Positions 1-64,000 of a stretch of 64,000 nucleotides of DNA are shown piece after piece (the stretch's first letter is position 1; each line of letters begins with the position of its first letter). The stretch comes from Nemopilema nomurai (taxonomy: Eukaryota; Cnidaria; Scyphozoa; Rhizostomeae; Rhizostomatidae). The stretch is from NCBI GenBank assembly GCA_003864495.1, contig PEDN01001370.1:124001-188000 (forward strand), read 5' to 3'. The notes beneath the pieces are model-generated. The model worked only from the letters and a program-made list of their open reading frames with translations. It did not search any database and was not told the DNA's origin. Made by a program: the position numbers and the translations under genes.

Positions 1-472
1 CAGTCAATAAATTATCAAACTTTTGAGTACACATTCATTGTGTTCTACGTGACTTCATCGAAACAACTCAAAACACGTGCAGTCCTACTTTCTGTTCTTC
101 TGAATGGTGACAGGGACTCTCATGATAGCAGTTCCAATACCTTAAAGCATCCCTCAGTGAGACGTTGAAATTCTTACAAGGGGCGTAAAAACATTGCATA
201 ACTTGGAGCGAACTCCTCCCCCAGAGGCCCAAGTTTGCGCCCCAAACAATCCCTAGACGTATAAAAGGCAGCTCTACTTCACAAAGCACACCCTTCTACC
301 CTCCTTCAGACCGTTGACTGACTGCCATGATTAAGCAGACAAGTTACCTCGTGTACTTCAATAATAAATTTGGGCCAATGACATTTAAAACAGTGAGGAA
401 TAATTTGTCTATCGTTCTCGCCTAAATACTGCTAGGTTTCGATGAACCTTCTAGGTTAACAAAGAAGCAGAC

Positions 473-3400
473 CTTCTCCTGTGTGCACTCAGCCACTTGT
501 CTTTCTAATGACAGCAACATTTCTTCAGCTGATTTACGAACACATGTCTAAAAATAATATAATATAATATAATATAATATAATATAATATAATATAATAT
601 AATATAATATAATATAATATAATATAATATAATATAATATAATATAATATAATATAATATAATATAATATAATATAATATAATATATTTTAATATAATAT
701 AGTATAATATAATATAATATAATATAATATAATATAATGTTTTGTCATAAACATCATTGTTAAATCAATTTTGGCTACAATACTGTAGATTTGTACCCGT
801 TATAGCATCAACATGCCGTAAATCTTCGATCTGGCCCACCCGCCTTTATAGAATGCCTCATAAGTATACTATAGCTGGAGGGTATTTCGTATTTTCATTT
901 TCTAACTTTCATTTTCATTCATAATAGTGCTCGACACCCAATGTGCTTACAGTTAAGCTTAAACTTGTTTTCGGAATTCAAGTTTATCGTGCTTAAATTT
1001 TTTGAATAATAATGGGTTTTTATTCGTCTCTAAGGCAACTCTATCTGACCGCACCTCGTGCACTAATTGAAACTATCATAGCTAGTCAGTAAGTCAAAAA
1101 GCGTCTCTAGCGACAACGGTTGCGATTTAATTGAATCGTCTATCTGCAGAATCTTAATGTTTTACCTCATTTTCATACTTCTCTTTCATCGTTCTCGTTT
1201 CCAAGCCCTTTTCTATGAGTTGGTTATGTAGCAAAGAATTTTCTGCTTTTTGTTTTTGAACAGACTGCTCAAGATCCTCCAAGTGCGCCATTTTCTAGAG
1301 ATAAAAGTAATTTCAAACGACGCACTTAACAGAATTGGTGCCCTTTAAAGAACCTAAAACTTGAATCCTGAATTCAAACAGACACTTTGTCCTTCAGTTG
1401 CACAGCTTATTCTGGCTCCTATAACAAGCCTGCATCGAGAACACGCCACTTGAAATTCCCTCGCAAAACAATAATGGTGAACATTACCAAACTGCTTCGA
1501 ATTATTGGAATGTATAGCGAAACACGCAACACTGTTTTCATTGTTGGATTTCTTTTATTTCTTGAAAATAAGAAACTGGATCCCTTTATATTGCCTGGCT
1601 AGAACCAAATGCAAGTGTGGGCTTTGTTATTGTCCTTTCAAACAGGATAATTTGTTTTCTTCCTTCCAGCACTTATCTCCCTATCCCTTAATAAATGCCT
1701 GTGTTTATGAGTTCTTCCAGGCTCCCCGATTCCCAGAGGTTTTCAATACATCTTTCACAAGCCAAATTTAGACCCTTCTATTTTGTTTTCATGTGATCAA
1801 TTTTTTTCCTCATCGATGATTCAACATTTGGCGCTGTTTATATACCGAAAGGCTGCCGGTTCACACATGTTTAGAAACAAAAACTTGACAAATTTGACTT
1901 TTATTTTTTCAACAATTTTAATCAATCAATCCGGGATATTGTTTCTACAACTTCTATGTTGGCTGTGTCCACTTCAACTTCTAGTTGATTTTAAGGAATT
2001 TTCTTTGAGTGATAGTGACCCTTTGTAGGGCCTCCAAAAATTGCAAAGCCGACGATATTTCACGTCGTCCTGCGGGATATTGGGAAAAGTTTTCAATTAG
2101 CAATAACCGCGTCTCGGTTGGACCTCATCGACTACGGTAATGCCACTGCGCAAAGCTAAAGAATCACTTGTCGTAGCTGCGACCCTTATCAAAAGTGATG
2201 CGTAGCAAATGTGGGCCGCTTTGGAATTTCGCGCATGCGCATAATTGTTTTATTTCAAACCTTTTTAGCTTTGTCAAGTTGGTCTATTAGTTCTTCAGAC
2301 TTCGTTTTAAATCTCATCCTTTGTTCTTCAGTTTCTTTCATCTAAAAGCAAGAAAATCTCCTTACATTATGATAAGAATATTACAATAGGAGAGAAAATC
2401 GATGTGATTTCAAACGATAGGTTTTCAAATGTAAAACAATGAGAGAAAGTTATTTTAAAGTTATTGATTGCCTGTGTTTTCAAATGCTGAAGCTTTACCG
2501 CCATTTCTTCTTTACTGCTCTTCTCTAGCCTGAAAATGGATCATGCCACAAATTAAACCACAAATTATGACCGATAAATATTCAAGTGTGCACACATATT
2601 TTCATATCATTAAGATCAATAATAAACGACTTCTGAATTCCAATACTTTTTCATAAAAAGCATTTTAATTTGGGTATATTGTTCGTCTTTTGGGTAAATG
2701 GATAAGAAGTACAAAAAGATTATCAAAATCCAAACACAAAGCAATTTACTTTAGCTGCCGTTCAAGCACATCGTTTGAACTCCTCAGCTGCTTGCAACTT
2801 GGCAAAAGGCTGTTAACCTTCTCCTAAAAACAAACCAATTTCACTTTGAAATCTAGGCCTAAGAAGTCCCACGCAAACGAAATAGATAATGATCTAGGCA
2901 TGCTACCGTTCACGGGAGATTGCAGTTTGAAAAAGGGGCCTGTCGTAACAGGTTTTAATCTCGAGTTAAATCTTCATTTAAGATTTTCGCCCAGTAAACT
3001 GGTATATGTAGATATGTTGTAATTGCTTTTCTTAAGAACCGTACTCTCTTGGGGCTTAAACTTTCGGAATCAAACTGTAAGGCCTACATCTCTTTTGCAT
3101 AAGACGTAAATGACATTAAAAGTGTCAAAACATTTCAATCAAAACCATTCTATTGAACATATTATTGGTGATGACAGATGGACAATAGCAATAGCAGTAA
3201 AGGCAGAAGTGTGTTAGAACATGACCTCTTGATTAAAACGAGCGATTGCTCGATAGATATTGCAGAACGATCCAATTGCGTAGATACAAATCTTATTGCG
3301 ATGATTCTTTTCAATATTCGAGAAATAAAAATAAAGAAAGTTAGGACGAATCCAGCAATTAAGAAATTGCACCTAGAATCAAGGAAGAGAAATATTTAGA

Positions 3401-4427
3401 GCTAACGGTAGGGCTCACTTGTAAAGACCTCTGTTCCTCTTCCTTTTCTTTTACCAATTTTAAAAGTTTATCCGCCTTCCCTTTTAAATCGGCCTCGGTT
3501 TGGCCGTAGAATCTCACCAACTCCGCTTTCTCACTATTGATACAAGAGACACTGCTTTCTAATTGCGCCACCTGAGTTTTCAATGCCTCGTTCTCAGTTT
3601 CAAAGGCTCGCCTCTTTTCGCGCTCTTGAAGTGCCTCATTTTCCATCGTGCATGCTTCCGAGCATAACTTGAAGTTCTCAGCGTTGGCCTAGAGTGGTAA
3701 TTGCTCAAAAAAACAACTAAAATTTTGAAGTTTGTAAGGAGTAAAATTTATTTTTAAGCAACTTTCCAAAAGTAGCCGAAATTCCCAGAGCAGAGAAGTA
3801 CCAGTTATTTTCAAGCTGTTACAGCATGCTTTTTTAAAGAGCATTTTCCTAATTCTCTCAAAAACAAACGCAAACAAAAAGAGAGGAATGAAGCTTGACA
3901 ATATCCTTGCGCACGGTACAGCCCTTTTCCAACGACTTTAGGGCAGTGGCGTAGCTGGCGGGGCAATTGGGCCGTTGCCTCCCATCGACCGTTTATACAT
4001 CACATCACATCACCTACCATAACAATAGATACGCCTATATCTGCATGCCCTTTAATCGGAAAACTTTCATTCCCCCCCCCCCCCCCCAGCCCCGCAAATA
4101 CCTAGCTACACCATTGATTTGGAGGTTGTTTCATTGTGCCAGCACTCTCTACGTTATCTGCAGGAATTGCTCTTTGCATACCTTCTCAAGATCACGTTTC
4201 AGTACCACAATTTCAGACTCGTAGCCATCGCTTTTGCTTTTCTGCAAGTCGAGTTTCATGTTCATTTCTGCCAATCTGTTCTCAGCATACCACACTTGCT
4301 CCTTCAAAGAGTCCGTGAGACTCTGGCTTTTCCCTTGTTCCCTTCGCCACGTTTCAACGTACTTCTTCAAGGAACCCACTGATTGCTTGAACATCGCCAT
4401 CGACATGAAATCACCAGCGGCCGGCAT
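473..4427 (-). CDS. Long coiled-coil protein, family not recognised (3' end open)
   Basis: Seven coding exons read in frame on the minus strand: 4182-4427 (start ATG at 4427), 3419-3688, 2750-2823, 2499-2529, 2261-2341, 1166-1294 and 473-547. All boundaries are GT/AG. Phases are 0 except between 2750-2823 and 2499-2529, where the 74 and 31 bp exons together make 35 codons. A TAG lies two codons upstream of the ATG, just at a possible acceptor (TTTGTAG|ACTATG), so the first coding exon may be preceded by a 5' UTR exon. The roughly 234 residues are almost wholly Lys/Glu/Gln/Leu-rich with heptad character (for example TENEALKTQVAQLESS) and no other domain, signal peptide or membrane segment. The role is probably structural, cytoskeletal, centrosomal or chromosomal, but I cannot name a family. 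The last donor (GAGAAG|GTCTGC at 472) implies at least one more exon to the left, which I could not place with confidence. Confidence 0.72.
552..738. repeat. (AATAT)n microsatellite, about 185 bp
   Basis: A near-perfect 5-bp tandem repeat, interrupted once near 684-705 by two variant units. It lies in the intron immediately upstream (minus-strand sense) of the last recognised exon of the coiled-coil gene. Nothing else is visible between that exon and the one at 1166. Confidence 0.95.
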
Positions 4428-4599
4428 AGTCTACAAAACGATACCTCGTTCAAACAGACCTTAGTCCCCTGTATCGATGTGGATTAAAAAACAACAACAG
4501 AAACAACATTTGTCTGCGCATGTTATGTCTTAATAAGTTGCATATCGGAATGAATGAGCTACATTTTGGGAAGCAACGATTCATTCATGTTTACCTCAT

Positions 4600-5092
4600 C
4601 GAATTGAGTTACCTCTTCCATAATATTTAAATGAATTGTGTGATTTGCTAAATAGCAGTAATGCCTCAGCCACAGCGAACAGCGAACTGTGTAAAGTACT
4701 ACTGCATCGAGATTTGTGCCTTACGAATGACGTCAGATCAAAGCGAGGTCTGGCATAAATAATGATAATATATGCAAAATTCATTGCCTCAAAATACATG
4801 CAAAAAAAACGGGAACACGAATAGGCTTTTGAAAGTCGTAAAATTGTCCGGCAGAACCAAATGGAGGAAGGATAGTAGTTTTGAAAAGAAATTTGGAGAT
4901 AATTAAAGATTTAAAAACACAAGCACTGCGGTTTGATGAACAAACAGAATCAAAATAGTGCTACCAGATTTATTCGAAAACTTCTAAAGATTTGTATACT
5001 CTCTACAACTAGTGACAAAACGTTTCTAATTTTTGTTGACATTACAGACGGACTTGATGAAGTCAAAAGCCTATAACGTTGTCAAATGTGCG
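4600..5092. other. Spacer between coiled-coil gene and MFSD6-like gene
   Basis: AT-rich spacer upstream of the coiled-coil gene and downstream of the transporter stop codon. I see no gene, repeat family or convincing regulatory element. Confidence 0.5.
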
Positions 5093-6780
5093 CTAGTTTT
5101 CTTGCGAGACCAGCCTCATGGAAGGGGAGGGTTCTTCTGCTTGATCTTCATCTCTTTTGCACTCTTTCATTTCATCGCTGCCTTCTTCGTTTTCTTGGTA
5201 AGTGAGCTTTCCCTTCCTTTTCCTTTCCACAACATGCAACAGTAAAAGCATGGTCCAAAAAGCACAAACACCTGCATACCCCCTGAAAAGGTTTCTTCCA
5301 CCAAAACGCTTGTAAACTACACCTCCAATAATACTGGCAGTACCCCCGGCAATGCCAAAGAACATGCCGTTCTGTATTCCCAAGAAGGTTGCTTTCATTC
5401 CGTTTGGGGCGATGCCGGTTGTGTGGTAAATAGCCGCTGCCCAGAACAGCGCAAAACACACGCTGTGGAGGAGCTGAAGAAGGAGAATGTACCAGGCATT
5501 CTGCACCAAAGAGAAGCCAACGTATCGCAGCGAATACATGGCGAATGAAAGCGAGATCGAAGGGAGGTTGCCATGGAGACGCTTGATTAGAGTTTTAGTA
5601 AACGGGAAGGTCAGTGCCTCAGAGCAGCAAGATACAAGCACACTTAGGCCCATAACAATCTTTGACCCCTGAAGGTCTTGGATGTACAAAAACATGAAGG
5701 AATACAGCAGATTATCCGCCATACCCATCATCAAAATGGTAGCGAAGAAAAATAAGACACTGGGCTTTCTCAAAGCCCTAGCTAGTCCATTAAAGCCTAT
5801 AGGCTTTTGATTAGGCTTTTGATTATTGCTAGAACTGGCAGCAGGGTGATCCGGTGATGCATTCGGTCGTGCTGGCATTTTTAAGAACGTACACGCCGCA
5901 ATCAAGCAAGCATTGCTGCCGATAAATATGTAAAACATCGTAAAGTAGTTTGGACTGTCACTTCCCGACAGCTCTATGCCAACACCAGAGGCCAGCGAGG
6001 CGAGCCCAAAGCCGACGGCACCCCACAGGCGTTGCTTGCCGAAGGAGGAGCGAGGAACGCTTTCAGCGTGTTGATCACCGAGTTGTCAACAAGCAGAAGA
6101 ATGCCTCCGTCGAACAGTCCCACAAATGTGAACAATGTGACCATCACTTGAAACAGAGTCACCATGTTGTGCTTGTTGGCTCTGTCGCTGCTTGGGCTGG
6201 TCTGATTCGCGGTCTGATTGCCCGTCCATGATGACGCGTTACTGGCTGTTGCAAGTGGTGCCTCGGCCTCCCGGGCAACACTCATCCGGGTGAAAGCGGA
6301 GGGCCAGTGGTACGGTTTGGTTGCAGGCTTGGAGCCGTTGAAGTCGACTGCCGCTGTTGTCAGAATTCCCGGAGTATATTGCTTTGGGTTTGTCACAGAG
6401 CTGTTGCTACCTAAGCTTGTTGTTGATGCGTCTTTCGGCAGCATGAAGGGAACCCATGGCGCAGAGAACAGCAGCACAGAGCTTATTATGATTTGGAGCA
6501 ACAAAATCAGCTTGTACTTGCGTGTCTTGTCGGCAATTCCGCCCCAAACTGGTCCACTTACAAACTGGGCAAACAGTCTAGCTCCAAGTATGAGCCCAGC
6601 TTGCTCGGGATTTAGGCCATTCGAAGACATGAAGACCGCGATGTAAGGTGTGACGCTGGAGTACGAAAAGAAGAAGAAAAAGTAGGCCAGTTTGGGCGCA
6701 AGTAGCGCTGTGTTGATGCAAAAAATGCCCATGTTCAGCAATAATTGATTCAGTAGAGCTAGAAGAACCAGATTGACCAT
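5093..6780 (-). pseudogene. MFSD6-like major facilitator transporter, one frameshift
   Basis: An intronless gene of about 563 codons in two overlapping frames. The N-terminal part (ATG at 6780, possibly the internal ATG at 6732) carries the family pattern ALLAPKLAYFFFF, then TPYIAVFM, GLNPEQAGLILG, and the loop GPVWGGIADKTRKYK that matches the MFS motif between TM2 and TM3. The C-terminal part runs to the stop at 5093 through several hydrophobic helices. Around 6036-6052 the frame shifts. After LKAFLAPP the N-terminal frame degenerates and stops, while the overlapping frame supplies FGKQRLWGAVGFGLAS, the signature expected there in MFSD6 proteins. One missing base explains everything. MFSD6 family proteins are multipass membrane proteins of poorly known substrate. 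The break is either an assembly error in a live gene or real inactivation; apart from it the reading is clean, with no other stops. Called pseudogene only because of the break. Confidence 0.8.
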
Positions 6781-7115
6781 CCGCGAACTATTACTTCCGC
6801 TTTCTTGGGTTCAAATTTCCCTTGTCCTTCAACAAGTGGCAGCCGCCGCCGCTTTTAGGAGCCCATCAAAGTCCAGATTTGAAAGCGTCATCTTACCAGT
6901 GGTGTGCTTTCCAGAGGGTATGGGGACAATTGCCCCCTGCAAATGAAATCCGAAGTGGGCCAAAGTGAGTGCTCACCTTACAGGAGCACGGAAGGTGTCC
7001 TAGCCAAATCGAGAGTGAATGGAGACATAAAATAGAATCATAGAGAGTGCGGAAAAATGCCGGAGAGGGGTAGTGCGGATAAATGGCTTGGCCTCGAGTG
7101 CTGGCTTGAAAGCAA

Positions 7116-7188
7116 GACCCGATAGCTCAGCGGTAGAGCACTTGGCGTACAAAGTCAGGGGTCGTGGGTTCGAGTCCCGCTCGGGTCG
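7116..7188 (+). tRNA. tRNA or tRNA-derived sequence with odd anticodon loop
   Basis: Folds as a 73-nt cloverleaf. The acceptor stem pairs GACCCGA with TCGGGTC (7 bp). The D stem is GCTC/GAGC and the T stem GTGGG/CCCGC around TTCGAGT. The A box (TAGCTCAGCGG) and B box (GGTTCGAGTCC) match the pol III consensus perfectly. The anticodon arm is poorer: CTTGGC/GTCAGG with G-U pairs and loop GTACAAA, which would read anticodon ACA (Cys codon UGU). That is not a normal eukaryotic isoacceptor. No strong T-run terminator follows. It may be a tRNA pseudogene or the head of a tRNA-derived SINE. Confidence 0.55.
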
Positions 7189-7860
7189 GTTATTTCCCCG
7201 CAGTCTCTATGCTTCTTCGTAAGAAATCCTGTTGCCTATGAGACATTAAATACCTCAAACGTTGGTTTTTCATGTTTATCTACCATAAACTTGATGTAAG
7301 TGGCAGGAAAGGCTGGGTGAAAAATCTGAGTAAATTGGACAAAACAAGGGGCAGCTGAGTAAATTGTAAGGGCAGGGGATGGTTGCCTATATTTTCCTAG
7401 CTGTAAGGGACATGGCAAAACTGGAAGTGAAATGACGTGCCGAGCCTTGCATTTCATAAAATTTGCCAGACGAACGATCGAGTGAATCTGTGTTCATCAC
7501 TACGTCAAGCAAGTTTTGCTTCACGAGAGGGCATCCTGCAGGGGCGGCTGGTAGCGCCATTAGTGTTATTAGTCTAATAGCAGTTTTTTCTGTGAATGCT
7601 CTCATAATCTACTGGCAATATTTTTTGAAAACGAAACTAGCACTGCAAAACCCTCGGCGAAATCAGTTTATTTAAAAAGCGAACAATTTTCATGCAATTT
7701 TGCTCAGATATGGCCATGGTAAAGTGAGCGGAAGCCGGTAACCTTCAAATTGAATTGTTCCTTTCAAGAAAAAGACCCCCTCCTACGCTTATCGTGAATC
7801 TTATTGTGTCGCATTCATTTGACGGCCGCTAGCAAATACTACTGCCCCAGCACTAAAATA

Positions 7861-8575
7861 TTGCTATTAGGTTGACAGATCCTAATAGCAATTTTCTCAA
7901 CTGCCTTTGTTTATGCCTCCTTGTGTGACGTAAATCGGCCAATCATGCTGTTGTGAAAGACCCAATAAATGCGGTCTTGCTATTAGCCGGGCAACTTTTA
8001 ATAGCAAGTTCGTTCTTCAATTCTTGTGGCATATTGCATTTAAAATGAATCGTGCTGCCATTTCTAGTGTACGTTGGGGTGTAAACGACATATTAACAAT
8101 TCTTTCTTCGTAACGACAATAAACACACCAAACAGTGCCTTCGTTTAAAAAACGATGGAAGGCCGTGCCCTAAAGTTTCTCTAAAAAACCGTTCATCAGA
8201 TGCTGTTTATGAGGCTTTCTCTCGGATATGTGGAGACAAAGAGAAAAATACCTATTTTCGCTGGCCGTGTTTGGTGATGGGAGATCTTTCTAAATTAAGA
8301 GTTTAGAATATTCTATATTTTAGATATTTTTAGTTTTAGAATATTCTATATGTTAGTTAATTTTAGTTTTATATTTAGTTTTTGTTTTATTCTCAAGCGT
8401 TCCCTCTAGATTTCGTAAAGTTAATTTTGCACTTAGGTCAAGTAAAATTTTGATGCTTTGGTTTATTGAATTCACAATGTGTAATTATCAGAAATTATGT
8501 CCTTAAAATGCAAGCTTTATACGTTCTTTGCTTGCCGATATGATTTTGCTATTAAAAGAGGGCCGTTAATAGCAA
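7861..8575. repeat. Three copies of palindrome TTGCTATTA-N12/13-TAATAGCAA
   Basis: The same inverted pair occurs at 7861-7891 (arms extend to 11 bp), 7977-8007 (13-bp spacer) and 8546-8575 (12-bp spacer). Spacer sequences differ, but arm sequence and spacing are kept. No surrounding element ends or coding family was recognised. The third copy lies inside a 96-codon open frame (8517-8807, minus) of unknown meaning. Confidence 0.7.
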
Positions 8576-8579
8576 CAAA

Positions 8580-10880
8580 CAGCGAGGCTACGGCTACGGG
8601 CAGAGGGCTTTTCACTATAAGCTGATGGTCTTTGTCTGCAAGCCGAAGGCCGTTGAAACCAAAGCCTACAGTCGTAACTGAAAAGACTTGCCATAGAGGC
8701 ATATCCACAAAAAGGGTGTGTCCATTTTTTGTTGTGATAACCACACCCTTGAACCTCGTGACTTCCTCTAATAGTAGTTCAAAAACTCTCCCAGCCGTCC
8801 CTGGCATCCTGTTTTGTGAATTTTATCACCTTTAAATGGAGGCCCAATGTAATTAGACATCGTCTCCAAATGCCTGGACTTGAGAAGCAGAACTTTTCAT
8901 TTTCAAACGTAGACGTTAAGAAGGAATTCACCCCCAAAGATCTTTTAGTTCCATGGATAAAGCTCTTAAGTCAACTTTTTTACTGAAGTTATTGGTGGCC
9001 ATTATATTTCACCCTCTATAATCTATCCTTTCTTCCCATAGATTCCTAAACTTTCTTCTTGCGCAAGTGACAATATGTAAAATTAGCTCAACATGCACCG
9101 TGCAAAGGTAACTGAAGAAGGGCGGCATTTTGACCCCGTGCAGCCTCGTTCCCCGTACGTCACTGCATCTTACTCTACTATATCGAACCCTGTCATATGC
9201 AATCCTGTACAGGATTTTATAACATACTTTCACATATCAGAAGAACTGCACCAACACTAACACAGCCTAGAGTCAAATAAAAGTGAATGACTAGAAACTA
9301 AGCGTATTGCAAACACCAAGTTCATACTGAAATCGTCAAAAAAAACAAGGCAACCGTCTTTCTTCATCCCCAGCTGGATCATGCTAACCGTACCTAGTAG
9401 AGAGCAATCTGGGTCAATGAAAGTCATCTTGGGGAGTCCTCCAAAATCGAACCCTCCGAAACGTCTAGGTCCTTCGAAACCCTCCGATGTTTACAGAAAA
9501 GAGCTCGTCCTACTGTTAATAAAACCAACTATAGTTGGTCTCATTATTATTTTGCTGTGGAAAAACAAATACAATTAATCGATCAACCGTGATAAACAAA
9601 ATGGTTAACAGACAAAAATAGAAGTGACTCCTTAAAAATTAGATATATGTAGGTAGCCTTTTAGAACGGAGCACGATATCTCCGGTATATCTGCTTCCAA
9701 CCGATTGAACAACAAAATTGTGAGAGTAAAATCGATTATGTACCCTTACCAAGAAGCTTAAAATACAATAGTGTCTTAGAAATCTCCTCCATAAAGACCT
9801 CAGTATAAAATGGCCCAACAAAATATGAAATAATGAACTATATGAAAAGATCCAAATTAATGATCGGAGCAGCCAATAAAGAAAATAATAATTAAGTTGG
9901 TATGAAGTTGTTGACACGTCTTATGATTGCCAGACAGTGCACTTGTAAAAACTGCACTAAGAGAAGTGTAGAATATGTAAAGAAACCAAAAGTAGACATG
10001 GATAAAAATGATTGAAAAAGATCTTGAGAGAGCAAGCTCGCAAAAGAAGCTGAAATGCACTCATTACTTTTCTCTGCAAATTAAAAACAATGCCACTAAA
10101 AATTCATTTAAAGACCTATAGTCGACAAAAGTCAACAATCACGACTCTTTGGAAGAGGAGCTGCTATGCCCATAGATTACTGTACATTATTTCAGGTTTA
10201 ACTGTATATCATATATATAATTAATATTAACAACTATTTCTATACTAAATATTTTGAAAACTGAAGGAATTGGTGCATAAACAGCCTAGAATGAAGTAAT
10301 GAATCAGAATCAATCAATGAAACTAGTGATCAACAATGTTGAAATGATAAAAAATCTATCGTTTTGACTCTAAATATTAAACAATAAAAAGCCTGCAAAA
10401 TAAATACTTTGATATGAGATGTTGAGAAATTAAATTCTGGGTAGCGCTTGCAGGTAGCAAATGGTTCATTTTGCTTTCAGGAAGCACAACTAACAGTTAG
10501 CATAACAATTCCTCAAAGTAAATCAACAGATGTATGGCCCCCGATTTCAAAGTACACTGCAACTCAATTCAGGCGTGCGGATTGATTGTTTAGACAAAGT
10601 GATCACATGGGGGGCACATTGTCTTGTATCACATCACATGCAGTGGAATAGTGATCACATGAAGACTGCTGTTCACAACCTTGATTGAGTTTCTTCTTTT
10701 AGGTGGCCCAGTCCCCTGAGCTAAGCTGCGTTTGAACTCCGTTTATTTACTTTAACATGGGAGTTTCAGGTATTGAGAAGAAAATACAATTCTTGGTGGT
10801 AGTTTAAATATGCAAATCAAAAATGAAATGAGAAGTTAATTACAATAAAAAATTTATGACAAAAAAGAACTAACAACTAG
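8580..10880. other. 2.3 kb with no recognised gene
   Basis: The 96-codon minus-strand open frame ending at 8517 begins just after a CAG acceptor-like sequence and has protein-like codon use, but it matches no family I know. The rest is AT-rich without coding signal. A TTTATT at 10742-10747 is the complement of AATAAA and could serve as poly(A) signal for SRSF1-like gene a. Confidence 0.4.
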
Positions 10881-10924
10881 TTTATGTTTTTAGTTTGAAC
10901 TTTTTTACTGCTTTGCATGAAAAC

Positions 10925-13900
10925 CTAGTTCTTTCTCTCATTTGATCTTGACCTTGACTTTGATCTTGACACTGAACGGGACCTTTCACGTGACTTTTCA
11001 CGTGACCTGGACTTTCGTGGTGATCTTTCATATGAGCCTCTATCTGAGCGGGAACGAGAGCGGGAATGAGACTTTCTGCTTCTTGATCTTGATCTTCTTG
11101 GAGACTTGGACCTTGATCGTCTAGGTGACCTGGAAGCTGATCTTTTTGGAGATCTGGACTTGGATCTACCAGCCTTGCTTCGCTTTGGGCTTCGTGATCT
11201 TGAACGGTATTTTCCACTTGATCGGCGACGGCGGCCACGACTGCGGCTCCTGGAGCGGCGTGGTGACCTGGAAGCAGAGTGGTCACCGTATATTTTTTCG
11301 GAGAAAAGCTTCTGGACCGTCCTGGTTTGTCTGCCTTTACTCGAACAAAAGACGTTTCACCCTGGAAATAGATCAAAGTAAACCAGTTAATTTTCAATTG
11401 CTTACATCTTTACAAAAACCAAATGCAGAACTATGTAAAAAGAAACAAAGAATAAAAAATGGCCGCCTGGTTGGATTATGTCCTCAAAAATTGATGGACA
11501 AACTAACAAAATTCTGCTTCAAATGATCATATTTTCCAGTGATAGAAATCACAATGTGGTCTTGAGGCTATTTGATGACCTTCATTTTAAAAATCCTAAC
11601 TTTTATAGCAAGAAACAATTATTTCTTGCCTAGTACCACTCTTTTGCTGAGACAGTGCCAAGAGTAACCTGACTTATGTGTTTTTTCAAGGATTGGCAGT
11701 TGAGAACCATCTTTGCAACTATGGGGCATGTATCTATAGCGCCAACAGCATGGCACCTTGGCACTTAAATAGGTATGGTTTTTAAATATCAGGTGAACCT
11801 GGTCCTCGGTTCCTAAATCTCCACTGGATCATGACGCATCTGAAAGTAAATCAGACTGGCCATGTGTGGCTTTTTTATGACGCATCTGACTCCAGACAAT
11901 AACAGCTATTTCATCTGAAAATATCTTATGCTCCTCTGACTAAGGATCCTTAAGCCTGTCAGTTTTGGGGCACGGTTGTCCTAAAAACACATCCTGTCCC
12001 TGGCCAGAGGTCAGTCCTGAGAATGGCAACCAGTACACCAAATGATGCAAGGGAATCCTGGTCTGCCTTTTTGTGTCCAGCTAAAGATGGAATGATCAGA
12101 AACATGAAATGTTGCTGCAAAAGCTTTTCAATCGGTGGCAATGCTACACGAGCTGACTCGAAATAAACACATTGTCATAAAATACCCCATCACTGTAATG
12201 CATCTAAAATGAAAATGCTTTAGTATCATCATCTATATACTTCTTGATCATATGGACTACATCTGTGTATCTGTCAAAAATCTTTCATTACTGTGGCTGT
12301 GAGACCTAAACCTCCAGCAAGATCTCTCCTTACCAACAAACAGGGAAGTCTTTTTTTAGGAGGAATTGCAAAAACCCGCAAAAACAAACACCACATTATT
12401 AAACCTTGCTTGCACTGAGTTTGCAGACCATAGTGAAAGAAAGCATTTTGACAAATATTTCAAAGAAGCAAAGAAATCAATTCATTCATTGCATGAAGAA
12501 TTACACATTGATTCATTTTTTAAATTTGTTTCCAAGTTTCTATGACAATTCTATGACAAACAAATATCAAATGAATCTGCACCGGAAGAAACCACCTTGA
12601 TGCCTGTTTGTGTGAACAAGTCCAAATACTTCCTATATTTGTGTGATGCATATAAGCAGGTTTTTACAATACATCCTAATTAATTGAAGCAATTTTGATG
12701 CTGTACATGAAAGCTTTTGCTGCACTGTCACGAATCTCATGCATTGTGACAAATCTAAACACAAACCTCATGTGACCTGAATTTTGTGTCATCTAAGTTT
12801 CTGATTGCCCATTTCATATCATCATATCTTGCAAACTCAACTACACCAGTTCCATCTTTGAACACATCTGTATACAGGACATCTCCAGCTTCACGCATGT
12901 GGTCCTTCAAGTCTTGCCAGCTTCCAGTTGGCGGCAAGCCAGAAATCAGTACTCTATAATCAGACCTCCTGGGTGGTCCAGAGCCTCTGCCCCTACCTTT
13001 ATTTTGCCCCCATCCTCTACCACTATAGGATTCTTCTCTGCCAGAGTTTCCCCTTGGGAATTCTACCCTTATTCTATAGCCATCAAGGTCATAACCATCA
13101 CGCTCATGAACAGCATCTTTCGCATCCCTTTAAAAAAGGTTCATCTTTATAAGATACATGGTAAGCATTGACAAGAAGTGACAGCACATTTACTTTTTCT
13201 GTAGTTTATTGCTCTATCTACTTTTCTATGTTCTTGCTTAAATAAAACACACCCTATTTTCCACTCAAAACATATATAATCATTCTACTTGAAACTTAGT
13301 ACAGGTTGAAGGTGTGTTCAATCAACAAGATAATTGTGAACATGGCAGCATGGACTGGTATGGTGAAGTCTTTATTGCAATTTTTTTAAGTATTTCTATT
13401 TCGCATGAAAACTAATTTTACATTAGCAAAAAACACATGAAACAATTTCATAGTAAGGTATTGCTCAATCGAACATCAATTTCAATTGTACAGTTCAAAA
13501 TCCATCAGTTAAACCATACAATTTTACAGCTATCTTTCTATGGAGAAGCTTTGTGAAGTTTAATGATTCTTTCCAACTCAAAAACTTTTCTCAAAGCCAG
13601 TAGCCTTCTTCTCAACTCAAAAACTTTTCTCAAAATCCAGTATATTGTTAGCATGCCATCAGACTTTAACAAACTTTCAAAAGAGGCTTTACCTAAGAAC
13701 TTTAAAGGGTGAATTGCTAGATAAACAGATAAAAATATATATTAAGGACCCAACGGAACTAACTCCGTAGGCCATGAATAAATGAGACGGTCCTAACCTC
13801 GGGTCTTCAAATTCGACAAAAGCAAATGCTGGATTATATCTATTGTGGATATCTACAGCAGCGATTCTACCAAACTTATAAAACACATCTTCTAGATCCT

Positions 13901-13994
13901 TTTCCCGTACATCTTTGGGCAAATTCCCGATGTAAAGTCGGCATTCATTGGTAGTTGAACGGATCAATCGGTTTCCATCCATGGTGAACGACAT
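10925..13994 (-). CDS. SRSF1-like SR splicing factor, paralogue a (one frameshift)
   Basis: Three coding exons: 13798-13994, 12767-13127 and 10925-11361. RRM1 has RNP-2 (CRLYIGNLP) and RNP-1-like ([11 protein letters not shown]). A Gly/Arg linker follows. The second, pseudo-RRM carries the SRSF1 hallmark [15 protein letters not shown]. Exon 3 starts GETSFVRVK, as in SRSF1, and ends in a long RS/RK domain ([10 protein letters not shown] and similar). SR proteins of this type bind exonic enhancers and promote spliceosome assembly in the nucleus. The RS domain lies in a different frame from the exon-3 start: after SFSPKK, at a T6 run (A6 on the coding strand) at 11293-11298, one base is missing. 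Adding one base gives about 332 codons ending at the TAG at 10925. Without it, translation follows an RS-less frame to 10882. The exon phases are identical to those of paralogue b. Confidence 0.88.
13576..13644. repeat. Short tandem duplication of about 38 bp
   Basis: Two adjacent copies of a unit beginning CAACTCAAAAACTTTTCTC lie in intron 1 of SRSF1-like gene a. It is a local duplication of no evident function. Confidence 0.6.
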
Positions 13995-15320
13995 TTGGAA
14001 GCAAGATGAAAGGAAGCCTGTTTCCCAAGATGCCTTTGGGAACGGTGTCGTGTCCAGGCCTCTCCTTCGCGGGGAGAGAAAAGACTGGATAGAGCAACCT
14101 TTTGTTCTCGCCAGGTCTTTGTTGAAGCAAATTAATTCATTTCTATTTATTTCTTTTTTTATTAGGCTTGAAGGCCGAAATGGTCCATCGCCAACACAAT
14201 TATTATACTTACAAGTAATACTATTACAAATTAACAATAAATCACAAGAAACAGCTTACAACTAATACAAAGATAAACAGATGAGAAAATGATTATAAAC
14301 TAGAAAGTGGATGTGCACATAGAGGACTTCCCAAAAGATTCCCGTGATTCAAAGGCCAACGATATAAAGTTAGCTATTGATGTCCAACAATCCGTATCTT
14401 CTTGACTTATGAGCCAAATAAACTTATCGCAAAGGTCAAGGGAATGATATTCTTGAAAATTTTGAATAAATCATAGATAACATAGAATTCCTAGCAGTCT
14501 TGTAAAGGGGACAAACTGATAAGAAATGGAGCTACAGCCCTCCCCCAAATAATTGTTTAAGCCAAAATTGTTGGTTCAACATCCCCCTACCCCTGCAAAC
14601 AATGTTGTCCTGCTGCTAAGTGAAGCCTCATTTATCCACCAAACCAATTTCCCCAGGTTAACTGGGTGCTAAACTTTCCTACCCACATTGCTTTAGGGGG
14701 AGGAGGGCCACAACAGAAATGAAAGGTCAGAGAAATGAAAAATGCAAACCAGAGAAAATACTGAGGTGATCCGAAGACTCTTGGTAGGCAAAAAAGCTGA
14801 GAGTGGCTAATTTGTTTGCAATTCCTCATTGATCTATTACTAAAGCACCTTGTTAAACGCCAATGAAGTTAAATTAATTCAGTTTCAAGCCAAAATTATC
14901 AGAAAACTTGAGAGTTCTTTTGATGAAACACTTCCCTGTTAGTTTTAATTGAGCTGCCCAAATATAAAAAATGTGTGGCATATCATTCAACATAAGCAGG
15001 CAGCCTGTTTTCAAAACAGCTCATACCTTTATTTTTGTTAAACACTTCCTTTGGCTCTTGGAACATGAGACACACAGATGAAAACACAAATACTGAGAAA
15101 CATTAAAACAAGATTCTATATCAATGAACTACTTCCCAAGTTTCAACAAAAAAAAGAGGCTGACACATAAAACAAATCAACATAATTGATAGAAATACCT
15201 CATTCAAAGCAATTTATAAGCACTAATAATATCTAATAAGGGATGCTTTCTGCATTGTTTCCAAGACAGAATTATTTACATTATTTTTCACTAATGTCTC
15301 CATTGGAGTTGTTGCCCTCT
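13995..15320. other. 5' flank of SRSF1-like a and 3' flank of dynein light chain
   Basis: No gene recognised. The right part should hold the dynein light chain 3' UTR; a TTTATT at 15028-15033 (AATAAA on the minus strand) is a candidate poly(A) signal. The left part is the 5' UTR and promoter side of SRSF1-like a. Confidence 0.45.
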
Positions 15321-15590
15321 TTATCCCGACTTGAAAAGCAGGATTGCAACTTGTCCCATATAGAAATAGATGAAGTGTTTTGTTTCGTGCGTCACGTAAG
15401 ACCCAAAGTTTCTGCCTACGATGCAGTGCCAAGTAGGATTGTACTTTTTGTCGAATTCTTTTTTGATGAAGGCTGCGATGTCCTTTTCGATATTGTATTT
15501 ATCTAGAGCTTGCTTTGCACATTCTGTGGCATCATTTTGCATGTCCTCTGCCATGTCTGCATTTTTAATAACTGCCTTTTTCTCACTCAT
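15321..15590 (-). CDS. DYNLL: LC8-type dynein light chain
   Basis: A single coding exon of 89 residues, the usual LC8 length, starting [13 protein letters not shown]. Highly conserved blocks include [37 protein letters not shown] and the C-terminal [19 protein letters not shown]8 is a homodimeric hub protein. It is part of cytoplasmic dynein and also binds short linear motifs in many partners. An acceptor (TTTATTTCAG) abuts the ATG directly, so the 5' UTR comes from an upstream exon, probably near 16.1 kb. The gene lies between the two SRSF1-like genes and is divergent from paralogue b. No damage is seen. Confidence 0.97.
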
Positions 15591-15599
15591 CTGAAATAA

Positions 15600-16637
15600 A
15601 AAAAATTAATAGAAGTTTCAGAAAATGCAATTATTCTTCGCAACGCAAGCATTAATCAAACTTATTTGAGCTTTTTAGTAACATCGTATGAAACTATGAT
15701 ACTTGAAGCTAACATCGAGAGGGCGGGTGGTTGCTACGGATGCCATCACCATAGCATCGAGGTCCAAGGAACAGTCCGAGTTCGATCAGTGGCAACAACT
15801 ACACATGTGGTTAAATCGCAATTAAATACCTTCGCCGAGTTAATAGAGACGAGTTTGACATAGACCAGTTTCGTCCATCTTATCATCAAATTTGGTTTAC
15901 AAACAAGCTTGCGTTTCAAAAGCTGCCTTTTTTAACAAAATGCACCAAAAAAGTTTTCTGCTATTCGTTTATCATACAACATTTTGTTCTTAGGCCAATT
16001 AAGTTGTCATTATCAAAACTGTCTTCATTGGTATATATTATAAGAATAAAGTACTCACTTTGATATTTATCGGTCACTCGTGATACACAACAAACTCCTT
16101 TCCACAACCACAAGTACTGTATGAAATCGTTACTACGAATACGTCGCTACAAACTTGGCGCGGAAGGTGATTACAGCATGAAGTTGGTAGCTATGCAATC
16201 ACTATGGTTATTTTGAAATACACCAATGAAGAACGAGTTCGTGACGTTGTTCGGCATAGCATTTTGGTGCATTTTATTTCCCATCGTGCATAGCGGTTCC
16301 CTCATTTCATGCAAAATCTAAAACGAGGATGGCCAAATCGAAAAAGCGAGCCAGGGGGACTCTAACGAGGCTTTAAATTTGGAAATGTTATTAATATCAT
16401 AATTTCATTTCAAATATTTATTGCTTGCCTTCTTTGAATCAAGCCCAAGGTTCCTTTTGATACTTAGAAAAAGAGTAGATCCTAACTAAAGAGAAGGAGC
16501 CTGAATTGCAGAATCTGGCATATTTCGACCCCAACCCCCGTCAACTACCATTCTTCAAAGTGAAAGGAATCAGACGAAGCAACGTGTTTCGAAAGCGTCT
16601 CTCGCTGAATTACACAGCTGCATCTTACAAGCGAAAA
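15600..16637. promoter_or_regulatory. Divergent promoter interval, dynein light chain / SRSF1-like b
   Basis: About 1 kb separates the divergent starts of the dynein light chain (minus) and SRSF1-like b (plus). It must hold the dynein light chain 5' UTR intron and both promoters. No TATA box stands out, as expected for housekeeping genes. The open frame extending upstream of the SRSF1-like b ATG back to 16506 begins with a non-ATG codon and is taken as 5' UTR. Confidence 0.4.
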
Positions 16638-17899
16638 ATGTCTTACAGTAGCAGAAATGACGTCCCTCCTCGTATGAATAAATCAAACTCAAATGATTGC
16701 CGTTTGTATGTTGGAAATCTCCCAGATGATATTCGTTCCAGAGACATTGAAGACGTCTTTTACAAGTATGGTAGCATCAGAGATGTGGAGTTGAAGTTGC
16801 CAAAAGGGAGAGGAACCCCATACGCCTTTGTTGAATTTGATGATCCAAGGTACGTCCTGACTATTTGGTGTTTTAGACCTCTTTTAGTAAATGTTGATGC
16901 ACAATTCACTCTCTACTCTGGTTGGCTCTGGCCTATCTTTCGCCACTGTGCCTAGGCTTCAATTAGTGGCAATAAACGTTTGTTTAGTATTAATAGCTAC
17001 ACACCATTAGAACTTATCTTTTTTGCACATAACATAGCCTTAGCATATAACAATTTTTTTATTTTCCAAGGGACGCTGATGATGCGCTTAGGGGAAGAGA
17101 TGGTTATGAGATTGGCAGGAGCAGAATAAGGGTCGAATTTCCTAAATCTGGAAGAGATTATCGAGATGGAGGCGGTGGTGGTGGCGGTGGTGGTGGTAGT
17201 GGGGGTGGGTTCTGGGGTGGAAGAGGTGGTGGGTACGGTGGAAGGGGGCGTGGAGGGGGCCCACCAAGAAGATCTGATTACCGGGTATTGGTATCAGGGC
17301 TGCCGCCTACTGGGAGCTGGCAAGACTTGAAGGACCACATGCGTGAAGCTGGTGATGTTGTTTACACAGATGTGTTTAGAGATGGCACTGGTGTGGTGGA
17401 ATTCTCAAGAAAAGATGATATGAAATGGGCAATAAAAAATCTCAATGATTCAAAATTTAAGTCTCATGAGGTAAGTAGATGAAATCATAATGGCATTTGC
17501 AATTTTATGGTTGCTTTTATGCCAGAAGTATTTCTTGTTGGTTATCAGCAGCATGTTTTATGATATTACACATCTATGTCTGTAGCTTATCAAACAATGC
17601 TCTAGTCCAATTTTAAAAAAAATTGATTTTCCAGTTGAGCACCTGAGTAAACCTTTTTTGTCTGAGTATAGTGCAAAACAATTTTTTGTGGTTGCGTGCT
17701 TCTGTTCTCAGAATGAAGTAAATTCTTTTATCAATCAACCCAGGGAGAATCAGCTTACATCAAAGTGAAAGAAGATGGGCCTGGGCGTAGCCACAGCCGT
17801 AGCAGAAGCTACTCCCCACGTCGCAGATCATACTCCAAATCAAAATCAAGGTCTCGCTCTGCCTCAAGATCACCCAGGTCAAAGTCACCAAGACCATAG
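16638..17899 (+). CDS. SRSF1-like SR splicing factor, paralogue b
   Basis: Exons 16638-16849, 17071-17470 and 17744-17899 give 255 residues, close to the usual SRSF1 length. RRM1 has CRLYVGNLP (RNP-2) and [10 protein letters not shown] (RNP-1-like). The linker is extremely Gly-rich, with a run of about ten glycines followed by Gly/Arg repeats. The pseudo-RRM holds [15 protein letters not shown]. The last exon begins [15 protein letters not shown] and ends in a short RS domain ([19 protein letters not shown], then [15 protein letters not shown]). The role is pre-mRNA splicing regulation in the nucleus. The RS tail is much shorter than in paralogue a. Splice positions and phases are identical, so the pair is a duplication with inversion. 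The reading is intact; the start is the ATG giving MSYSSRNDV. Confidence 0.95.
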
Positions 17900-20780
17900 T
17901 TTGGAAGTATTATCTTGTATTGATTCTTATGGAACAATAGACCATGGATTGACATGCAAAACAATGACTGTCTCAGTGACTTGGTAAAATGCGCCAATTT
18001 GAGGTAAAGATTGGCATCTTTTGTTTCTGATTTTAAGCTTATGTTTTATGATATGTTGCTTTGTAAGTTCATACACTAAAGAATCAAAAAAGTTATTGTC
18101 GAAAAAGGATTGAAGGGTCTTTTCTCTGGCTGTGGAAACTTTGAAGATAATTATTAACAAAGAGAAAAGTATGCAATTTGATATCTTAGAGATATTCACA
18201 AGAAGTATTTTTACACCCTTTTTGTTATTGAAGCAAAACATTTAGAGAGTAGTACTTAATCAATCAAATAAGTTGGTTGACATTGTTCATATTTTCCAAT
18301 ATTTGAACAATTAACCAGTTTCCAAAGAAGGGCTGAAGAGTAAACCTTAAAGATCCAATTTTCATTTTTTTTCTCACTAGATGAAATTCTTTGTATTTTA
18401 CATAAGAAGGTCTGATATATTGCATATTCTTGTACTAGAAAGCATCTCTATTTCTTGTATTGTATTTTGAACACCTTTTTATTTGAGAAATTATTGTTGT
18501 ACAAAGGAAAGCACTCTGTGTAGTAATGTCCTTTTACACCCTCACATGGCTACATTAGAAGTAATGATAATTAATATTTACAAACATTGCCAGTAGAGAA
18601 ATATTTGCTTAAGACTACATGATGTTGCTAAGTAGAACAACTGGAAATATTTCATTTTGCTTTTCTATTCAAATAAAGAAAGGTCATTTGTAAGGACCTT
18701 AGTTTTCTTTACCTTGCATGATATAAAATATGATAAGCTATATCTTTGTTTTTCACCAGCTTTATTAGTTCAACAGAATGCATTTATTACAAATTGCACA
18801 AGCATGGCACTAACTCTAATCCCATGGTTCCTAACTCTGATTGTCTTGTGTGATATACCTATATTGGCAGCACTTTTAAAAAAACATTGCTATTTTTGCT
18901 CACTGATTATCAGTTTGGTATTTTAAAAATGTATTTGTTGGATTTACTCATTTTTTCTGTTCTAAGCCTAGGATAAATTAGTAGTATACGTCATGTGTGT
19001 ATCTATGTATTGTCCTCTGAAATGTTTTGTTAACTTATTGCAGATGTCAGGACAAATCAGAGCATACATTAAGTTACCCATGAGATTGCAACATGCAGTT
19101 GCAGAATGTGGTCATATAGGATTCAAAGCTCACAGTGGAGCATAATACTTTCATAGTAGGAGGACCAGAGTGTTACAAGATCCATATCCACTCTCAACCA
19201 TGAAAATGTAGGATATCAGTCTTCACATACACATCAATATGTAATTGTACAAAATGCAATAATTGGAATGGATTCATTCTTAACTCAAAATTTGGATCAG
19301 AATAATTCAAAAAAGGAAAAGGACCATAGGAGGATATTCATGTGGATCATGTTTTGGATATTTCAATAAAAGAAAATGTTTTTTGTCAAAACAAACAAAA
19401 CTAGCAGGACTTTGTTACACTTGGTGCAAGGGGAGAGGAAACCAAATTCAGTTGAGGTACTGTGAGCAATCCAAAGTATCAAATTTTTGAGCAGTAACCA
19501 AACATCTGGAACAATGGAAGGCTGTTTGAAATAGGATGCAAAATCCGCAGGACTGGAGGCCACTTCTAGCCACCATGACACTATAAGGTCAAGCAGTCAT
19601 GACATTTTTAAGGTAGTGGAAGTGTTTTTGCAAGGACATAATTTCAAGGGATGCATCAAGTTTGGAGGTGTTGCTCTCACATTGTGGCTTTCCCAAGGTT
19701 TTGACCACTTCCATGGATCTAATGTTAGCAAAAGTAATTTCAATACCCAGAAATGGTAAAAAATTACCTGTGTAAAAATATTCCTGGAAAATTGAATACA
19801 TATTTTAAGCAATCTTTTTATGCTCATCTTTGGCAAAGAAGAGGATATTGGGATTAAATCAAATTTTCTCAGTTGTAAAAAGAAAAATTATATCAATTTG
19901 AGGTAACTTGGGCCTATACAGTATTTTCGTGATTCTTGTTGTGTTAAAGGACCACACCTCAAATAATGTAACCCAGCTAAACAAGATTTAGTAAGTCTTT
20001 AAAGTTTTAAGAATGTAATAAATATAAGAATTATCTGCAATTTTGTGTTCCAAGATGCCTTCTGGTTTTTATTTAGACAACAGACACAGCTAAGTGGTTT
20101 TTGAAGCAGCAAAATAGCTTAGAGTTGCAGGAATTTCAATTTGAGTTGGTCTTGATTTTAACTGATTGCCGTAGAAAGGTAAATAAAACTACAAAAAGAG
20201 GCAGAAGTAATTTCAACATGCAGCAAACCTTGATGATGACACCACAATTTCTTACTTTAACATGAATTTATTCTTTGACATGAACTACATCTCTTCGTTT
20301 TTGTAAAGTACACAAGGGTTTGTCCAATAATTCAGTTAAGTCAATTCATTGTTGTATTTGTCAGTCAATCATGTTATTTGAAAGCCATGAGCAGTTCTTC
20401 GTTTGGTTTGGTTGCGACTTCTTTTTATTTGCTTTTTTAGTTCTTTGATGTACTTGAGTGTATGTGGTTTGAGTTTTTTGTGTTTATTTTTTATGACCCT
20501 AAACTTCAGAAGGACCCTTAGCTAAATTGCTTGGTGACATCCTTCTGGTACAACCGACAAAACTGTGAAAACATTTTGTATTTTAATTCAAACAAAGCCA
20601 ATTTCACTTTTGGATTCATGGCGCGACATTCATATCATGACTAATTCATACATTTTTGAAGGAAAAAAGCATGCTCTCAAAAAATCAGCACGCGTTTCAT
20701 AAACTGCACAACACATGGACCTCGCTAATCAATGTCACTGACTCATGGTTCTCAAATGCCGACAAATGAAAGATAAACAG
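17900..20780. other. SRSF1-like b 3' region and intergenic DNA
   Basis: No coding family is visible. The first kilobase or more is probably 3' UTR (AT-rich, several AATAAA-like motifs, for example near 18672). Short open frames between 18.6 and 19.8 kb have no family resemblance and are treated as chance. Confidence 0.4.
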
Positions 20781-20781
20781 T

Positions 20782-21860
20782 AGCAACTTCCTGGACCTAA
20801 AGAAGGCATTTGACATCGTGGATCACAAAATTTTGCTCTCTAAGTTAGCAAAGTATGGGGTAGTAGGAACGCCCCATCATTGGTTTACATCATACCAAAC
20901 TGATAGGATACAATGCTGCCAAATCAACGGATCCAATTCACAACAAAAAAGGGTTCAGTGTGGTATTCCCCAAGGTTCTTGCCTTGGCCCCCTCCTTTTC
21001 ATCCTATACGTTAATGACTTTGAGCGATGATTAGAAAAAAGCTCAACAAACATATCTGCAGTCGACACTAGCATAACATGCTCTGCAAAAGACATTGAGG
21101 AATTGTGCAGTGACCTAAAACCTGAGGGTAAGAACATTGCAGAGTGAATGCGGCAAAATAAGCTTAGTCTGAACACCAATAAAACTGAATATATTGTCAT
21201 TGGTCATAAAAGACAAATTAATCATATCCAGGGGGAGATAGACGTGGAAATAAATGGAGTTAAAAATCCAACGAGCCCAAGAGGTAAAATATTTAGGAGT
21301 CACTATCGATGAAAACCTATCTTGGAACATTCAGTACAAGAAGCTTTAAAACTCAAAAGTGGTCTTTCTTCGTTGAGGAAACTAACAAATATACTACCTC
21401 AGTCGAAATTGGACCAGGTTTACAGGGCACTTTTCGAGAGCCATCTAGGCTATGGTGATGAATTATGGGGTAGTTTGTCCGCTACTAAGCTTGATCATCT
21501 TCAGCGTCTTCAAAACAGTGCTCAAACATTAGTTGAAAGTGCTAAATTTGAGGACGGGTGGATTTGTAAATGGCTTTCAGTCTCGAACCTAATCAAATGT
21601 GACAGGGCCATAATGACGTACAAAATGATGAATGGTCTTTGCCCTTACTGCCTTATAGGTAGATTTGTAACTAGATATGAGATATCCAGTTATTCGACAA
21701 GAAATCAGTTGAACTTGACATCCCCAGGCAAAATTTGGAATTCTCAAAAGGAAATTTTTTTCACCTTGGTGCTAAAACATGGAATGAGATTCCAAGAATG
21801 AGCCCCACAATTTCCATGTTTAAAATAAACTTAAAGGGATTCCTACAAAGTTATTAAATT
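20782..21860 (+). mobile_element. Decayed LINE reverse transcriptase fragment (CR1/L2/Rex-like)
   Basis: Reverse-transcriptase blocks follow in the right order with frame breaks and stops between them: FLDLKKAFDIVDH (block A), KRVQCGIPQGSCLGPLLFILYVNDF (block B), an eroded catalytic box reading AVDT where ADD is expected, LSLNTNKTEYIVIG, then the downstream thumb-like part (LRKLTNILPQSKLDQVYRAL and a region ending near 21801). The IPQGS-LGPLLF-YVND style is typical of CR1/L2/Jockey-group LINEs. It is 5'-truncated and catalytically dead, with no active ORF. Confidence 0.85.
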
Positions 21861-22461
21861 CCCAAAAAACACGATCGCTAGGTAGAAAAGCTACGTCCTT
21901 ATTTAATCTTATTTTATTCTGTAGTAGTAGTTTATTTATATTTTAGCTAATAGGGATAAGTGTATAAGGATTTTTAAATAAAAAACCAAACTTTTTATTC
22001 AAGAACTGAACACTTTATTGTAGATCAAGCCCAATCTTTAAAATCTTGCCTACCGCTGGCCATTCGCCTCGCTTCCCTCGAACTTTTTTGCCAAAGGTAA
22101 CGATAGCGTCAAGATTATGTGGCCCTCTGTAATTATCTAAATAAAGCTGAATTTTGGGCAATGTTTTTACCAGTTTTTGTTTATAAGGAATACCCATATG
22201 GTTTTTTAATATTTTTCATGTAGGCGAATAGCAGGTTGGTTACTATTATTTGGAAACATTTGGCTTAATTTGTCACTATGGCCAGGGGTTAATCCAGAAA
22301 CCGGAAATAATGGAGAAAGAATTTGCCGTCGTCTCACTTCGAAATGTTATTATGACGTAATCACGTTTGGCTGTAGCCACATAAATGTGGCGGATTCTCT
22401 GACGAGGCCAGTTTTCTAGTGGACGGAGTACCATCATTGCTGTTGAAACGAATCGAAAGAA
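21861..22461. promoter_or_regulatory. Upstream region of VEGF-like gene A
   Basis: No gene seen. A weak TATA-like CATAAAT at about 22379-22385 lies roughly 80 bp before the ATG of gene A. This is a reasonable promoter position but not a strong match. Confidence 0.3.
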
Positions 22462-25400
22462 ATGGCTTCTATCAATGGTTTCTCTCTTCGATTTTTAGTC
22501 TGTCTTCTGTGTACCAAAACAGGTTGGTAGTTAATCTTGGTTATCCTCACCGTTCTAGAATAATAGATTAGAAACTTGATCGAGTATTGTCGTCGGTTCC
22601 TCGTTTTGTAAGATGACTTTTAAAAAGAAATGCTCAAGGTTATACGTAGAGGTAAACATACCAGCAGACCACTGGCCTATTTGTATGTTGGGGATAAGTT
22701 TCAAGAGTAAATAACTGTGTCTGAAGTCTTGAACTTAATGCTTGTGAATCGGCTTTATCCGACGGTAATTGAACTCTTTCCTAATGTACTTTCGGCTTCC
22801 CATTCAGCAATTTGTGGTTGATTTTTCCTTGATTTGTATTTGAATTAAAAATGTCGCTAGTGTAAGTAAGTCGATTTATTACCAAGTTCAATGCTGAGGG
22901 TATACTCTGATTCCTATAAAATAATCAACTTTACTGTTACACAGGGCCTGAGTGTCTTTCAACCTTTTCTCGATATTTTGCCAACATTTTAGGCGTTTTA
23001 GATTCGTTATAAAAGCGAGTGTGTAATTCGCATATTTTAAACGAAAATGCCATTTGGCTGTCCTTTATCAATTCATCTGCTACGAAATACTGTGGCGTTG
23101 TCTTCTTCTCGAAATATGTTTGTATGCATGCCAACCGACAGTCAACAATTTCGAAAATACTTTTATTCTCGTTGTTCTCTTGAATAGGTTTCAGACACAG
23201 TAATAACTCACCACACATCGAAAGGTCATTAAACCAATTTGTTTCCATGAAACCTCTTTTGTACCTGTTGTCAACCCTTTTTAAAAACACCGTAAAATGC
23301 TTCGGAAATTGAGGCCATCATGAAGGGCGGGCCCACACTCCCTTGAAAGGTTTGTTGGAAAGTCGTTAGTATTGATTCCTAAGGAAAGAGAATAAAAAAA
23401 GAGGGACAGTATTAACAAGTTGAGCCGCAGCTTCTTCGTGGATATTTGAATCGTAGTGACGTAAGCATATGGGAAGCATAAACCCCAGACCAGAGCAAAT
23501 ATAAGCTGAAAAGGCATTTGCAATGGGAAATGCAATTTCGGATATTATTTTGCACTCGACTATAATTTACGTCTTGTGTTTTCGCATTCGGAAAATGTTG
23601 TGAATTAACGGTATTTCCCGAGGATACCGGACCCAATTTGCTTTCTTCTGGCCAACAATTTGCCTTCTTTCATCTCAAGGAACAACGTCTAACCACTTCC
23701 TTCTTTCGACATGAGTTTCGCATTAGGAAGATTCCTGCTAGGGAATTAGATTTAGAAATCTGGCACTACAGAGATCAACGCACCACTAACTGCAACTCCT
23801 TAAGAAAAAAGGGGGGGGGTATGATTCTAGTTCTAAGGCGTGCTCATACCAGAGAGTTTCCCTTTCTTATTTCACTTTTCTTGGTTTGACGATGGAGGTG
23901 GGTAGCAAAACCCTCCAACAACTAGAACTAAAGGCTGGTTTTCATATAACGTAGTTCGACGACGTATTTCATCGCAATTCAGGGTTCACGATTTTTACGA
24001 CATATGAAAACTGCAAAACGTAATTCACCGTAATTCGCCTTAATTCACCGTATTTTGTCGGAAGAAACAAATTTTTTTAATTTCTTCTGATGAATTACGA
24101 CGAATTACGTTCTATTAAGATTATTTACGTTAGGCGGTTTTCATAAAATTTGGTCAGTTTTCACATAACGGAAATAATCTTAATTGATCGTAGACTTGGA
24201 ATTGCGATGAAATACGTTGAAATACGTTATATGAAAACCAGCCTTAAGTTTTCTTGGGATGGCTTTGGTAATTAATTCAATTGGGGGCTTTGGTATGTAA
24301 TTCAATATGTTTCTCCCGCGCTTGTGGCCAAAACTTTTGGGGGAAAGCATTTGACCAGAAGCTATTGGGAGCTGTAAACTTCTAGATCCGCAGATCCTGA
24401 CTGGCTTTGTTTTTACACAGTGATCGCGGAATTCATGCCAAATATCAACTGTGGCCTAAGAATGACGGTAGTCCCAACGAGTTTGGACGCCTCATACCGC
24501 TACTATCCTTACTTTGTCAGTTTGAGTCGGTGCCAAGGCTCACAAGGAAGAACTCCTCCAGCATTGGTAGAGTGCGTCCCCGCAGAGGTGGAAACGGTGA
24601 ACGTCGAAGTGAGGCAGCTGCAATCAACCGACGCGCCAAATGCCCGAGGTGCCCCCAATGTGCAGAATAAGATGTACGTACCGTTGACCAACCACACCAA
24701 GTGCAAAGTCCAGTGCGCCTTCAAAAGGGAGGATTGCAAAGCGCCGAATGTTTATGACGAAAGAAACTGTCGATGCATATGCAACTTAGGCCTAATTGGC
24801 CCCGCTGGAATGATTTGCCGTGATCCTCGTAAAATGTATGTTTGTTATTTTCTTTTGACAAAGTTTCCTGTGAATGAAAAGGCATCAGTAGTTGGATTTA
24901 CTTCATGAACCTTTCCCAAAAATCCAAAGCAAGGGTCGTAGTAATATTTCAGGGCCATAAAAATTGACTGCTCCACAGCTGGGAGTTGGAGGAGGGTTTT
25001 GCCTGTTAATGTCATACTTGGGGAACATTTATTAGTAATTTTTATTATAAACAATGAAAATGATTGCAAAAATGTTTATTTTGCGTTATTATTGAGGAAG
25101 GTTTGAATTATGAAATTGCAGTCTGAAGAAGGTTCTAACTTTTCTGGGGTCTGTAAAATTCCCTCCCCCTTCCTGTACAACTCATACTTAAGAGATACCC
25201 AGGGATATTTATGTTTGTTTCTTTTGTTTCAGTTCAGTTAACGACCCTTGTTGTGAAGATTCGCATTTAAACTGTATTATATTCTTCAAATGCTGCTGCA
25301 GACTTGATAAAAATAACAATTGCAACAACCTTTAATGTCATTGATTAGTTAGTAAGATGAAATAACGAGAAATAGAGTCTGTGCTCATTGATAATAAGAG

Positions 25401-26939
25401 ACACCGTTTTATTAGATGGAGTAGCGTGGCTTGTGGCTGCATGTGCAAAAACACAAGACCCTGCAAAAACCGGCGCCAATACTTTGACCAAAACAGTTGC
25501 TCCTGCAAATGCAAGAGAAGGCGCGCAGCTACGAAGGGCTGTGTATACTACGGTGAAAATTACGATGCATTAACCTGCAGTTGTATCAAGAAAGCGAGAC
25601 GGGTCAAGCAAAACCAAAGTTAGTAAGTATTTTTTTTTTTTTCCTTTTGATTAGGAAATTTCTTTGATTGATTTGACTATTTGCTCATAAAAGCAATAGT
25701 TTGTATGCCCGAGTGCAAAGCAGTACTGAAAGTCACAGACTTGGTTGATCAATAAATTGTTCAGTTTATATTACTTGATTTTATCTCATAATTTGATTCG
25801 ACCAATGCAGCCAGTGGTTTCAGTATAATCATTCACAAAACTTGTCATTGATACTCAAGTAGCTCTTGATTAGAGAAGCCTGAACGTGAATGGTATGATA
25901 GACTGGTCACTTGATTACGTGACTCTGTGCAAATGTCATGCTCCATTCTATCATTTTTCAGACACGAATCAAGATGGAAATGACGAGAAAGACACTGGAT
26001 TCTGGCTTGGGGCAGCAGCTGTAGAATTCCTTGTCATGCTTTTCGCCTTCGACATATTCCTGTACAAGCACCAGGCTGGGCTATCATTTACCATCAAGTC
26101 CAAAATTTCGAGTGTGGACAAACCAAGGAGTAGTGAGAGTGATGGCCTTTCGGAAGATGCACTCGAACCCACAAAGTGTAAGTAGACGTGTCGATTCAAG
26201 CGTCAATTAACATGCTCCGAAGGGTTATGATATTTAGTTTGGTTTTGGAGACCTTTGAGCGACCTCTTTTAACATAGAGAATTTCCCGTGGTTAGTGTTG
26301 CATGTTACCTTGACTGTAATGTTCTGAACGACCTGTTCCCTTGACATATAGGAAAACAGGACCACTTGCTAGACCTTCTACATTTTCAAGAGGTAGTGGG
26401 TATCTCTCCTGCTATTACCTACATTTGCAAATATTTTGACTGAAGTGTGCACTTCAACTCAAAATGACACCTCTGTTTTTCCTGCTGTTCCCTTATTGTC
26501 TTCCATCACGGCTTCTGCTTGAAGTTTTTTTGTGAAGATCACTGTCAGAAGTTCTGTCCCTTTTTTACTTCATAAGAGGAGCAGCTTGTATTATAAAATA
26601 AAAAAGGGGACTGAACTTCTAAGATTTATGTACAGGGGATTTTCGTAGCAAAAATGCAAATCCGCTCCTTCAAAAACTTGATTTAACCAACAGAAATCCT
26701 TAACCTAAGAAGAACCGTTGCTTCTGGAGAAATAACTGATACCCAACGTAATTATTTGTCCTTTTTATTTCACAGATCGTCTAACGTTTAGAGAAATCCT
26801 TCGTCGCCAATCGCGAGTTTCGAGTTCACTTCGGAGACGGTCATCTACGTATTCAAATGCATGCGCTGGTCCCCAGACCCCGCTCATTACGTCACCAAGC
26901 CAAAACAACATTGCAGAAGATGTGTTTTTCCAAGATTAA
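22462..26939 (+). CDS. Membrane-anchored VEGF-C/D-like protein, gene A
   Basis: Exons 22462-22522, 24421-24835, 25416-25618, 25962-26177 and 26776-26939 (phases 1, 2, 1, 1) give 352 residues. In order: a signal peptide (residues 1 to about 20); a PDGF/VEGF-type cystine-knot domain (about 31-119) with C31, FVSLSRCQG, ALVECVP and the glycosylation sequon NHT before KC; a CxCxC repeat (C-x10-CRCIC); a second set in exon 3 (CGCMC, then C-x11-CSCKC, then CVYYGENYDALTCSC); one transmembrane helix in exon 4 (about 240-260, FWLGAAAVEFLVMLFAFD); and a basic, Ser-rich tail ending EDVFFQD. The order matches VEGF-C/D up to the membrane anchor, which those lack. Both interchain cysteines and one knot disulfide are missing. 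A donor GTTAGT ends exon 3; the alternative GTAAGT there would create a stop. Intron 1 holds a MITE. It could be a tethered ligand or a receptor. Confidence 0.85.
22937..23290 (-). other. 117-codon open frame in intron 1 of gene A, unknown
   Basis: Minus-strand open frame without an ATG at its first codon (GTG). Composition is protein-like, with several Cys and charged residues and no low complexity, but no family is recognised. It may be a fragment of a decayed gene or element exon. Confidence 0.2.
23932..24244. mobile_element. 313-bp MITE with TAA target duplication
   Basis: Terminal inverted repeats of at least 22 bp (AGGCTGGTTTTCATATAACG at the left, its complement at the right) are flanked by TAA on both sides (23929-23931 and 24245-24247). 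Three-base TWA duplications are typical of PIF/Harbinger-type elements. The interior is a series of AATTACG/CGTAATT-type short inverted motifs without coding capacity. It is inserted in intron 1 of gene A. Confidence 0.85.
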
Positions 26940-28288
26940 TCATTAAATAAATAAATTTTAGTATTTAGCATGGCAGTTGTAGATAGGCAGTTTGTTTATA
27001 AAGATTTTCATAATATTTTCCTTGTCACTATTGAATAATGTTCGTACGGGAAAGTAGTTGTAAGGAACATTTTAACATTCTCGCGCCACTGATCGCGATT
27101 CTAATATAATAAACTTGAGAATTAAAAAGTTTTTAGTGCTACCAAAAATAAATATTTTATCCTATATCCTATTTAATACAAATAATCTGATTTCCCAACA
27201 GCTTATAGAGTTTTACAACTTATCATATGTAAATACAACTGTTTCTACCTCTCTAATGCATATGTAACATTTTAAAATGGGATTCCCAAAATTCCAAATT
27301 GAAGTCTTCCACAACCAATACACTAATTAATATATTTACGCTGTGAGATGAAACTTGTATAGAAATCTTTGTGAAATGATTTTGAATTGATGTTTTTCGA
27401 TTGCTATTATCACACAATGTGAGTTATTATTATCTTCGTCACTCGACGTGAATTGCATTTACCTTGGCAAGGCCTTTAACAGGTTAATACTAGTTTCAGA
27501 AAACTTAACAAAGATCTTCTAGGAAGAACAAGACTATTATTTGGTATCAAACGTCTGTCTCCAGTAACCTTTTTGTTAACAACATGCCTGTTAGTCTCTT
27601 TTTACCGAGAGACTAGTGAACCTTCGGTCGGGGGAAAGCAACTTTTCATGAAGGCTCACCTTGGACTAACCAACTGTCTTTTGTTCTGGAGCCTTGGATG
27701 ATTCTGTCTTTTGTTAACATAGAGGTGCCGTAATAATCAAAGCGAAAGTTCTGAATTTCTGAAATATATGTCCAGTACGTTTCAAATCTAATCAAACAAT
27801 CAAACAAAGTTGAATAATCAAATTTAAATTACAAGCTAAATTGGCCGAGCCCAAGATGAGAGGGGGCCAGCTGGGGAAGGATTTCTTGATATCCACCTTG
27901 AGTCCGATCCAAAATTTTTATGAACATGATGGGTCATCGAATAATTAATCAATTTATTCATTCATTCCCACTTTTGCTCATTCCTATAGTAGACAAAGCA
28001 AGGCAATATTTCTGCAAAAGATTGCGGCAGGATTCGTCAGAATGCGTCATGAAAAGCTTGGAATTCGCCAAACTTGATACGGATGGGAGTGAAGGGGGCT
28101 ATATTTCCGTTTAGCTGCTCTAAATTAACACTCTCTTCTCGTTCCGGAAGTAGCACCATCGGATATGCTCGCCTGACAGAAATAGAAAACATTCGAGCTC
28201 ATTTTCAATGAAATTTACCGGCAGAGTTTTACGAAGCCTGCGCTGGCCTGCACAAATTAAACCTTAGTGGTTGACCGTTTTCTATGAG

Positions 28289-28412
28289 TACCGTAAATCC
28301 TCGAATTGCCCCCCCCTCGAAAAAGCCCCCCCCCCGACTCTCGAATAAGCCCCCGCCCTAGAACTACAAATTTTCAATAAGCCCCCCCCCTCGAATAAGC
28401 CGCCCCACACCC
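28289..28412. repeat. Interspersed-type repeat with CGAATAAGCCCCC units
   Basis: Several copies of a CTCGAATAAGCCCCCCC motif follow a head reading TACCGTAAATCCTCGAATTG. The look is that of a dispersed low-complexity repeat or MITE fragment. There is no coding capacity. Confidence 0.5.
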
Positions 28413-30328
28413 ACCCTTTCACATACACATTTGAGATGCTTCCTACATCTTTTTATAAATGTATCTATTATCTTTGGATAATGAATCTTGTTTATTTCCT
28501 TCAAACTTAAAAGGGTGTAGTGGAATCGTGTAGTTTAAATAATAAATAGAACACGCTAAGGAATTTGACAATAAAATTCCAAGAATGTCTTCAGAAAGCA
28601 TTTTCGAAAAATCACCGTCACCATCATGGTTAACCACGCTATCAAAACAAGCCATTAAATGGTATGAAATTGCCCACACTGTGAAATTTGTTTGTTTGTT
28701 AATGTTGCGTTCGAGGAAGGCTCAATTATTTCGCTAGCACTTGCTTGTAGGAAAAAGTTGATAATCAGACTTCATTTTTAGTTCCTGCTCTTCCAAGAAG
28801 TGATTCATAATTGCTTCGGTGTCGCATTATCTCCTCGAGCTTTTGATTCGCCGATGTTCCTTTCCTCTGAATCCATGAATGTTCTTTCGACGAATTCCTT
28901 TCTTTTCTATCGTTCTTGGATTTACAGCTAAGCCCTGCAATTCAAAACAGTATTAAAAGTGTACATACATTGTGTTGGCGGAAGCAAATTCATTCTGAAA
29001 CCTCTTTGTATTTGATAGTTTCACTTTCGAAGATTGGCTTGATGACAATGTAACCACACAATTTCTTTTTCAAGCAGAGATGTTCCCAGGCTGGAAAATA
29101 TTCTTATCAAAACACACCAACTTTCTTATCATGTTCCTCATCAAATTTCATTCTTCAATAAGTTGGCGAAACTGAAAGACAGTACAATTTCTTGCTTTGC
29201 TGTGTGGGGCTTTTGAATCACTTACCAGCTGCAATGCATGAAAGTCTATCCTTCTACATTATCAAGACGTTTAGACTGTTGTGATTTATGTTATGGCTGG
29301 GCCAGAATTTTCAGGGAAAATATCAATTTTAAGGAGAAGAAAGTAATGGAAGCAAAAGTCCCGGTACCCAATGGCCAAGGGGCCCCGTGGAAGTCCACGT
29401 CAATAGGAAAAAATTTGTTATCACTATGCAATTCTTTGGTTTGAGCTTCTAAAGCATTGTGTCCCATATTTCTATTTTATTGAACAAAATATTAAATAAA
29501 AATGCAATCAAAGTATCACCCGCAAATAGTTAATCTAAAAATGCCTCTGTATTCTATTGGGTATAGCAGTATACACAAGTGAGCTTTCCATTTGAAATGC
29601 TAGACAACTCAGACAGTATTTAATCAATGTCTAGTTGTTTAATTTCTGCAACTGACCTGTAAACTCTGTGCGTAATAATTTCCCACGACGCAGGCTTCGG
29701 ATCGTCGTGGAGTTTGCCAAGCGAACAATGAGCGCAAGCACGGCCCATTGACAAAGACTCTGCGTCAGTGCTGCGTCATGCGTGTATGATGTCTTGCAGC
29801 GGCCATCTTGGAAATCAATCAGCCCGCGAATGCACTGCGCCCACTGTTCAGCCCCAAACGAGCAAACACAGAGCGCAATTTCTCACGCTGGAGTCAAAAG
29901 GTTGCAAGACGTCGCTCTAAACCATTCAAAACAATAATTTAACATTTCGTTCGCAGTAGTTATTCTTATTATAAATCTTCAAAAGTCTGTTCTTATTATC
30001 ATAAGTCTTTGTGAATTGCAGGGTTGATGTAGATACATTTTCGTTTTGCCTTTGCTACTTCGTCTTTGCAGCATAAACAAGCTGAAACTCAGTCTGTTTA
30101 TTATTCATTCAGGTTCACAAATGTGAAATTTGAAATCAATTTTTAGCAGCATGCCGTATCCAAATTACTATAATGTTGTGATATACAATGCTATGTCCCA
30201 CTTTATTTTTTTACTAATTAATATTTGCACTGTCCAGCTTCATATTCATTTTTCTAATTTGTTGAAAAATCTAATTTTATTTAGTTTGCAATGGCAACAT
30301 GACTGCAACGAGGTTGTCAAATTTCTAA

Positions 30329-30370
30329 GACAAACAGAAAGACAAACAGAAAGACAAACAGAAAGACAGA
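30329..30370. repeat. 12-bp tandem repeat (GAAAGACAAACA)
   Basis: About three and a half perfect copies. A separate (CATT)n-rich stretch follows at 30440-30560. Confidence 0.85.
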
Positions 30371-32427
30371 AAAATATAATTTCACACGAAAAAATTCCCC
30401 TATTCTCTTGAAAACTTCTTCAAAGCTGTGAACTCATCTATTTTTCTTCCATTCGCTCTTTCATTCATACAGTCCTCCATTCATGCGTTCTTCCATTCAT
30501 TCGTCCATTCATTCATCCATTCTTGCATTTATTCATTCATTCATTCATTTTCATTTACAGTTCTTGTCTATTTCATGCTTCCCTTCCAATGTGGTATATT
30601 TCTGCGTGTGACCAAGTGTTGTTATTTAAAATTTCCTTGAAATCTGTTTGAGGAAGTTGATGAAGCTGTGTCTTCCCGAAAGTGAAAGCGAGAGTTATTA
30701 GTGGCAGGAGATTGAATGTCTAAAGCCAATTATAGGTTCCCAAAGCTGTTCAATAGAAGAAAAGGGTTATTGGGGTTTACATTTTCGACAATATGTTTAT
30801 TGCTACTGATAAATTACCCAGCCAGATTTGTTGTCCAAAGCCATACCCGCCCCCGTCATTCCCTAAGCCAGAACTTCAAAGCCCGAATCTTACACTGGGG
30901 GAATCAACGAGTTCCATTATCTCTAGTTCACAAAATTCCTCAGGAAAAATTATTCAGTTTACAAATACTGGCCTAGGTGCAATAGTTGTCTCGTCGGCTT
31001 CTTACGAGCAAAGCAGTTCCCCTTACGAAAATATTGACACAAAAAATTGCCAGCACAGCATAATTGATGGCTATGATGTCTTGATATACTTTTGCTGGCA
31101 AAAATTGAATCACATTATTTGTTCTTTCAGTATGCATATTTGCTCGAAAGCACCTACTCCTTTCTCTTCAAGTTTCGTCAAAACCGTTGCTTACCTGCAG
31201 TTGTGCGCACAAACGTACAGGCATTTGAAATGTGTATCCACTGAAGAGAGGGGAACAAAGGAGATAGAGGCACGCAGCGGCAGGAATGGCTACTAAGCAT
31301 TATACCTAGCTTGAAAGACGAGCTTTTAGTAAACTTTCATTCTTTATACATTGTCCAACTAATAGGGAAGTGCAGCTTTATTAAATTGCTGGAATGGTTT
31401 CGTGAAAACTATTCCTGTATTAACAAAATATTTGAAGATGAAATCCTTTCGAAAATGCGCCTTCTTACCCAAATAAACAAATTTGAGTCGACTTTTTAGT
31501 CCTCAATAATGCTAAGCGATTTCTACAGAAGCCCTAGTGTCCATTGATACCGAATTTTCAATGTCAAATCATTTGTTAGCTTGTATTTGCTGCCGATACT
31601 TTTTTGTTTTTTTCTTGAATGCTCTTTTTTACCAATTTATGACAGTCACATTTTTCATTAGTAATCGTGTGCCTCCAGTGATCAGGAAAAATAGTAGATC
31701 TGGTTGCAAAAGCCTTGAAAATAATTACGAAATGCTTTTTCTGCAAGCTTTGCCAGCGTTCTGAAGGAAAAAAACTATTTAAAGTGTGATTTCTAACAGT
31801 TCAACTTTAAAGAACATCCCTGGAAATCGAAGCAGTCAGCTCCAAGGCAAGGCGCGCTGGATTCCTTGTGCGATGTAAAGAGCCGATGAAAATCGGATAT
31901 CCTTCTGGCAGATGACAAACAAACAAAGTCTGTGAAGGTGTCTGGAGTGACCGCTCATTTCTAGTTTCATGTCTGGAGTGAACGAATTCGACGAGTTCCT
32001 TCGCACGTCCTTGCTTTTATGAAACATAGACACGTCATCTAGTTGAAAGGAACTCTCGGGGTAAAAAGGGATGACTTCATGGTAAATGAAATTACCCGCC
32101 ACCACACATAATCCTTTTTGCGTCAACACATGCAAACTCGCAGTTCAATCGTTAATGGGTCTCATCAGTGCTATCTTTATTTATAATTTAGGTTCAATGC
32201 ACAGTAAAGCTGGTTACTGGATACTAAAAAGCCGTTTGAAAAGGCCTTATTGAAAACGTAGGATGTTTTTGCTATGCCTCCCACAAGGGTAATTCAATGG
32301 CGCATCAATGGTGCATCGGGGCCTAAACAGAGGCACTTTGATTCGTGCTAACAAGTGCAGGAAGTGCCGCCCATCTCACATGTCTCTAGAATGTAATCAC
32401 GTGGCCACTTGTTTGTACGCCGACCAA

Positions 32428-32434
32428 TATAAAG
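32428..32434 (+). promoter_or_regulatory. TATA box of VEGF-like gene B
   Basis: TATAAAG directly after a CCAAT-like CCAAT, about 124 bp before the gene B ATG. Position and sequence fit a core promoter. Confidence 0.5.
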
Positions 32435-32557
32435 GCACGTGTTATCATAGTACTCCCAAGATTGGTCCGGCAGAGTCAAAAGGTGAACAAGGACGGCTAA
32501 CCATTGCGAAATTGCTCAATCTCGAGGAAGTAAAAAGTGAATTGATCAAGCTGAATA

Positions 32558-35500
32558 ATGGGTCATATTTTGCTGATTAGTATCCTACTGCAGGTCCTAA
32601 GTCAAGGTATGTTAAATAATACGATTTTCACTGTGTCGTGATTAAAATTGTCGCATTGGAAACAAAAAGTTTGCTCTGCGAGATAATGTAGCCTAGGCCG
32701 CTCCCGGCTTCGTTTCTCTGGAGGGGACACTTCAGGTGCATAGTAATGTATTCGTGTGTAAAATGAACTAAAAACCGGGACATTTTCTCCTCCTGTTGCC
32801 TCTGATTTGACGATTACCGTTTCATTGAAATCGAAACGGAAACGAAGCTTTCGTAAACTTCCTGGACAACATCTTACCACAGCTGATGTGGGGAAAACCA
32901 TGCATCTAGGAAATAGTATCCTCGCAAAACTCAAACTTAAATCATTTTGGTAAGTGATATTTAAAAGGATTTTCCAGAAAATTGGTGGCATTTCCTTGAC
33001 TATTTTGGCAGTTAAGTTTTGTCAGACGAGACCAGGAATTGCTGATAGAGGGAAAACAAACAAATTCGGATTCGCATCACGAATTACAGTCACTGAGTCT
33101 ATGAAGTGTCAAGTGTGTTTACAAAGAGAATTGCCATTTCATAATCAAAACCGCTTGTTACGGGTTTACTAAAACTCATTTGATGGTGCTCAGACAATTT
33201 ATAGCATACTTGGCAAGACATTAGTCAGCGTTGAATGGGTTCTGCTAAAATGAGAAAAACTCGGAACGTGAACATTGGGAGTTGGGGAACCGCCCCTTTC
33301 GTTTTGCTGCCGCTACCAAAGACCTGCGGGGTTGCATTATTGATTCTGCCAATACTTTTTTAGTTTAAGAAACCTTTTGCATTTCGATCCAACAGTGACT
33401 TGTCGAGCTCCGCAATATTTATAACGCGAAATACAGCCCTTATTTCTCCAGACTGCCAGTATGACAAATTTATATTCGATATTATCTAGTAATTTCAATA
33501 GTGCAAGTGTACTTTTGTCGCAATTACCAAAGTAAGAGATGGAATCTCCAATCCAGTTTCCTATCGTATTGCATCTCCAAACGTTGTAGTCATGGATACT
33601 CGCCTATCATTATGGGGGACTTTTCGAGCTAGCGAGGTGTATTTTTTACTTAAACCTTCCTGTTGAAATTCTATATTCGCCTCTTGTTTATTGCTAATTC
33701 GGGTTCAGTCATCCATGAACTCAAAAGGCCGCTCGTCGTGTGCAGAAACACGAAACTGCGGGTTGTGATGACCTGGAAAGTCTTATTTAGTTTCTGTGTG
33801 AGCAACCCTTTTCTCGACTTGAGCTGCAATGCTGTGGACGACACGGCGTTAAACCTTTCTATTGTTGTTTGGTTTCCAATATGATTATCCGGGCGTTGTA
33901 CCCAGAATCCACTGGCTTTCATGGTCTCAAGATCTTTCTTGAACGAACACCGCAAACTATTCGCTTGTAGCACATGCGATTTGCGGAAGGTCACAAACGG
34001 ATTCTTAGAACTGCAGACAATAGAGTTCCAAAGTGTGATGTCACCAAAAGTCTATCGTAAGAATTTTTAATTTTAGCCACACAACATAAAGGACCCCCAT
34101 GAAATAGTTCCAAATGTGCAAATTGACCAAATATGCTTAAGATCGGTAAAGATATGGACAATGAAAGATTTGAAGTTTGCTGTCGAATCCCTGTTATTTT
34201 GGCTCAGTTCGCAAAGTTATGAACAGAGACCGGAATACAGAGGCTTGGAGGGAAAGAGTCAATACAAAAAGTGGTCATATCTCTACCATTTTCTAACACA
34301 ATTGACTAATTCTGCTCCTTTCGAGGTATTTCATGATGCCCTTTCAGGTTATACAGTTCAAATTCAAGTTCCTAAAATAGAATTTTTGTGACATTAATCA
34401 CTTTAGAACTCTGTCGTTCATGCGGAATGACCAATGGCTGTGATTTTATTTTGTCCTTCGTTTTCATTGCAATCTTCAAAGTGTGATTAATGTAGCATTT
34501 TCATTCATGGTCCTGGTTTTCCAAATAGAATTTTGCATAGCGCCACCGTTGTTTATTCAATTGCTCTTCGCTTGCGTGCCAAGCCGCATATCGTGCAATG
34601 TCCTATTGGGTTGGCAAGTGCTTGCTCACGGCAGTGTGTTTGCCACTCTTGTCCGGCATGTTGCGTGGGAATGTTTTCGTTTCTTGCATTGTGTCAATGG
34701 CCTTGTTTTCTTTCATTCGTTCTGCTGGAACAGTAGCAGAAATATCGAACGGGGAGCTCCTTCTAAGCGTCCCAGAGTACTGGCGCAGCACAGCATTTGA
34801 AATTGACTCGACATTTTTCATACTTCCAGGGGCATTATTGTCTTGACCGTGAGAGCTATCGGCCACGTAATTCCCTTTCCTTTTTTGTTGTAAACGGGCC
34901 ATTTTCTTCCTCATTTATTCAATTTTCTCCCATCTCCTTCTAAGCATCGCATCCTTTACTTGCAAAATTCGTCCCAATCATTTTTTAACGTCGTGTGCAT
35001 TGGGTCTTGTGGTTATTTTCACGAGAAGTTTGTACGATCTCGGATGTGAGATCTCGGTAAAGAGGCCAGCAAAGTCGGCTTCTATGTAAATAGGCCCTTA
35101 ACATTATTCGTCGCTATGTCAAATCTCGCTATGATGATGTTTGTTGATTAATTTTCCCTTTCCACATGAGCCAGTGGTATTATTGATGTCTCTCTCAATT
35201 TAGCCTTGTGCGAAAACAACGTCACAAAGCGTTTGCCAAACGAGGAATGTCGCTTACGAGAGACACTTGTTCACGTGGACAAGCAGGGTAGCAAATACTA
35301 CCCCCTGATAGTCAAGCTACATCGCTGTAGAGGCGCATGCAGGCACTACCCCCCGTCTGTCAAGAAGTGTGTCTCCGGCACACCTTCAAAGTACGTTGCC
35401 GTCAAAGTGACCAGTTTGAGAAACTTCAAAGGAGACACGGTATACCTGCGCAATGATTCTTCGTGCAGTTGCCAGTGTGTTCACGATGAAAAGGCGTGCT

Positions 35501-37688
35501 CACCCAAAACGCAGACATTCGATCCACGTTCTTGCACGTAAGTCAGGCTTTTCCATCGCCATCTTTCTTTATTACAAACGCATTATTACAAGTTGGGGAG
35601 GGGGCAATTTGTAGATTTTTTAGGGTAAGGCATGGCAATGATGCTAAGTAGTTTTGTTAGAAAATTTACACGAATAAGGGACTTTCTTCTACATGAACCC
35701 CTTGGTGGTAAAATTGCCACAAGCCATAATTAATATGCCATCTGCAAATATTTTGCCTCTTAGCTCCTTCACTGCAAGCATTTTTCCCTGAAGTCAAAAC
35801 TCTGTTTTATGTAATGATAGGAGAGGCACTTTCTTCATAGATGCCAATGCAAGCCGGAATACAGGCTTGTTGCTTGGAAGTGCCAGCCTCCCTTTCACTG
35901 GGACCCAGTCACGTGTAGCTGCGGTTGCAACCTAAGGTGCGGCTACCTGGAGCAACTTGACAAGAAACAATGCCAGTGCACATGCAAAATGGATGCCTAC
36001 ATGAAATGTGCCCAGATGAACAAGTACCTCAACCCAAGCACATGCGAATGTATGTTGACAGCAGACAAGGAAAAGGCTACGGGTCAACAATGTAAGACGA
36101 CTACTTTTCTGACGTTTTGTAACGATGATGGTTATAACAATAATATTGATAATAATGAAGGCCCTTCTGCTTGAGTCAGTAGTGAAACTGTAACACATTC
36201 ACCGCAAACACTATTTACAGCTAGAGCGTATGTAATAAATATCTTCACTCGATACTTCATGTCCGAAAATCCCTTTTTATGGCGTCATGTCGACTCGGCA
36301 AAAGTGTTGTTGATACCACGTGATACCAGGTATTCTGGAAAGTACCGTAATAGTACCACGTGCCATGGGCCTACTATGTTGTTGGCTTCAAATACTAGAA
36401 TCACCTCGCCTTTTTGATCTTATTTGTTTTATAGTTTATTGCTTGATTTCACCACTTTATATTCATGGATTCAGTTTACCATTATACTCCAGAGCTTGCT
36501 CTCCATTAGAAGACTTCATTCCTTTTCTAATTTAAAAATTGAAAACCATCGAGTAGGCTCTTCTAGCACAAGCAGAATGGAAAGGCCTAATGGAAGGCTG
36601 CATTCTACAGCAGATTCAAGCGTAACCATTCCTCCGCAGTCATCATCCTCTCTCCACAGCTTAGCACTGTACATTGTTCTAGTTGCAATGTACCACCCTG
36701 TAGATTACAATATTACTTGTAAATCATTTCAGCTTGTGAGGGCCTGCCGAGAAAGTGGATTGTCATTCTGGTGGTCAGCGGTATTGTGGTACTGCTTGTT
36801 CTTGTGTTTGACTGCACACTGTACCACAAGAAGACTGGGTCGCTGTACAAAGTTACACATTGCTGTAAAAAGAAATACAAAAAGAAAACTGAAGAACGCT
36901 CAGTATGCTTGCGTAAGTGAGCCTGCCATGTTTTTGTTTTTTGTGCGATTGGTCAATGAAAAACTGCTTGAATTTCACTACTTTCCCTAAGTAAAAGCGC
37001 ATAGGGAGGGTTACAGATGAAATGTTACAGATGAAACTACACCGCGCAACAGCATCAAGGTAAATGTAAATCTTAGATTTTCAGAAAAGAAAGCTCCCAA
37101 CTAAATTCAGCATTTTGGGAGGATTTTCATACAACCGAGTTGAAATGAAACATGATTTTTTTCAGTTGTTTCTTAGCAAAGTTTATGCCCAAAATCAAGA
37201 TCGCCATGTTCTACGAATTATAAGGCCTAGGCCATTTGACAATCCTAATGACAATAAATTTCACTGTAACACGATGTTGGCACGAAACCTAATCAAACGT
37301 TGAATTGAACAATTACAATCACATTCGTCGAACCAATCATATTTTCAAACTGTTACCCGAGGTAAAATATTTGACACGGTGATTCGTTACGTTGCATTCT
37401 ATTTACGCATTTCCAGCCTTTTTGTGGAGAATTGAAGAAATTATTAAGAATGACTTTTAGGTTCGGCACATGGCAACGTTTCATGTAGGCCTTGATTCCA
37501 GCAAGAAAGAAAGAACGAACAAATAGCGCTGCGTGTAGGAAAGAACGAGATTATTCGCGGAAGCGAGTGTTTTCCAGCGACCAGCAGGGCCAGTTTGATG
37601 TTAATCAGTATGGAATTAAGAAAATTCGTAGAATTCACCCCTGTAACCTTTTTTGTCTTCAGCAATGCGAACACCAGATGAAGGCTGA
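32558..37688 (+). CDS. Membrane-anchored VEGF-C/D-like protein, gene B (most divergent)
   Basis: Exons 32558-32606, 35204-35537, 35841-36091, 36733-36912 and 37663-37688 (phases 1, 2, 1, 1) give about 279 residues. The signal peptide is MGHILLISILLQVLSQ. The cystine-knot domain keeps all six knot cysteines: EEC, HRCRGAC, KKCV and SCSC (after sequon NDS). Positions equal to both VEGF interchain cysteines are non-Cys. The CxCxC repeats in exon 3 read CSCGC, CQCTC and CECM. The transmembrane helix (about 220-242, WIVILVVSGIVVLLVLVFD) is followed by LYHKKTGSLY, a juxtamembrane motif shared with C. The lysine-rich tail is short. The last exon is the weakest part: the phase-conserved model ends MRTPDEG, while an alternative donor GTATGC (36902) would give a different tail ending at 37725. 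Exon 3 uses the acceptor TTCTTCATAG at 35840, because the earlier AG is out of frame. Confidence 0.8.
34603..34914 (-). other. 103-codon open frame in intron 1 of gene B, unknown
   Basis: The minus-strand frame starts MRKKMARLQQKRKGNY and is hydrophilic, Ser/Lys/Asn-rich and apparently disordered. No family, splice partner or promoter is recognised. It is kept only because its composition is more protein-like than its neighbours. Confidence 0.15.
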
Positions 37689-38716
37689 AGTGCAATTCAA
37701 AATAAGGCCAAGTATCAAGATCTGAACGGCATGCAGCGATTTGATGTTAGTGCCCTTGGGAGGGCGCAGGATGCCGCTCCGTGTTGCGACTGGAACGACG
37801 CACGAGAACGATATCCTTGTTCCGGCGCCTCGTCCTGATTGGGAGGTTTCAGAAGACAAAGAGACAAGGGTTTCTGAGTACCAGGTTATCATAAGCTGGC
37901 TATGATCTTTAGTATACAGTACTACCACAGTTCTAATTGATAACTGATATGGCGTGATGTCATTGAACAATAGTGTGATGGTAATGCGATTTATATATTG
38001 AAAGTGTTGTATTAAACAAACCGCCTAAAACGGTAGCGTTGTCTCTACTGTGAGTTGTAATAAAACGGTTTTTATCAATAAAATAAAATAGCACTCATTC
38101 TAAACACACTCCAATAGAAAAATTAATAGAGTCACCTTGATAGCCAAGACATTGCTAATACACAAGCACAAACGCCTGCGCTTGAAGTAAACATAAACCA
38201 ACAACAAATTTTCGTTCAACAATCGTTCTCCTTAATTCATCCACGTAGCAGGCGTTTTCCACTCCAATCCTGGGCAACAGGCGTTTCTTCATTCGTGTTT
38301 CAATGAGAAAGTCCACGGCTGTCGCAAACCAATCTGCTTGGCAAACGCTCTTCTGGGTAGACATACCATGTGGGTACATGATGCTTAATTTACTTATAGC
38401 CAGTTTAAGCTAATATGACTGCTTTAACGAAAAAGAATGATTCCTAATCACTCGTTTATTGTGGAGTTGATTGGTCAAATGCCGGAAAAAATAATGTCAA
38501 AATATTTCGCAGCATCACTTTTTGAAATTGCCTCCAAAACCCCAACCCCAACCCCCCCCCCCCCCCTAAACAATAATCAACTTTCTAGAAGCACAGCCTG
38601 CACAGCTCATGCGAAACGTTCAAACGCAGGAAGCTTTGATTCTCAAAGCACCCGCTATTAGTTCTCGAAAAACTTCTCTGAGGGGCGGTTTCGATGGAAA
38701 TATTTGGTGCAATAAG
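37689..38716. other. 3' side of VEGF-like gene B and spacer
   Basis: Probable 3' UTR, with AATAAA motifs near 38078-38088. A GC-richer stretch at 37740-37880 stays open for about 50 codons in one plus frame and may be part of an alternative gene B tail. A poly(C) tract lies at about 38551-38566. Nothing else recognised. Confidence 0.4.
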
Positions 38717-39566
38717 CGATTTCACAGTTTTTGCCGCCATTATGAATTGGCAAAAATGGCGGACACGCAGCAAGTGAGCAAATTACCGCAGAATTTCCAG
38801 TCAATTTTGTAGCTAGAATTGCTGATAAAATTAGGAAGTAATCAGCTACATTATAATTTAAATGTTCCTTTTTTACAATTAGCAACTCACAAATAGCGTT
38901 CCTTGCTTTTTCCCTTGTGATTTCACTGCTGATTTTGACCAGGCTGAAATAAGTCCTCTTTCACCTCTCGTACAAAAAACTGATTTTCGATTAAAACCTT
39001 AGTGTAACTCGTTATTTCTAGCCTGTTTACAACCATCTTGAGTTGGACTCTCTTCAGAAATCCATTTGACGTCAATAAAACCTGTACGAGACATCGTGAC
39101 CACTTCTATGATCGTGACGCATGTTTTGAGTCAAATGCTATTTGGGGAAGTTCCTGCATGCATGTTGTTATTGACGGAGGATTCCCCTGTATGGCATGAG
39201 GGGCAATATCTGCTAGGTAGAAATAGATGATATCCTTATTGAACCCTTCCTGATTGGCTATTCACATACCCCTCCACTTGCAAACGTCCTGCTTTAGCTG
39301 ACTCACAAGCAGTGTATTTTTAAAAAAACGTCAGTTTTCCTTAGACAGACAGGGAAGATGAAGTTTTTTGAAAATAGCAAGGAACGCTGTTTGTGAGTTA
39401 CTAATTGTAAAAAAGGAACATTTAAATTATAATTTAGCTGATTATTTCCTAATTTTATCAGCAATTCTAGCTACAAAATTGACTGGAAATTCTGCGGTAA
39501 TTTGCTCACTTGCTGCGTGTCCGCCATTTTTGCCAATTCATAATGGCGGCAAAAACTGTGAAATCG
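38717..39566. mobile_element. Foldback element with 191-bp inverted arms
   Basis: Arms at 38717-38907 and 39376-39566 are exact reverse complements apart from about four mismatches, and they enclose a 468-bp centre without coding capacity. The outer ends read CGATTTCACAGTTTTTGCC. A clear target-site duplication is not visible. The right end lies only 30 bp beyond the stop codon of the TRAF3-like gene, so the whole element would be transcribed in that gene's 3' UTR. Near-identity of the arms implies recent origin or gene conversion. Confidence 0.9.
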
Positions 39567-39596
39567 AACAAGGTGCTGCGAAACTTTTCACCTGTA

Positions 39597-42500
39597 TCAG
39601 GAGAAAGGTGTCCGAAGTGTAGAGGTATCCACGATGATCTGAATAAAGATGCAGTTGTTCTTGATGTAGACTTCATTCGCAATTTTGCGGTGACTAACAA
39701 ACAGCGGCACTCCAGAAGCGATATTCATGTCCGATTTAGGCCGGCGAAAACTCGATGATGCTGCGTCGGGCCTGAAGGCCTCTGTAGGATGGGCATTTCC
39801 CTCTTGTGACAACAGTTTCATGGTGATTTTGCAGGGAAACGGCCAGTCAAGCATTGCGTCGTATTCGCCTCTCATCACGACAAAGAACAGAGATATATGG
39901 CTTCCCTTGCCTTGCCCGTCTCCGTTTAAGTAGATCCGGGCGCACATCTTGTAGCCGAAACGGCTGCGGAAGAGAAGGACGCGTTAAAAGTGAGCATAGT
40001 TTCTTGGTTGAAGTATACCGTTCCGAGGGTGTTAGAGGCTTGGATGTCACTTTTTTAATTGGGGCAAGAGCTCCAAAATAAACTAAGATGGCGATGAAGG
40101 TGCTAGGACCACACTGTTTAACCGCTAAAGCCAGCAGAGCAGGGCTGGAACTTTAAATCATTTTCAAAGTTGTCAATTTTTAATCAAAACTGTCCCTCCA
40201 GATGCTAATGGCCATGTCTCTCTCAACAAACACTGAATTTTTTTGCTTATTAATTTCGCTTTCTTTTTTATTTTGCTAAATATTAAGGCCCCGTTCACAC
40301 GGGAACCCAATCGTTTCGTTTCATTTTATTTCCAATTTCTGGAACGGAATAGGATACTGTTCACACGGTAACGGAACGATTACGTATCGATTTTTGTTTA
40401 TGTTCAGACGGGAACGCAATCGTTCCGTTCTGCAATTTGTGCGCCAAAATTAGCAAATGATCTTTAATGCGCATGTCCATAATAGGGATTGATTTCGTCA
40501 TTCTGATTTATCTCTGAGCCGATTTCGTTGGTTTTAAAACAATTTGAATAAAAAATCATCGGATGGAGAATGCTAAAGCGCCCCAAAAGTGCAAGCTCAT
40601 GGTAAAATAGAAGCCAAACCTAAAGGGAAGGGACTTCAAAGGTTGCAGAATGGTGTTGAGTATTTTAAATGGACGGACAACGAGAGTGTAGCTAGTGAAA
40701 CTGCAAGAAGACCAAAAGTGTTTGTGAAATCCTCCATTTTCTTCGCTGTGATTACTATTGTCACCTGCTTCCCACAACAACAACACAGACGCAAGTGCCA
40801 AAGGCGAAACTCTTATCGTTCCAATTTTTGGACCAGTTCTACGCGTTCACACGGGAACGGAACGGAATGATTGCGTACTGTTCCACTTTTAGTATCACTT
40901 ATTTTATCGTTCCGCTTTTTGGAACGGAACGATGTCATTTTTAGCGGAACGGAGAAGAACGGAACGGAGAAGAACGGAACGGAGAAGAACGGAATGGAGA
41001 AGAACGGAACGGAACGTGTGAACAGGGCCTTGATTATGAGGCTCAAAAAGCGGCCAATTGACAACAGCATTAAGAGACACAGTACTTTAACAGGAAGGCA
41101 CACGAGCTTCCAGGTGCCTTAGCATTGCCTGCAGCCGAAACGACATTTGGTACGCAATTGATCAAAGTGCCACGAACCTGGTGTAGAAGGGAGGGCTATA
41201 CAAAGATGGCGTCTTGCCAGTAATCGCATCCTGCATTCGCCTCGTGTAATTATCAATCTTCCACAGCAACTTGCCGTCAAAGGAGGTCGACTCCAGTAGC
41301 TGCAGCTTCAAGTTCAACTCCGCAATTTGCACGTCTTGGATGGCCAACTGACTCTCCAGCTTTTCCATACGTTTGCTTGTGTCTTCAACATCGCTTTTCG
41401 AAGGGCCTGCAGAAGGAAACGGATGTTTATTGCTTCTAATCTGAGAGCAATTTGCACTAAAAAGCTGCCTCGCATGACAATGATGACTCAACCGAGGCTA
41501 CTTTCATACTACAAGCCTTACTCTCTACATTCTGAATTCAAGACTCTTTATGAAAACAGAAAGATTGGAACAACGACTGACTCACTTGAATGAGCAAACA
41601 AGTGTGACAAAAATGGGAAACTACATCATTGGTGCACATGATCTATGACAAGTGGATTACTGCCCGAGGGGTCAATCTGTCCATTCCAGAACTACTGAGC
41701 ATTTTGGAAAACACTTCGAAAAAAATTTCCATCTAAACCTGACTAAAATAAAACTTTCTGTGCAGGTAAACCCGCAACATAGAATTTATTTTGTTGTATG
41801 CAGATTTTCAAAGAGGACGTCTTGGCGTGCTATTGAAGTTCTTACTACTTTTGACCCGTTGACCCAGCATTCTAAAATCCCTAGTTACGATGTAAAATTC
41901 CTTTCACAATGGTCTTCCTACGAAAACTTGATAAGAATAAGCCTTTCATGAACAAACAGATAAACCTACCCAACCAAAGAACAAACTCGGCTATAAGAAA
42001 ACCACCTGGTTTTAGAATGAAGAGGGCCCTAGAAAACTACTTGGTACCAGAAAGAAGAGGGCCTAAAAAACAACCTGGCTCTAGAAAGAAAAGGGGCCTA
42101 AGAAAACTACTTGGTTCTGGAAGAAAACAACCTGGTTCTACTTTGATAAGGTCCCCAGAGGCGATTTTCGTACCTTCATGTCCAGACTTTGATGTTTCCG
42201 GCACTTTAACCACAGCCTCACTCGCTTCTTGCCTTAGCATGTCTGTCTTCTGCTGAATCCTCCTCGCTTGATCTCTCAAAAACTCCACATTAAGAGCCAC
42301 AGATTTCCCACTCTCCCTTTCTAAGAAGTCTTGATGCCCTTCCGTCTCCTGGTTTCTACGCCTAAGAGTCGAAATATCTGCTGCAGCTGCATTAAATCTT
42401 GACTGCAAATCTATATGATCCTTCTTCAAAGCATCAATTTCCTTTCCTGCAAACAACGCAAGGCCCATTAAGACAAAAAATCAGCAATTATATCCAATCG

Positions 42501-45500
42501 CGAATTTTTATTTTGTTCAGTAACACTATCAACCATATGTTTCTATTTGTCGTCATCCGGTCCATGAGAAGGTAAACACAAAATAATTCTGGTTAGCAAG
42601 TCCAATAACACCATTTACAGTTGACTTCAAACAAAGCAATAGGCTCAGATTGAAAATTGCTGGGAGTGGACAAAGATGCTAATGAATGCTTTGAAATTTA
42701 AAGGAAACAGAATTGTAACTGATGTTTGTGTTAAGCGTTCTTCAGATAGCAGTGCATCGCCTGATATGCAAACGATGGAAGTTCTATCCTTAACAACCAA
42801 AACCGTCAATCATTAAAAACAAAAATACTTTGAATCTTTTTTTGTTGCTGTTGCTGTGCTGCAACGCACCGCCAAAGAATCTAGAGCTAAAAATTGGACT
42901 AACTGCAATAGACGACCGAAGAATCTAGTGCTAAAAAGTGGACTAGCCTTGAACGACGACTTGCTGTTCCAGCAGGCCAGCTTTTGTAGCCCATTGCCCC
43001 ATCTTCCTTTGCAGTTCACTGTTGGTCGCATCCATTTGGCTGGCGTGGTGTGCAGCTAGCTTAAGGTGGTGGTGAGTCTCTTTCCGAAGGTGTTTCTCCA
43101 TCACTTCCTTCTTTCCCTGTCGATGGCACAACCAACGAAATAAGCGTCGTGTTTTTCACATGACAGCAAAGCAAACTGACCTGCCCAGCCTTTGGCCAGT
43201 TTGCCCCACTATAGCGGGTTGCACTTTAGCTGGTTTCCTTAGAGATGTTTTCATTGCGGGTACAAATCACATTGGTGCACCGTCCTCTCAAGGGATTCAT
43301 GCTGTCATGGTCAGTGTGTTATCAACCCGATTAACTATGATTTATACGTTCCACTATGCGTGGAATCAGTCAAGGCCATTTACACCCAGCTTTCCGTTTG
43401 GCCCGGCGCCGCTTACACTGGGCTTTCTCGAGTCGGGATCACTTTGGATCCTTTTAGTATACCGATCCAAAGTGATGCGGCGTACCGTTGCTACGGATAG
43501 CTAGGAGTGGCGTAAACGGAAGGCCAATCCGTATCACTTTGCATTCGGATCAAAAAGTGATCCGTAACAGTGTAAACCGGGCCCAAACACGGATAGGTCT
43601 GTACGAAACTGATATCTGTTCCGTTCGGGACTTTATATTTTGACTGCGCTGCTGAGGCAAGTACATTTCAAACCGTTACGTTTGGCGCCCGTTAAAACGG
43701 TCAGAACTAAATGCAACCGGCCCAAAAGAGAACGGATATGAAACGAGGCTAGTTAAAAATGATTCTTTTGTCTTTCTCATGCCCACCAAATGCTAAAGAA
43801 AGCTGACTTGTTGGCAATCAGTCGTTAATTTTCTGATAGACAAAATAAATAGAAAATAACATTTTTCGTCCCATGTTGAAATAAATTGTCGTTATTACAA
43901 ACGACAATATAAATAATGTTCAGACCTCAAGAAAAACTAGGAACATTAGCCAAGAAAGAGCAGGCACCCCTATCCAAAGCTCGTGCAAAATGTCACCCTA
44001 ACCCTAACCCTAACCCTTACGCGATCGCCTCAAAAGACAATATTCGAATTAAGTCCATAAAGGTTGTCTTAAGACAGCCTAAAGAGGCCAATAGTTACCA
44101 AAAGGTCAGTCAAATTTTGGCAATAAGAAGTATTGCTTTGATTTGAAATAGACAAATCAATTAGTTTTTTTATCAATAACCTCCTTTGACTCTGCATTGA
44201 AAACCACTTTGCTTATAAGAGATAATTTGTTCGCTATGCATAAAAATAACTTACCCTAAACATGCAACCACAAAATGAGAATTGGCATGCACTCTCGGCA
44301 TTTGGGCAAAACTTTTCATAGTGCTCATGCAATAAAATACGTGGGACCTTTTCAGCACCACAGTTAAATTTGCAGTCTACTGGCAAATACTCGCATGCAT
44401 CGTAATGACCCTACAAAGAGATTTAAAGAAGTGTCAAGCACTCATACGTCACAATTCAACTCGCCATCGCAGCAACCGAGTGGGACGTTTTGATGAGCTA
44501 TCCATTTCTCAGCGGGAATATGAACGGAGACACGAGTGTACCAATTGGAAGGCCATTTGGTTCTGTAACAGAATCGTAGAGCTCTTCGGGGATTTTTCTC
44601 CACACCAATGCTTGCTCGTCCTCGTAATTCGCCACCATGCTGCTTGTCGCAAGAAATTCCATGACAAATGCATAACAAGAAATGATGAACATTTCAAAGC
44701 GAAACAGTGCTCATAGTGCTTATTGGAAGGGCAGTCTTCAAACAGTCACGGAGCAGTTAAAGGGTTGATATGATGCAATACCTGGAGGTTTCCAACGGCC
44801 ACTTGCATCTTACAATATTGGCAATCAACTTCTCTGCGTGCGCATGTCTCATCGAGGTGCTTGTCCAACTGGTATCTTGGGACCCTTTCTCCACATTCAG
44901 CAGGACAAAGGATATCTTCATATACACACGATGTGATATGGGCCTGAATCAAACATAGCTCGGAAATTGGTAAGCTGTCACTTCTAAACCGAACAGCATG
45001 TATTCATAAAGATTCGCCTGTATTCTGTAGGCTAGTGGTCGACAAGCATTTTAAAGGCAGTGAAGTGCAAATAAAAATGCAATTTACACGTCGCTACGAC
45101 TATCAGTGCATCAACGGTCTGAGAAGGTCTCACCAGCTGCAGCCAAGGCTGTCATGGAAATCCATCTCAGATGATCGTCTAGAAATGGGCTAAAACAGCC
45201 GAAACGACCTGGTGCAGAAAAGGCTTCGTCATCTACCATCACAACGGGAGCAGCATTTTCTCTACTACATATATAAATTTCTGCAGAGTTGGTTATGAAA
45301 AGACCCGACATCTCGCCAGGCTTAGAAACCAAACCAAAATGCCACGGGCTGGGCAGCCACCGACTCGAGACAGACTGTGCACCTTTCTTGCTCATCCGTA
45401 CCTGGTACATAGTGGGTCTGGTACCCAGGGTAGCTCATCCGTAGCCTTGATAGGACCGTCTTGTGACACGACACGATCTGGTGCTAATTCGAAACTCAGT

Positions 45501-46576
45501 CCCAACAAACAGAACAATCAAATGACTAAAAAAATTCGTTGTTTCTAGAAGAAGGAATTATTGCGTCCAACGAAATAAACATGAGAAAACGAAAAACTAA
45601 ATCGCGTTTGTGTAAAACGAAACTAAAATGAAAAGTTAATTCTGTAACAGCATTTGTGAAAGTTTGAATTCTTTCTTCAACAAGTTAACGATTGATGAAA
45701 ACAGTTTTTGGTATCAACAATTGATTACCAAAATTTTATTTACCATATCGCTGTCATACGGAAATCATAATGGCGGTCCTTTGAATAGTTATGTTGATTA
45801 AAAATGCATCTTGCATCCTTACAAAATTGGTCGAAGAAAGCTTGACCAAATTTTGAGATCTAAATTCAGTTAAGACGAACAGTTGGGTCGAAAAACCCTC
45901 ACGAAAACTAGTTGTTGAGGGCGACCTACAAAATTCTTTTCGCAAGTACCTCAAATTCACGAATGGCGCCTTCCCATTTGCACCCATTGTCCCGGTACAC
46001 ACAATATGTTTGCAAATCAAGGACTTCCCTCTTTGCGTAGGTGTCAGGAAAGACTTGTGAGGTAAGAATGATTGATTGGTCTACAGGACAAATGATGCCC
46101 AACTTGCCACTAAAACATAAATTTGAGATTTTCACCAAAAATGGATCGTTAGAATGAAGCGAGGAGCATTCATTTTCAAGGACCCTTAGCCAAGGGGGAA
46201 AATAGCTTTACCGTTCTAAATTACATACCCCCTTGAGTTTAATGAATATTCGTTAAAATTATGTATGGAAATTGCAAATAAATTAAGAAAAAAATTAGAT
46301 TGCATCAAATACCAAAATGCCACAATGCAACATATTGAGCAACAGTGCTATTTACAATAGAACGGGAGTCACACTTTTGCGGAAATTTTTCTCAGTCTTA
46401 GACAACATAGGAATGATAGTCACATCAAACCTTCTTGCTTCAAGGTCTTCGTAGCATTCCTTGCACAAACGGTGGCCACACTCAGTCTGGAAAGGCTCGC
46501 GCAAAGCTAATTTGCAGACTGGACACTGGTGGTGACACTCGAGAGGTTTAACGAAATTCCCATCGTACCCAACCAT
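39597..46576 (-). CDS. TRAF3-like signalling adaptor / E3 ligase
   Basis: Eight coding exons: 46431-46576, 45950-46109, 44782-44943, 44255-44410, 42948-43116, 42174-42446, 41178-41406 and 39597-39963. They give 553 residues, matching TRAF3/TRAF5 length, and every phase agrees. In order: a RING finger (about 14-59; CPVCKLALREPFQTECGHRLCKEC, ending CPVD across the first intron); TRAF-type zinc fingers (about 80-208; CxxxC...H...C repeats such as CPAECGERVPRYQLDKHLDETC); a coiled coil (about 220-400); and a C-terminal MATH domain (about 405-553) with LLWKIDNY, SPPFYT, GYKMCARIYLNGDGQGKGSH, MRGEYDAMLDWPF and DMNIASGVPLFV. TRAFs link TNF/IL-1/Toll-type receptors to kinase and NF-kB signalling in the cytoplasm. 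The intron after 42948-43116 appears to be GC-AG. An acceptor at 46591 lies just upstream of the ATG. Introns carry several small repeat elements. Confidence 0.93.
40285..41031. mobile_element. MITE-like element with GTTCACACG ends and GGAACGGA arrays
   Basis: The left end AAGGCCCCGTTCACACGGG is mirrored at the right by ACGTGTGAACAGGGCCTT. The interior is built from many copies of GGAACGGA or its complement, including a local tandem of GGAACGGAGAAGAAC units at 40950-41015. No coding frame. It lies in the last intron of the TRAF3-like gene. The target duplication is not clear. Confidence 0.75.
43400..43584. mobile_element. Small TIR element with TTACACTG / GATCACTTT motifs
   Basis: The ends read GGCCCGG-x-TTACACTG and, inverted, CAGTGTAAACCGGGCC. 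The interior repeats GATCACTTT/AAAGTGATC motifs in both orientations. About 185 bp, inside a TRAF3-like intron. It resembles the neighbouring GTTCACACG element in style but not in sequence. Confidence 0.6.
43996..44019. repeat. Interstitial telomeric-type repeat (CCCTAA)n
   Basis: Just under four units of CCCTAA in a TRAF3-like intron. It is short; it matches the TTAGGG telomere type used by cnidarians and most animals. Confidence 0.85.
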
Positions 46577-46590
46577 TGTTTTTAATTGAG

Positions 46591-48240
46591 CTGAAATGAA
46601 TAAAATCATAAAGGAGTCTAATGTGAAAATGTTTGCCTCATAAATTCTCCAGGGGATCTCACGTAAAAAAAGTTACTTCAATAAGCCCGTCAGTACACTG
46701 GGATGGCGGCATTTACTTTTTCCCAATAATATTGAGTCTATTCTCTATTTCAGCTACAGACAACCAAATCATTTACCTGTCCCGTTTACACATACTTAAA
46801 AAGAGATGGCACCATTTTTGAAGATTAGAAACCAACAAATGAACAAGTTTCCAGCTCTCGATGCTTTAAGTAAATAAATGTTTCGTATTGTAGAACTTCA
46901 AAATAGCAAGGAACAGCAGAACCATAACTTTTACATACTTTAATTATCTTCAGTATAACACTTCTCTGTATATTCAAACGTTAGTGTCAACAAGATATTT
47001 GCTTTTGGTTCCTTGTATAAGATAGGTGAAGCTCCAACTTCAGCAAAGCTGCTTTTTATTTCAGCTTTCGTGCCTCACTATCTAAAATATCACAGAATGG
47101 CTCATCCAGATTGGCAATGATGCATTCCAAAGATCTTGTAAGCAAGGCTTCTGATTCGAGCAGTTCAGGCAATATGCCATCTAAATGAGCTCAAACTCTA
47201 TACCTTGTCTCCAATACCTCAGAGTAATATGTGTATTGATAATTAAATCTGTTTGTTGCAGCAATTGCTGTGCAAGTGTTCAATGTTGTGCAAGGAAACA
47301 TCCGCTTGCCCACAAACACATCAAACACCTTTTTCATTTAAATTCATGCATCTGAAAACCCAACTTGCTAAGGACCAGAGTTGAACTGGGACATAGCATA
47401 CTGTGGAAATGATAGGGTAAAAGCAATATAATTTGAATTGCAATTTTTACAACATACATACCACTGAATTTTATGATTTAGCATTTGCCAAATGGTTTCT
47501 CTGATTTTACTTTGTCTTTTTACTTTTACCTTTGGTCTCAAAATGCAGGACTAATTAGATCAACCAAAGGGTTCTCTAGCAATTCAAAACTATCTGTGCA
47601 ATGTTATAAAAGTAATTTTAACAAATCAAATGCAGCATCCACATTATATAAAAAGATTGAGTGGTTGTATGCTTCAATCAGAACATTGATTCTGAAGATT
47701 AGAAGTAGGGGCTGCAACTCTACAAATGAACCTGGAAGCTATGACCTGTGAGATAACCAACTATGACAGCATTCTATAATATGGAGTAAATAAGCCAAGT
47801 ACTGTGGATTTTTTCATTTCAAATGTTGAAAGACTCAAAAAGTACATTTACAAGGTGTAAGAATGTGATTATATAAAAATTTTATTATGAGAAATTGATG
47901 CTTTGTTGTTATTATTATTATTATTTCAAAATTTTTACATGAGGGTGATGTTGATTGCCGGTTAACCACTGGATAGCAGGCCAAGTCCTTGGCTTTAGTA
48001 TCCAGTTCTTTTCTTATCTTTACTGTTCCTAACAGGCAAGATTTCTGCACGAGTTCTGTGCTACATTCTATTTAAATTTTCTTCACCCTGTTCTTATGTT
48101 CTTTTCAATCTCCAAAAAGAGCTCCAATGATTATTATTATTATCCAGTCAATTTTATTATCATTATTATTATTATTATCATTATTATTTTGAAGTTGTTT
48201 TTCTTTAGATTTCTGACTTAACAATTTTCTAACCGGGTTG
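46591..48240. other. 5' flank of TRAF3-like gene and intergenic DNA
   Basis: No coding family recognised. It should hold the TRAF3-like 5' UTR exon and promoter on the minus strand. ATT/TTA-rich simple repeats occur at 47908-47926 and 48128-48188. Confidence 0.4.
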
Positions 48241-48280
48241 CTACCTGCAACTTAAGGCGAGAAAAAGGTTGTGATGGCGG

Positions 48281-49961
48281 TCATGTCGACAATGCCCTTC
48301 TCAGGACATGAGCTGTGCCAGTCAAAACAATTTTTTGGATTTCCTTTAGTGATGGCTCGCCAGGGATCTTGCTGATGTGATTTTCTGTGCCTGTCTTTAT
48401 CATTCCCAATGCACCCACTATTACAGATGCAGTGGTAGCTTTTAATTTCCACATTTTTTGGATTTCAATTTCAAGGTTTTTGTACTTTCTCAGCTTATCG
48501 AACTCTTTACTTGATATATTTCTGTCTGTTGGTATACTCATGTCAATAAGGAGGCAAGTTCCTTCACTCCTGTCTTTTATTGTGATGTCTGGCCGGTTAG
48601 CATTGATGGTTCTGTCAGTGTAAACAGGGAAGTCCCAAAGGATCCAAACATTGTCACCCTCAACAACTGGGTCTGGGTGATGTTCATACCAGTGTTTTGG
48701 GGGTTTCAATACCAAAGTGATGGCAAATTTTCCGATGCAAGTATTGTCCAACTCGATCATGCCTAGCCATGTATTCGTTAGGGGCAAGTACAGCACATCC
48801 TGATACAAGATGGTCAATTGTCTCACACTGTTCATTGCAATATCTGCATTTTGGGTCTGCTCCATTTTTCAATATGTTGGCTTGGTAGTTTTTTGTGGAC
48901 AGTGTTTGATCTTGTGCTGCAAGAAGGAAACCTTCAGTCTCAGCTTTCAGTCCTGCAATTCGGAGCCACTGATGGGCGAGAGTCTGGTCTACATCAGCAT
49001 CTTTATTCCGAAGAACATACTTTCCTTGCAGAGATTTCTGTTCCCATTTCTCTTGCAACATCTTTTGGCCCACAGCCTTACCTTCTCCTTTAACTTCTTA
49101 GCTTCTTTTGTTGCTTCTTCTAGTTCTCCTTGCCTTTCATTGTTTTCTACTTTTGATTCTCGTTCGAAGTTCCTTGATTCTTTCACAATAGAGTGCAACT
49201 TTTTCTGATTTTCATGGTCCTGGACAAGTTGCAACATCCAGTCTTTTTTTGTTTCCAGGTATTTCATATCCTATTGTTGACGTTTTATAACTTAGTTCCA
49301 GTTGTATCATGCCTCTTCCACCCTGTCTTCTCGGAAGATACAGACGATCACTGTCTGCTTTGGGATGGTGCATCGGATGTTATTATCCTGTTGCATGTCA
49401 AAATTTTCTGCATCTTTGTATTCATTTTCTTAATTTCTGTCAAATTCCAGTTGATTACATTAAAAATATATTTACATCACTAATGAGTTTATTGCTATAA
49501 TCCTGTTCTGTGAGTTTAGTTCTGTTTTTAGGACAGCCTTTACTCGCCTGTAACACTCCGTCCTTATCTTTTCTTTCATGGTAGTATGTTGAATACCATG
49601 ACCCTTGTTAACACCAAAGATACTTGTACACTTCTTCCTGCTCCAGTTCTTTGATGATTGCGTCAAGATTCAGTTTGATGTTATTCTTCTTCACAAGTTT
49701 ACCCCTTTGAAATGTAGCTTTCGCCCATTTGTCAAGCCCAAACTCCATTCCAATATCATCACTAAAACTCTTTACAGTTTTCAACATTCCTTCCAATTCA
49801 TTGTCATTTTTGGCATATAACTTAAGGTCGTCCATATAAAAGAGATGATTTATTACTTTGTCTTTGATTGTATACCCGTATCCAGATCTGTTAAATTCCA
49901 ATGTGAGTAAGAGCAATACAAAACAAAAGTGGTGAGAAGGAGTCACCCTGGAATATACCAC
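48281..49961 (-). mobile_element. Decayed R2/NeSL-like non-LTR retrotransposon, 3' part
   Basis: Read on the minus strand: reverse-transcriptase catalytic box FYMDDLKLYAKN near 49.83 kb with downstream MEFGLDKWAKATF; a linker block (IRTECYRRVKAVLKTELN); a CCHC-like knuckle CRYCNEQCETIDHLVSGC near 48.83 kb; and a restriction-like endonuclease segment, RPDITIKDRSEGTCLLIDM, with the PD...D arrangement. Frames are broken between these blocks, so it is not active. The order RT, zinc knuckle, endonuclease defines the R2/NeSL/R4-type elements rather than the clade of the 20.8 kb LINE. The 5' part of the element is not recognisable. Confidence 0.82.
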
Positions 49962-49989
49962 TGTTGATACTTATATTTCCTGTTCTTGT

Positions 49990-52900
49990 CATGCCATTTG
50001 AATAGGATAGTAAAAGGTTTGTGTTCCATAGTGCCATGTTCTATGAGCTCTCTTGGCATTTTCGGCAATTCCTGCAATTCATTCTTCAAAATGTGTGACT
50101 CTCTCTCCATCGATCAGCAACAAAAAGGGTATCTCATTTCTAAACTTTCCAACATTGCCATCCGTACTACGTACTACATATTTTGTTGCAAAAATAAGCC
50201 ATGGACAAATCCGGAATTACATCCTTTTTAACTTTGGTTATTTTATTTTTTTTTCAGTTTTTCCTTTTACATTACGATTGTTATAGTTTTTTCTTGTAAA
50301 ACCAGGCTAGCCAAGTGCAAATTACCTTGCAATAGTGAGATTTGTAATTGTAGTTTAAGTTGATTAGGAAATAAAGATGTTCTCCTCATGACAGGTGGTA
50401 AGTAGTGTTTGTGAATTAGACCACAGTAAGGTGTAAGTTTCAGAGTGTATTGCAAAGCCAGGAAGAAATTTTTTACGAAGCTTAAAATATCACTAGGTAA
50501 ACATTTGGGAAAAAATGAAGAATAATCAAAAGTGTCACAGAGCCATTTATAGTTATATCAAGCCAAAACGTAAAGTAAAAGAAGAGAAGCAGACCAATGA
50601 GTTGGCTCAGGAGATTCTGACTCCTACAAAACATAGAAAGGCCTGTGAGAATGCTCATGTTCGACCTAAACAAACCACAGATGCAAGGCACAATTCAACA
50701 ATACTTAAATAAAGGGGATTCCCAAAACGTGAAAGCCCTGATAAAATTCCAGCATAACTAAAAAATCTACAACTTTAAAAGATGATTTTATTGAATTAAA
50801 CTTCTTGATACCAGCTAAAAAGAAGACCATTTTTACGGAAATTCAGTGAAAAATTGAATACAAAAACTTTTAGAAAAATCGTTGCAACAGTTCCCGGATT
50901 CAAAACTCCATGAACAAGACCAGGTCAACTGTCCTAGCTAGCTTCATCACTGTTCTTTGCTCAATTTCCAGAATATTCTACGATATCGTTAAATTAGAAA
51001 TAAACAGAATTTGACCAACCTACGACAAACTTACCTAACCTACAAGAAAACTTGAGAATTCTTAAGTACACGGCCAAGGAGTCTTTCATTTTTAGGCCAT
51101 TGCACAGGGAAAATCAGCCACATACTATTACGCCACGGACAGTCATGATTTTTGAGAAAACATACGTCCTTGAATTTCACGGATAATAAATTTTAGAGAT
51201 TTCCGCAGCCTCTTGACTATTATATAAAACAAAAGAAATACATACATCGGTGTTGTTTCTCGTTCGGAGCTTCAGTCTAGTTCGTTGTCGACTTAAGGAA
51301 GGTTTGAAAAGGTTTTTTCCCTTTGGCTACTTTAGTTTTCATGCCGTTTTGTAATGGATTGGGGCTCATGTGAATACGCTTTCTTTCATTTTAAAAACTA
51401 ACTAGAAGCTTACAAAAAAGACTATATGGTCAAAGAACAACTAAAAATGTATATTTCTATCACTCCTTTGCCTTTTTCTAACCCGCCGGGGAAATAGAGG
51501 CGAAATCGAACATCCGAAGAGGATAATCCGAGTAACCTCATGTCATACACGTCGAGGATTTGTTTGACTGCAACAACGAATCACAGGTCGGTTAGGATCA
51601 GGGAACGCTCTACTAAATATATGACATCTAGCAAAACATGGTACTCTCCGTATTGTCCAATTTCTCCCAATTAGGGATAGACAATGTGCGGGATTTCCAC
51701 TTAGGCCCTATGACCGGCATTCGCAATCGCTCTTGAGCTCATTTTACCGAATAACTTCAATGAATTTATATGCACACAATAATCTTCTAGAATACTATTA
51801 AACATTGTAATTTCTGTTTCCAGAAACTCATTATGGGTCCAAGGGTCTTAAGACCCGGTCCTCCAGGATGCCGTTAAAAAATGCCTTCGAAGACCTTCGT
51901 AAGAATATAAACGTGTGTGCTATTTATCACGTGCTATGTGATATGTGATGTGTGATATCTATATACAAGTCACATGGATATCGTTTCACGTGACAATTGT
52001 ATCACGTGGTAGGCACGTTCCTGATACAGGGGTACAAAGTGGGGGCATTCTAGCATTAAGAAGCCCCCAAAACCCCGCTACGCGGGCTTTACCCCTTCTG
52101 TGGGAATAGAGTTGCTCTTTTGAAAAAAATACCCCATAAACAAATTAGATATATTAGCATCGGTAAGACAAGAGGATGAAGTGCATAAATGTGCTATTAG
52201 CTTGAGTTCCAGACATGTTTCAGTCTGGCTACCTCCTACGTACTTCAGCTGAACTATGCTGACTTCATTTAGGGCAAAAGCTCTATCAAGCTTATTTTTA
52301 TTCAGTCTAAGACAGGGTCTCCGACGTAGGGGGGGGGGCCACGGCCCCCGCACTTTTTTGTAAAAAAATTGAGCTTTTCTAAGTATCTTTTGTTATGAAT
52401 GTTAAAATCTTCCTTGGCCCCTCCACTTTCCAACCTGCGTCGGAGCCCTTGTAAGAGGGGGGCTTATAAGAGATGGAGCCTTATAAAAGGAATAAAAATA
52501 AAAATGCTATAAATATGTTATAAATGCTTAACCTTTTCAAATATGTTTTTATGCAATTTTCTGCCAAAAAATTAGAAAAAGGCCATGACTCTTACTAGTT
52601 TGAAATTGGATGGACGTATTAGAAGTATTGAAAATAAAAACACTTTAAGCTTTCACTTAACCCTCGGATCTAGCTTTTTTTAAATCTCTGGCTAACGATT
52701 TTTGAAACGGAGTTGTAGATGGCTAAAATAAGATGGGTGCTTAATAGAGCTTTTACGGTTATGCTCATTAATTTGGCATCAATATATTTAATGCAGTAAA
52801 TTAGTACTGACAGGACACCCCAATAGTGACAAGACTCTTTTTGATTATGGATCAACGCAACCTGCATTTCATGCTCGTGTTGGCAAGGTTGAAGAGCAAA

Positions 52901-53227
52901 AAATGTAGGCAGCAGTCCTCAAGAGGCAGCGAAAATACCTCTTAAAGCTTTAGGATAATTTACGATATTGTGCCAGGTCTTAAAAATAGCTCGGAAGAGA
53001 CAAGTATTCAAACAGTCATTATGAATCACTTTCGGTTGCTCTCAGAATAGGCAGAAACAGGAATTTTACATATAAGGAAATCCGGAACTGCGTCAACCAC
53101 TCAAAGGGGAAGTGATATTGTTGTACTACCTACGCCTTTTGTTGAACTTCGCTAAAAGAGCGGTTCAGTCATTTCACTTCGCTGTAAAGAGAACGCTTTG
53201 AGCACCACACGACAAAAAAATACGAAG
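49990..53227. other. 3.2 kb between retrotransposon and VEGF-like gene C
   Basis: No gene recognised. It holds AT-rich DNA, a TGTGATATGTGATGTGTGAT-like low-complexity patch at about 51930-52000 and a G-run at 52331-52339. The far right end is the upstream region of gene C, where no TATA box is evident. Confidence 0.4.
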
Positions 53228-56200
53228 ATGTTCAAAAACAATCCACGTTTAAGCTTTGGCTCCATTTCATGGGTCGCTATTATGGCTGCAAACTTCGTGG
53301 TACTACGCGCTGCAGGTAAAATCACAGTTTTCTATTTCCTTTCAGTCAAGCTATCGTTTTCTTTGTCCTCTAGACGTTCATATTGAAAGCCGGACATTTC
53401 TTTTCTCTATTGTTTAGAACCCCCGTTAATGAGGCAATTTATCGCACAAAAATCATCACTGAATTCAGGCCAGCCAGCCATCGCTCGAATTGGCCTAGTA
53501 TTGTTTCCAGTGCTAACAATAGTAAATCAGAAATCCTGTATTTTCAACACCCAGATAAGACTATTTTTACTTGAATCTCAGTTGATATTGCAAACCTACA
53601 AATTACCCACAACGAGGCTAGAGATGACTTTCCTTCCAAGAAAATTCCGAAGTTCTTTAACGAGGTAGAGAAATTTTTTAGAAAATCAAATTTTTATAGG
53701 ATTGAAAAGTTCGAAAGAGCGTGTGAATTGTAGCTTACTGGCGTGAACTCTTTACTTTTTGGCATAATTTAAGGTAGTAGCACCGAGTTAGAATTGCGCC
53801 ATAAATGTTTTTTTGTATGTATATATCTTATGTATGTATGTATGCATGAAAAGCCTGTATTTGAATAACCTAGTACATCAGAAAGCGGTAATTCTTTCAT
53901 GGTGTTTATAAGATATCTGTTTTCTTTTTGGAGTCAGATTCAAAACCCTACATTATTTCGTCTTTAAAATACCTCTAATCTCTAGCGTCTAAGTCCAAAA
54001 AGCCTCTGAAGGGGCCTAGTAATAACAAAAAAAGAAATATGAAGCAGGTTCTCTTCAATCTCAACTTAGTATCAAACATTAAACATCCTTGCCTTTCTAT
54101 TTTGAAAGGCCTGCTTTAACAGTCATCAACCTCGTTTCAGCTGATCAGCCTCGTTTTCCACACAATGTCTTCTGCCATCCACGCCCAGCTCCAATTGCAA
54201 CAAAGAATCACATATACCCTTATCACGTTCTTTTGTCACGATGTCAAGGCTCAGTCGGCCTGCATCCGCCCACGAAAGTACGATGCATTCCAGTTGAGGA
54301 GGTGCCTGTAATTTTCCGAGCTACAGATCTACACATCAACCGCAATATTATATTCGAATTGAAAAACCACACAAAATGTGGCAGTGAATGCGTTGCGAAG
54401 CCTTCGGATTGTTCATCGTTGGAGAAGTTCGAAGACTGTCAGTGTAAATGCCCTTCCGTTTTGCCAGCAAGTGCCACAAAGTGCCCTACAGGACAAAGGT
54501 ATGTAATTCACGCTAATGGAACTAAATTGAAAGCAACAGAGCCTTGTGAAATGAAAATTATAATTTCAAGTGGTTTTTAGAGAGCAACGAAGAATAATTT
54601 GCCGTCATTCGTAAATGGCCTTTATTGTGTCATTACTGAGACAGAAGAGGGGGGCACTCTTTCCCCTCTGTTCAATAAAGAGTTACTTGGAATATGAAGA
54701 GCAAGATGAGCAGAATGATATCATGTTTGTTTGCTTTTATAGGTGGAGCCAGAGTCAGTGCAGATGTACATGCAGCACTCGCAAGAGCTGTGGCTCGGGA
54801 AGGGCTTTTGATGAGAAGGCATGTTCCTGCCAATGCAAAAAGAAGCGAGTAGAGCGATGTATAGAAAGAGGGCTTTTCTTTGACCACGAGAAGTGCCGGT
54901 GCTTACGTCACTCAGAAAGCACAGGTAAGGGTGTGCTCCTAAACTGCTTAAAGCCTTTGGTGCCTAGTCCCTCTGCTCCAAAAGGAGCATCCAGAAAGTT
55001 CCAAGGGCGCTATCATCGTCATGTTTAGATCAAGTAAGGATGTCAGGACTAGTGTCATTAGATTTGAAGCTTCTTCATTCTTCTTACTTCATTTTCTTCA
55101 TTTGGAAAGAAATCATGTCATTGAGTAGTAGGAAGAGTTTTTGAAAACCGCACCTTTTGGAAGGTCTACTAATGCATTTTGGATAAGACTGACTATTAAA
55201 GCGAATCTTCAATAAGATTTGTAAAGAGGAAAAAGACAGTTTAGATGTTTTTGTTGCTGTCTAACTTTCTCATCTTTGAAAAATGGCCCCTTATGCCGAT
55301 GCTTGGTAAGCATTTTCAGTTTACGTCGGGATGTTTATTCTATAGAGCGCTTAAAATATGATAAGTGTAGAATCCTAAATTTTCTTTTTGGTAAATCAGT
55401 TTTTTAAGAACTAGATTTTGCAAGTGTTTTTAAAGAACTAGAATTTGATTTTGCAAGCGTAGGATTCCTTGTGGCCCCTTTTACAATTCAAATGAGTCAT
55501 ATGATTACGATAAATATTAGAAAGTGAAATATCGGTGGATTTGAAGGAAGAGTAATATCGTTTTCATATAAACATTTCTCTGTTTGTAGGTTCACACCCC
55601 GGATTTGGTGGAATGGGTGTTTATTTTTGGATCTGTTTGATGCTGGCTGAATTCATCATCCTTCTCGTTGTTTTTCAACTGTTTCTGTACCATAAGAAGA
55701 GTGGCTTCGTCTATATGCTACGAAATCACTTTCGAAGGAAACACGGCTCGTGGGATAAAAGCAGCACAAATAAGCAATGTGAGTGTCTTTGCTTAATATA
55801 TGAAGTATTTAATAGGGGGTTTAAGCAGCAAGACGAGAGAGGCAGTATCAACTTAACTCTCATCTTCATTGCCAAAGTTTCTAGCACCAAAAGGCTGTGC
55901 TTTACAGGGGGTTAAGTATCTCTGTTTCCCTATGTCAAGAATCTTTTAGAGGGGAGAAATAATCCTTGTAGGAATAAAAGCTCTTCATCAAAACAATATG
56001 CGGCCCTTTTCAGAAGAAACCCTAGAGACGGCTGCAATGTTCCATCACATAGTCTGGATTTTGATAACCGCACCTGATAAAGCTGGCCTCCAAATTGCCA
56101 TAAAGAGTAGGATTTTGCAAAGTTAGGTCATCGACTCAGGGTAAACAGTGTAGCCATCCTTTGCCATGTGCTAACCCCCTGATAAAACCAATGTCGGTTG

Positions 56201-56540
56201 TTGGTAAGAAGAGACTTAGAAGTTATGAATCAAGGAAGAACTATAAAGTTCTTCTTGCCCCAGCTGATTCACCGTAAATGTGCAGATCGATTGAGAATTG
56301 ATTTTTAAATGAAAGAGTATCACTGCAATGATTGCACAATATTCCGTGTTTCCCTTCACAGCAAGTTCTGCTAAAGCCCTAAATGTTTTCAGAGACTTGA
56401 ATTTTGACAAGTGAAATATTCTTACCCTTTTAGGTGACAAAAGTGTTTGTGGTATTGATTCAAGAATTATTGACGAGGCCGATCGAGATGTTTACTTTCT
56501 TCATTCAAGATATCAAACAGTTGAAGGACAACCACTTTGA
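53228..56540 (+). CDS. Membrane-anchored VEGF-C/D-like protein, gene C
   Basis: Exons 53228-53315, 54141-54498, 54743-54924, 55590-55778 and 56434-56540 (phases 1, 2, 1, 1) give 307 residues. The signal peptide contains WVAIMAANFVVLRAA. The cystine-knot domain includes VFCHP, YPYHVLLSRCQGSVG, KVRCIPVEE and sequon NHT in KNHTKC. The CxCxC repeats are CQCKC in exon 2, CRCTC and CSCQC in exon 3, and a VEGF-C-like closing unit FFDHEKCRCLRH. The transmembrane helix (about 218-240) reads YFWICLMLAEFIILLVVF and is followed by LYHKKSGFVY. The tail has two Tyr-centred segments (RDVYFLH, RYQTV). Cysteine losses are the same as in A and D. Its function as tethered growth factor or receptor is unknown; the architecture is the evidence. 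Confidence 0.87.
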
Positions 56541-59500
56541 ATGTTGATCGCAAAAGTTTAACTTTTATGTTTTGTATATTTTTTAAAAATTAAAGCAAGA
56601 CAACTTGGGATTACGACATTTGTTATAAAACAATTTATATGTAAATTATAGTAACTTATTTGTATGTCTATGCAATTCATAGGGAAATATACAACGCCAA
56701 AACGTTTATTTATATTTGAAATGAAGATATTTATATAAATATATATATTTGAAATGAAGATTGTATTGTAAGTGAGCTATATGTAAAGTATGAAAAAATT
56801 AATGTACATCACATATTTATTTATCATTTTGAAAATGTATTTCTCAAGTTGCTTTGTTCTTACTTTGCCTCACTTTAAAAATGATTTTCAAGAAAATTTC
56901 AGACTAACCATCATGATTACTGTCCAATCATGAAGGTAGAAAGGTGACAATTAGTGCTCAGTAAGCCTTGATTTGAGTAGTTATTGCAAGATGCTAAGTT
57001 ATGCAATGACTAAATATGATATGACGATTGGTAATGAAAATTCTGATTAAAGGTACAATTTAATGATCCCAACCCGAGATGCGTACATTATACCAAAATT
57101 CACACAGCTTTCGTGATCACTATCCAAGCATCCTTTTCGTGGAAAAGCTACCAAGAGTCTATTTACAAGAAAAACGGTGCGATCTCTATTCCAAAGGACA
57201 TCAAACAGTTAACAGTGACATGCTTTTTCAAAAAGGGTGTGTTTTTATTAGAGAGCGCATTTCCTTGATATGAGTATGGAGTAGGAAGCTAAAGCAATAT
57301 TTCAAAGGATGATCATAGCTTAGTAGCCATCATAATATCTCAAATATTTATACCGTGTGTCATAACCATCTTGTTACCGGTTCTGGGACAACATTGAGAG
57401 CCACCACTTTTGTTGCCAGTTTTAAAAAACATATGAATCAATCTCAACCTGTTTTTAGGCTTTGGGGATGAACTGATTGGTAATAATAATAACAAGTAAT
57501 AATAATCTAGAATTTCAAACGCAAGCCAAAGCTATGAACGTAAGCTCAAAAACAGCACTGCGATTACGGCACAAAATGTCCACGGGCTAGTTATTCCTAG
57601 CAAAATGGCTAGCTAAACTCCGTTTCTATTTCACCAGGAGAATTTTCGTAATTCCCCTCTAACTTAACGTCTTTTTCTCTGTCTTATTCTTCTATATCAT
57701 CCCAAAAAACGAATGAATTCTTAATTACTGTTCGGCCACTTCAATCCCCCGATAGGACTAAACCAATGTAATGTTTAACGATTGACTGGAATGTCCAACG
57801 TAATTTCAAATGATGACGAATTTTTTATTAAGCACGCCTAGGACGCATCTGAAATAACTGGATCTTTGTGAGCTTTTCACTGCCATAGTGTGTAATAGAG
57901 GAAAGTCAATCTCTAATATAGCACATTTTGTTTACAGTATTAATAAGACATTAAAAGGTCTTTCTAGCCCTATTTATGATCTATTCTATCCTTCGTTGTT
58001 TTGAGTAGGTGTAAGTTGGTAAATTCAAGATTGCGGTTGCCAAAATGCACAAAAAGCAAAGCTGGAACAATTGCATCGTGAAGGAAGAACGCTGCTTTCA
58101 ATTAGATAAACATTTACTCGTGGTCAACTTCTTCTGCATGCTGGGACCGTTTTTTGTAACATAGCGTGCTATTTGAAATGCTATCCAAAGTATTTTCTTG
58201 CAAAAACAGAGGCCACAAGGCACGGGTCTACCAGGTCACGAAATGGAGAGAATACGTATTTCCAAAGCTTTTGGAACATCATAAGTTGGATTAAATGAGA
58301 GAGCCAGATTGCTATAGTAGAAAACAGTTGCATAATGCTTTTTGCGATTGGAAATTTCAAAGCAGAATCTTAATAACTGACGTTATTTTTGCATACACTA
58401 CAAGTCCAAAATATTTGGTTATCAGTTCATTGAAAAATTTCCACGTTTCATAGGAAAATGTAATCCAGCAAGAAGTTCTTCGAATATGTTTGTAATCAGT
58501 GCCCTAAAAAACTTGTAGTAAATTCTGGAGATTCTAGCTGAAACAAGAAATCGCAACCATTTCTTTCCATGCATTACAATTTGCCTAGAAGCAGAAGTCA
58601 CTTCTCGAAAGGTTTCGATTCTGTGATGAGTTCAGGTTCCCAAAAGCAACTACAATTGACACTGCGACATTTGGACCTCTTTAATTGGCACTTGCATTGG
58701 TCCAGATAGATCCAAACAGCGCTGACATAAAAGCTTCCCTGAAGTTCTCATCATTGACTATCTAAGCTCAGGTTAAAAAAGACCAAATTAATTCACTGCC
58801 ATAGAAACATTTTTCCTTCAGCCTGGTTTCTCAAAATAACTAGAGATAATGACACGAGCAGTAAGTTAGCGATGATGGATTGGAATCCGCACACGTGTAA
58901 CGGATGGTATTTGTATTGAGAGGCGACGAAAACAGAATGTTGTGAAGGAATGTAACCAATTCCTCTTTACCTCAATTGTCCTGTTTGAAACACGACCTTC
59001 ATCGAAAGGTGCTTTACGATATGCTACTGGAATGCGGGGTTTTCGGTATTGTAAGTATGCCAAAAATTGCCCGTGAGTCTTGCCTCGGATGACCAGCCAT
59101 TGTTGTGTCAAACCGTTTGCACAATTTAACTGCTCGTAACATTTCTAATATTAACCGTACAAGCAAAATTAGCATAACTCGAAACTACTGTAATGCAAAT
59201 TATTTAGCTTTTTACAAAGCTACTTCCTACTGATCTGAAAGTGTCCTATCAACACAATGGGATGGTTTGCGACGCCAGTCTCTGATAAGACGCAACGCCT
59301 TGGCATTCAGACATTACAACCGAATGTCATCATAATCAACCAGATTCTTATCAGTTAATTCCAAACTTGATCTCCAGCCACCTCCTTTAATGGATGTCGC
59401 TAAAACATTATGCGAAAATAGTGATGCGAACGTCTGTCTGAAGGCAGGGGGCCTGGGAAAAGCGCTTTTCGTTTTGGGAAATCGACAGACCTATTATATT

Positions 59501-61100
59501 GTTGCCGTTGCTGGCTTTTGTGGCGAACAATCTTTTCATTAACTCCTCGAATTAAAAGCACCAGACATAGGTATTTTAGCCGGGTCCTATCAGTAAACAT
59601 GTTATTCTGAAACATTAAGCCGTTAATCCTTCATCATCCTTGCCAGCAGCCATGCCTGTTGACTCGTTGCTTCGAATCATCGGCGACAAATTCTCGTTGA
59701 TTTGATGCATGTCCGAGAATTAGACGAGGAATTCTGATTTGTCAACGAAGCCGAGAATTGTTTTCGCCGTCTCCGAGTCGTATTAAATTACGGAAATCGC
59801 TTTTTGCCGAGTGGATCGGTTGACAAAGAGTTAACGTGGGTGTGTCTAGCAATATTTGCACAATGATCAATCATACGGTTGTATTCTTCGTAGTAAAATA
59901 TTCGAGGAATTCACAACTCGCTTTTAATAACAACCTTTAAGACTATAAATGCGGCCCCTCAGTTTCTGAATTTCATTGTACGAAAGTTGCTTTGGCTGGA
60001 CCAACGCCGACAACTACCGAAAATAATTCGCAAATCTTAACGTGGACCGTTGAACGACTAACTTTCCCGAGGTTTGTTTACAATTTTTCCATATTCTACC
60101 CTGCCTAGTTGTAACAAATGTTTGATCAGTCAGTTTATTTAGTCGATGTTCGTTGACATTCGGCATAATGCCCTACATAATAGCGTTTGTGCCCCTTGAA
60201 GGAACTTTCCAGTTTGGAAAATAGATTAGACAGAGTTATTCTGTCCCATTTACACTTGTTCCTCCACGAGCTTCTTCGAATTCTTGGAAATGCATGGCGG
60301 TAGTTCTGATCGAAAGTGGAAGCATAGCTCAATAGCATTGTCTCAGACCAGTTTCAGGTCTCAACTCTGTTTGTCTGAGTCCCATTCAAACACTGTGGCA
60401 AGAATCATTCTCTGTCACTTAGTTCGGGAGAAGAGATTGCTCTGTCGACACATCAGTTGAACTTTCTGTGTACATTTCTTAAATTTTAAAACTTTCCTCA
60501 GAAAACCACTTTCATAATTGGCTGACCTAGGGTGAAGCTGTGGTCGTGTGGGACTATTTTAAATCTTTTTTTATTTTGCTTAAATTTTAAAGTTTTTCAA
60601 TAAATCTTACTACACCCAGGATTCGGGTGTAAGGGGACTCAACCCCATGTGGCCCCATTTTGAATAACTTTGATAATTATTAATAGTTATAAATAATTAG
60701 AAATAATTATTAATAATTGTTTCATTGGATGTCTTCCAAACGGCAAAACCGGGAGTTCAAAACCAAACATGCAATATTTAAAATTTCTCATTCGAAACTA
60801 ACAAACGGAAGTATGTCATGGTCACAAATCTTCCGCTAGGGATGCCGTAATTCGCTGCATTACAATACCTCTCTCCGAATAGCATTTTCGACTGTAACGA
60901 CCAATAAAGCTGCACTGTTGTACTGACACGCCCCACTGGAAGCTATTAACTTCCTTTTTCTGAATCAATGTACAAGAGACATCAATCGCTTGACCACACA
61001 CTGATATCCCGCTGAGATGGATAATCGCTTCAGAGTCTCTATAGTTGACCTAACGACCTTTCATGGATCTTTTCTGACGTGCTTCCGGTGTTATATCGGA
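56541..61100. other. 4.6 kb between VEGF-like genes C and D
   Basis: The start is the gene C 3' UTR, with a possible poly(A) signal AATTAAAG near 56590. No gene family is seen in the rest. A TATA-like CTATAAATG at about 59942 is followed by about 130 bp and a donor-like GAG|GTTTGT near 60071 without an ATG; this could be an alternative non-coding first exon for gene D. Confidence 0.35.
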
Positions 61101-61104
61101 GTAC

Positions 61105-61110
61105 TATAAA
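61105..61110 (+). promoter_or_regulatory. TATA box of VEGF-like gene D
   Basis: TATAAA about 110 bp before the gene D ATG, the same distance class as in gene B. Confidence 0.5.
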
Positions 61111-61219
61111 TGCAGCGTTCCTTTTTGCCAGTGGATTTAACACAGTGCTCTACCGCAGGTCACGAAGAGAGAACTTTAGAAGAACGAGCTCACGAGGATC
61201 TCCGCCACACGTCGCAAAG

Positions 61220-63308
61220 ATGACCAACAAATACTTGCCTGTTTGTGTGTTTTTAGTGCTTGCCGTTGCTGCCTTCGCTCAAAAAGGTTTGATTCGTTTC
61301 ATTTTGTATTCTGTTATGCTGTCATGAATAGTAATGTCGACAAATTGATCTTGCCTTTCGACGTGGTTTTTGACCAATATAAACGTTTCAGGTATTCATG
61401 AATGATGCTGCTGTGTTATTTGATTTTCGCCAGATTCTCCATTCGTAATTGTTTATTCCCTATTCGTAGTTTCTTTTGGAAAAATTTTGTTATTCCACGA
61501 ATTCTTCCACTCAAATGTTTTTTCGTTCACCTTGCAGAGCGAAAGACAAGGCACCTAAGAAACCTGGACTGTTCCCCAAGACCAGCCGTGGTGGAAACCA
61601 AGCCGATGTTTTACCCCTATTTCGTCAGTCTCCACAGGTGCAATGGCTCCGTTGGTACCCGATCCCCCGCTCTGATTCGGTGTGTGCCGAAGAAGACCCA
61701 AAACTTTCAGGTTACCTTGAACCTAGGCACTGTGAAACGCATTATAACCATGGAGAACCACACAGAATGCAAAGCTGAGTGTTCGCTGAAGAGGGAGGAC
61801 TGCCCCTACCCAGGGGTGTATGACGCCGATAATTGTAGATGCCGGTGCCTCCACTGGTCCCCACCAAAAGACATGCAACAATGTGGCCCCTTAAAAAGGT
61901 ATGTAGTCCAAATTGGCCATTACCAGCTCATTTTATGTGCTATAAAATTGGTCGCTCCAGCTTACAATTAACTGTACTTCCAATGATGTTGAGAAAAATC
62001 GTCAGGGCTAACGTTAGTTCCTTTACGAAAATTTCCGATTTTCAACTGATCTGTAGGCGTACCTGTAGCATCAATACCACGCTCTGTTGACAAGGTCATG
62101 CCAGCACGTTTTGTTTCGCTTTTGCAAATGACTTTGTTTTTGAGACAAATCAACCCACGCCAAAACTGAAGCTCAATCACGTGTAAGCTCGATCACGTGT
62201 AATTTCATCGTGTAATTTTACCGTGCAATTTCATCGTGCAATTTCATCGTGCAGTTAATAAAATCGTGTAATCACATCGTGTTGCCTTATTCTCTTCACA
62301 GCTGGAGCAGAATCAAGTGTGGCTGTGTCTGCAACAAAGTCAAGAGTTGTCCCTCCAGGTACATGTTCGATGAAGGATCGTGTTCGTGTAAATGCAAGCC
62401 CAAACGCAAACTGAAGTGTGAGTCGATGGGGGGAACTTTCATTGCGGAAAAATGCAAGTGCAAGAATATACAGCGCCAAACAGCAGAAAACACAGAGGAT
62501 GAAGGTAAGCTGGAATTTCCAATCATTCTTCTTCTTTAAGCAAGAAGTCAACGTTTGAAAAAGGAAACCTGTGCCAATTGTTTAAAGTTACTGAAATTGA
62601 AGTGCAAATTACTGAAAGAGACACTCGTTGTTGTTGTTGTTGCACATCCTGAAGTTTCTATCTAGAAACGCAAGTCTTGTGAGACATGACGCATTAACGA
62701 ACAATTCCTGTTTTCTTTGTAGATTCCTTTGTTGGAAGCACGACATTTTGGATTTATGCCTTGATTGGAGAGTTCTTCTTCCTTCTGTTCTGCTTCGACC
62801 TTATACTGTGCTGCAAGAAAATGGGCCTAATCTATAGAATAACACGGGCGTGTTGCAAAGACAAGACGCCTGAAGCAGATACCGATTACTGCGCGGAGGC
62901 ATCGCCAAAAGAACTGAAAAGTAAGTGTACTTTTAACTTGGAGTATCTATTTCATGGGCAAAAGCTGTTTTTGCCTAGAAATATATCATCACCCTAGTGC
63001 AGTAGAAAGGCATAATGTTAGTTAGATTTAGGGACGCTTCACAGAAAGATAAAAGTTTGATGAAATGTCGAGGCAAAATGGCTTACAAAGTAGCTTGTTC
63101 GACTCATTTCAATACCACGTTATTGTTTAATGCTTCTTTTGTTGCTGTTGTTGTTGCTGTTGTTGTTGCTGTTGTTGTTGCTTTTACAACTCATTGATGA
63201 ATGGATGCTTTTCTTTCAGTACATTTCAATGAAGGCTGCCACACGTCCTTCTCCAGTTTACACAACATCCCCGAGGCCACACATTATGGTGAAATAAGGC
63301 AGTTTTGA
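61220..63308 (+). CDS. Membrane-anchored VEGF-C/D-like protein, gene D
   Basis: Exons 61220-61286, 61538-61898, 62302-62504, 62723-62920 and 63220-63308 (phases 1, 2, 1, 1) give 305 residues. This is the most compact member. The signal peptide includes PVCVFLVLAVAAFAQ. The cystine-knot domain has LDCSPRP, FYPYFVSLHRCNGSVG, ALIRCVPKK and ENHTEC with a sequon. The CxCxC repeats are C-x10-CRCRC, then CGCVC and CSCKC, and the closing unit GTFIAEKCKCKN, which resembles the end of VEGF-C. The transmembrane helix (about 219-238) reads FWIYALIGEFFFLLFCFD and is followed by Cys/Lys residues. The tail ends THYGEIRQF, where YGEI could be an SH2-type site if phosphorylated. Exon lengths and phases match A and C closely, so A, C and D form the tight subgroup. 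Confidence 0.88.
63138..63181. repeat. GTTGTTGCT tandem repeat
   Basis: About four to five units of a 9- to 12-bp TTGTTGCTG-type repeat lie in the last intron of gene D. It is not coding in the model. Confidence 0.8.
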
Positions 63309-64000
63309 TGCAGAACGAGAACTAATGATGGCGAGATGTGAAGAATTATAAATAGAAAGAACAACGATAATTTATTTAAAGTACTCTTAGCTTCAGTTGA
63401 CAACGGTGTCTTAAAACCCGCGTTATTTAAACCAATGTCACGTGTCATTGTGACGTCAAATCATCCCCTCACAACATGAAATGTTTTGTGATATAGAACG
63501 TATCTAACTAATTTGACAGTTCTGTGTAAATATCGAAAGTTAAAGGTTTTATATATATATATATATACACATATTTATAAAATTTAATATGCAAACATCT
63601 CACCATTTTGAACAGCATGCAAATTACGCCATATTGTTATTTAAATTATTTGAAGCCTATTAAAGTTATTTACATAATCAAAAGCCATTTTCTTGCAATG
63701 TGTTTATTCCTGTTGAATTATGACAAATAAGTTTGGATTTGGATTTGACAACACTCTTTTCCCGACCAACCAATCCGTAAGCCATTTACAAAATTTTCTC
63801 AAAATTTCCGCACATTCTATACGACCATGAGAAACTTCCTTATGGCCATTGAACAATAAAGTGTCGTTGCATCTTCGTACTTTCGAAGCCGATACTTGAA
63901 GGGCCGGCAGCTGTTTATTATGCTAATTGCCGTGGAAACCAAGGCGTTCAAACACCCGAGCCTTAAGTGGTGACCTTGATACTTCATTAGAGAGGAAGAA
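63309..64000. other. 3' flank of gene D to window end
   Basis: Probable 3' UTR with an (AT)n run at about 63550-63568 and an ATTAAA-like signal near 63660. No further gene seen. Confidence 0.45.

Follow-up and report, generated by a model that had tools for sequence, protein, structure and literature searches.

The window analysed here, a 64,000-nucleotide stretch of the genome of the scyphozoan Nemopilema nomurai, contains four tandem plus-strand genes (22462-63308) that look like membrane-fixed relatives of VEGF-C (Table 1). All four lie where the preliminary description had placed them, and the chosen exons can be joined via GT/AG sites with predicted intron phases 1-2-1, a phase-1 GT donor also being present 3' of the helix in each gene. 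The model of gene 4 is complete with five exons (61220-63308), as is that of gene 1 provided that the fifth exon given in Table 1 is the right one. Several exon 5 candidates were seen for genes 2 and 3, none of them convincing, and the donor alone was found. First exons were chosen from ab initio candidates (1, 3, 2, and 2 for genes 1-4) defined by an ATG, a hydrophobic core and a phase-1 donor; those of genes 1-3 are tentative. Exon 3 of genes 1, 3, and 4 opens with a tryptophan, and the second intron of gene 2 lies 19 residues upstream of this position. The five-exon plan with phases 1-2-1-1 originally proposed for all four genes is therefore common to three of them in its intron positions, with gene 2 as a variant, and five exons each can be maintained for gene 4 and tentatively for gene 1.

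Table 1. Predicted features of the four window genes (positions within the window; KD19, mean Kyte-Doolittle value of the 19-residue hydrophobic segment).
Feature	Position	Strand	Evidence
Gene 1 exon 1, putative signal peptide, tentative	22462..22522	+	sole candidate within 19500-24400
Gene 1 exon 2, VEGF domain and first BR3P repeat	24421..24835	+	PF00341 31.2 bits (cut-off 27); AlphaFold2; Foldseek
Gene 1 exon 3, CxCxC repeats	25416..25618	+	PF03128 18.1 bits (full protein)
Gene 1 exon 4, stalk, predicted transmembrane helix (~26006-26062), juxtamembrane	25962..26177	+	KD19 2.16
Gene 1 exon 5, cytoplasmic tail, tentative	26776..26939	+	best acceptor among 3 listed; AATAAA 6 bases past stop
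Gene 2 exon 1, putative signal peptide, tentative	32558..32606	+	top donor score among 3 candidates
Gene 2 exon 2, VEGF domain, six of six knot cysteines	35171..35537	+	PF00341 20.6 bits, E 5.4e-4, below cut-off
Gene 2 exon 3, CxCxC repeats	35841..36091	+	PF03128 25.4 bits (full protein)
Gene 2 exon 4, stalk containing one additional cysteine, predicted transmembrane helix (~36759-36815), basic juxtamembrane	36733..36912	+	KD19 3.09
Gene 3 exon 1, putative signal peptide, tentative	53228..53315	+	1 of 2 candidates
Gene 3 exon 2, VEGF domain and first BR3P repeat	54141..54498	+	PF00341 15.3 bits, E 0.024, below cut-off
Gene 3 exon 3, CxCxC repeats	54743..54924	+	PF03128 10.6 bits (full protein), below cut-off
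Gene 3 exon 4, predicted transmembrane helix (~55631-55687), juxtamembrane LYHKKSGFVY	55590..55778	+	KD19 2.75
Gene 4 exon 1, signal peptide	61220..61286	+	of 2 candidates, closer and more hydrophobic, but lower donor score
Gene 4 exon 2, VEGF domain and first BR3P repeat	61538..61898	+	PF00341 24.2 bits, E 4e-5, below cut-off
Gene 4 exon 3, CxCxC repeats	62302..62504	+	cysteine columns; no PF03128 match listed
Gene 4 exon 4, stalk, predicted transmembrane helix (~62758-62814), juxtamembrane	62723..62920	+	KD19 2.31
Gene 4 exon 5, cytoplasmic tail	63220..63308	+	

A fifth copy, referred to as C10 after its contig (C10:170177-171211), is an intronless paralogue: one uninterrupted frame of 345 codons, with no predicted splicing, runs in the same order from signal peptide through tail, and its residues span the junctions predicted in the window ('RKI^WSS' in gene 1, 'PKIWQSS' in C10). 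No long A-run indicative of a retrocopy is found in the ~485 bases 3' of its stop. Since the entire order is encoded without introns, C10 counts against the possibility that all transcripts end before the transmembrane exon. Queried with the canonical VEGF, the 213 Mb genome returned nine matches up to E 10, none of them outside the canonical gene, C10, and the window. The canonical gene (C127:2073429-2075611, modelled without its first exon) ends after the CxCxC repeats, with a stop and an AATAAA, and has no helix; a narrow-motif scan covering the final 400 bases of L027 and of L028 found no transmembrane exon 3' of it. It shares the cysteine framework of the window genes and has in addition the four cysteines missing there, and, unlike them, it contains PSCVSLKRCAGCC in complete form. 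Its intron directly before the tryptophan of the next CxCxC exon is in phase 0, whereas the corresponding intron of genes 1, 3, and 4 lies one base earlier, in phase 2, and a further intron interrupts its VEGF domain. The family, initially described as having four members, is thus larger, with five genes of the membrane-anchored type found against one canonical VEGF. Weak matches with stops occur on C99, C113, and C67; these were followed as far as scanning L011, L020, and L022 for ORFs. Neither of two VEGFR Ig models scored above cut-off here, and the controls were silent as well.

Placement of the ectodomain within the VEGF family is supported by profile comparisons and consistent with the predicted fold of the gene 1 domain. 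With isolated domains, gene 1 alone passes the PF00341 cut-off of 27 bits, genes 2-4 and C10 (17.4 bits) remaining below it, and hmmscan listed the family for none of the five full-length proteins. A profile built from the four window genes matched 32 PDB sequences, 31 of which are PDGF/VEGF (best E 2e-6), and together with the isolated-domain scores it supports the VEGF-C-like assignment. The C10 protein had no PDB match by phmmer up to E 10. The AlphaFold2 model of the gene 1 domain (pLDDT 71.2) was compared by Foldseek, and among the best 50 of 162 matches examined at E up to 10, the top 38 are PDGF/VEGF chains with probabilities of 0.99-1.00, including 1mkk, the engineered C61A/C104A VEGF-A; a second structural comparison ranked no family above VEGF/PDGF. 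The core YP..V.L.RC.G is conserved across five diverged copies (identities to gene 1 of 27, 30, and 37 percent), and the loop before C68 is four residues longer than in canonical VEGF.

The repeat region aligns, with three complete BR3P repeats and one partial repeat in common columns in all five copies and canonical VEGF, apart from one cysteine in gene 1 that is off by one column. The presence of CxCxC repeats after the VEGF domain is accordingly supported by the cysteine columns of all four window genes. With full proteins, PF03128 exceeds its cut-off of 15 bits in genes 1, 2, and C10 and stays below it in gene 3, none being listed for gene 4; a PF03128 search of the genome gave no matches, and the controls were equally blank.

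Compared with canonical VEGF, framework cysteines are missing solely as partner pairs, which supports VEGF ancestry. C51 and C60, which we take to be the inter-chain pair, are absent from all five copies, and C61 and C104, presumably the partners of a knot disulfide, from genes 1, 3, 4, and C10; the other 20 framework cysteines are kept throughout. The C61/C104 numbering is borne out by the names of the structure mutants matched (e.g., C61A/C104A). None of the five copies carries the eight-cysteine PDGF/VEGF signature, and the VEGF-type cystine knot attributed to all four window genes proved incorrect in the strict sense for genes 1, 3, and 4, only gene 2 retaining all six knot cysteines. Loss of the C61-C104 bond need not destroy the fold, since C61A/C104A VEGF-A is reported to resemble the parent protein in structure and to be no less stable thermodynamically, its capacity to fold being diminished (PMC2759523). 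As read from the sequences, the losses suggest a protein held by the membrane as a monomer or as a non-covalent dimer, and the single stalk cysteine of gene 2 and C10 could provide an inter-chain link.

One hydrophobic 19-residue segment lies C-terminal to the repeats in each window gene, its hydrophobicity matched by 3, 0, 0, and 5 of 2000 local-sequence shuffles (genes 1-4), and a net charge of +3 to +5 follows directly; the prediction of a single transmembrane helix is thereby sustained. In the genome's canonical VEGF, the corresponding value is 0.91, reached by 844 of 2000 shuffles. With a predicted helix C-terminal to the repeats in every one of the five copies, the family would depart from the secreted, anchorless VEGF-C/D group. 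The stalk that separates the helix from the final repeat cysteine measures 21-26 residues in genes 1-4 and 26, by eye, in C10. A cytoplasmic tail is indicated by its basic start in all four genes, the juxtamembrane motif being LYHKK.G..Y in genes 2 and 3 with variants in genes 1 and 4, although for genes 2 and 3 only part of the tail is modelled. As modelled, tails of 30 to 104 residues align poorly, and no shared signalling motif was seen in them, nor any common tyrosine context beyond the juxtamembrane region. In a codon-position test for constraint, the transmembrane exon is near saturation and gives no information, with little or no third-position excess in pairs involving C10. Several ectodomains contain basic clusters; furin sites were dropped as a sign of retention because canonical VEGF likewise lacks R-X-[KR]-R. 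When exon 3 is read through into the intron, an in-frame stop follows in each of the four window genes, and intron 3 contains AATAAA/ATTAAA in genes 1, 2, and 3 but not in gene 4, such six-base signals being common by chance.

Vertebrate VEGF-C and VEGF-D share with the window genes a VEGF domain and a BR3P (silk homology) tail; they are secreted and processed, carry the full eight-cysteine signature and have no transmembrane helix. Receptor tyrosine kinase ligand domains on a single-pass anchor occur in SCF, CSF-1, EGF-family pro-ligands, and ephrin-B, where contact signalling or shedding is possible, and we know of none among these with a PDGF/VEGF cystine-knot domain. A literature search found no membrane-anchored form of VEGF. 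Cnidarian VEGF-C-like proteins with BR3P repeats have already been published; like the window genes, they have a VEGF homology domain followed by typically four BR3P repeats and often lack one inter-chain cysteine or both (Rauniyar et al., 2023; PMC10328876). The main text of that article describes no membrane anchor and contains neither "transmembrane" nor "secreted," and no mention of the C61/C104 loss seen in genes 1, 3, 4, and C10 was found in its available portion. The new part is the membrane anchor, and some of the 72 cnidarian sequences in that study may well be of the same anchored kind. In the coral Montipora capitata, several proteins annotated as "Balbiani ring 3-like" also combine VEGF domains with a cysteine-spaced C-terminus, in the available part of the source with no membrane helix described, unlike here (PMC6385260).

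The architecture itself, i.e., signal peptide, VEGF domain, BR3P repeats, one helix and a basic juxtamembrane region, is predicted with little doubt. The full reading, to which we assign a probability of roughly 45%, is that a VEGF-C-like ligand gene gave rise to a family of type I membrane proteins acting as contact-dependent ligands. The BR3P stalk would display the VEGF domain at the cell surface, where it may engage a VEGFR-type receptor on an adjacent cell as a juxtacrine ligand. Given the loss of the inter-chain cysteines and, in four of five copies, of one knot disulfide, the domain probably pairs non-covalently or acts as a monomer. Membrane crowding would then replace the covalent dimer of secreted VEGFs, while in gene 2 and C10 the stalk cysteine could join the chains instead; stalk cleavage may constitute an optional second mode, releasing the ectodomain.

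The same losses would also suit a membrane-tethered antagonist or silent pro-ligand, which binds the receptor or secreted VEGF without activation and limits canonical signalling until processed. Pro-VEGF-C is reported to bind VEGFR-3, hardly activate it and compete with mature VEGF-C (PMC7926383), yet gene 2 retains all six knot cysteines, and five copies that are both intact and divergent suggest that the family serves several roles; this explanation is considered unlikely. Somewhat less likely still is a precursor of a soluble ligand, its VEGF domain and repeats freed by a stalk sheddase or by intronic polyadenylation after exon 3; stalk length, basic clusters and the exon 3 stops and intron 3 signals are consistent with it, but C10 has no intron to retain and the signals are frequent by chance. 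Disulfide loss, low identity among copies and the longer loop before C68 could also reflect a structural or adhesive surface protein that uses the VEGF fold as a scaffold with no receptor signalling, an improbable reading given the retention of the core and 20 cysteines in diverged copies.

A cytoplasmic stretch in every copy, with its recurrent juxtamembrane motif, would fit a receptor or reverse-signalling protein working via its own tail, but the lack of a common tail motif makes this less likely and the variable tails leave it with a low probability. That the transmembrane exon belongs to other transcripts, the VEGF-like proteins being secreted, is very improbable: exon joins in the window are predictions, but the helix-coding exon has the same place and phase in all four genes and C10 encodes the whole order in one frame. 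A secreted-only reading was rejected because of intronless C10 and the phase-matched transmembrane exons.

Beyond the juxtacrine ligand reading for these genes, it is proposed, more tentatively, that they represent a previously undescribed, membrane-fixed class of VEGF ligand, a contact-dependent alternative to diffusible VEGF in which anchoring goes together with loss of the dimer and knot disulfides. PDGF/VEGF ligands are regarded as diffusible, mostly disulfide-linked dimers. If the proposal is true, a textbook secreted signal may here act by cell contact, and the anchored copies would serve as natural variants for probing the roles of the cystine knot and the covalent dimer. An anchored ligand domain without these disulfides would alter views on the origin of VEGF signalling.

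Genome searches of the 213 Mb assembly that includes the window, with genes 1 and 2, the end of gene 4, the C10 protein and the canonical VEGF as queries, indicate six genes: four in the window (genes 1–4), one intronless paralogue on contig C10 and one canonical VEGF on contig C127. Weak matches containing stops were also returned on three further contigs (C99, C113 and C67). The canonical VEGF gene has a stop and AATAAA right after the repeats and lacks a hydrophobic segment.

Genes 1–4 were assembled on GT/AG splice sites, with first exons picked ab initio from 1, 3, 2 and 2 candidates, respectively. In all four predicted models the introns are in phases 1-2-1 and a phase-1 donor follows the helix. 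The model of gene 1 is complete provided that exon 5 is 26776-26939, with AATAAA 6 bases past its stop, and no exon 5 was found downstream of the helix exon in genes 2 and 3. The second intron lies directly before a conserved tryptophan in genes 1, 3 and 4. The single exon plan claimed in the preliminary description therefore holds for these three, with gene 2 as a variant, because its second intron sits 19 residues earlier.

Features of the window and the paralogue on C10
Feature	Position	Strand	Remarks
Gene 1	22462-26939	+	GT/AG model
Gene 2	32558 to 36912 or beyond	+	GT/AG model without last exon
Gene 3	53228 to 55778 or beyond	+	GT/AG model without last exon
Gene 4	61220-63308	+	GT/AG model, complete
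Intronless paralogue	C10:170177-171211 (L007 1432-2466)		345-codon uninterrupted frame
Major facilitator gene	5093-6810	-	5093-6085 matches MFS_1_like, 158.5 bits
RRM splicing-factor-like gene	12755-14255	-	12755-13129 matches RRM_1
Dynein light chain	15321-15605	-	between the RRM genes
RRM splicing-factor-like gene	16479-17482	+	17051-17482 matches RRM_1
Retrotransposon-like coding remains	21313-21801	+	by appearance
TRAF-like gene pieces	41162-46672	-	between genes 2 and 3
TRAF-like: MATH domain, start	41162-41497	-	below cut-off
TRAF-like: TRAF2 zinc finger	45926-46207	-	below cut-off
TRAF-like: RING	46352-46672	-	above cut-off
Retrotransposon-like coding remains	48281-49970	-	48684-49097 matches zf-RVT, 23.3 bits (cut-off 27.5)

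The two RRM splicing-factor-like genes, on opposite strands around the dynein light chain, look alike by eye.

Alignment of the six proteins reveals 20 framework cysteines common to all; in gene 1, one of these sits a column off. Of the 24 in the canonical VEGF, the four variable ones are C51, C60, C61 and C104 (VEGF-A numbering). C51 and C60, which link the two chains, are missing from all five anchored proteins, while C61 and C104, partners in the knot, are jointly missing from genes 1, 3, 4 and C10 and jointly kept in gene 2. Such pairwise loss is what the VEGF disulfide map would predict. In a tree of the six sequences, genes 1, 4 and 3 cluster together (bootstrap 92), and C10 joins gene 2 in only 49 of 100 replicates; this weakly supported grouping, if correct, implies two losses of the knot pair. 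A single extra stalk cysteine, seven residues N-terminal to the helix segment, occurs in gene 2 (exon 36733-36912) and C10, a hint that both belong together. As this cysteine could join two chains, "non-covalent" is the safest term for genes 1, 3 and 4, which lack it. Gene 2 carries one further cysteine ahead of the VEGF domain. An N-glycosylation sequon lies just ahead of the C102 position in exon 2 (NHT in genes 1, 3 and 4, NDS in gene 2); C10 has DHT instead.

The engineered VEGF-A C61A/C104A (1mkk) is reported to have a similar structure without a knot loop, and reduced folding with no reduction in thermodynamic stability (PMC2759523; see also PMC3328748). Cnidarian VEGF-C-like proteins with BR3P repeats, often missing the inter-chain cysteines, are already described (PMC10328876), and coral "balbiani ring 3-like" proteins have been noted as VEGF-domain proteins (PMC6385260). 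No mention of a membrane-anchored VEGF was found in the portions covered of the open-licence PubMed Central literature, which does not prove absence.

The C10 frame encodes, in this order and without interruption, a signal peptide, the VEGF domain, the CxCxC repeats, the helix and a tail of 104 residues, and so resembles a natural cDNA with the anchored layout; that the anchored proteins are an artefact appears very improbable. Their best 19 residues reach a mean hydropathy of 2.16-3.09, a level that local shuffling attained in 0 to 5 of 2000 trials, and the 15 residues after the helix carry a net charge of +3 to +5. The anchored proteins could also be precursors of a shed ligand, which seems rather unlikely. 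Between residue 40 and the helix, R-X-[KR]-R sites are absent from all five, which is uninformative on retention because the canonical VEGF also lacks them and looser basic sites are present. Beyond the juxtamembrane region the modelled portions of the tails are not conserved, and reverse signalling through them is considered improbable. The C10 C-terminus, T-V-V, matches a class I PDZ-binding end, unlike the modelled C-termini of genes 1 and 4. A structural role is slightly less doubtful than reverse signalling, and a function as antagonist or silent pro-ligand, although unlikely, is the strongest of these alternatives.

Layout, homology and cysteine losses are evident from the sequence; cell-surface display, dimer state and contact signalling are inferred. 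The tentatively preferred reading (probability about 0.45) is that the anchored VEGF-like proteins of N. nomurai would be displayed on the cell surface and may signal by contact as juxtacrine ligands.
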